Source: a virus. Taken from it: 33,839 nt of DNA. The stretch covers positions 1-33,839 of the IMG/VR virus record IMGVR_UViG_3300023178_002564. One strand, given 5' to 3'. Positions 1-33,839 of the stretch are shown here, in pieces; position 1 is the stretch's first letter; each line of letters begins with the position of its first letter. A program made the position numbers and the translations under genes. The notes beneath the pieces were generated by a model. The model was not told the origin of the DNA and did no database searches. It saw nothing but the letters and a program-made list of their open reading frames with translations.

Positions 1-1
1 A

Positions 2-175
2 CCTAATCCTGATACAGGATTGTACGAAGAAAATTACATACCTCCTGCAAATAAGCAGGTATTTGTAATAAGAAAACACGGCAAAGTTTGGAATGATCCA
101 GATACAGCATTAAGCAAGAGCAACAATAATATCGCTAATTTCTTGCGTAGCGGCAGCATAAAGTTTATTGAATAA
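2..175 (+). CDS. 3' end of an unidentified phage gene (partial)
   Basis: An open frame enters from the left edge and stops with TAA at 173-175, giving the last 57 residues of a protein. The tail is polar (about residues 10-57: KQVFVIRKHGKVW, then a Ser/Asn-rich stretch, ending GSIKFIE) with no motif I recognise. Its place directly upstream of virion genes, on the same strand and 21 nt before the next start, suggests a structural protein, possibly of the baseplate or tail. That is inference from position only. The stop codon lies inside the late-promoter-like octamer of the next gene. Confidence 0.7.
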   Translation, partial: PNPDTGLYEENYIPPANKQVFVIRKHGKVWNDPDTALSKSNNNIANFLRSGSIKFIE

Positions 176-178
176 ATA
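171..178 (+). promoter_or_regulatory. T4-type late promoter motif (AATAAATA)
   Basis: The octamer AATAAATA overlaps the stop codon of the leftmost gene and ends 18 nt before the ATG at 197. T4-like phages use TATAAATA, and marine relatives use NATAAATA, as the sole core element of late promoters, read by the phage sigma factor gp55. Similar octamers sit in the gaps before 5003 and 7495. In an AT-rich genome a single hit is weak; the repeated placement before virion genes gives it weight. Confidence 0.45.
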
Positions 179-196
179 CATTGTAGGAAACAGAAA

Positions 197-802
197 ATGA
201 CTGATAAAATAAACGATAAAAACGGTGTGCTTTTACAAGGACACATAAAGATTAGTGATCCAGAAACTGGAAAAGTTCTGGTGAATAAACGAAATGCAAT
301 ACACTATGAAAACATGAGTATTGCATTAGCAGAAAGCATAACCAATGCAGGACAAGGTTTTATCTATGAAATGAGTTTTGGTAACGGCGGTACTAGTGTT
401 GATCCTACAGGCATTATTACATACCTCACTCCAAACTCTACAGGAACAAATGCAAGTTTATACAACCAAACGTATACAAAAGTAGTAGATGATAGATCAG
501 TCAACAATACAGATCCTGCAAGAAATAAACTAGAAACAAGACACGTAAGTGGTACAAATTATACAGATGTAGTTGTAAGTTGTTTGTTAGACTACGGTGA
601 ACCAGACGGACAGGATGCATTTGATACTGCAAACGACTTAACAAACAATTATATTTTTGATGAACTAGGACTAAGAGCATACGATCCTAGCGGCTCAGGA
701 AGGTTGCTAACACATGTAATTTTTCACCCTGTGCAGAAATCATTAAACAGATTGATTCAAATTGATTATACAGTTAGAATCCAGAGCTTGTCGGGTGTAT
801 AA
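197..802 (+). CDS. Putative virion structural protein
   Basis: This encodes a 201-residue protein with no signal peptide or membrane segment. It looks beta-rich, with many Gly, Asn, Thr and Ser. The N-terminal part (residues 1-35) has the pattern of an appendage protein (GVLLQGHIKI..PETGKVL), followed by an Asn/Thr-rich stretch and a C-terminus ending in short strands (LIQIDYTVRIQS). I cannot name a family domain, but proteins of this size and composition occur next to fibre genes in marine T4-like phages. The start is supported by AGGA about 9 nt upstream and a late-promoter octamer just before it. It lies 10 nt upstream of a fibre gene, so it is probably co-expressed late as part of the tail or its fibres. 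Confidence 0.6.
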   Translation: MTDKINDKNGVLLQGHIKISDPETGKVLVNKRNAIHYENMSIALAESITNAGQGFIYEMSFGNGGTSVDPTGIITYLTPNSTGTNASLYNQTYTKVVDDRSVNNTDPARNKLETRHVSGTNYTDVVVSCLLDYGEPDGQDAFDTANDLTNNYIFDELGLRAYDPSGSGRLLTHVIFHPVQKSLNRLIQIDYTVRIQSLSGV

Positions 803-812
803 GGAGCAGTAG

Positions 813-2888
813 ATGGCATATACAGTAAGATACACCGACGAAGCAAATAAGGGCGTTATCCAAGTTGAAGATAACACAATTAACCAGGATACAAGTTTGC
901 AGCTTCCTGGCAGATTTACAACAAACTACGGCGCTGCTATAGCAGAAGACTTACTGCATCTTTTAGAAAATTTTGCAAACAATACTTCACCGCTAAAACC
1001 GGTTGAAGGACAACTGTGGTACGACACAACGGAAGGTGTTGATCAACTAAAAATTTATGACGGAACAACATGGATTTCAGCGTCAGGTTTGAAGAAAAGT
1101 AATTTAGAACCTGCTGCTAGTAACTCTAATGCAGGCGACCTGTGGGTTGACATTGATAACCAACAGTTATACTTGTACACTGGTTCAAACTGGATCTTAG
1201 TTGGTCCTAGTTATTCGGACGGTCTTGTAACAGGTGCAACTCCGGTTACTCTTACAGGACAGGATAATATAGACTATACAGTATTGCGTATTGACATTAG
1301 AGACGTAACAGTTGCTATTATTAGTGACGCAGAATTTAGTCTAAAAACACAGATTTTTGGTTTTGATAGTGTATCTAAAGGTATAAATCTTGCAAATCCA
1401 AGTCTCAACGATGATTACCAGTTTGTAGGCCTTGCGTCAAGAGCAGCAGCATTAAAAGTTACTAACAGTCCGTTGACAGCATCAGGCATTGAAACAGTTA
1501 ACGCAAATAACTTTTTAAGAGGCGATGCACCTTCTACAACAGACAGTCAAATGCGTATTAAAAACAACCAAGGTATACAAATTGGTGAAGGTGGCCAGCT
1601 AACATTTCAAGTTGAAGGCGAGGCAGGTATTATACAACACAACACGTCAGGTAGTAACATTGATGTACGTGTACGTAGTGGCTCTAGCACAAACACTGTT
1701 CTACGCATTGACAGTGACGGGTTTGTAGGCGTTAACAATACAGCTCCTGACGAAGCATTAGATGTTATTGGTAACATACAGGTTGCTAGTACTCCAGGAG
1801 ATGCTGAAAATACTGGTAAAATTAAAGTAGAAAGCACTACAAATAGTTCTAGTATTGGAACAGGTAGTATTATTACAAAAGGTGGTATAGGTGTTGCATT
1901 AAACGCATATATAGGTGCTAACTTAGATGTTGGCGGTATATTATCAACTGGTAATATTGTTCCGGATATTAACGGCGGACGCAACGTAGGTAATAACCTA
2001 AATAGATATGACCAAATGTATGCTAATACATTCTTTGGAAACTTACAAGGTAATGTTTCTGGTACAGTTTCAGGTAAAGCAGGTTCGGCAGATAGACTTT
2101 CTAGTGCTACACAATTTGCTATGACCGGAGATGTAAGTGCATCAAGTTTTGCCTTTGACGGTAAAACAGGCGAAGGTACTAAAACGTTTGTTACAACTAT
2201 TAGTAACGCATTTGTAAGTAATAAAGAAAGTATACAAAACGGTTTGCCGGGAGATGAGATTCTATTAAACAAAACGTCAGGCGACGGCCAAGGATTGTAT
2301 AGAATTAGTAAACAAAACTTCTTAAAAACAATACCGTTAATACCAGCTGGTACAATTGTTCCGTTTGGAGGAACAACATTGCCAACTGGTTGGTTATTTT
2401 GTGACGGAAGTGAAATACGTAAATCAGAATTTAGCCAGTTGTTTTTAGCAATTGGATTTAATTTTAAAGATCCTGATCAGTTATCTGATAGTGGTGTTAA
2501 CTTTTTTGCATTACCTGATTTAAGAGGTAGATTCCCGTTAGGCTTAGACCAAATGGGTATATCACCTAATGCTAACAGAGTAACAGGCCCAGGCGCAGCA
2601 GAAATTGGTAACAGTGCTGGTTCAGAAAACGTTACAATTGCTGTTGATAACTTACCAGAACACGAACACGATATGAGAGGTTCGGATAATGCACAGTATT
2701 ATGCAGTTAGAGACAATGCAGGCGTTCCTGATGACCCACAAGCGATTCAGTTTGATGCTCCGCAAGGTACACTAGCTGGACAAGCTCTACCTTCAAGTGG
2801 TGGCGTAAAAACAACAGGAGTGTTAGGTACACCGATTGATACAATGAATCCGTACTTAGCAGTAAATTATATTATATACACTGGATAA
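813..2888 (+). CDS. Tail fibre-like protein with C-terminal tail-collar domain
   Basis: This encodes a 691-residue appendage protein. Residues 1-130 form a module with the landmarks LLENFAN, GQLWYDT, IYDGTTW and GDLWVDIDNQQLYLY, also present at the starts of the proteins at 2894 and 5003. It probably anchors the fibre to the virion. The middle (about 130-500) is a Gly/Asn/Ser/Thr-rich shaft with fibre repeats such as VGVNNTAPDEALDVIGNI and NVGNNLNRYDQMYANTF. From about residue 508 there is a phage tail-collar domain: PAGTIVPFGG, LPTGWLFCDG, FALPDLRGRFPLG, and a His-containing segment (LPEHEHD). Collar domains in T4-like short and long fibres contribute to trimerisation and receptor contact. 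The start has AAGGAG 5 nt upstream. The host receptor cannot be inferred. Confidence 0.88.
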   Translation: MAYTVRYTDEANKGVIQVEDNTINQDTSLQLPGRFTTNYGAAIAEDLLHLLENFANNTSPLKPVEGQLWYDTTEGVDQLKIYDGTTWISASGLKKSNLEPAASNSNAGDLWVDIDNQQLYLYTGSNWILVGPSYSDGLVTGATPVTLTGQDNIDYTVLRIDIRDVTVAIISDAEFSLKTQIFGFDSVSKGINLANPSLNDDYQFVGLASRAAALKVTNSPLTASGIETVNANNFLRGDAPSTTDSQMRIKNNQGIQIGEGGQLTFQVEGEAGIIQHNTSGSNIDVRVRSGSSTNTVLRIDSDGFVGVNNTAPDEALDVIGNIQVASTPGDAENTGKIKVESTTNSSSIGTGSIITKGGIGVALNAYIGANLDVGGILSTGNIVPDINGGRNVGNNLNRYDQMYANTFFGNLQGNVSGTVSGKAGSADRLSSATQFAMTGDVSASSFAFDGKTGEGTKTFVTTISNAFVSNKESIQNGLPGDEILLNKTSGDGQGLYRISKQNFLKTIPLIPAGTIVPFGGTTLPTGWLFCDGSEIRKSEFSQLFLAIGFNFKDPDQLSDSGVNFFALPDLRGRFPLGLDQMGISPNANRVTGPGAAEIGNSAGSENVTIAVDNLPEHEHDMRGSDNAQYYAVRDNAGVPDDPQAIQFDAPQGTLAGQALPSSGGVKTTGVLGTPIDTMNPYLAVNYIIYTG

Positions 2889-2893
2889 TAAAG

Positions 2894-4960
2894 ATGAGTT
2901 ATAAATTAAACAAAACTGACGGAACACTACTAGTAGACTTAATTGACGGACAGATAGACAATCAGTCCACAAATCTTATATTAGTTGGTAGAAACTATGA
3001 AGGTTTTGGAGAATTTATTAATGAAAACTTTATTAAAATGCTCGAAAACTTTTCAAACACATCTGCACCTAGTAATCCGTTACAGGGGCAACTATGGTGG
3101 GATACAAGCGATCAGCGTCTTATGGTGTATGACGGTGAAGTATGGAAAGCATCGGGTGGTCCGTTTGTACAACCAGAAGCACCAACAATGGTTGCAGGTG
3201 ACCTTTGGATTAATAATCTAACAAACCAATTGTATTTTTATGACGGTACAGAACTTGTACTTGCAGGACCAATTTATAGTTCTTTGCAAAAAGAAACAGG
3301 ATTTGAAGTTGATACTATTATTGACCAACAATCTCGTTCACGTACAGTTGCACTTTTAAAAGTTGGTGGTAACTTAGTAGGTGTGTTTAGTGATCTTGAA
3401 TTTACTCCACAATATTCTGAGCGTATACAAGGACTAGTTACAGATGATAATCCAGACGGTATTATTAAAGAAGGCTTTAATATAATTGATGCTGCTAACT
3501 TTAAATTCCACGGCACTTCTACAAGTGCAAACGCACTTCTTACAGCAGACGGAGAAGTACGTACAGTTGAACAGTTCCTACCTTCAGAAGTTGACGCTGT
3601 TGCACAAGGTACAATCACAATTAACAACCAAGGTGGTTTGATCCTTGGTACTGCACCAAACGTTGCTCATAAGATTTTAGGCGGTAACTATTTTATTGAG
3701 AACCAAGTTACAGACAGTGATATTACTATTAGAACAAAAAGTAGTACACTAGACCTTGCAGTTGATAGTATCTATATAGATGCACAAAATAACAGAGTAG
3801 GTATTTTTAATAGTAATCCTGAGGCTATGTTACATATAGGTGGCAATGAAGGAATATATGACAATACACCTAAGGATGTTATTATTGAAGGCAATCTAAC
3901 AGTACGTGGTACACAAACAGTTTTAGATAGCCAAACATTACGTGTTGAAGATATTAACATTGAATTAGGCCGTGGCGAAGACAGTGCCAACTTACCAGAT
4001 GCACAAGTTGATGGCGGCGGCATTATATTATTAGCAGAAAACAGTAATAAAACACTAACATGGACAAGTGCTACAGATTCTTGGACAAGTTCGGAACATT
4101 TTGACTTAGTTTCGGGCAAGTCTTATAAAATTAACGGCGATGCAAAATTAAGTGCTAATAGATTAGAAAACGATATTATATATGCTGAAGGTTTGATTAG
4201 GATTGGCACACTCCAATATTTAAATGTTGATAATCTTAATTTCAACGGTAACACAATTACATCAAACGGGCAAAGTTTACGTGTAGACAGTGCTGGAACA
4301 ATACTACTTAGAAACGTTTCGTTTGTTACTGACGGCCCTGGTACAAATGCACCTAACTACAACTTCTTTAGCAGTCCGCAAACTTATAAGTATCCAGTAT
4401 CAATGGGGGTTAATTTACCTAATCCTAACCCTACAGACGATCCAGCAAGAATTACAAATACAGGTAAAGCACTAGTAACAGGTGCAGCTACACCTATTAG
4501 TAAAAATAGAGCAATTGCTCTTGGAGACGAAACAGTTGAAGATACTGACGATACGTTAGCAACTAAAGGTTATGTAGATTATGAAATTGAAACACAACCT
4601 ATTGTGTTTAGTTTAGATATTACAAACTTAGATGACGTAGACATTTGTAATCACTTACAAGCAATGTTTCCTGCAGAAAAGAAAATTGCAGGAAGTTACG
4701 CATTTATTTCAACAACAACAGCAGCATCATCTGTTGCCAGTAATATTGATGTAGATGCAGTAAAAAATATTAGTTTTGTTGCTGTTGACAGTAACGGAAC
4801 ACAAAATGAATCAGTAATGCAAGACATTGCATTTTTCCCAGCTAGTGGTAATGTTGAAATTACTGTTAGCAGAGGACTAAAACGGTTTGAGGTAGTTGAA
4901 ACTGGCGGAGTAAATATATGGGATCCGACAACAGTACAGAACCTTGATCCAGGAATATAA
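2894..4960 (+). CDS. Tail fibre-like structural protein, second paralogue
   Basis: This encodes 688 residues. The first ~130 repeat the module of its neighbours (MLENFSN, GQLWWDT, VYDGEVW, GDLWINNLTNQLYFYDG). The middle contains fibre-type segments, including VGIFNSNPEAMLHIGG near residue 302 and, further on, a stretch (IEGNLTVRGTQTVLDSQTL) that I associate with fibres of T4-like marine phages. The C-terminal ~120 residues (from about 570) carry no collar domain and look like a beta-rich cap (CNHLQAMFPAEKKIAG, VEITVSRGLKRFEVVETG). The gene begins 5 nt after its neighbour with only a weak Shine-Dalgarno site, so it is probably translationally coupled. Different C-termini on a shared N-terminal anchor suggest several fibre types on one virion. 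Confidence 0.82.
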   Translation: MSYKLNKTDGTLLVDLIDGQIDNQSTNLILVGRNYEGFGEFINENFIKMLENFSNTSAPSNPLQGQLWWDTSDQRLMVYDGEVWKASGGPFVQPEAPTMVAGDLWINNLTNQLYFYDGTELVLAGPIYSSLQKETGFEVDTIIDQQSRSRTVALLKVGGNLVGVFSDLEFTPQYSERIQGLVTDDNPDGIIKEGFNIIDAANFKFHGTSTSANALLTADGEVRTVEQFLPSEVDAVAQGTITINNQGGLILGTAPNVAHKILGGNYFIENQVTDSDITIRTKSSTLDLAVDSIYIDAQNNRVGIFNSNPEAMLHIGGNEGIYDNTPKDVIIEGNLTVRGTQTVLDSQTLRVEDINIELGRGEDSANLPDAQVDGGGIILLAENSNKTLTWTSATDSWTSSEHFDLVSGKSYKINGDAKLSANRLENDIIYAEGLIRIGTLQYLNVDNLNFNGNTITSNGQSLRVDSAGTILLRNVSFVTDGPGTNAPNYNFFSSPQTYKYPVSMGVNLPNPNPTDDPARITNTGKALVTGAATPISKNRAIALGDETVEDTDDTLATKGYVDYEIETQPIVFSLDITNLDDVDICNHLQAMFPAEKKIAGSYAFISTTTAASSVASNIDVDAVKNISFVAVDSNGTQNESVMQDIAFFPASGNVEITVSRGLKRFEVVETGGVNIWDPTTVQNLDPGI

Positions 4961-4967
4961 GAATTGC

Positions 4968-4975
4968 GATAAATA
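4968..4975 (+). promoter_or_regulatory. T4-type late promoter motif (GATAAATA)
   Basis: GATAAATA lies in the 42-nt gap between two fibre genes and ends 27 nt before the ATG at 5003. This fits a transcription start a few bases downstream of the octamer, followed by an AGGGG ribosome-binding site (4991-4995). The match to NATAAATA and its position in one of the few true gaps of the virion module support a late promoter. Confidence 0.55.
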
Positions 4976-5002
4976 ATATATAAAGCATTTAGGGGTAACA
5001 GA

Positions 5003-6505
5003 ATGGCTTATCAAATAGATAGATATAACAACAGTATTCTAACTATAGTTGAAGATGGTACAGTTGATACAACAACTGACTTAAAATTCATTGGCAAAAA
5101 CTATGCAGGATACGGTGAAATACAAAACGAAAATTTCTTGTTTTTGTTGGAAAACTTTAGCGGTGCTAATCCGCCACCAAGAGCAATTAGCGGTCAGTTG
5201 TGGTATGATAGTGCGAACAACAAATTAAAGTTTTATGACGGAAACAAATGGCGTACAACTGGCGGTGCAGAAATTTCAGCAACTAATCCAACTGGACTAT
5301 CGCAAGGCGATTTTTGGTGGGATATTTCAAATAAACAATTATATGTTTATGATGGTACAAACTTTATACTAATTGGTCCACAAAACGCAGGCGAAGGTGT
5401 TACCCAAATGCGTAGCCGAGAAATTTTAGACACAAATGGTACTCCGCATACAATTATTGAAGGTGTTTTGTCAGACGAAACAATTACAATTACAAGTGCA
5501 ACAGCATTTCAACTAGCTGAATCAAACCCAATTGCAGGATTTAGCAAGATCAAAAAAGGTATTACACTAGTGAACACCCCTGACACTGGTATTACTACAA
5601 GCGATCATGTATTTTGGGGAACTGCTTCTAATGCATCAAAGCTAGGAAACTCAGTTGCTACAGACTATATTAAAATTAATTCGCAAAACCAAGTTGATTT
5701 GCTAAATGTTTCAGTAGTAAAATTTGCAGATACAGGTTATACTGTAGGTGACAGTTTAGATCTTAAAGTTTACATCGAGTCAACAGCAGGTGCCTTACAA
5801 GGTGCTGGCATTATTGAACATGCAGTTGGCGCACAAAGTAAGATAGCATTTAAAACTACTGACGGTTCAAGTGCTTCTCAGCATGTCTTTACAGTCCAAA
5901 ACGAAGGTCTTGTTCCTGCAACTGATAATTCAAAAGTATTAGGTACAGAACTAATTAAATGGTCAAATGTTTATGCTACAACCTTTACAGGCGAAGCTAC
6001 AAAAGCAGCTACACTCAGAGGCGAAGGCGGAAACTTCCTTTCAGCAAGTTCTGCACAGAGTCCAGCAAGCGCACCTAACGGTACAATTGTTATAAGAACA
6101 AGCGATAACAAAATTAGAGCTGTAACGTTTGAAGGTAGAGCAACTGAAGCACAGTATGCTGACCTTGCTGAAAAATATACAACAGAAATTGAACACCCAG
6201 TTGGCACAGCAATGGCAGTTGGAGGCGAAGCAGAGACTCGCCCAGCTAAAGCAAGCGACATTTGTATAGGTGTTATATCAGAAAATCCAGCATACTTAAT
6301 GAACTCAGCAGCCGAAGGGCAAGCAATAGGTCTTAAAGGGCGTGTACCTGTAAGAGTTAAAGGTGCAGTATCAAAAGGTCAACCTGTATACGCATGGGAC
6401 GACGGTATTTGTACAACAATTGCTTCAACAGCACTAGTAGGTGTTGCACTTGAAAGTAATAGTGACGAGGGCGAAAAACTAGTAGAATGTGTACTAAAAG
6501 TATAA
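5003..6505 (+). CDS. Tail fibre-like structural protein, third paralogue
   Basis: This encodes 500 residues. The N-terminal ~130 match the module of the proteins at 813 and 2894 (LLENFSG, GQLWYDS, FYDGNKW, GDFWWDISNKQLYVYDG). The central part is Thr/Ser/Asn-rich. From about residue 390 the C-terminus contains ADLAEKY, GTAMAVGGEAE, GVISENPAYLMNS and GRVPVRVKGAVSKGQPV. This is a compact beta-rich domain that recurs at the ends of structural proteins in T4-like marine phages; its role is not known to me and may be trimer capping. The start has AGGGG about 7 nt upstream and follows a late-promoter octamer, so this gene can be transcribed independently of the two fibre genes before it. Confidence 0.82.
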   Translation: MAYQIDRYNNSILTIVEDGTVDTTTDLKFIGKNYAGYGEIQNENFLFLLENFSGANPPPRAISGQLWYDSANNKLKFYDGNKWRTTGGAEISATNPTGLSQGDFWWDISNKQLYVYDGTNFILIGPQNAGEGVTQMRSREILDTNGTPHTIIEGVLSDETITITSATAFQLAESNPIAGFSKIKKGITLVNTPDTGITTSDHVFWGTASNASKLGNSVATDYIKINSQNQVDLLNVSVVKFADTGYTVGDSLDLKVYIESTAGALQGAGIIEHAVGAQSKIAFKTTDGSSASQHVFTVQNEGLVPATDNSKVLGTELIKWSNVYATTFTGEATKAATLRGEGGNFLSASSAQSPASAPNGTIVIRTSDNKIRAVTFEGRATEAQYADLAEKYTTEIEHPVGTAMAVGGEAETRPAKASDICIGVISENPAYLMNSAAEGQAIGLKGRVPVRVKGAVSKGQPVYAWDDGICTTIASTALVGVALESNSDEGEKLVECVLKV

Positions 6506-6517
6506 TAGGAAAGTAAA

Positions 6518-7447
6518 ATGGCAGTCGGTGATCTAATTACAGCAGCACGATTTAACAACTTGCAATCTCGTATTGCAACAATACAAGGTAACGGTAGTGG
6601 TTCGGACGGATACGGACAACAACTAGAAAGTGCCCAAGCGTTAACTAGTGCTACAGTAACAGCACAAGACATGCAAGGTCTTTATATAGACATGAGTCGT
6701 GCAAGAACACACCAAACAGGAACTGTACCAGTTTCGATTGAATCTATAAATATTGGAGATCTTATCTTAGATGATGATACTTCGCCGTATGTAGAGAAAG
6801 CAGTTAGCGCATTTGAATCTCTTATGTTAGCAATTGAAGCAGACAGGTTTTTAATAAACGATTCACAAGCTACACTAGATGCAGGTATTACAAGCACAAG
6901 AACAACTGGATGGAGTGGTAATTTACAGCACGAAGTTGAAGTTACGTTTGATACAGCAGACAAAGCAAGACACTTTTTTAATAGCGGCGGTCAGCTAAGA
7001 TTTTATAGTACACTATCAGGTGGCACAGAATTAAAAACAGATGACTGGCGCCTAATTTTAAATAACGCAGGTCAAGTACAGTTTAAGCATAATGAAACAA
7101 GCTCTAGCGGTACTGGTACTGCTTTTGCTATTGGTTTTTATAATTTAACAAATACATATCAGCTGATATTTGAAAAGGTTGGCAGTGATGTCAACGCAGC
7201 TTATGCAGAAAACAGATATACAATTGCTGCTAGAAAACAAAGTGATAGTATTATAAAGTTTTTGATATCTTTCAGAGACGAAGATACTGGTGATAGTCCG
7301 ATTATTCCAGTTCCACCAGGCGGCATTGTTGGCGGTGTTGACGAAAGCGTAGACGGAACTTTAAAAAGTATTGTACAAATTTACAGAGCTACTGGACCTA
7401 GTGTAGAAGTAGACGCTCCTAACTTATTCAATTCGATTATACTATAA
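6518..7447 (+). CDS. Putative virion appendage protein, first of a paralogous pair
   Basis: This encodes 309 residues with no membrane segment. It is the paralogue of the next gene. Shared landmarks are ARFNNLQSRIATI near the N-terminus, HQTGT at about 65-69, a Gly-rich WSGNLQHEVEVTF stretch, FFNSGGQLRFYSTLSGG, LKTDDWR followed by LNNAGQVQF, and an acidic DESVDGTLKS segment near the end. The repeated G-x-(R/F)-F and short-strand pattern suggests a beta-sandwich virion protein, perhaps a fibre tip or decoration protein. The family is familiar from marine T4-like phages but has no function I can name. AGGAAAG sits just upstream of the ATG, 12 nt after the fibre gene. Confidence 0.65.
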   Translation: MAVGDLITAARFNNLQSRIATIQGNGSGSDGYGQQLESAQALTSATVTAQDMQGLYIDMSRARTHQTGTVPVSIESINIGDLILDDDTSPYVEKAVSAFESLMLAIEADRFLINDSQATLDAGITSTRTTGWSGNLQHEVEVTFDTADKARHFFNSGGQLRFYSTLSGGTELKTDDWRLILNNAGQVQFKHNETSSSGTGTAFAIGFYNLTNTYQLIFEKVGSDVNAAYAENRYTIAARKQSDSIIKFLISFRDEDTGDSPIIPVPPGGIVGGVDESVDGTLKSIVQIYRATGPSVEVDAPNLFNSIIL

Positions 7448-7458
7448 AATAAAATACG

Positions 7459-7466
7459 CATAAATA
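7459..7466 (+). promoter_or_regulatory. T4-type late promoter motif (CATAAATA)
   Basis: CATAAATA lies in the 47-nt gap between the two paralogous appendage genes and ends 28 nt before the ATG at 7495. The distance is nearly the same as for the octamer before 5003. A GGAG ribosome-binding site follows in the leader. CATAAATA fits the NATAAATA late-promoter class of marine T4-like phages. Confidence 0.55.
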
Positions 7467-7494
7467 GTATAAATGAGTTCGTTACGGAGACAGC

Positions 7495-8706
7495 ATGCCT
7501 ACATCAATTCTAGCAACCAGATTTAATTTACTTCAGGACAGAATCGCTGCTGTATACGGTGATCCTGCAAACTCGTCAAGTACTACTGGGTATGCTCAAC
7601 CGTTAAGAAGTAGTAATGTTGACCCTATTTCATATAGAACAGTGAATTGGAGTATTGTAGGCTCTGTTGCTAATGATGGAACTATTACAATAAACAGCCA
7701 CGGGTTCCAAGACGGTGATTTGGTTCTTTATAGCAACGGCGGCAATGATGATGCATACAGACTAGAAGACGAGCAATACTACTATGTAAATCGTACTGGT
7801 GCAAACACATTTACACTACATAGTGATCTTCCTGTAAATTCTAGTACAAAAATCGCAGTAGCAGTTGGAGGTAGCACAGGAACTCATAGTTTATCGGAAG
7901 TACAAGGTAATAAAATTACAGCAGATCAATGGTCTCGCATATACCTTGATATTATGGCTGCTAGAGTACACCAAACAGGGACTAACCCACTAGCAGATTT
8001 TGAACCTGTTGCACAAGTTGATAAAGTTGAAGAACAAGTTATTACAGACTTAGAAACACTTATGACATCAGTAGAAGGAAACTTGTTTGCACAAGGCACA
8101 GGCCAATTTGAGTTAGATGATTTACGTGACGGTACTGGCACTACATTAAGCAAGCAAAGATTTTTAAACTGGAACGGTACACTAACACACGAGTTTACAG
8201 TTACATGGCAGAATGCAGCTGAAAGGCAAGGATATTTTAATGCCTCTGGAGAAATTAGATTCTTTGCAAGTATTACAGGCGGTTCAGGATTGAAAACAAA
8301 TGACTGGAGAAGTTTATTATCTAACGCAGGCACAATTACTTTTAGCCGAGCGGGAACAACAACTTCTGGATCTGCAACAGTCGCAGCTAATATAGGAAAT
8401 TACAACGGACTTACTAGTAACTATAAAATTATAGCAAGCTATTCAGGTAGTGATTACGTGGATAACGAATGGGACATTGCTGTAAGAGAAATTAGTGCAA
8501 CAGAACTTAGATTTAGAATAAGATTCCAAGACCTTGATAATCCACCGTCACAAGCCCCTTTCTTTGACATTGACGAAGATGTTACAGGTACACTTTCCTC
8601 TAGCGTTCAGCTTTTAAGACCTGCAGGAGAAATGACAATAGGTACAACAACTTACACTACTGTTGATATTGCTCCTGTAACAGGAACACTTTTACAGTCA
8701 ATATAG
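7495..8706 (+). CDS. Putative virion appendage protein with an inserted beta domain
   Basis: This encodes 403 residues and is paralogous to the preceding gene across TRFNLLQDRIAAVYG, HQTGT, NWNGTLTHEFTVTW, YFNASGEIRFFASITGG, LKTNDWR and DEDVTGTLSSSVQL. It differs by an insertion of about 85 residues near 51-137 (HGFQDGDLVLYSNGG ... YYYVNRTGANTFTL). That has the look of a small beta domain found in many phage appendage proteins and is plausibly a carbohydrate- or receptor-facing module. The start is supported by GGAG and a late-promoter octamer. It is the last gene of the virion module; a sigma70-type promoter begins immediately after its stop codon. Confidence 0.65.
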   Translation: MPTSILATRFNLLQDRIAAVYGDPANSSSTTGYAQPLRSSNVDPISYRTVNWSIVGSVANDGTITINSHGFQDGDLVLYSNGGNDDAYRLEDEQYYYVNRTGANTFTLHSDLPVNSSTKIAVAVGGSTGTHSLSEVQGNKITADQWSRIYLDIMAARVHQTGTNPLADFEPVAQVDKVEEQVITDLETLMTSVEGNLFAQGTGQFELDDLRDGTGTTLSKQRFLNWNGTLTHEFTVTWQNAAERQGYFNASGEIRFFASITGGSGLKTNDWRSLLSNAGTITFSRAGTTTSGSATVAANIGNYNGLTSNYKIIASYSGSDYVDNEWDIAVREISATELRFRIRFQDLDNPPSQAPFFDIDEDVTGTLSSSVQLLRPAGEMTIGTTTYTTVDIAPVTGTLLQSI

Positions 8707-8708
8707 TC

Positions 8709-8737
8709 TTGACAAAATCCTAAAATCGTTATATACT
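8709..8737 (+). promoter_or_regulatory. Near-consensus sigma70 promoter heading the accessory operon
   Basis: TTGACA (8709-8714), a 17-bp spacer and TATACT (8732-8737) match the bacterial sigma70 consensus at 11 of 12 positions with the ideal spacing. Transcription would start near 8744, leaving a short leader with GGAGG (8751-8755) five bases before the ATG at 8761. The -35 box begins 3 nt after the stop of the last virion gene. The change from late octamers to a host-type promoter marks a switch in expression class, consistent with early transcription by host polymerase. Confidence 0.8.
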
Positions 8738-8760
8738 AGTGCAATAGACTGGAGGCTCTT

Positions 8761-9114
8761 ATGGACGAACGGTTAGAAAAAGCACTTGACTTTAGTAACT
8801 TTATGGTTACTATGAATAACCAAAAACGACTTTTAAAAGAAAAATATTTCGAAGATCTTTTGTATTACACAAACGGTTGTCAGTTTTCTGTAACAAAAGA
8901 ACTTATCACTTTTGTAGGACTGCTTGTAGACAAAGGGCTAGAAGAAGCAGTACTTACTGACGATAACGATATTCCAACAAATATTTCTGACTTAGAAAAA
9001 TTTTACGATGACATTCTAGATGTTTACTTCACAGCATCTAATAACTATTTCGCAGAGTACGAAAAAATTAAATCAAATAGGTCGATGGAAAATTTAGTAG
9101 ATTATGAGCAGTAA
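8761..9114 (+). CDS. Hypothetical acidic protein, first gene of the accessory operon
   Basis: This encodes 117 residues, acidic and probably largely helical, with no signal peptide, membrane segment or Cys-rich motif. Visible segments are LEKALDFSNFMVTMNNQKRLLKEKYFED (positions 4 onward, abbreviated here in two parts: LEKALDFSNF and NQKRLLKEKY), GLLVDKGLEEAVLTDD and FYDDILDVYFTASNNYFAEY. I do not recognise a family. It is read from a strong sigma70-type promoter with a GGAGG site and overlaps the next gene by 11 nt, so it is made with the glycosyltransferase-like proteins. Small acidic early proteins in T4-like phages often bind host proteins; nothing in this sequence proves that here. Confidence 0.7.
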   Translation: MDERLEKALDFSNFMVTMNNQKRLLKEKYFEDLLYYTNGCQFSVTKELITFVGLLVDKGLEEAVLTDDNDIPTNISDLEKFYDDILDVYFTASNNYFAEYEKIKSNRSMENLVDYEQ

Positions 9115-9958
9115 AGGTGTACTACTATTTGCAAGAAATAACGATCAAATTGATTATATCAAACAGGCGTATTTTTTAGCAAAACGAATAAGAAAATATT
9201 TAGGTGTACCAACGTCATTAGTTACAGATTCTCTTCACTACTTAGAAAGAGAGTTTGATACAGAAGTTTTTGACGAAGTAATTTCTATAGATCCTTGGTT
9301 AATAGACAACCACAGGACTTTTCATGACGGCGCACTAAGTGGTAGAAGAGCCCACTTTAAAAACCTTGGCAGATATAACGCATACGAATATTCTCCTTAC
9401 GATGAAACTATTCTTATGGATACTGACTATGTTGTGTCTAATAGTTTGCTTAAAAATTGTTTTGGCAGTGTAAACGATTTTGCAATTTACAAAGATAGTA
9501 TGGACATATCTAATGTACGCAACCCGAGAGAATTTAAGTATGTAAGTGATAGTAGTGTAGACTTTTACTGGGCAACAGTTGTTTATTTTAAAAAGACAGA
9601 AACAAACAAAAGATTTTTTGAATTAATTGCACACATACAAGACAACTATGAACACTATCGACGTGTTTATCAAATATCAAGTAAAATGTTCCGAAACGAT
9701 TTTGCTTTTAGTATTGCTATACATATGATGAACGGGTTTCAACAAGGCGGATTTGTATCTCCGTTACCAGGTAAGTTGATGTATACTACTGACAAAGACA
9801 TACTGTGGGATCTAGAAGAAGACAATATGCTTTTCCTAGTAGAAAAGGAAAAACATCTAGGAGAGTATACACCTTTACGTACAAGAGGTCAAAGCATACA
9901 CGTAATGAATAAATTTAGTTTGGTTCGTCAAATAGATAAGGAGATGTCAAATGGATGA
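9104..9958 (+). CDS. GT8-like glycosyltransferase family protein
   Basis: This encodes 284 residues with the layout of a GT-A/GT8-like transferase. The N-terminus has a nucleotide-sugar-binding strand pattern (GVLLFARNND, then a helix and VPTSLVTDS). A hydrophobic strand precedes D-T-D at 106-108 (ETILMDTDYVV), which in GT-A enzymes binds the metal and the sugar-nucleotide diphosphate. Downstream YWATVVYFKKTE resembles the acceptor-side strand in this fold, and HVMNKF near the end may be the C-terminal His element. It is a partner of the next gene, with which it shares overall size and plan. It overlaps the upstream gene by 11 nt and the downstream gene by 8 nt. Donor and acceptor are unknown. 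Confidence 0.7.
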   Translation: MSSKGVLLFARNNDQIDYIKQAYFLAKRIRKYLGVPTSLVTDSLHYLEREFDTEVFDEVISIDPWLIDNHRTFHDGALSGRRAHFKNLGRYNAYEYSPYDETILMDTDYVVSNSLLKNCFGSVNDFAIYKDSMDISNVRNPREFKYVSDSSVDFYWATVVYFKKTETNKRFFELIAHIQDNYEHYRRVYQISSKMFRNDFAFSIAIHMMNGFQQGGFVSPLPGKLMYTTDKDILWDLEEDNMLFLVEKEKHLGEYTPLRTRGQSIHVMNKFSLVRQIDKEMSNG

Positions 9959-10793
9959 TTTTGGCATTGTAATGCTTGCACAAAATAACGATGTTGATGA
10001 TTATGTTTTACAAGCATGTGTAAATGCTATGAGTATTGCTACTACAAACCCGGGCATACCTGTAAGTTTGATTACAAATGATGAAGTTCCAGAAAAATAT
10101 CATCGTTTCTTTGATCAAATTATAGAAATACCTTGGAATGATAGTGCTGAAGAAGAATCTTGGAAAATTAGCAATCGTTGGAAAATATATCATGTAACTC
10201 CTTATACTAGAACTTTGGTATTAGATACAGATATGCTTGTACTACAAGACATAGACAGTTGGATAAAGTTTTTAGAAAATTATGAAATGTATTTTGTAAG
10301 CAACGTCTACACATATCGTGGAGATAAGATTACAGATGATTATTACAGAAAAGCATTCACAGCAAATGAATTACCTAATTTGTATAGTGGATTTCATTAC
10401 TTTAAGAAATGCGATTTTTCACACAAGTTTTATACATGGTTGGAACTAGTTGTAAACAACTGGGAATTCTTCTACGGACAATATGTAAAAGAACACTATC
10501 CAAAACGTTGTAGTATTGATGTAAGTGCAGCTATTGTTAGTAAGATACTAGATTGTGATACAGAAATTACAAATACAAGAGTGAAATTTCCAAGTTTCAC
10601 ACACATGAAACCAAGAATACAAGATTGGTACGAAGCAATAAACAAATGGCAAAACAGAATCAGTGTTTATATGGATGAAGATTGTAAACTTAAATTAGGT
10701 AATCACATACAAACTGGTATTTTGCATTATACAGAAAAGGACTTTATTGAAGGTGCTGTAATTAAAAGATATGAGGAATTATTAGATGTCTGA
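9951..10793 (+). CDS. GT8-like glycosyltransferase family protein, second copy
   Basis: This encodes 280 residues and is a diverged paralogue of the preceding protein. The start reads GIVMLAQNNDVDDYVLQAC, followed by VSLITND. D-T-D is at 92-94 in the strand TLVLDTDMLVLQDI, a clear GT-A metal-binding motif. A later YSGFHYFKKCDFSHKFY segment aligns with YWATVVYFKKTE of the neighbour, and GILHYTEKDF near the C-terminus has the His expected of GT8-like enzymes. AAGGAG lies 7 nt before the ATG, and the gene overlaps both neighbours by 8 nt. Two successive transferases of one family suggest two linked sugars or one heteromeric activity. Substrates cannot be inferred. Confidence 0.72.
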   Translation: MDDFGIVMLAQNNDVDDYVLQACVNAMSIATTNPGIPVSLITNDEVPEKYHRFFDQIIEIPWNDSAEEESWKISNRWKIYHVTPYTRTLVLDTDMLVLQDIDSWIKFLENYEMYFVSNVYTYRGDKITDDYYRKAFTANELPNLYSGFHYFKKCDFSHKFYTWLELVVNNWEFFYGQYVKEHYPKRCSIDVSAAIVSKILDCDTEITNTRVKFPSFTHMKPRIQDWYEAINKWQNRISVYMDEDCKLKLGNHIQTGILHYTEKDFIEGAVIKRYEELLDV

Positions 10794-11400
10794 ATTAAAC
10801 TCGTTTTTAGATATGATACAAACATTGCAAGTGTCATCTAAAACATTTGTAGAATTTGATCCTGATACAGGAGAGCTTATCAGAGTAGGTAAAAAGGGCA
10901 ACGAAGAAAATTCGTATGTCGAAGTTGAACCAAACGAAATTAAAGATATAATGTCTGGTGAAAAAACTATGACAGAATATAAAGTTATTTTTGATATTGG
11001 TTTAAAAGAATATGTGCTACGTGAGAAAGGTGATTTAGAAACTGAAAATGATCACGTATATAATACACTTTACGAAGTACCTTCTGACATCGATGAAGAT
11101 TGTGATGTAACAATAATACAAGACAATAGAGAACAATGTTGGAGGATTAAGGTAAGTGATTCGTTAAGAACTTTTTTAAGATCAGAAGCAGTAAGTATTA
11201 ACAGTAATATATTCTTTAGTATTACTGCAAAATTTGATCCAAATATTTTGTTTAGAGTTTTGCGTTTAAGTGTAAACGATCTAATTTACGATGACGAATA
11301 TACTTTTCCTTTTGAATATAAGTTTGAAAAGATAAACGACAAAGTTAGTATCTATACAGCCAAATATTTTGATAGTTATAAACACGAGGTGCTAGTATGA
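10786..11400 (+). CDS. Hypothetical protein
   Basis: This encodes 204 residues, acidic, with no Cys cluster, signal peptide or membrane span. The N-terminal third contains FDPDTGELIRVGKKGNE and an acidic linker. The middle and C-terminal parts alternate short strands (YKVIFDIGLKEYVL, CDVTIIQDNREQCWRIKV, FFSITAKFDPNILFRVLRL), suggesting a beta-rich fold. I recognise no family. It sits between a GT8-like gene (8-nt overlap) and a GT-A-like gene (4-nt ATGA overlap), so it is translated as part of the same operon and may be an accessory subunit or an acceptor protein. That role is inference from context only. Confidence 0.65.
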   Translation: MSELNSFLDMIQTLQVSSKTFVEFDPDTGELIRVGKKGNEENSYVEVEPNEIKDIMSGEKTMTEYKVIFDIGLKEYVLREKGDLETENDHVYNTLYEVPSDIDEDCDVTIIQDNREQCWRIKVSDSLRTFLRSEAVSINSNIFFSITAKFDPNILFRVLRLSVNDLIYDDEYTFPFEYKFEKINDKVSIYTAKYFDSYKHEVLV

Positions 11401-12326
11401 GCAAAAAGTTCAAAGTAATTGACTATGATATTATCTATCTAAGTTACGATGAGCCAAATGCAGAAAAAAATTACGCAGATTTGTGTAGCAAAGTTCCGTG
11501 GGCAAAACGTGTACATGGTGTTAAAGGAAGTGATGCTGCACATAAAGCCTGTGCAGAACTTTCAGAAACAGACAGGTTTGTTACTGTTGACGGTGACAAT
11601 CAAATCAATCCTGAATTCCTTGTACAAGAAATAGATTTTGAAGAACATGCTGATTTAGAACACAGTGTTATTAGCTGGTGTGGTAAGAATGTAATTAACG
11701 GTCTTATGTACGGCAACGGCGGACTTAAATGTTGGCCTAAAGAATATGTGTTAAACATGCGTACACATGAAAATGCTGATCCAGATAATCCACATGCACA
11801 AGTAGACTTTTGTTGGGATTTAAAATATATCCAACAAAACAGTTGTTATTCGTATGTATACAATAACGAGACACCGCAGCAAGCATGGAGAGCAGGATTC
11901 CGTGAGGGTGTTAAAATGGCACTTGATCAAGGTGTAAAACCTACACAAGAAGAATTCCTTAAAGGACACTGGAAAAATTTACATAGGTTGTGGATATGGC
12001 TTATGGTAGGTGCAGATGTCGATAACGGGCTATGGGCTATTTACGGAGCACGTCAGGGACTATACATGACAATGTGTACAGATTGGGATTATGTAAATGT
12101 ACGTGACTTTGAATACTTAAACGATATGTGGGAACAAGAAGTAAAATTTATCAAACCAATGTACTTGCACGATGAAGTAAGCGATCTAGGTGAAAAGCTC
12201 ATGCAAGAATTACAAGTGCCTATTGCAGAAAATCCTTTAGATGCACAGCAAAGTAAGTTCTTTAAAACAGTTTATCAAAATCCTAGTCGCAACCCTAACC
12301 AACAATTTGTAATTGATCCAGAATGA
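11397..12326 (+). CDS. GT-A-like glycosyltransferase family protein
   Basis: This encodes 309 residues. The N-terminal half has the start of a GT-A fold: YDIIYLSYDEPNAEKNYADL at about 9-28, PWAKRVHGVKG, a helix, then FVTVDGDNQI with D-G-D at 65-67 as the expected metal-binding motif. Downstream are NGLMYGNGGLKCWP, a Trp-rich helical part (NLHRLWIWLMVGAD), and GARQGLYM. The same domain forms the last quarter of the protein at 25228, where the signature recurs as YDIVFISYNEPNADENWEDL plus VDGDAKI. The family is frequent in marine phages, but no donor is known to me. It overlaps the upstream and downstream genes by 4 nt each and has a GAGG site upstream. Confidence 0.68.
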   Translation: MSKKFKVIDYDIIYLSYDEPNAEKNYADLCSKVPWAKRVHGVKGSDAAHKACAELSETDRFVTVDGDNQINPEFLVQEIDFEEHADLEHSVISWCGKNVINGLMYGNGGLKCWPKEYVLNMRTHENADPDNPHAQVDFCWDLKYIQQNSCYSYVYNNETPQQAWRAGFREGVKMALDQGVKPTQEEFLKGHWKNLHRLWIWLMVGADVDNGLWAIYGARQGLYMTMCTDWDYVNVRDFEYLNDMWEQEVKFIKPMYLHDEVSDLGEKLMQELQVPIAENPLDAQQSKFFKTVYQNPSRNPNQQFVIDPE

Positions 12327-13696
12327 GTAATGAAAAAAGAATTGAGGTACTTGAACAAAAGCGCAAACAGATTAATTCTGTAAGTTGCTCTTTCTGCACG
12401 GCTAAATGGCTTCAAACTACACTCTATTTACAAAACGGTTACAATCATAGTTGTCACCACCCTGCTCCGCATAAAATTCCTATTAGCGAAATTATGGGCA
12501 ATCCACATGCACTGCATAATAGCAAGCACAAAAAGAAACAACGTGAAATGATGCTTAAAGGTGAGCGTCCTAGTGAATGCGATTATTGCTGGAACATAGA
12601 AGATTTAGATAAAAACTACTTTAGTGATAGACATTATAAAACTGCTGACTACTGGGCTTGGGATAGATTTGATGAAATAGCAACCAGTGATCCTAAAGAA
12701 AATACCTATCCTAGTTACTTAGAAGTTAGTTTTTCAAATGCGTGTAATTTTGCGTGTGCATACTGCTCTCCAGAAATTAGCAGCAAGTGGATGGAAGATA
12801 TAAAGCAACACGGACAGTATCCTGTTTTGCACGGATCGCACAATTTAGATTACTTAAAAAAGACACAAAAGTTTCCTTATTTAAACAGCGAAGTAAACCC
12901 TTATGTAAAAGCATTTTGGAAATGGTTTCCAGATGCATTACCGCATTTAAAAGTATTACGATTAACAGGCGGTGAACCTACAATGAGCAAGGAAACATGG
13001 CGTTTGCTAGACATGCTTATTGAGAATCCTATGCCTGAATTGGAAGTTGCTATTAACACTAACCTTTGTGTGCCAAACAATCTTATTGATAAGTTAATTG
13101 AAAAAATTAACATGCTAAAAGATAAAGTAAAAAAGATAGATGTGTATACAAGTTTAGAAAGCGTAGGTGCGCAAGCCGAATATGCAAGAGACGGACTAGA
13201 TTATAAGCAATGGATTGCTAATGTAGAACAGGTACTTGACGAAACTGAAAGTACAGTTGCAATTATGACAACAGTAAACATTTTAAGTTTGCCTAGTTTT
13301 GAAAAATTTATAGATCTTGTAATGGACTTTCGTAAAAAATATAACAAAGCATTTGAATATAATCGTATTCCGATAAGCATTAATTACTTGCGTTGGCCTC
13401 CACACTTACAGTGTACATTGCTAGACAAGGAAGATCGTTTGCTTTATGCAAATGCAATTGAATCTACTTGCGAAGGTTGGTTGAAATATCATAGTCCAGA
13501 TAAGTATGCAAGATTGTATCTTGAAGAATGGGATCAAATAAAAAGATTTTGCGATTATCTACGTAATACAGATCCAGCTATAGAGCATAGAAAAGATTTT
13601 GTTGCATACATACAAGCATACGATAAAAGACGTAGAAAAAACTTTAAAAAAGTTTTTGAAGATTACAGAGAGATTATAGAGGACTGGAATGCCTAA
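12323..13696 (+). CDS. Radical SAM protein, N-terminal auxiliary cluster, CHHP variant
   Basis: This encodes 457 residues. The radical-SAM core begins near residue 130, with C141-x3-C145-x2-C148 for the SAM-binding [4Fe-4S] cluster and T-GGEP at 215-219, the SAM amino-group motif. Before it, residues 20-95 hold an auxiliary Cys set: C22, C25, C44 (in CHHPAPHKIP), C86 and C89 (CDYCW). This resembles a SPASM/Twitch half-domain placed before the core rather than after it, as in the family NCBI calls twitch domain-containing radical SAM proteins. Here the usual PCC is replaced by SCHHP. It forms a tandem pair with the next gene (8-nt overlap). Members of this superfamily cleave SAM to a 5'-deoxyadenosyl radical; the substrate is unknown. 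Confidence 0.88.
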   Translation: MSNEKRIEVLEQKRKQINSVSCSFCTAKWLQTTLYLQNGYNHSCHHPAPHKIPISEIMGNPHALHNSKHKKKQREMMLKGERPSECDYCWNIEDLDKNYFSDRHYKTADYWAWDRFDEIATSDPKENTYPSYLEVSFSNACNFACAYCSPEISSKWMEDIKQHGQYPVLHGSHNLDYLKKTQKFPYLNSEVNPYVKAFWKWFPDALPHLKVLRLTGGEPTMSKETWRLLDMLIENPMPELEVAINTNLCVPNNLIDKLIEKINMLKDKVKKIDVYTSLESVGAQAEYARDGLDYKQWIANVEQVLDETESTVAIMTTVNILSLPSFEKFIDLVMDFRKKYNKAFEYNRIPISINYLRWPPHLQCTLLDKEDRLLYANAIESTCEGWLKYHSPDKYARLYLEEWDQIKRFCDYLRNTDPAIEHRKDFVAYIQAYDKRRRKNFKKVFEDYREIIEDWNA

Positions 13697-15134
13697 AAAA
13701 CCTGATGAAAGTTTAATCCAATACAGAGACCGAGTGATTAATTCAAAAAGTCCTAGTTTCTGCGGAGCAAAATGGTATAATGCTACTACATGGTTAGGCA
13801 GCGGCACAACCGCAAGTTGCCACCACCCTCCTGCACATAAAATTCCAGTAGAGGAAGTAGAAGCTGATTTTACAGCAATTCATAATACAAAGCATAAAAA
13901 AGAAATGCGCCGTCAGATGCAAGTCGGGCAGCGTCCAAGAGAATGTGAGTATTGCTGGAAAATGGAAGATATGGGCAAGGATGCTGTAAGTGACAGAGTT
14001 TTTAAAACAATTATATATGATGACGATGAGTTACAACGTGCTTACGATTTAAATTATACAGAAAGTGTTCATCTTAAAACATTTGAAATCGCATTTGATC
14101 GTACTTGTAATCTTGCATGTTCTTACTGCAATGCTAGTTTCAGTACTACTTGGGCAAAAGATATTAAAAAGCATGGCGAATACAAAAATCTTGTAAGTGA
14201 CGGTGCAGGAGCATTCCGTCAAGATGGTAGTTGGACACAGCCTTACAAAGATGACGAAGACAATCCTTACATTCAAGCGTTTTGGAAATGGTGGGATAAC
14301 GGACTAAGCAGTAGCTTAGAAGAATTGCGTATTACTGGTGGTGAACCTTTAATGAGTGGAAACACTTGGAAACTAATTGACTGGTTTGAATCGCAAAAGA
14401 CAAAAATGAGATTTGCTATAAACAGTAATTTAATTGCTAAAAAAGACATTATAGACAAACTTATTAACAAGTCTCAAGGAATGCATCACTTTGAAATTTA
14501 CACTAGTTGTGAAAGTGTGGGTAAGCAAGCTGAATATATTCGAGACGGTTTAGAATACGACTTATGGTTATCTAATGTTAAAAGAATACTAACAGAAGCA
14601 AATGCAAAGTTACATATTATGATGACAATAAACAGTTTATGTTTGTTTAGTATTACTGAGTTTTTAGACCAAGTGTATGAATTGAAAGAACTAACTGATA
14701 GTAAGTGGCCGACAGTAAGTTTAAACTTATTGAGATTTCCTAGTTTTCAATCTCCACTTGCATTGCCTAATCATATAAAAGATGAAATGCATAAAAAACT
14801 GTCAACATGGTATGAAGCAAATAAAGACAAAGAATTATGGCACGAGTTTGAACGTGCAAGCATAGAACGTCTTATAGACTATCTTGTAACAGTTGATGCT
14901 CCACATCGTAGAACTAGTAATCCTATTACACTTTGGAGAGACTTTAAAACATTTTATCAGCAGTACGATATCAGAAGAAATAAAAGTTTATATGTGTTTC
15001 CTAAGTTACTTACAGACTGGGTAGAAAGCATACCAGACACCGATGTTGAAATACAAGAACTTGCAGATAAAGAAGGATGGGTACTAAAACCTGATCCTAA
15101 AAATATAGACGAACCTTTGGCAACTTATGACTAA
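13689..15134 (+). CDS. Radical SAM protein, N-terminal auxiliary cluster, CHHP variant, second copy
   Basis: This encodes 481 residues and is the tandem paralogue of the preceding gene. Auxiliary Cys fall at the same positions (C25, C44 in CHHPPAHKIP, C86, C89 in CEYCW). The core motif is C140-x3-C144-x2-C147, with GGEP at 217-220. The region between the core Cys and GGEP is longer than in the short N-Twitch proteins nearby (15127, 17005) and contains conserved Trp-rich HGEY and FWKWW segments, also seen in the upstream copy. GAGG precedes the ATG. Duplication followed by divergence suggests two steps on related substrates or a heterodimer. The reaction is not known. Confidence 0.87.
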   Translation: MPKKPDESLIQYRDRVINSKSPSFCGAKWYNATTWLGSGTTASCHHPPAHKIPVEEVEADFTAIHNTKHKKEMRRQMQVGQRPRECEYCWKMEDMGKDAVSDRVFKTIIYDDDELQRAYDLNYTESVHLKTFEIAFDRTCNLACSYCNASFSTTWAKDIKKHGEYKNLVSDGAGAFRQDGSWTQPYKDDEDNPYIQAFWKWWDNGLSSSLEELRITGGEPLMSGNTWKLIDWFESQKTKMRFAINSNLIAKKDIIDKLINKSQGMHHFEIYTSCESVGKQAEYIRDGLEYDLWLSNVKRILTEANAKLHIMMTINSLCLFSITEFLDQVYELKELTDSKWPTVSLNLLRFPSFQSPLALPNHIKDEMHKKLSTWYEANKDKELWHEFERASIERLIDYLVTVDAPHRRTSNPITLWRDFKTFYQQYDIRRNKSLYVFPKLLTDWVESIPDTDVEIQELADKEGWVLKPDPKNIDEPLATYD

Positions 15135-16314
15135 TAACGTATGTATAGCACCCTGGATACATTTACACACATGGCCTAACAACAATGTGTATCCTTGTTG
15201 TCTGACAGCAATGGAAGACACTGTTGGTAATTTAAACGATAATACCTTAGCTGAAATTTGGAACAATGAAGCAATGAAAAAATTGCGCACACAGTTCCTT
15301 AACAATGAACAACCAGAAAGTTGTAAGCGTTGTTTTATTAACGAAAAGCACGGCGGTACTAGTTTACGTAAACATATGAACGAAACGTTTGACCGTCACA
15401 TGCATCTACTAGATAAAACTAATCCAGATGGCACGTTAGATGAACTAAGCATACATTACTGGGATTTTAGATTTTCTAATATCTGTAATATGCGTTGTAG
15501 AAGTTGTGGTCCACAATTGAGTACAGGCTGGTATGAAGACCAAAAAAAATTATGGGGACAACTTCCTAATGATTTACCTGACCCTGGCAAAAACATTAAT
15601 ATGTGGCAACAGATAGAACCGTTGTTTGATAAAGTAGAAGATATTTATTTTGCAGGAGGCGAGCCCTTGCTTATGGAAGAGCATTATCGTATACTTAATA
15701 AGTTAGACGAAATGCAAAAGTACGATACAATTATACGCTACAATACTAACTTTAGTCAGATGAAATATAAAAAATTAGATGTTTTAGAAATATGGCCAAA
15801 GTTTGATAGAGTTGTTGTAGGAGCAAGTATTGACGGATTCGGAGAACGTGCAGAATATATTCGTAAAGGTACAGACTGGAATAAAATAGTTGCCAACAGA
15901 GAAAAAATGAAGCAACAAGCACCAGGTGTTGAGTTTTTTGTAAATTTTACAGCAAGTGTACAAAATGCATATCACATTGTTGACTTTTATGAATGGGCAA
16001 TGGAAGCAAAGTTCATAGAAAATGCAGGAGATTTTCATATTAATATTGTGCAGCATCCTGAACACCTAAGTTTACAAATTTTACCTGACTATATGAAAAA
16101 AGAACTTACAGAAAAATATGAAGCAATAGCAGAAAAATCCAAAGCATGGGGAAATGAAAGATACAGTCATTGGTTGTCTTTAGCAAAATATATGAATGAT
16201 GCTGATACTTCACATCTTATACCCGAGTTCAAAAAGAATATCGAAATGGTTGATAGAATTAGAAATGAAGATTTTGCAACTACGTTTCCAGAATTACAGG
16301 ATTTAGTAAAATGA
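15127..16314 (+). CDS. Radical SAM protein with N-terminal Twitch-like domain
   Basis: This encodes 395 residues. The N-terminus is a clear auxiliary-cluster half-domain: C6-IAPW, NVYPCC (C24, C25), GNL, LAEIWNNEAMKKLRTQF, and C66-x2-C69. This order of landmarks (CxxPW, PCC, GN, IW, CxxC) is that of a C-terminal SPASM/Twitch domain but placed before the core. The radical-SAM core follows with C120-x3-C124-x2-C127 and AGGEP, with GGEP at 177-180. Later FDRVVVGASIDGFGERAEYIR carries the strand seen in many SPASM-family enzymes. It overlaps the upstream gene by 8 nt and the next by an ATGA. The substrate is unknown. Confidence 0.88.
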   Translation: MTNNVCIAPWIHLHTWPNNNVYPCCLTAMEDTVGNLNDNTLAEIWNNEAMKKLRTQFLNNEQPESCKRCFINEKHGGTSLRKHMNETFDRHMHLLDKTNPDGTLDELSIHYWDFRFSNICNMRCRSCGPQLSTGWYEDQKKLWGQLPNDLPDPGKNINMWQQIEPLFDKVEDIYFAGGEPLLMEEHYRILNKLDEMQKYDTIIRYNTNFSQMKYKKLDVLEIWPKFDRVVVGASIDGFGERAEYIRKGTDWNKIVANREKMKQQAPGVEFFVNFTASVQNAYHIVDFYEWAMEAKFIENAGDFHINIVQHPEHLSLQILPDYMKKELTEKYEAIAEKSKAWGNERYSHWLSLAKYMNDADTSHLIPEFKKNIEMVDRIRNEDFATTFPELQDLVK

Positions 16315-17012
16315 TTCTTACTATTGGGTGTAGTTGGACATACGGAACAGGCGTAGAACCAGATGAAACATTTTCTGCGCATTTGCAAAATAAATTAGAT
16401 ACTCGTGTTATCAACGGAGGACATCCTGGTATTGATATTCCTTATGCTATTTGGAGTGCATATAGACTTTTTAATAAGTTTAAACCAGAAATTGTTTTAT
16501 TCCAAGTTACTACACTTGATAGATTAACCTATAGTGTTAGCGGTAGAGATAATTTTTTAGATAATAAAACACACAGTTTAGAAGAACAGCCTATTTGGAC
16601 TACAGAAGGCGAACATATTCGTGTAAGAGGCATAACTGAAGACGTTTTAGAACGTATTACACTAGGCAGTTATAAAGAAGCTCTAGTGAAAACTGATTCT
16701 AAAAGTGTTACCAATAAGTACCTATACGAACAAAATATTTTTAGTGACGTAAAAAATGATATGATACATGCTCAGTTAGATATGCTGAGAAGTTATATAC
16801 TTTCTAAAGGCGCAATGATTGTATTTTATCCTTGGGTACCTTTAGGAAAAGACATACACAAAAGAAGCATTGTTAACATAAGGAAAGATGCTGTTATAAA
16901 ATATTTAGATCAAGAGCATTTTATAGACAACGGATATCATATTTCTAACGAAGGACACAAGTTAGTTGCAGATGAGTATCTTTATCCGATGATAAGGAGA
17001 GCATTTGAGTAA
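16311..17012 (+). CDS. SGNH/GDSL-like hydrolase family protein
   Basis: This encodes 233 residues with SGNH-fold landmarks: block I G-C-S8-W-T-Y-G at 6-12 (nucleophile Ser), block II G-rich NGGHPG at 35-40, a strand IVLFQVTTLDR where block III would lie, and a C-terminal DNGYHISNEGH (206-216), matching the catalytic Asp/His block V. Enzymes of this fold remove or transfer acyl groups on sugars and other small substrates. There is no signal peptide, so it acts in the cytoplasm. It sits between two radical-SAM genes with 4-nt and 8-nt overlaps. A sugar O-acyl esterase or transferase role fits the locus, but catalysis is not shown by sequence alone. Confidence 0.7.
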   Translation: MILTIGCSWTYGTGVEPDETFSAHLQNKLDTRVINGGHPGIDIPYAIWSAYRLFNKFKPEIVLFQVTTLDRLTYSVSGRDNFLDNKTHSLEEQPIWTTEGEHIRVRGITEDVLERITLGSYKEALVKTDSKSVTNKYLYEQNIFSDVKNDMIHAQLDMLRSYILSKGAMIVFYPWVPLGKDIHKRSIVNIRKDAVIKYLDQEHFIDNGYHISNEGHKLVADEYLYPMIRRAFE

Positions 17013-18129
17013 TATTTGTATAAATCCTTGGATACATGTCGAAGCTGACGCCACTGGCAGAGCAAAACCGTGCTGTCTTTATAACAGTAATAAAGCAGCA
17101 GGTCATTTTAGTACAGATTCATTATCGCAAATTTGGATTAGCGAAGAAATGACAACACTTCGTAACGAATTTCTTGCAGGTAAAAAGCCTGAAGGGTGTA
17201 AACAATGTTGGGATAATGAATCTAGAGGAATACGAAGTAAACGTCAAGCTGACAATGAACGTTTTCAACACCTTTCTAATAGGATAGGTAATAAACTAGG
17301 AGTTCCTGTTTACTTTGATTTAAAATTAGGAACAGTTTGTAATTTAAAATGCAGAATTTGTAGCAGTTTTAGTAGCTTCAAATGGGCAGAAGACGAAAAA
17401 CTATTATACGGCGAAGTACTAAATCCTAATCTAAGAAGTTATTGGATTGAAGACGACAGTAGAATTTGGAGAGATCTTGCAAAAATTGTAGAACACATTG
17501 AATGGCTTGACTTTACAGGCGGCGAGCCTTTGTTAATTAAAAAACATTTTGAATTATTGGAAAAATGTGTTGAACAAGGTCATGCACATAAAATAAGTTT
17601 GCACTATAACACAAACACTACAATCAAACCTACCCAACGTATGCTAGACATTTGGAAAGAATTTAAATGGGTAGAACTTATGTTTAGTGTAGACGGAGTC
17701 GGAAGTCATTTTGAATACCAGAGACATCCAGCTGTATGGAAAGAAGCAGAAGAAAACTTGCGTTTTGTAAATGAACACAAGTTTTTACACACAAGTATTT
17801 GTCATACTGTTAATATTTTTAATTTATTATATCTGCCTGAGTTTGAAGAGTGGTTTAATACTTTAGATTTGCTAGAAGACAGATTATTTTTAAATGCATT
17901 ACACAGTCCAGCTCATTATAACGTTCAAGCAATACCAGAATATGCACATGAAGCTGTAAAGAAAAAGTTAACCAAAGAAAAATACCAACCTTTTGTAACA
18001 CAAATGTCTAATTATAACGGCTCGATAGAAAATTTCTTTAAATATACGCATATATTAGACAAACATAGAAAAGAGAGCTTTCAACAAGTGTTTCCTGAGC
18101 TCGATGCATTATTAAGAGGAGGATACTAG
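17005..18129 (+). CDS. Radical SAM protein with N-terminal Twitch-like domain (TTG start)
   Basis: This encodes 374 residues. The auxiliary half-domain is at the N-terminus: C5-INPW, KPCC (C23, C24), GHF, QIWISEEM, and C65-x2-C68. The radical-SAM core has C112-x3-C116-x2-C119 and TGGEP, with GGEP at 172-175. It is a close relative of the protein at 15127, separated from it by an SGNH gene. The start is TTG at 17005, chosen because AAGGAG lies 5 nt upstream and the conserved CxxPW element would be lost with any later start. It overlaps its upstream neighbour by 8 nt and ends one base into the next start. The substrate is unknown. Confidence 0.87.
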   Translation: MSNICINPWIHVEADATGRAKPCCLYNSNKAAGHFSTDSLSQIWISEEMTTLRNEFLAGKKPEGCKQCWDNESRGIRSKRQADNERFQHLSNRIGNKLGVPVYFDLKLGTVCNLKCRICSSFSSFKWAEDEKLLYGEVLNPNLRSYWIEDDSRIWRDLAKIVEHIEWLDFTGGEPLLIKKHFELLEKCVEQGHAHKISLHYNTNTTIKPTQRMLDIWKEFKWVELMFSVDGVGSHFEYQRHPAVWKEAEENLRFVNEHKFLHTSICHTVNIFNLLYLPEFEEWFNTLDLLEDRLFLNALHSPAHYNVQAIPEYAHEAVKKKLTKEKYQPFVTQMSNYNGSIENFFKYTHILDKHRKESFQQVFPELDALLRGGY

Positions 18130-19175
18130 TGTCTACACAAGGTCAAGATTTTTTTGATGAAACATGGTTTGACGATCACGTTGTAATTTTGTTTGATGCA
18201 CCTATGGAAAGTCTAGAGTGGGATCTTAAATTTAGTGAAGATGAACTACAAGAATGGATGCTTTCTAATCCTAGCGGAGATAAGCACATTGCTCAGAGTG
18301 TAGTTGAAGACTTTTCTGTAAGATCATTGATTACGCCTATGGGCGGAGAAAATAAAGTTGTACATCATTTTGAAAAAATTATGTGGCTTGTACAAAGTTA
18401 CTGTCGTGGAGGCTGGGCAAATCCTGTTAAAGCAGTAAATCATATGGACAATGGCAAATATCTAGTTCATCCAGGAACTAACAGATGTGTAGCAGGTAAG
18501 TTTTTAGGATGTAAAGTAATGCCTTTGATGCTTTCTGTACACAAAGGACAAAAAACATATAAAGAATTAGAAGAGATTGGTGTTGCTATAGAAAGTGAAC
18601 AAGATTTAAGAAAATGTCTTTGGAGCAAGTACGATATTGTATTTCGTACCGAAATTGAAGAAAAACTTTATGTAAACGGTGAATTCACAGGTGAGATGAC
18701 CAAAGATTTTACATATGAATTTTTGGGTCCTGATGCTTGGCCTAGTAAAACACTACCTACAAACTACGAAGGCTTTACTCAAACTAAATTGAATCAATGG
18801 AGTGATTTAGTATTTAGAAGTTTGCCAATGGTAGTAAATAATCCAAATAACGTTAACCTACACACTGATATGTTAAACTTCCAGTTTTATGATAGAACAA
18901 AAGAGTTGTTTAATAGTTTTGAAATTTTACAAAGTAATTTACAATTATCAGAGCTACCTAAAAAATGTGCATACAGCGGATTAAGCATACATTTAGAAAA
19001 AGAATTTTTAGGTGATATATTTGAGTTATTGTTATTTGTAGATCCACAAAATGCTGTAACATGCACCAAAGACAGGAAAATTATAATAGTAAATAATGAA
19101 CATCCTGCAAATCGGAATGGAATAAGTTGGGATAATCCGTTAATTATTCCAGATAGTTATGTCGACAAGTTTTAA
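18129..19175 (+). CDS. Hypothetical protein with a possible ParB-like segment (GTG start)
   Basis: This encodes 348 residues, soluble. The GTG start overlaps the previous TAG by one base and has an AGAGGAGGA purine run just upstream. Residues 97-135 read as ANPVKAVNHMDNGKYLVHPG, then TNRCVAGKFLGCKVMPL. This resembles the ParB/Srx core pattern (hydrophobic strand, Gly turn, G-x-x-R-x-x-A, then a strand with conserved Pro), a fold that can bind nucleotides. The resemblance is weak and the rest, with an acidic N-terminus and a C-terminal LFVDPQNAVTCTKDRKIIIV segment, is unassigned. It lies between two radical-SAM genes and overlaps the downstream one by 17 nt. It may be a regulatory or nucleotide-dependent partner. 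Confidence 0.55.
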   Translation: MSTQGQDFFDETWFDDHVVILFDAPMESLEWDLKFSEDELQEWMLSNPSGDKHIAQSVVEDFSVRSLITPMGGENKVVHHFEKIMWLVQSYCRGGWANPVKAVNHMDNGKYLVHPGTNRCVAGKFLGCKVMPLMLSVHKGQKTYKELEEIGVAIESEQDLRKCLWSKYDIVFRTEIEEKLYVNGEFTGEMTKDFTYEFLGPDAWPSKTLPTNYEGFTQTKLNQWSDLVFRSLPMVVNNPNNVNLHTDMLNFQFYDRTKELFNSFEILQSNLQLSELPKKCAYSGLSIHLEKEFLGDIFELLLFVDPQNAVTCTKDRKIIIVNNEHPANRNGISWDNPLIIPDSYVDKF

Positions 19176-20016
19176 TGTACAAGATCATATTAGTTATAGG
19201 AACAAAAGATACCTCAAAGCAAACATAGGTAATCCTTTATTGCTGGGTTTAGGTGTTGTAGAAATAAATCCTACAGAATTATGCAATCGTACTTGTAGTT
19301 TTTGTCCTCGAAGTGACCCTAAAGTTTATCCTAATAGAAATTTACAAATGGATATAGGTATTGCAGAAAAAATAGTAGCAGACTTGTCTTCTGCAAATTA
19401 TACCGGCGATATTCATATTACAGGCTTTGGCGAACCTACTCTTAATCCCAACATATTTGAACTAATAAAAATATTCAGCAAGTTTTACACAGAAACTATC
19501 ACCAACGGAGATAGGCTCTTGTCAGGACAAATTACACACCAGCAGTTTAGTGATGCTGGATTAAGCATGTTAATTGTAGATTGCTATGATGGTGACGAAC
19601 AATATTATAAAATGCAAGACTTGTTAAAAGATTGTAAAATTAATTATAGGATACGCAATCATCATGATACTGGAGAGCCAGAATTAATTAAACAATACAA
19701 CTATAACAACAGAGGCGGCCTAGTGCAAGAAGCAGAAACACTCTTTCGTCCTTGTTGGCTTCCTTTTTATAAAGCCTTTGTAGACTGGGACGGTGAAGTA
19801 AGATTGTGCTGCAATGATTGGTCAAGAAGACAAGAACCGTTCGGTAATATAAAGACTAAAAATTTTGCTGATATCTGGATGTCACAAAAATTTATCGATG
19901 TAAGAAATAAATTAAACAAGGGCGAGCGATCAAAATTAAGTGCTTGTAAAAATTGTAATACAAGTGGAACGCAAAACGGATTTGAAAGTGTAAGTTTATG
20001 GCAGAAAATTTTTTAG
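19159..20016 (+). CDS. Radical SAM protein with C-terminal SPASM domain
   Basis: This encodes 285 residues with the standard order of domains. The core Cys are C42-x3-C46-x2-C49 (CNRTCSFC) and TGFGEPT at 88-94 replaces GGEP, as in SPASM-type enzymes. The C-terminus carries an auxiliary-cluster domain: C199 (RPCW), a strand FVDWDGEVRLCCND with C217 and C218, FGN, IWMSQKF, and C263-x2-C266. This is the usual arrangement for SPASM/Twitch enzymes such as peptide-modifying or carbohydrate-modifying ones, in contrast to the four genes upstream with the domain first. The overlaps are 17 nt upstream and 19 nt downstream, so it is coupled to both neighbours. The substrate is unknown. Confidence 0.87.
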   Translation: MSTSFNVQDHISYRNKRYLKANIGNPLLLGLGVVEINPTELCNRTCSFCPRSDPKVYPNRNLQMDIGIAEKIVADLSSANYTGDIHITGFGEPTLNPNIFELIKIFSKFYTETITNGDRLLSGQITHQQFSDAGLSMLIVDCYDGDEQYYKMQDLLKDCKINYRIRNHHDTGEPELIKQYNYNNRGGLVQEAETLFRPCWLPFYKAFVDWDGEVRLCCNDWSRRQEPFGNIKTKNFADIWMSQKFIDVRNKLNKGERSKLSACKNCNTSGTQNGFESVSLWQKIF

Positions 20017-20978
20017 TGAAAGGTGAGTTTGAATGTTTAGAGTTTCCGAGATTAGCAAATGTTTTAGATTTACATTATGACGGCCCTCAGGCATTTCAAA
20101 TTTGCGAACATGTTAGCGGTATTGGTGAAATAGAAAAAGTAAATGATCTTCCTTTAATAATATTCCACACAGAAGGTGATTCAAAATATATTGATATAAG
20201 TTATTTCCAGCAACAAGGAACTGTGATACATTGTAATGCTAAGATTAGCAAAGGAAAGTTTTTCAATTATTGGGCATATGACTATCTTACACATATAAAA
20301 ACAAAAGGAGTAAAAACAAATAATACAAATACTTTTGCTCCTAAATTTTTATGTCTAAATGGTAGACCTGATTGGCATAGGTACTACACACTCCAGCGTC
20401 TTATGGATAAGAATTTATTAGAACACGGATTAGTAAGTTTTCTAAATAGATACGATCAACTTGAAAACGATGTATATTATCAAGAATTTAAAGATAGATA
20501 TCCTCATCCTACTGTTACAATAGATCATATGAGAGCAAATAAAAACAATTTAGTTTTAGATAGATCAAATAGAGAAATACACAAAAACGACAGACTACAC
20601 GATTCTTGGATATATGAACAAACTAGTATTAGTTTAGTAACAGAAACTTATCCCGAAGCAGAAAGAGGACTGTTTATCACAGAGAAAACATGGAAGCCTA
20701 TTGCTAATTGTCATCTAGCAATATATATTGGACAGCCTGATACGCTACAGTTTTTACGTGCATCAGGATTTGACACATTTGACGATATCTTAGATAACAC
20801 GTATGATACAATTAAAGATGATTTATCACGTTTTGAAGCAGCATACGATTCGTTAAGTAAATATCTTGCTAGTATAGACAACATAGACAAAGAAAAAATA
20901 CAAAAACGTTTATCAGCTAACCAAGAAAAGTATTTGAATATGAGCATAGATCACGGGCAGGTTAACACATGGGTTTAA
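19998..20978 (+). CDS. GT10-like (fucosyltransferase-fold) phage protein
   Basis: This encodes 326 residues. The C-terminal half has the sugar-nucleotide-binding signature of the GT10-like family: LVTETYP at 213-219 followed by FITEKTWKPI at 226-235, IYIGQP, and LRASGFDTFDDILDNTYD. In GT10 enzymes the corresponding TEK region contacts the GDP-sugar. An earlier landmark, FLCLNGRPDWHRYYTLQRL at 117-135, recurs in its relatives at 21781, 23090 and 31523. No signal peptide or membrane span is present. It overlaps the SPASM gene by 19 nt and the next gene by 10 nt. The donor and acceptor are not known; family membership rests on motif resemblance. Confidence 0.68.
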   Translation: MAENFLVKGEFECLEFPRLANVLDLHYDGPQAFQICEHVSGIGEIEKVNDLPLIIFHTEGDSKYIDISYFQQQGTVIHCNAKISKGKFFNYWAYDYLTHIKTKGVKTNNTNTFAPKFLCLNGRPDWHRYYTLQRLMDKNLLEHGLVSFLNRYDQLENDVYYQEFKDRYPHPTVTIDHMRANKNNLVLDRSNREIHKNDRLHDSWIYEQTSISLVTETYPEAERGLFITEKTWKPIANCHLAIYIGQPDTLQFLRASGFDTFDDILDNTYDTIKDDLSRFEAAYDSLSKYLASIDNIDKEKIQKRLSANQEKYLNMSIDHGQVNTWV

Positions 20979-21787
20979 AAAAGTTTTATATATTCGGTGG
21001 TTGTAGTTTTACAGACATGCCCGGTAGTTGGGCAAGAGTGATCCAAGAAGAAGTACTAGGAAAGACCCCTTCGCGTAATGTAAGTAAGAGTGGATCTGGA
21101 AATAGATTTATAGCAAACGCTGTTATAGACTGTGCATTGAAAGCTGAACGAGAAGGGTATATACCTGACATATCAGTTATGTGGAGTGCGCCTAGTAGAG
21201 TAGAGTTTCCAATACACGAAAAAGACACACCTTTTGCAAGTCAGTTGTTTAACAGAAACAAACTAGCTGATAATGATTTCAATCCTGGATTGTTTTGTAC
21301 AGAATCTGCACTAGGAGAGTTTCAACGTATAACAGAAAACTATTGGTTGCTAAACGGCGGAATAGTAAGCGAAAAAACAAAGTGGAGCGATATAGAAGGA
21401 ATTGATTTACAGTATGTTGATGCATTTAGATCCTATATGCATTATTTTTGGAATCAAAATAATATGTGGCAACAGACTCTAACAAATATTCTTCTTGTGC
21501 AACAGATGTGTGAATTAAAAGGTTGGGATTATAGATTTACAACATTTAGGGCATATGTAAAAGAATATAAAACATGGTGCGCTAACCAATTTGTAACCTT
21601 ACAAGATGAAATTAATTGGAAAAAGTTTTTATTTACAAATATCGAAGATGGCGGCTTGCGTGAATATACTTTAGATAATCTTAATACTTGGGATGACGGC
21701 TATGATAATCATCCAAGTCACGAAGCTCACAAAGACTTTGTATACAATTTTTGGTTGCTTCATCATAAAGGAGTATACACATGCTAA
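20969..21787 (+). CDS. SGNH-like hydrolase family protein, second copy
   Basis: This encodes 272 residues. Block I reads FGGCS13FTDMPG, with the nucleophile Ser in a G-C-S-F-T context; SGSGN at about 41-45 supplies the Gly/Asn block II; and near the end DDGYDNHPSHEAH fits the Asp/His block V, with His in an HPS context. Similarity to the SGNH protein at 16311 is limited to these blocks. It has no signal peptide. It lies between two GT10-like genes with 10- and 7-nt overlaps. Together with the first copy it suggests acyl transfer or removal on a glycan or glycan precursor. That is inference. Confidence 0.62.
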   Translation: MGLKKFYIFGGCSFTDMPGSWARVIQEEVLGKTPSRNVSKSGSGNRFIANAVIDCALKAEREGYIPDISVMWSAPSRVEFPIHEKDTPFASQLFNRNKLADNDFNPGLFCTESALGEFQRITENYWLLNGGIVSEKTKWSDIEGIDLQYVDAFRSYMHYFWNQNNMWQQTLTNILLVQQMCELKGWDYRFTTFRAYVKEYKTWCANQFVTLQDEINWKKFLFTNIEDGGLREYTLDNLNTWDDGYDNHPSHEAHKDFVYNFWLLHHKGVYTC

Positions 21788-23100
21788 CACTTTACTATCA
21801 AAGTGGAATGGATAAAGGAAAGTGGATACCTAATAGTGTTCCTAGAGAACTTAGAACTAGGGCCGCAGTAAAACAAAACTTATTTAAAAGTGTTAAGCCA
21901 AAATTTATTACAGAAATATGCGACTACCTTGATATTGAATATAAAAGGGTTACTCCAGACACTTGGGCGGGAGAGCCTGCATTTTATCATGTAGAAATTG
22001 ATTGGATAGATCAAGCATTTGTTTATAGAAATGTTTTTGAACACATTGATGAGCAGCCTTTGAATTTACTAAGAAGCCTAGATAGTAAATTAAAATTATT
22101 ACTTTGGTTTCCTAATGAAGGATTTACACTTAACATGCCAAGGTTTATAGATATAATAGACTTTTGTTTAAAAGACTTAGGTATACCTGGACATAAAGTT
22201 TTCTTAGTATTTGGTGATATAAACATAGAAAAGAACTTTAGGTATTGGCGCAAAGCAAAAGGATTACGGGAAATAAGTGTTTACGGCATGGATAGTTTTG
22301 AAGCTACTTATAACTATGAAATTACTCAAATGGATAGGCAGCCGTTAGACGAACAAACATTTTTAAATTTTGACGAACCTAAGCGTAAACGTTTTATTTT
22401 TAAAAATGCAAATCCTAGATCACAAAGAGTGTTTTTTGCTGCTGAGTTTTACAAAAGAGATTTGTTACAATATAGTTATTATAGTTGGTTAAACAGATAT
22501 TACGAACCTCACCTTGGTAGATTTGCAAAAGAGTCTATGTATAAAGACATTAGGAAATATTGTTTTAATGATGATCATCATGCTAGTTTAGAACAACCTT
22601 TGGATAAATTTTTAGAAGGTGCTCCTTATATTATAGATTATGATGGATATGAAATTGAACACGGTTTTAATCAACGTGCATTGATTAATAAACAGTACTT
22701 ACATACTGATTTTTCTTTTGTTACAGAAACAACATATGAACCTGCTGGTGATGAAGACGTTCTTTTTATAACTGAAAAAATATATCAACCTATTGTAAAC
22801 TTTCATCCTTTTTTAGTAGCAAGTCAAATTAATACACTTTCATTCTTACGAAAGTATGGGTACGTTACTTTTCCAGAGTTGTTTGACGAAACATACGACG
22901 AAGTTGAAGACATAAAAGTTAGAAGTAAACTATTAATAAGAAATGTTGAAAATATAATAAACGGCGAAAAAGATAAAATATTAGGAAGCCAGTATATCAA
23001 AGACAAGTGTGTTTATAATAGAAACATATTTTTTGAAAACAAAGGTAAACAAAAATGGCTTGATGTTATAAAATGGTTGGAGACTACACATGCATTATGA
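21781..23100 (+). CDS. GT10-like phage protein, long form
   Basis: This encodes 439 residues, longer than its relatives because of an N-terminal region (about 1-190) that lacks obvious motifs. The family landmarks follow: RFIFKNANPRSQRVFFAAEF (about 201-220), FVTETTYEP with Glu316, LFITEKIYQPI near 331-341, and LRKYGYVTFPELFDETYD. This is the same series seen at 19998, with VTET and TEK spacing preserved. GGAG lies upstream of the ATG. It overlaps the SGNH gene by 7 nt and the next GT10-like gene by 11 nt. The divergence from the other copies suggests a different acceptor or donor. Specificity is unknown. Confidence 0.65.
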   Translation: MLTLYYQSGMDKGKWIPNSVPRELRTRAAVKQNLFKSVKPKFITEICDYLDIEYKRVTPDTWAGEPAFYHVEIDWIDQAFVYRNVFEHIDEQPLNLLRSLDSKLKLLLWFPNEGFTLNMPRFIDIIDFCLKDLGIPGHKVFLVFGDINIEKNFRYWRKAKGLREISVYGMDSFEATYNYEITQMDRQPLDEQTFLNFDEPKRKRFIFKNANPRSQRVFFAAEFYKRDLLQYSYYSWLNRYYEPHLGRFAKESMYKDIRKYCFNDDHHASLEQPLDKFLEGAPYIIDYDGYEIEHGFNQRALINKQYLHTDFSFVTETTYEPAGDEDVLFITEKIYQPIVNFHPFLVASQINTLSFLRKYGYVTFPELFDETYDEVEDIKVRSKLLIRNVENIINGEKDKILGSQYIKDKCVYNRNIFFENKGKQKWLDVIKWLETTHAL

Positions 23101-24079
23101 TAAAGGATTTGATGCTACAACTATTATAGGTGTTCATGATTTAACAATCAAAGAAATGTTAAAAGCAAAATGTAAACCAGGGACTTCATTTATTAATTCT
23201 ACTTGGATAGAAAGAGATGATGATCTTAAAGCATTACTAGCATCTAATCCTGAAAAGATTGTTTGTTACAGTGGACCTGATTGGGAAAACAGGGTCTGTA
23301 GATCAAAAGCAAACGATGCAATAGGAAGTCATCCTAATGTAGTACGTTTCGGTAATTATGATGGTGATCATTATTTTAGTTTTTGGTTAGACTTTGTATA
23401 CGAACATTGGGACAAATACAATAACCCGGATTGTTTTGATATGGTCAATAATGATATCAAAAAAGTTTACATGTGTTTAAATCGAAAACCGCACATGCAT
23501 AGAGTAGAACTAATAAAACATTTAAGCGATAAAAATTTATTAGACTACGGATATATAAGTTTAGGAAAATTTGATAATCCTTGGGACTACAAAGGATTAC
23601 CTGTACCTATTACATTACCTGTAGATGTAAAAAATGAAGAAGGTGATCATGCAGTAGCAGGAACCGCAGGCGGAATTACAAATGATATTACAAGTCTAGG
23701 ACTTCGCAGTAATTGGAATTCTCACTTTCTCAACATTGTAAGCGAAACTACGATACATACAAATGTGTTCTTGAGCGAGAAGATTTTTAAACCTATTATC
23801 GGCTTGCGTCCTTTTGTTGTACTTGGTGATAATAACGTATATAAAATACTACACAGTTGGGGCATTGATACGTTTGATGATTTATTCGGAAAAGGATACG
23901 AGCATCAGTGGCATACAGATAGGATTAAATGGATTGGAAATATTATTCAAAACTACAAGCAAAAAAAAGATTTGAAAGAACTATTGATAAGCCTTAAACC
24001 TAGATTAGAACACAATAAAAAAATGTTGCTAAGAGCAGCAAAGAAGAATAGAAAGTTTTTGGAAGAGGTTAAGTTTTAA
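23090..24079 (+). CDS. GT10-like phage protein, third copy
   Basis: This encodes 329 residues. Landmarks are VYMCLNRKPHMHRVELIKHL in the middle, NIVSETT at about 215-221, FLSEKIFKPI at 227-236 (TEK replaced by SEK), and LHSWGIDTFDDLFGKGYE. Residues 175-205 contain a Gly/Asp-rich insertion (GDHAVAGTAGGITND) that the other copies lack. The C-terminus is Lys-rich and probably helical. GGAG precedes the start. The gene overlaps the upstream one by 11 nt and ends in TAATG with the dehydrogenase gene, so its expression is tied to nucleotide-sugar supply. The exact transferase activity is unproven. Confidence 0.66.
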   Translation: MHYDKGFDATTIIGVHDLTIKEMLKAKCKPGTSFINSTWIERDDDLKALLASNPEKIVCYSGPDWENRVCRSKANDAIGSHPNVVRFGNYDGDHYFSFWLDFVYEHWDKYNNPDCFDMVNNDIKKVYMCLNRKPHMHRVELIKHLSDKNLLDYGYISLGKFDNPWDYKGLPVPITLPVDVKNEEGDHAVAGTAGGITNDITSLGLRSNWNSHFLNIVSETTIHTNVFLSEKIFKPIIGLRPFVVLGDNNVYKILHSWGIDTFDDLFGKGYEHQWHTDRIKWIGNIIQNYKQKKDLKELLISLKPRLEHNKKMLLRAAKKNRKFLEEVKF

Positions 24080-25206
24080 TGAAAGTTGCATTTATCGGAT
24101 TAGGAAAGTTAGGATTACCTTGCGCAGAAGTAATTGCAGAAAAAGGTCATATGGTTAACGGTTATGATATAGAAAAGCGCAAAACTAACCGTGTACTACA
24201 GTTTCCTACTATAGAAGGAGCAGTACAAGGTTGCGACATTGTTTTTGTTGCAGTGCCTACACCTCATGATCCTGCGTATGACGGAAGAGCCCCGACTGCA
24301 CATTTAGAACCTAAAGATTTCTCTTATGATACTGTAAAGGAAGTATTGGCAGAAGCAAACAGGAATATGAATAAAGATCAGTTACTGGTTCTGATTAGCA
24401 CAGTATTGCCGGGTACTACTCGTAGAGAATTTATCGATCTTGTTACTAGACCGAGATTTGTTTATAACCCTTATCTTATTGCAATGGGCAGTGTTGCTTG
24501 GGATATGGTTAATCCTGAAATGGTAATGATAGGTACTGAAGACGGTACTGAGACAGGTGACGCAAAAGAACTTGTAGACTTTTATAAAACTATAATGGAA
24601 AACGATCCACGCTATGTAATTGGTACTTGGGACGAATGTGAATGTATCAAAGTATTTTACAATACATTTATTAGCACTAAGATAGGTCTTGTTAATATGA
24701 TACAAGATGTTGCACAAAAGCAAGGCAACATAAATGTTGATATTGTTACAGGTGCCTTACGTGATAGCACACAACGTATTATGGGTCCAAGTTATATGAA
24801 AGCAGGTATGGGAGATGGCGGAGCATGTCATCCACGTGATAATATTGCACTGCGTTACATGGCAGATAAGTTACATTTAGGATATGATATATTTGATAGT
24901 GTAATGAACGCAAGAGAAATACAAGCAAAAAACATGGCGATTGAAATATTAAAGTACGGTAACAAAATACAATTTAGCAGCGACAGTTACAAACCGGGAG
25001 TAGAATACATAGACGGTAGTTACAGTTTACTTGTACAACACTACGTTAAAGAACTGGGCGGCTGGGTTGTTAACGAAAATCCAAGTGTATTTGTACTAGT
25101 ACACGATGGCGACGAAGTACCAGAAAACGTTACAGTGTTTGATCCTTGGAGATCTTACACAGGTAAAAACAAGTGTATTCATTACGGAAACACTAGACAA
25201 AACTAA
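24079..25206 (+). CDS. UDP-glucose/GDP-mannose dehydrogenase family protein
   Basis: This encodes 375 residues and is the most securely assigned metabolic enzyme here. The N-terminal Rossmann fold has G-L-G-K-L-G at 7-12 for NAD and VFVAVPTP at the second strand. The central helix carries K191 and N195 (CIKVFYNTF), and the catalytic Cys is C250 in GMGDGGACHPRD, matching the family GxGxGGxCxPKD. Enzymes of this family oxidise a nucleotide-hexose C6 alcohol to the uronate with two NAD+. The C-terminal domain is shorter than in many bacterial homologues but retains a Rossmann-like strand pattern. It would give the operon UDP-GlcA-like or related donors; whether the base is UDP or GDP cannot be decided here. 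Confidence 0.85.
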   Translation: MKVAFIGLGKLGLPCAEVIAEKGHMVNGYDIEKRKTNRVLQFPTIEGAVQGCDIVFVAVPTPHDPAYDGRAPTAHLEPKDFSYDTVKEVLAEANRNMNKDQLLVLISTVLPGTTRREFIDLVTRPRFVYNPYLIAMGSVAWDMVNPEMVMIGTEDGTETGDAKELVDFYKTIMENDPRYVIGTWDECECIKVFYNTFISTKIGLVNMIQDVAQKQGNINVDIVTGALRDSTQRIMGPSYMKAGMGDGGACHPRDNIALRYMADKLHLGYDIFDSVMNAREIQAKNMAIEILKYGNKIQFSSDSYKPGVEYIDGSYSLLVQHYVKELGGWVVNENPSVFVLVHDGDEVPENVTVFDPWRSYTGKNKCIHYGNTRQN

Positions 25207-25222
25207 AAAAGTGTTGTATAAT
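25194..25222 (+). promoter_or_regulatory. Near-consensus sigma70 promoter inside the accessory operon
   Basis: TAGACA (25194-25199), a 17-bp spacer and TATAAT (25217-25222) match sigma70 consensus at 11 of 12 positions. The -35 box lies inside the last codons of the dehydrogenase gene and the -10 box in the only sizeable gap (21 nt) of the operon. Transcription starting about seven bases after TATAAT would begin at or just after the ATG at 25228, so a normal leader would be missing. Confidence 0.65.
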
Positions 25223-25227
25223 AAAGC

Positions 25228-26859
25228 ATGTATGATATTTTTTATCAACTTAACGAAAAGAACCAAGAGCAGTATGAAACTTTAAAAGCAAAGTTTCCTA
25301 CAGTGAAAAAGTGTGGCGATTTTAAAGAAGCTCAAAAGAAAGCATTTACAAAATTCTTTTGGTACATACCTGACGATGTTGTAGTGCTTGATGAGTTTGA
25401 CTTTGATTATGTTCCTGATGCTTGGAGTGGAGAGTATGTACATCTTTTCAAGAATGCAGAACACTATGACGGCATAAACTTATTTCCAAAAAGATTAGAA
25501 ATTAGAGACAAAGAATTACAGCATAGATTTTATGTTAGTAAAAAAGAAATTGATATTGTTGCTAGTGTTCCAAAACAATATGATTTGTTTTATGCTGACA
25601 CATTTGAAGAATACGAAAAAGCATTTGATTCTACAACTACAGAGCTATTTTGGATAGTCAGTCATAACCTAAAACTAAAAGAAGATTTTGATTTAGGATT
25701 TTATTTTAGCCACCACAACAGTTATGACAGGAGAGAGAATCATGCGTTTATACATGATGTTGATGGCAGGGAATTATACAACGGCGTATTCCTATGTTCA
25801 GTCCACAAGAAGCTCAACAAAAAAGAAATAGATTACAAGTTTATTGTAAATCGTAAGGAGTGGGAACTTATTGCAAGTGGTCCTTGCGAATACGAAAAGT
25901 TTGAAGTATCGTCTTATGTAGATTATTTAAAAGCACTCAAAATGAGCAAAACAGAAATGTTTTGGATGATACCTGATAGTGTTGTCGTAGAAAAGTCATT
26001 TAAGTTTGATATGTATTTTTCACATGACAACGAATATGATAGGAAGATAAATCATGTGTTTTTAAATGGTGACCACTTTGATGGTATAGTATTGTGTAGT
26101 AAATCTAATCCTATATCGCAAAAAGAGTTTGATTACAAATTTGTTACACAGCGTAAAGAACATGCTACAGTTGCTAGTCAGCCGAAAGTAAAAGATTATG
26201 ACATTGTGTTTATAAGTTATAATGAACCAAACGCTGATGAAAACTGGGAAGATCTAAAAGAAAGATTTCCAAGAGCAAAACGTATACACGGAGTTAAAGG
26301 TATTCACCAAGCACACATTGAAGCAGCAAAGTTGTGCGACACACCTTTGTTTTTTGTAGTAGACGGTGATGCAAAAATTGTTGACAGTTTTGATTTTAGA
26401 TATAAAGGACAAGAAGGATTTGTTCATGTATGGAGAAGTATTAATCCAGTAAACGATTTAGTTTACGGATATGGTGGTGTAAAATTATTACCTAGAGAAC
26501 TTACTCTTAATATGGATATTAGTAAACCTGATATGACTACAAGTATTAGTGATAAATTTAAAGCAGTACCAGAAATTAGTAACATTACAGCCTTTAATAC
26601 AGATCCGTTTAACACCTGGAAAAGTGCATTTAGAGAATGTGCAAAACTAAGCAGCAAAGTAATTGATAGACAAAAGTCGGGAGAAACAGATGAAAGACTT
26701 AAAACGTGGACGACTGTTGGAGGAGATCGAGAGTTTGGTGAATATGCGCTTCGAGGTGCTCGTGCTGGTATGGGCTTTGGCCTTTCTAGCGGGGCTGACC
26801 TTCGGTTAATAAACGATTTTGATTGGCTACAGGAGAAGTTTGATGCTGAAACCACATGA
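25228..26859 (+). CDS. GT-A-like glycosyltransferase protein with three degenerate N-terminal repeats
   Basis: This encodes 543 residues. The last unit (about 323-543) is a GT-A-like domain related to the protein at 11397: YDIVFISYNEPNADENWEDL, HGVKG, and FVVDGDAKI with D-G-D at 379-381. Before it are three imperfect repeats of ~100-115 residues (about 2-117, 118-221, 222-322). Each has the matching strand (FFWYIPDDVVV, LFWIVSHNLKL, MFWMIPDSVVV) followed by a charged F-D/K-F-D segment, but no D-x-D. Repeats 2 and 3 share FYFSHHNSYDR/MYFSHDNEYDR and DYKF. The repeats therefore look like catalytically dead copies of the domain's first half. The ATG lies 5 nt after a TATAAT box with no clear Shine-Dalgarno site. 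The role of the repeats is unknown. Confidence 0.65.
   Translation: MYDIFYQLNEKNQEQYETLKAKFPTVKKCGDFKEAQKKAFTKFFWYIPDDVVVLDEFDFDYVPDAWSGEYVHLFKNAEHYDGINLFPKRLEIRDKELQHRFYVSKKEIDIVASVPKQYDLFYADTFEEYEKAFDSTTTELFWIVSHNLKLKEDFDLGFYFSHHNSYDRRENHAFIHDVDGRELYNGVFLCSVHKKLNKKEIDYKFIVNRKEWELIASGPCEYEKFEVSSYVDYLKALKMSKTEMFWMIPDSVVVEKSFKFDMYFSHDNEYDRKINHVFLNGDHFDGIVLCSKSNPISQKEFDYKFVTQRKEHATVASQPKVKDYDIVFISYNEPNADENWEDLKERFPRAKRIHGVKGIHQAHIEAAKLCDTPLFFVVDGDAKIVDSFDFRYKGQEGFVHVWRSINPVNDLVYGYGGVKLLPRELTLNMDISKPDMTTSISDKFKAVPEISNITAFNTDPFNTWKSAFRECAKLSSKVIDRQKSGETDERLKTWTTVGGDREFGEYALRGARAGMGFGLSSGADLRLINDFDWLQEKFDAETT
25231..26193 (+). repeat. Three protein-level tandem repeats (degenerate GT-A half-domains)
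   Basis: The repeats cover roughly 25231-25578, 25579-25890 and 25891-26193. They are visible at the protein level: a YDxF-type start, an FW-hydrophobic strand, a charged FDF/FDL/FKF element, NHxFxxD/NG in copies 2 and 3, then DYKF or a related strand and an IVAS/LIAS/TVAS closing turn before the next unit. Nucleotide identity was not obvious by eye, so the duplication is probably old. The fourth, intact unit is the GT-A-like domain itself. Confidence 0.6.
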
Positions 26860-27733
26860 ACTATTAGATAGATTTGAACTACTGTATCCAACAGTTAGCA
26901 ATTTTAGTGACTTGCGCAGATCTTATATTGACAAAGATTTACACAGTATTTTTAGGTTGCTTGATCCTAAGGTATGGGATAATACTTTAAGTGAACAATA
27001 CATAACAGATTTACGGAAATTTTTACTAGAAGATAATATTTGGAAAATGTGGCCTTTACTAGAAATAATGGAACCAGGCAGTTTTAGTAAAGCATTTAAA
27101 AGTTTATTTGTAAATAAAATAGAATTTGACAAAGATTGTTTTAGTAGAGGACAGTTACAAAGTAAAATTTGGCTTGTAAAAACTTTACAACAGCTACGCA
27201 AAGAAAATGAAATAAAAAGTTTAGGTACAGTTTTTATTTGTGCAGGTTGGTATGCAACACTTGCTAATATGCTTTTCAGCACAGCAAGACTTGATGTACA
27301 AAAAATAAGAAGTTTTGATATAGATCCTAGTTGTGTCGAAATTGCAGAAATCTTTAACAAAGATTGGTTCAAACAAGAATGGACCTTTAAGGCTCTTACA
27401 GCGGATATACATGATATAGATTACGAAGAACACGAATGGACTTTTTGGAGTAACAAAAACAACAGACAAAGTTACCCAATTGTAGATAAGCCTGATACAA
27501 TTATTAACACAAGTTGTGAACACATTATAGATTTTGACAGTTGGTTTAGAAAAATACCAGAAGGCAAATTAGTTATTTTACAAAGTAATGATTTTGTTGA
27601 AGTTGAAGAACATGTAAATTGTGTTAAAGATAGTTCGCATTTTGCTGAAATGGCACCTTTAAGTAAAGTATTGTTTACTGGAGAATTGCCGTTAGAAAAG
27701 TACACAAGGTTTATGAGAATTGGAATTAAGTAA
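26843..27733 (+). CDS. Class I SAM-dependent methyltransferase-like protein
   Basis: This encodes 296 residues from the chosen ATG at 26843; AGGAGA lies 7 nt upstream, whereas a TTG 24 nt earlier has no such site. A helical N-terminal part (1-125) precedes a Rossmann-like region: motif I TVFICAGWYATLANMLF at 129-145, an acidic strand end SFDIDP at 157-162, TADIHDIDYE near 187-195, and INTSCEHIIDFDSWF at 221-235, where motif IV would lie, then LVILQSNDF. These fit a class I methyltransferase with a degenerate glycine loop. It overlaps the upstream gene by 17 nt and the next by 14 nt. The target is unknown: glycan, protein and small-molecule targets are all possible. Confidence 0.62.
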   Translation: MLKPHELLDRFELLYPTVSNFSDLRRSYIDKDLHSIFRLLDPKVWDNTLSEQYITDLRKFLLEDNIWKMWPLLEIMEPGSFSKAFKSLFVNKIEFDKDCFSRGQLQSKIWLVKTLQQLRKENEIKSLGTVFICAGWYATLANMLFSTARLDVQKIRSFDIDPSCVEIAEIFNKDWFKQEWTFKALTADIHDIDYEEHEWTFWSNKNNRQSYPIVDKPDTIINTSCEHIIDFDSWFRKIPEGKLVILQSNDFVEVEEHVNCVKDSSHFAEMAPLSKVLFTGELPLEKYTRFMRIGIK

Positions 27734-27953
27734 TTTAAGTTTAAGGCAATTACAGACTGAAAGTGCTAGAGCCTTGAGTACTATGGAAGCAACGAACAAT
27801 AACATATACCAGTTTAATAAACAAGCTCATCACAATAGTCAGAATTGGTATGTTGCAGTTATTGAATGGTATATAAAACAGTACGGTGATTTACCGAGCA
27901 AGATTGGCCCGGGCAAAGACATAAGGATAATATTAGATGAAACATCTAACTAA
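27720..27953 (+). CDS. Small hypothetical protein before a radical-SAM gene
   Basis: This is a 77-residue frame starting with TTG at 27720, overlapping the methyltransferase by 14 nt and the next radical-SAM gene by 17 nt. An ATG at 27783 would give a 57-residue product. Residues 1-30 are polar and helical in appearance, followed by NSQNWYVAVIEWYIKQYGDLP and GPGKDIRIILDE. There is no Cys and no obvious leader/core division of a modified-peptide precursor. It is probably real because of its tight coupling on both sides. It may be an accessory protein of the radical-SAM enzyme; a substrate role is speculative. Confidence 0.5.
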   Translation: MELSNLSLRQLQTESARALSTMEATNNNIYQFNKQAHHNSQNWYVAVIEWYIKQYGDLPSKIGPGKDIRIILDETSN

Positions 27954-28878
27954 CGATAGACCAGACAGTATGCACGCCGAGTGGGTGATGAGTAATGTCT
28001 GTAACTATACTTGTAATTACTGTGACCCAAAGTTGTACGGCGGCACTTCAGGCTGGCCTGACCTACAAAAAAGTTTAGACTTTTGGGCATATATTCATAA
28101 AGAAGTTAATCCTAATGCAAAAATGCTTACTCTTAGTGGCGGCGAGCCTACAATATGGCCGCACTTGAGTGAGTTTTTTAATAAACTAGATCCTAGTTAC
28201 AAAAAGGCAATAGTAACAAACGGTAGTAGAACCTTGCGCTGGTGGAAAAAGTTTATCGAAAACACCGAGATTGAGCAAATTGCAATTAGTGTACATTTAG
28301 AATTTGCTAATATTGATCATATAAAAGAAGTTGTAAAAATTATTGGTCCTTATTGTAGAGTTACTTGTTTAATAATGTTAGATGAAAATAGAGTTCAGCA
28401 AGGTAGACATTTTGCAGAAGAACTAGCAAAAGAAGACTTATATTGTAAAATTGTCATAAAGCCTGTGACTCGTAGACATTATTCAAATAACGAGTCTCAA
28501 GACTATGATAAAGAAACATTAGACTGGATGGCTAATTTTGATTATAATAAAAATGCACCTATTATGAAAACAAGGGATCGTACAACTGCTGTTAACGTAG
28601 TAATTGACGGCGAAGAAAAACCAGTTTTTTATATGTACGAAATGATATCGAAAAATATGCATCAGTTCACTGGATGGAAGTGTTATGCAGGCAAGCATAG
28701 ATTAGTTGTTTGGCATGACGGTAATGTATACGGTGCTCAGTGTCCTACAGCAAAAAGGAATCTTTTAGGTAACGTTGCAAACGGCAAATTAGATAAAAAG
28801 ATTGAGCCATTAATTTGCGATACACAATTTTGTTCGTGTGTTCCAGATATAAGAATTCCTAAAGAAAAGGTTGAATAG
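27937..28878 (+). CDS. Radical SAM protein with C-terminal Cys cluster
   Basis: This encodes 313 residues. The core has C22-x3-C26-x2-C29 (CNYTCNYC) and SGGEPT, with GGEP at 68-71. The C-terminal part holds a Cys set consistent with an auxiliary cluster: C249 (WKCYAGKH), a short strand pair WHDGNVYGAQC with C269, LLGNV at 276-280, then C294, C299 and C301. The order C, G-x-V-x-x-x-C, GN, CxxxxCxC resembles a reduced SPASM/Twitch domain. AGGA lies upstream of the ATG and the gene overlaps the small protein by 17 nt. It is not obviously QueE or a ribonucleotide activase, given the extra Cys domain. The substrate is unknown. Confidence 0.82.
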   Translation: MKHLTNDRPDSMHAEWVMSNVCNYTCNYCDPKLYGGTSGWPDLQKSLDFWAYIHKEVNPNAKMLTLSGGEPTIWPHLSEFFNKLDPSYKKAIVTNGSRTLRWWKKFIENTEIEQIAISVHLEFANIDHIKEVVKIIGPYCRVTCLIMLDENRVQQGRHFAEELAKEDLYCKIVIKPVTRRHYSNNESQDYDKETLDWMANFDYNKNAPIMKTRDRTTAVNVVIDGEEKPVFYMYEMISKNMHQFTGWKCYAGKHRLVVWHDGNVYGAQCPTAKRNLLGNVANGKLDKKIEPLICDTQFCSCVPDIRIPKEKVE

Positions 28879-28884
28879 AACAAA

Positions 28885-29961
28885 ATGTATAGCTATCAGG
28901 ACATAAAGACAATACACCTTGAAGTTACACAAAACTGTCAAGCAAACTGTCCTATGTGTGATCGTAATATGAACGGTGAAGGGATAAATCCGCATATTGA
29001 TTTGAGTGAACTTACACTTGAAGATTGTAAACAAATTTTCAAGCCGGAATTTATTTCACAGCTCAACACAATGTATATGTGCGGCAACTTAGGTGATCCT
29101 ATTGTAGCACGAGATACATTAGAAATATTCAAATACTTTAGAGAGCATAACCCTAACATATGGTTAAGCATGAATACAAACGCAGGAGCAAAAGATGAAG
29201 CGTGGTGGAGTGAATTGGCCAAAGTCTTTGGCAGGATGGGTGCTGTTATTTTCAGCGTGGACGGTCTTAGGGACACTAATCACATATACAGGCAAGGTGT
29301 TGTCTGGGACAATGTAGAACGTAATATGCAAGCGTTTATAGACGCTGGCGGCAGAGCACGATGGGACTTCTTGATATTTGAACACAATCAGCATCAAGTA
29401 AAAGAAGCCGAGGCCCTAGCATGGGAATGGGGCTGCGAAAAATTTATAAAAAAGAAAACTGGAAGGTTTATTGATGCAAAGTCAAACAAAAAAGAAAAGC
29501 ACCAAGCCAAAGACCGTAAAGGCAAAGATACAGCAGAGCTCAAGAAGCCAGAAGAAAAATACCAAAACAAAGCACTTACCAAGCAAGAGGCGATTATCGA
29601 GAAATACGGCAGTATGGACGCATATTATGACGAAGCTCCTATTGTTTGTAAAGTTAAAAAAGAAAACAGTCTCTTCATCACAGCAGAAGGATTAGCATTA
29701 CCTTGTTGTTGGACTGCTGGTCGTATGTACAAGTGGTGGCATAAAAATCCTTACCAAGAACAGATATGGAGATTTATCGATCTTAGTGGAGGCAAAGAAA
29801 AACTAGATGCACGTAACGGACTAGAAAAAGTTTTTGAAACTGGTATATTTGAACGTATTGAAAAAAGTTGGAGTATAAGTTCGTGTAGTGCTGGCAAGTT
29901 GAAAGTTTGTGCAATGAAGTGTGGAGCAGAGTTCGATCCGTTTACAGCACAATTTAGTTAG
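28885..29961 (+). CDS. Radical SAM protein, GNLGDP variant, with Lys-rich insertion
   Basis: This encodes 358 residues. The core has C18-x3-C22-x2-C25 (CQANCPMC); the second motif is C-GNLGDP at 66-72 in place of GGEP, as in its paralogue at 30532. An unusual Lys/Glu/Ala-rich stretch fills residues about 188-245 (KSNKKEKHQAKDRKGKDTAEL is its core). The auxiliary Cys are C255, C274-C275 (LPCCW), C334, C342 and C346. The order C, PCC, then CxxxC near the end is a C-terminal SPASM-like layout. It lies 6 nt after the preceding radical-SAM gene and 8 nt before an oxygenase-like gene. The substrate is unknown. Confidence 0.82.
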   Translation: MYSYQDIKTIHLEVTQNCQANCPMCDRNMNGEGINPHIDLSELTLEDCKQIFKPEFISQLNTMYMCGNLGDPIVARDTLEIFKYFREHNPNIWLSMNTNAGAKDEAWWSELAKVFGRMGAVIFSVDGLRDTNHIYRQGVVWDNVERNMQAFIDAGGRARWDFLIFEHNQHQVKEAEALAWEWGCEKFIKKKTGRFIDAKSNKKEKHQAKDRKGKDTAELKKPEEKYQNKALTKQEAIIEKYGSMDAYYDEAPIVCKVKKENSLFITAEGLALPCCWTAGRMYKWWHKNPYQEQIWRFIDLSGGKEKLDARNGLEKVFETGIFERIEKSWSISSCSAGKLKVCAMKCGAEFDPFTAQFS

Positions 29962-29969
29962 GAGTAAAA

Positions 29970-30542
29970 ATGACATTTACAATATTAGAAAATTTTCCGG
30001 AAGATTTATTACAAAAATTAAAAGATATTTGGAACGAAGGCGAATGGTACAAAGAGATAGAAGCTAGTCCTGGAGCAATGTGGCATCATTGTCTAAGATC
30101 GAGCCATCCTATTTTTGAAGAGTTTCCTGAAGAGACTAGAACTGTAGAGTTTTATAGTAATCCTCCTCACACAAAAAACGGACCACACCTTGATAGAGGA
30201 CGTTGGAGTGCAATGAATATACCTATTGATATTGATCACGACAACAGCTATTTTATGACTGGTAAAACGCATTTATTAAAAGTTTATGAAAGAAAAACTT
30301 TGCCAGTTGGATACACTCACAAGGTTACTTCACAATCAGGTCCTATAGGGTTTTTCTTTGAAGAAGAAGAAAAATTTGATTACTATAATTTAGAAAAACC
30401 TGTATTGTTTAGCACAAAAACTCCACACGGTTTTTACAACAACAGCGACAGAAGCAGAGTGTTATGCAGTGTAACATTTGATCTTACATATGAACAGATG
30501 ATGAATATTCTTCCTCCTGAGTGGTTTGGTGATGTTCTATAA
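29970..30542 (+). CDS. 2OG-Fe(II) oxygenase-like protein
   Basis: This encodes 190 residues, soluble. Residues 73-75 give H-L-D (GPHLDRGRW), the first part of the iron-binding facial triad; H153 (TPHGFYNN) would be the distal His, 78 residues later; and R161 or R163 (DRSRVLCSV) is placed to bind 2-oxoglutarate. The intervening sequence forms plausible double-stranded beta-helix strands (NIPIDI, PVLFSTK, VLCSVTF). Members of this class hydroxylate proteins, nucleic acids or small molecules using 2-oxoglutarate and O2. AGGAG precedes the ATG by 5 nt. It is flanked by two paralogous radical-SAM genes, overlapping the second by 11 nt. The target is not known. Confidence 0.68.
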   Translation: MTFTILENFPEDLLQKLKDIWNEGEWYKEIEASPGAMWHHCLRSSHPIFEEFPEETRTVEFYSNPPHTKNGPHLDRGRWSAMNIPIDIDHDNSYFMTGKTHLLKVYERKTLPVGYTHKVTSQSGPIGFFFEEEEKFDYYNLEKPVLFSTKTPHGFYNNSDRSRVLCSVTFDLTYEQMMNILPPEWFGDVL

Positions 30543-31530
30543 ACTACCTTTAAGTCATATACACATAGAGCTTACTACAAAGTGTAATGCTGCTTGTCCT
30601 ATGTGTATGCGCAATCTAAACGGAGATATAGATCATCCAAATTTAATTAAAACAGACTTTGATATATCTTGGTTTGAAAATGTTGATTTGCCTGCAAATA
30701 AATTGACTTTATGTGGTAACTACGGAGATCCTTGTGTGCATCCTAATTTGCATTTAGTGATTGAAAAATGGTTAGAGCGTTATAATAAGCCTATAAAGAT
30801 GATGACCAACGGTGGCGCTAGGAAACCAGAGTACTGGAAAACTATTGCTGAGATGGCGAAAGATAAAATGGATGTAGTGTTTGGCATAGACGGACTAGCA
30901 GACACAAATCATCTATACCGGAGACACGTACAGTGGGATAAACTAATCGAAAATGCAAAAGCATTTATAGATGCCGGTGGAAAAGCAACTTGGAAATTTA
31001 TTATTTTTGAACATAATAAACACCAAGTTGAAGAAGCAGCAGCACTTGCAAAACAATTAGGTTTTGAAAAATTTGAAAAAATAAAAACTAATAGATTTAG
31101 AAAAGATTATTTGCCTGTTGTTGATCGTAACAACAATGAAATTTATAGATTGTATGAAGCTAAAGTAGACGAAACAGGATTTACAGCAAAAAATCCAAAT
31201 AGAATACAAACTACAAAAGAATGGACAGGTGAAATAAACTGTTATGCAAAAAAAGAAAGTAGTGTTTATATTGCTGCTGACGGAAGAATATATCCCTGTT
31301 GTAATACCGGATATCATTACAATACAGATCTTGTAACAAATAAAGAAATATTTGAATTACAAGAAAATTGTCCTACACCTAATATTCAAGATATGTTACT
31401 GTCAGAAGCTACAGAAAGTGAATTTTTTAAAACAGTTGAAAATAAATGGTCAAGTACACCTCTACAGAAATGTAAAATAACTTGTGGTGTGTTGCGTGAC
31501 AACTTGCACAAAGTTGAAATACTTACTTAA
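30532..31530 (+). CDS. Radical SAM protein, GNYGDP variant
   Basis: This encodes 332 residues from the ATG at 30532, preferred over a TTG 6 nt earlier; neither has a strong Shine-Dalgarno site. The core has C18-x3-C22-x2-C25 (CNAACPMC) and CGNYGDP at 61-67. It is paralogous to the protein at 28885 over SVDGLRDTNHIYR/GIDGLADTNHLYR, IFEHN.HQV.EA and the C-terminus, but lacks the Lys-rich block. The auxiliary Cys are C237, C256-C257 (IYPCC), C314 and C318, with C280 as a further candidate. Its end converges on the minus-strand gene, overlapping by 8 nt. It closes the operon of 24 same-strand genes. The substrate is unknown. Confidence 0.83.
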   Translation: MFYKLPLSHIHIELTTKCNAACPMCMRNLNGDIDHPNLIKTDFDISWFENVDLPANKLTLCGNYGDPCVHPNLHLVIEKWLERYNKPIKMMTNGGARKPEYWKTIAEMAKDKMDVVFGIDGLADTNHLYRRHVQWDKLIENAKAFIDAGGKATWKFIIFEHNKHQVEEAAALAKQLGFEKFEKIKTNRFRKDYLPVVDRNNNEIYRLYEAKVDETGFTAKNPNRIQTTKEWTGEINCYAKKESSVYIAADGRIYPCCNTGYHYNTDLVTNKEIFELQENCPTPNIQDMLLSEATESEFFKTVENKWSSTPLQKCKITCGVLRDNLHKVEILT

Positions 31531-32509
31531 TTTTTTTCTTTAAATAATTCTTCCAAAATTTTAATCCGTGTCTTTTATAAAGTTGGTTATGCAATCTATC
31601 CTCGTAAGTTTCATGCCACATTTTTTCAAATTGGTCTTGCTCTAGCATACTAATTCTTTTTATTTCTTTTGCAATAAGTTTTGCTTTTAATATAAAGTCG
31701 TCTTCATCATCGTAAGAATGATCGATCCATTTATCAAATGTTTTAAATCCGTATTCACGTAAATATTTTATACTATGCTTTTGCCCTAATATAAAAAATA
31801 ACTGTCCTGCTCTAATTGCTTTGTAGGTTTTTTCACTTAAAAATGTTCCACCGTCTCTTTGCCACATTGTTTCTGTAACTACGTCTATTGCTCGATCTTG
31901 TCTAGCTTCATAACTTGCAGTATACGCACCGTTTTCTCCTATTGGAATATCTATAGGGGGATTAAATTGTTTGCTTATCTTATAATATAAATTTTTATCT
32001 TCAAATAATTCTTCGGTTGGTGGAAATACTCTTCCGGTAGGTTCTTTAAGATGATGAGGAAAAATTATATCTCCGTGTGCTATATCTAATTTTGCAATTT
32101 CAGAAAGCAATATTATTCTATGAAGTCGAGGTCTTCTCACCCAATATTGCCATCTAAAGTTTGGAGTTTTTTTAGTTGTAGGTAAAGGAACTGTTGCGTC
32201 TACTACTACTTGCCAGTGCGGGAACCATACCCATTTATCAGAAGATTGTAAATTTCCAGTAACAGGTATAACATCTTTATGATTGTTTATGAAATTGTCA
32301 AACAGATCTTCCCACCCGTCGAGTGCTGCATAAAATACATAGTGATTATATTGGCCAGTTTTTTTAACAGCATCTAATGTTTCTGATAAGATTTTTTCTA
32401 TTAGCTTAATATCTTTTATGTAATCTAAATTTGTACCAGTTAACGGAGTAATATGATCTAATACAAAAACTTTTTTAGGAAACATGTTTTCACGTCTAAT
32501 GTCTATCAT
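31523..32509 (-). CDS. GT10-like phage protein on the minus strand
   Basis: This encodes 328 residues and is the only minus-strand gene in the window. Family landmarks are WQYWVRRPRLHRIILLSEIA (about 121-140), VVTETMW with Glu213, FLSEKTYKAIRAGQLFFILG at 223-242, and LREYGFKTFDKWIDHSYD. It is therefore a fourth member of the set at 19998, 21781 and 23090. A start at M9 (32485) is also possible; neither Met has a clear Shine-Dalgarno site. Its 3' end overlaps the operon's last gene by 8 nt in convergent orientation, and its 5' end faces a radical-SAM gene across 24 bp. The reversed orientation suggests later insertion or a separate expression time. Confidence 0.68.
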   Translation of the reverse strand: MIDIRRENMFPKKVFVLDHITPLTGTNLDYIKDIKLIEKILSETLDAVKKTGQYNHYVFYAALDGWEDLFDNFINNHKDVIPVTGNLQSSDKWVWFPHWQVVVDATVPLPTTKKTPNFRWQYWVRRPRLHRIILLSEIAKLDIAHGDIIFPHHLKEPTGRVFPPTEELFEDKNLYYKISKQFNPPIDIPIGENGAYTASYEARQDRAIDVVTETMWQRDGGTFLSEKTYKAIRAGQLFFILGQKHSIKYLREYGFKTFDKWIDHSYDDEDDFILKAKLIAKEIKRISMLEQDQFEKMWHETYEDRLHNQLYKRHGLKFWKNYLKKKIK

Positions 32510-32515
32510 ACGTAT

Positions 32516-32527
32516 ACTTATATAAGT
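32516..32527. promoter_or_regulatory. Perfect 12-bp palindrome between divergent genes
   Basis: ACTTATATAAGT is a perfect inverted repeat centred in the 24-bp gap between the minus-strand GT10-like gene and the plus-strand radical-SAM gene. The gap also holds TATACT (32513-32518) as a possible -10 box for the plus strand, though no good -35 box is present. The palindrome may be an operator or simply an AT-rich chance repeat that gives -10-like sequences on both strands. Confidence 0.35.
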
Positions 32528-32533
32528 AGTAGT

Positions 32534-33839
32534 ATGACTGATAAAATCTCACCTACATTTTGTGCTTTGCCTTGGCTTCATCTAAGTAGTAGACCTGATG
32601 GCAAAATGCGTACCTGTTGTACATCAAATGCAAGTAGTGTCCAAGATCCTGACTCTAATAAAAAAGTAGGAGGTGGTGAAGTTGGCGTTGTCAAAAATGA
32701 TGACGGTATACCTGCTAATTTTAATCATACTTCTTTAGAAGAAGCATGGAACAGTGGCTACATGCGTAACGTCCGTAAAATGATGTTGCGTGGAGAAAAA
32801 CCTGCAAGTTGTTTAAAGTGCTACAAAGAAGAAGAAGCAGGGCATTTAAGTAAACGCAACTGGGAATCGGAGTATTGGGGTAATAGATACGACCTACAGC
32901 AGTTAGTAGACGAAACTAAAGAAGACGGTAGTATTCCTCCTAAGATACGCTACATCGACCTTAGAATGGGTACAAAGTGCCAATTAGCATGTGTTATGTG
33001 TAGTCCACACGACAGTAGTGGTTGGATAAAAGACTGGCAAGCAATTACTCCTAAAATGCAAAATGAGAAATTGATAAACACAAGCCAGTGGGACAACAAA
33101 GGACGCAATCACGGCGCAAGTTATAATTGGCATAAAAACAATCCTCGCTTTTGGAAAGAACTTATGGAACAAGTTCCTCATATGTATCAGTTATACTTTG
33201 CCGGCGGCGAAAGTTTAGTTATTGACGAGCATTATGATTTGCTTGAAGAATGTATACGACAAGGATATGCAAAGAAAATAGAATTGCGTTATAACAGTAA
33301 TGCAGTAGAATGGCGTGATGATTTATTTGATCTCTGGGCAGAATTTAAGCGTGTGAGATTTCATTATAGTGTAGATGCACTAGGACCACAAAACGATTAC
33401 ATACGCTATCCTAGTCAATGGGACCACCAAGTAGACCAAATGTGGAAGTTAGACGCAACTACTGACAATGTAGAAGTAACTACCGCAACAACAATAATGG
33501 CTCTTAATATAGGATACATACCAGAGTTTATACAATGGAAAGTTGAACAAGGTTTTAGAAAGTGGAACAAATGGCCTTTAGGTGCAGGAGGTATAAACAT
33601 GCATTTTGCATATTGGCCACCACAATTAAACGTAAAAGTACTACCGCAAGATGTAAAAAGAGAAATCACGGACAAATATGAAAATCATTTTTATCCTTGG
33701 GTAAAAGAAAACTGGACAAAATTTACAGGTGTTCAAGAAGCAGGTATTACCCAAGAACAGTTTTTAAATGCTCCTTACGGACTGAAACGTTATCAGGGGC
33801 TAATTAAATTTATGAACGCAGAAGATTGGAGTGCAAGGA
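32534..33839 (+). CDS. Radical SAM protein with N-terminal Twitch-like domain (partial, 3' end missing)
   Basis: An open frame from ATG at 32534 runs off the right edge with no stop, giving 435 residues so far. The N-terminus has the auxiliary half-domain: C10-ALPW, MRTCC (C28, C29), LEEAWNSGYM, and C93-x2-C96. The radical-SAM core has C149-x3-C153-x2-C156 (CQLACVMC) and AGGES, with GGES at 224-227 instead of GGEP. Between PCC-like and IW-like elements there is a Gly/Asp-rich insertion of about 30 residues not seen in the proteins at 15127 and 17005. No clear Shine-Dalgarno site precedes the ATG. It is divergent from the minus-strand gene, so it probably heads another transcription unit continuing past the window. 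Confidence 0.85.
   Translation, partial: MTDKISPTFCALPWLHLSSRPDGKMRTCCTSNASSVQDPDSNKKVGGGEVGVVKNDDGIPANFNHTSLEEAWNSGYMRNVRKMMLRGEKPASCLKCYKEEEAGHLSKRNWESEYWGNRYDLQQLVDETKEDGSIPPKIRYIDLRMGTKCQLACVMCSPHDSSGWIKDWQAITPKMQNEKLINTSQWDNKGRNHGASYNWHKNNPRFWKELMEQVPHMYQLYFAGGESLVIDEHYDLLEECIRQGYAKKIELRYNSNAVEWRDDLFDLWAEFKRVRFHYSVDALGPQNDYIRYPSQWDHQVDQMWKLDATTDNVEVTTATTIMALNIGYIPEFIQWKVEQGFRKWNKWPLGAGGINMHFAYWPPQLNVKVLPQDVKREITDKYENHFYPWVKENWTKFTGVQEAGITQEQFLNAPYGLKRYQGLIKFMNAEDWSAR

Follow-up and report, generated by a model that had tools for sequence, protein, structure and literature searches.

Phages with many radical-SAM (rSAM) genes are already known. The Campylobacter phages CP220 and CPt10 (Firehammervirus) carry 11 and 12 such genes, respectively, and a five-gene exchangeable cluster, and the rSAM/Fe-S enzymes of CP220 have been interpreted as support for host metabolism (PMC2853527). 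The Fe-S enzymes of the 183-kb Tara T4-like genome TARA_ERS488813_N000010, which has 12 rSAM genes and an A-type Fe-S carrier, were read in the same way (PMC5332604), and the host-recognition islands of pelagimyophages hold rSAM cassettes next to genes for tail fibres and glycosyltransferases (PMC7029224). In view of these precedents, the suggestion in the initial annotation of the DNA studied here that such a density has no match is not supported in that form. What appears to be undescribed in the literature searched is a fixed locus that combines N-terminal-twitch rSAM enzymes, glycosyltransferases and tail fibres.

The window, a stretch of 33,839 nucleotides analysed in full, is by homology a fragment of the genome of a jumbo T4-related (probably RaK2/PA5oct-like) myophage. 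This assignment is based on fibre genes homologous to PA5oct virion proteins and on a RaK2/PA5oct-type capsid in a syntenic 200-kb relative (G005), whose capsid protein is 67-71% identical to those of the RaK2/PA5oct group and ~71% identical to that of Sinorhizobium phage Phosso; the window's own capsid gene lies outside the stretch. A search of cultured phages found no near-identical DNA. Positions 813-31530 form a single, tightly packed array on the plus strand, with gaps of at most 54 nt and mostly overlapping junctions, that runs from tail-fibre proteins through glycosyltransferases to rSAM enzymes accompanied by a nucleotide-sugar dehydrogenase and a methyltransferase. The T4 late promoter TATAAATA occurs once inside the array, below chance expectation, and provides no promoter evidence either way.

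The tail-fibre block opens with Ta (197..802), a homologue of PA5oct gp357 (E 7e-36) with a counterpart in Phosso gene 293 (E 1e-73). It continues with Tb (813..2888), a tail-fibre-like protein with a phage tail collar domain (PF07484, E 3e-15) that is homologous to PA5oct gp358, and with its paralogue Tc (2894..4960), which in relatives has ~30% identity to Tb and Td. Td (5003..6505) is tail-fibre-like, matches Peptidase_G2 (E 2e-6) and is homologous to PA5oct gp359 (E 9e-22) and Phosso 292. The paralogues Te and Tf (6518..8706) are homologues of PA5oct gp360. The fibre genes of the window thus match gp357-360, virion proteins detected by mass spectrometry in PA5oct. Between the fibres and the enzymes lies a small conserved protein, h1 (8761..9114), which is found 5' of the first rSAM gene in 25 of 28 lineages and has no relative among 50,697 annotated phages.

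The enzymes begin with a GT8/glycogenin-like glycosyltransferase pair, GTa and GTb (9104..10793; 9104-9958 and 9951-10793). Their profile matches glycogenin structures (E 1e-5) over the N-terminal third only, there is no Pfam GT8 match, and some family members match Mannosyl_trans3 (5e-5). They are followed by h2 (10786..11400), a protein frequent in the locus, and by GTc (11397..12326), which is predicted to be a GT-A glycosyltransferase (AlphaFold2 pLDDT 89), belongs to no named family and has no relative among the 50,697 annotated phages. Foldseek matched the GTc model to the SunS/ThuS S-glycosyltransferases, RmlT and the PBCV-1 capsid glycosyltransferase with E values of 3e-4 to 1e-3, at low TM-scores of ~0.2-0.3.

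Searching the window with PF04055 returned exactly nine places (E 3e-11 to 1.5e-5), which confirmed the nine rSAM genes that had been read from the sequence between 12,323 and 33,839. Five of them, R1 (12323..13696), R2 (13689..15134), R3 (15127..16314), R4 (17005..18129, with a TTG start codon) and R9 (32534..33838, which runs past the contig end), belong to the N-terminal-twitch ("N_Twi") rSAM family NF033640 of NCBIfam, with 329, 303, 417, 354 and 391 bits, respectively, at a curated cut-off of 170 bits. R5 (19159..20016), R6 (27937..28878), R7 (28885..29961) and R8 (30526..31530, or from 30532 if ATG rather than TTG is taken as the start of this one ORF) gave partial matches of 22-48 bits, under that cut-off. 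Six of the nine exceed the Pfam cut-off for PF04055; the three below it, R2, R3 and R9, are among those above the NF033640 cut-off. All nine proteins contain Cx3Cx2C, and the GGEP motif noted for most is literal in R1, R2, R3, R4 and R6 and varied in R5 (GFGEP), R7 (CGNLGDP), R8 (CGNYGDP) and R9 (AGGES). An additional Cys cluster had been ascribed to every member; models support an extra Fe-S domain in seven, as an N-terminal twitch in the five N_Twi enzymes and as SPASM (PF13186) in R3, R4, R5 and R8. The other two, R6, which has no twitch domain (PF04055 E 9e-9), and R7, a paralogue of R8 (PF04055 E 1e-8), have just a Cys-rich C-terminus, SPASM-like in R7.

The same search returned one rSAM gene in Pelagibacter phage HTVC008M (147 kb), five in KVP40, 11 in CP220 and four each in Phosso and Agrobacterium phage Atu_ph07 (470-490 kb), counts which argue that the density in the window is not due to chance. 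CP220/CPt10 resemble the window phage in being T4-related and rich in rSAM genes, some of them distant R7/R8 homologues, in a tail protein homologous to Td and in nucleotide-diphospho-sugar-transferase genes adjoining the five-gene cluster. Unlike the window, they encode nothing that passes the NF033640 cut-off for N_Twi enzymes, include an amidinotransferase partner and have another gene order, with the cluster not immediately behind fibre genes. TARA_ERS488813_N000010, published as an Fe-S gene count with no locus described, is by its description possibly the same kind of virus.

Further enzymes are interspersed among the rSAM genes. Two SGNH-like proteins (16311..17012, with the motif GCSWTYGTG, and 20969..21787) and a small oxygenase-like protein (29970..30542) remain motif readings with no Pfam match at E 0.5, and h3 (18129..19175) is conserved in the nearest relatives. 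F1 (19998..20978) and its paralogues F2 and F3 (21781..24079) and F4 (31523..32509, on the strand opposite to the array) form a putative transferase family recognised by alignment and a VTET..FITEKTYKPI.. motif, with no named family matched. The gene at 24079..25206 encodes a nucleotide-sugar dehydrogenase of the UDP-glucose/GDP-mannose type (PF03721, E 2e-18; PF00984, E 6e-16). GTd (25228..26859) is longer than GTc and has a transferase domain of the GTc type at its end (same family, 33-38% identity), and MT (26819..27733) has a predicted class I SAM-methyltransferase-type fold (AlphaFold2 pLDDT 88.9; Foldseek matches to NodS and MtNAS, E 1e-6). Pfam and PDB searches gave no support for the SGNH, oxygenase, F-family or GTd assignments. 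The neighbours proposed by the initial annotation are largely borne out, by the GT8-like transferases, the predicted GT-A fold and the methyltransferase-type fold, and stay at the level of motifs for the SGNH and oxygenase proteins.

We collected 30 lineages through R1 alone and then counted the neighbouring genes. R2 follows R1 immediately in 25 of 26 lineages, a GT-A-type gene (GTc/GTd) lies no more than two genes upstream of R1 in 28/29, the two GT8-like transferases are present in 26/28, and tail-fibre genes stand at the locus in 23/27. R1 forms a one-per-locus clade (support 0.997) and R2, its ancient paralogue, is monophyletic (support 1.0); by phylogeny the two are separate old paralogue clades. 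dN/dS was 0.04-0.13 for rSAM pairs with measurable dS (that of R2 was saturated, and R6 and R8 were not included), values indicative of strong purifying selection on the pairs tested. Judged from this synteny, the cluster is a single locus that is inherited together, and the earlier view of a conserved multi-enzyme modification locus is supported by co-occurrence. Independent scattered acquisition, which the initial annotation had named as the outcome that would overturn its view, is rejected. In several of the large relatives the number of rSAM genes is 12-23; genomes were scanned with an R7/R8 alignment as seed, the diversity within a mixed N_Twi alignment being too great for this use.

The fixed gene order over 30 lineages, the paralogue-specific clades and the purifying selection also bear on the published view of CP220 and the Tara genome, under which unrelated auxiliary metabolic genes would have piled up in a hypervariable region and their Fe-S enzymes would aid host metabolism. 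A-type Fe-S carrier genes in 3 of 13 large relatives fit that view, and the conservation makes it improbable for this locus. At that frequency we reject the carrier as a constant partner. The pelagimyophage host-recognition cluster resembles the window as an island of a T4-like phage in which rSAM cassettes accompany tail fibres and GT8 glycosyltransferases (GT8-like ones in the window), but is described as hypervariable (PMC7029224), whereas the core order here is fixed; HTVC008M has a single rSAM gene, and the window-type phages are RaK2/PA5oct-like by a relative's capsid. By definition such a cluster has VrlC and gp14 as its borders and holds fibres together with glycosyltransferases; in G005 the fibres and glycosyltransferases are preceded by the region of the gp6 wedge and by a giant gene.

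The N_Twi profile is nearest to SkfB, which acts on a peptide, and its twitch part to BtrN, which acts on an aminocyclitol; we found no N_Twi enzyme whose product is known, and the substrate may be a sugar or a peptide. Named SPASM peptide maturases (PqqE, StsB, mycofactocin and others) were rejected with scores far under their curated cut-offs. SPASM and twitch domains are nevertheless typical of peptide maturases, and together with SkfB as the nearest solved relative they could suggest that the rSAM enzymes mature a secreted or intracellular RiPP-like peptide or small molecule acting on the host or on competitors. We consider this unlikely: scanning those ORFs called in the loci that are at least 60 aa long for Cys/His motifs yielded no candidate precursor or acceptor motif, we recognised neither a transporter nor a protease in the window, and three or four glycosyltransferases belong to the conserved core.

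Weak similarity of the rSAM core to pVip and QueE models, together with PP-loop-like proteins that recur in relatives, would be compatible with nucleotide chemistry, such as viperin-like antiviral nucleotides, queuosine/7-deazaguanine or DNA-base modification. All these matches are far under curated cut-offs and confined to the rSAM core (for viperin, at most 43 bits against 180 for NF038283), so that identity with viperin or QueE is rejected; we recognised no partner for base modification in the window, and we regard this chemistry as very improbable.

Genes of these families also form a smaller cassette in chromosomes of Bdellovibrionota metagenome-assembled genomes, on contigs where it is flanked by ordinary bacterial genes. 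As in the window, R9-clade, R7-like, R6-like, GTd-like and sometimes MT genes stand together, and R9 itself forms a clade with the cassette enzymes; two of the genomes encode 13 and 8 N_Twi enzymes above the cut-off. Unlike the window, the cassette inspected (L220) has neither tail fibres nor the R1/R2 pair, and a fibre is thus not an obligatory partner. These fibre-less cassettes, the nucleotide-sugar dehydrogenase and the similar reading given to the pelagimyophage islands (PMC7029224) are consistent with remodelling of the host envelope, in which the enzymes would build and tailor a glycan that alters the LPS or capsule of the infected cell and thereby blocks superinfection or keeps progeny off debris. 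This is possible, if somewhat doubtful, given that packing with fibre genes suggests co-expression with virion parts, late for an envelope change, and that neither the window proteins scanned nor the recurrent families inspected yielded a flippase, polymerase or O-antigen ligase.

Our best reading is that the pathway acts on the tail fibres, with the host surface as an almost equally likely target, both being candidate substrates; in either case the cluster probably adds some chemical group. We tentatively favour, at a probability of roughly 40%, a fibre-linked biosynthetic locus that encodes glycosylation plus radical tailoring, and we infer the glycan chemistry, the order of steps and the acceptor as follows. 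The GT8-like and GT-A enzymes would put a sugar or short glycan onto the acceptor. In the next step, the N_Twi and SPASM enzymes would remove hydrogen atoms at unactivated C-H bonds in the glycan or in acceptor side chains, leading to dehydrogenation, epimerisation, deoxygenation or cross-linking, and the methyltransferase may add further tailoring. The acceptor would most likely be the tail-fibre adhesin block encoded in the same array.

Modification of the fibres is supported by their co-inheritance with the enzymes, the tight packing, the low dN/dS and the old R1 and R2 clades, and by fibre genes whose PA5oct counterparts are detected in virions. The GT8 profile, the nucleotide-sugar dehydrogenase and the methyltransferase fold point the same way, as do the proximity of N_Twi to SkfB and BtrN and a GT-A fold that has peptide S-glycosyltransferases and the capsid glycosyltransferase of a virus among its best solved matches. 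Support also comes from Phosso and Atu_ph07, in which an rSAM group follows fibre genes homologous to Ta and Td. Their groups differ from that of the window in having four rSAM enzymes each, none of them N_Twi above the cut-off, and no recognised glycosyltransferase; in both, a protein with a C-terminal CHxSCHASCHxSRSRR motif, kept at 38% overall identity, adjoins rSAM enzymes resembling peptide maturases. The proposal is weakened by the fibre-less Bdellovibrionota cassette, by the lack of a Cys/His-rich acceptor motif in the window's relatives, by the low TM-scores (~0.3) of the GT-A matches and by the want of a characterised N_Twi product. Synteny with fibres could moreover merely reflect the known plastic host-recognition position in T4-like genomes.

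In a broader and still more speculative form, jumbo phages may have a dedicated multi-enzyme rSAM/glycosyltransferase pathway that gives their fibre adhesins a complex post-translational modification; Phosso and Atu_ph07 would then be small versions available in culture, and Bdellovibrionota would have a related form. If true, fibre modification would be a form of virion maturation so far undescribed, encoded by a locus whose gene order is constant next to the host-recognition genes in many jumbo phages. The 12-23 radical enzymes of the relatives would be the largest phage rSAM set that we found reported. The locus would also offer a route to the substrate of the N_Twi rSAM family, with Phosso and Atu_ph07 as culturable relatives. 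Were the fibres modified, adhesin specificity would be partly chemical and unreadable from the fibre sequence, which bears on the prediction of host range.

An identical profile search across genomes bore out the nine radical-SAM (rSAM) genes in 21.5 kb counted in the initial annotation. Among mechanically called ORFs, PF04055 matched at exactly nine places in the window, and each of the nine genes (R1-R9, 12,323-33,839) carries Cx3Cx2C. Profile scoring placed five of them (R1, R2, R3, R4 and R9, termed N_Twi) in NCBIfam NF033640, an rSAM subfamily in which an iron-sulphur twitch domain precedes the catalytic core; the remaining four, of rSAM or rSAM/SPASM type, fall in no named family. This density is exceptional beside the cultured phages HTVC008M (Pelagibacter; one gene), Phosso (Sinorhizobium; four), Atu_ph07 (Agrobacterium; four) and KVP40 (five), but it is not unique, as CP220 (Campylobacter) has 11. 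Near relatives of the window (G002, G004, G005, G006, G007, G008) carry 13-16 rSAM genes and the large contigs G010, G011, G013, G014, G016 and G017 carry 12 to 17, with fewer on contigs terminating within the locus. Two contigs found via the R7/R8 type hold 20 (G020, L196, 342 kb) and 23 (G018, L121, 179.6 kb), at least 21 of the latter lying inside ~36 kb among those listed. Both also contain one A-type Fe-S carrier gene. A tblastn search with HTVC008M proteins located two tryptophan-halogenase-like regions in G008 and as many in G005, which also has two carbamoyltransferase-like regions (~53-58 kb and ~2-3.5 kb in G005; ~128-131 kb in G008).

The record, linear and 33.8 kb in IMG/VR, has tail-fibre genes, including a collar domain, in its first 8.7 kb. 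Because these are homologous to the virion proteins gp357-360 detected by MS in PA5oct, and the capsid protein of the syntenic contig G005 shares ~70% identity with its counterparts in Phosso, CBB, GAP32 and PA5oct, the source is most likely a jumbo T4-related myophage whose own capsid gene lies beyond the window. Contigs syntenic with it are up to 200 kb long. In the window (1-33,839), copies of the T4 late-promoter octamer TATAAATA are scarce (1 observed, 5.8 expected).

The co-occurrence expected of a single inherited locus was found when relatives were retrieved by R1 only. Since contigs from one sample may represent one virus, 76 R1 loci were collapsed at 90% amino-acid identity into 30 lineages, and only loci with sufficient flanking sequence were counted. 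R2 directly follows R1 in 25 of 26 lineages, and a predicted glycosyltransferase gene of GTc/GTd type lies no more than two genes upstream in 28/29. Also upstream are the putative transferases GTa/GTb (26/28), the small conserved protein h1 (25/28) and fibre genes (23/27). Within 9 kb downstream are GTd (16/21), R7/R8 (12/21) and the methyltransferase-type protein MT (12/21); from R1 through this interval the median is five rSAM genes (range 3-7). A second retrieval, through the R7/R8 type, gave 79 loci that show the second half of the locus: MT is present in 68 and adjoins R7/R8 in 53, while N_Twi enzymes occur in 66 and R6 in 59. Fibre genes appear in just nine of the 79, but these loci extend no more than 10 kb to either side.

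In the trees R2 is monophyletic (support 1.0); R1, with one copy per locus, groups in a clade supported at 0.997. Between the window and G008 (~80% identical), dN/dS is 0.04-0.13 for the six genes R1, R3, R4, R5, R7 and R9; for R2, dS is saturated. The largest gap in the array at 813-31,530 is at most 54 nt, consistent with a single putative transcription unit. Across 813-33,839 the fibres (Tb/Tc/Td, Te/Tf), transferases (GTa/GTb, GTc/GTd), R1/R2, R7/R8 and the putative transferase-like F1-F4 (VTET..FITEKTYKPI..) are paralogues within each group, and the array therefore looks to have been built through repeated duplication.

The neighbouring functions proposed earlier held for the most part. 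Glycogenin (GT8) likeness in GTa/GTb is confined to the N-terminal third. GTc has a confidently predicted GT-A fold (pLDDT 89), with SunS/ThuS, RmlT and the PBCV-1 capsid glycosyltransferase as closest solved structures at low TM-scores. MT has a predicted class I methyltransferase-type fold, and the gene at 24,079 is a predicted nucleotide-sugar dehydrogenase; the SGNH, oxygenase and F-family assignments are putative, from motifs. Between GTc and R1 at L026:2303-2800 lies a 165-aa protein, from a family present in ten loci, that matches the malonyl-CoA decarboxylase C-terminal domain slightly above cut-off. Another recurrent protein (24 loci, including L027:1676-2374, L029:14068-14742 and L082:17819-18469) carries a CxxCFWCxER-type motif close to its end and weakly matches PP-loop ATPases; in L027 its gene overlaps an N_Twi gene.

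These results show that transferase and rSAM genes share a conserved locus, which is linked to fibre genes. The transferases would place a glycan, and radical tailoring by the rSAM enzymes would follow. We put the probability that these steps act on the fibres at roughly 0.4. Against this, bacterial cassettes occur without fibres. Scanning genomes with the R7/R8 alignment gave matches in Bdellovibrionota and other hosts; on the Bdellovibrionales contig L220 (G022), GTd-like, R9, R6 and R7 genes cluster beside glutathione S-transferase-like, two ring-cleavage-type dioxygenase-like and UvrD-like helicase genes, which from their N-termini we read as ordinary bacterial genes. Clustered N_Twi enzymes exceed the NF033640 cut-off 13 times in the L214 genome (G021) and eight times in that of L220. 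These genomes are MAGs, so short contigs may have been binned wrongly, which is unlikely for the 936-kb L214 contig. By their motifs, SGNH-like, PP-loop-like and HTTM-like genes lie between the L214 N_Twi enzymes. That the host envelope is instead the target of glycan placement and tailoring is only somewhat less probable than the fibre reading. Action on the fibres is strengthened by Phosso and Atu_ph07, in which rSAM enzymes behind homologous fibre genes resemble the peptide maturases PapB and DynA, with scores below cut-offs, and surround a protein (L273:18679-19599 and L276:9001-9891, respectively; 38% overall identity) that keeps a C-terminal CH[TS]SCHASCH[SN]SRSRR in both. With rSAM/SPASM enzymes encoded alongside, this tail resembles a RiPP-type core carried by what may be a virion protein.

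The claim that the pathway matches no known system stands only for the combination of N_Twi and fibre genes, of which we found no description in the open-licence literature, a set without most subscription papers; phages rich in rSAM genes had been described in 2010 (PMC2853527), 2017 (PMC5332604) and 2020 (PMC7029224). We therefore assign the locus to a known kind of host-recognition island bearing rSAM and glycosyltransferase genes, from which its fixed N_Twi core sets it apart.
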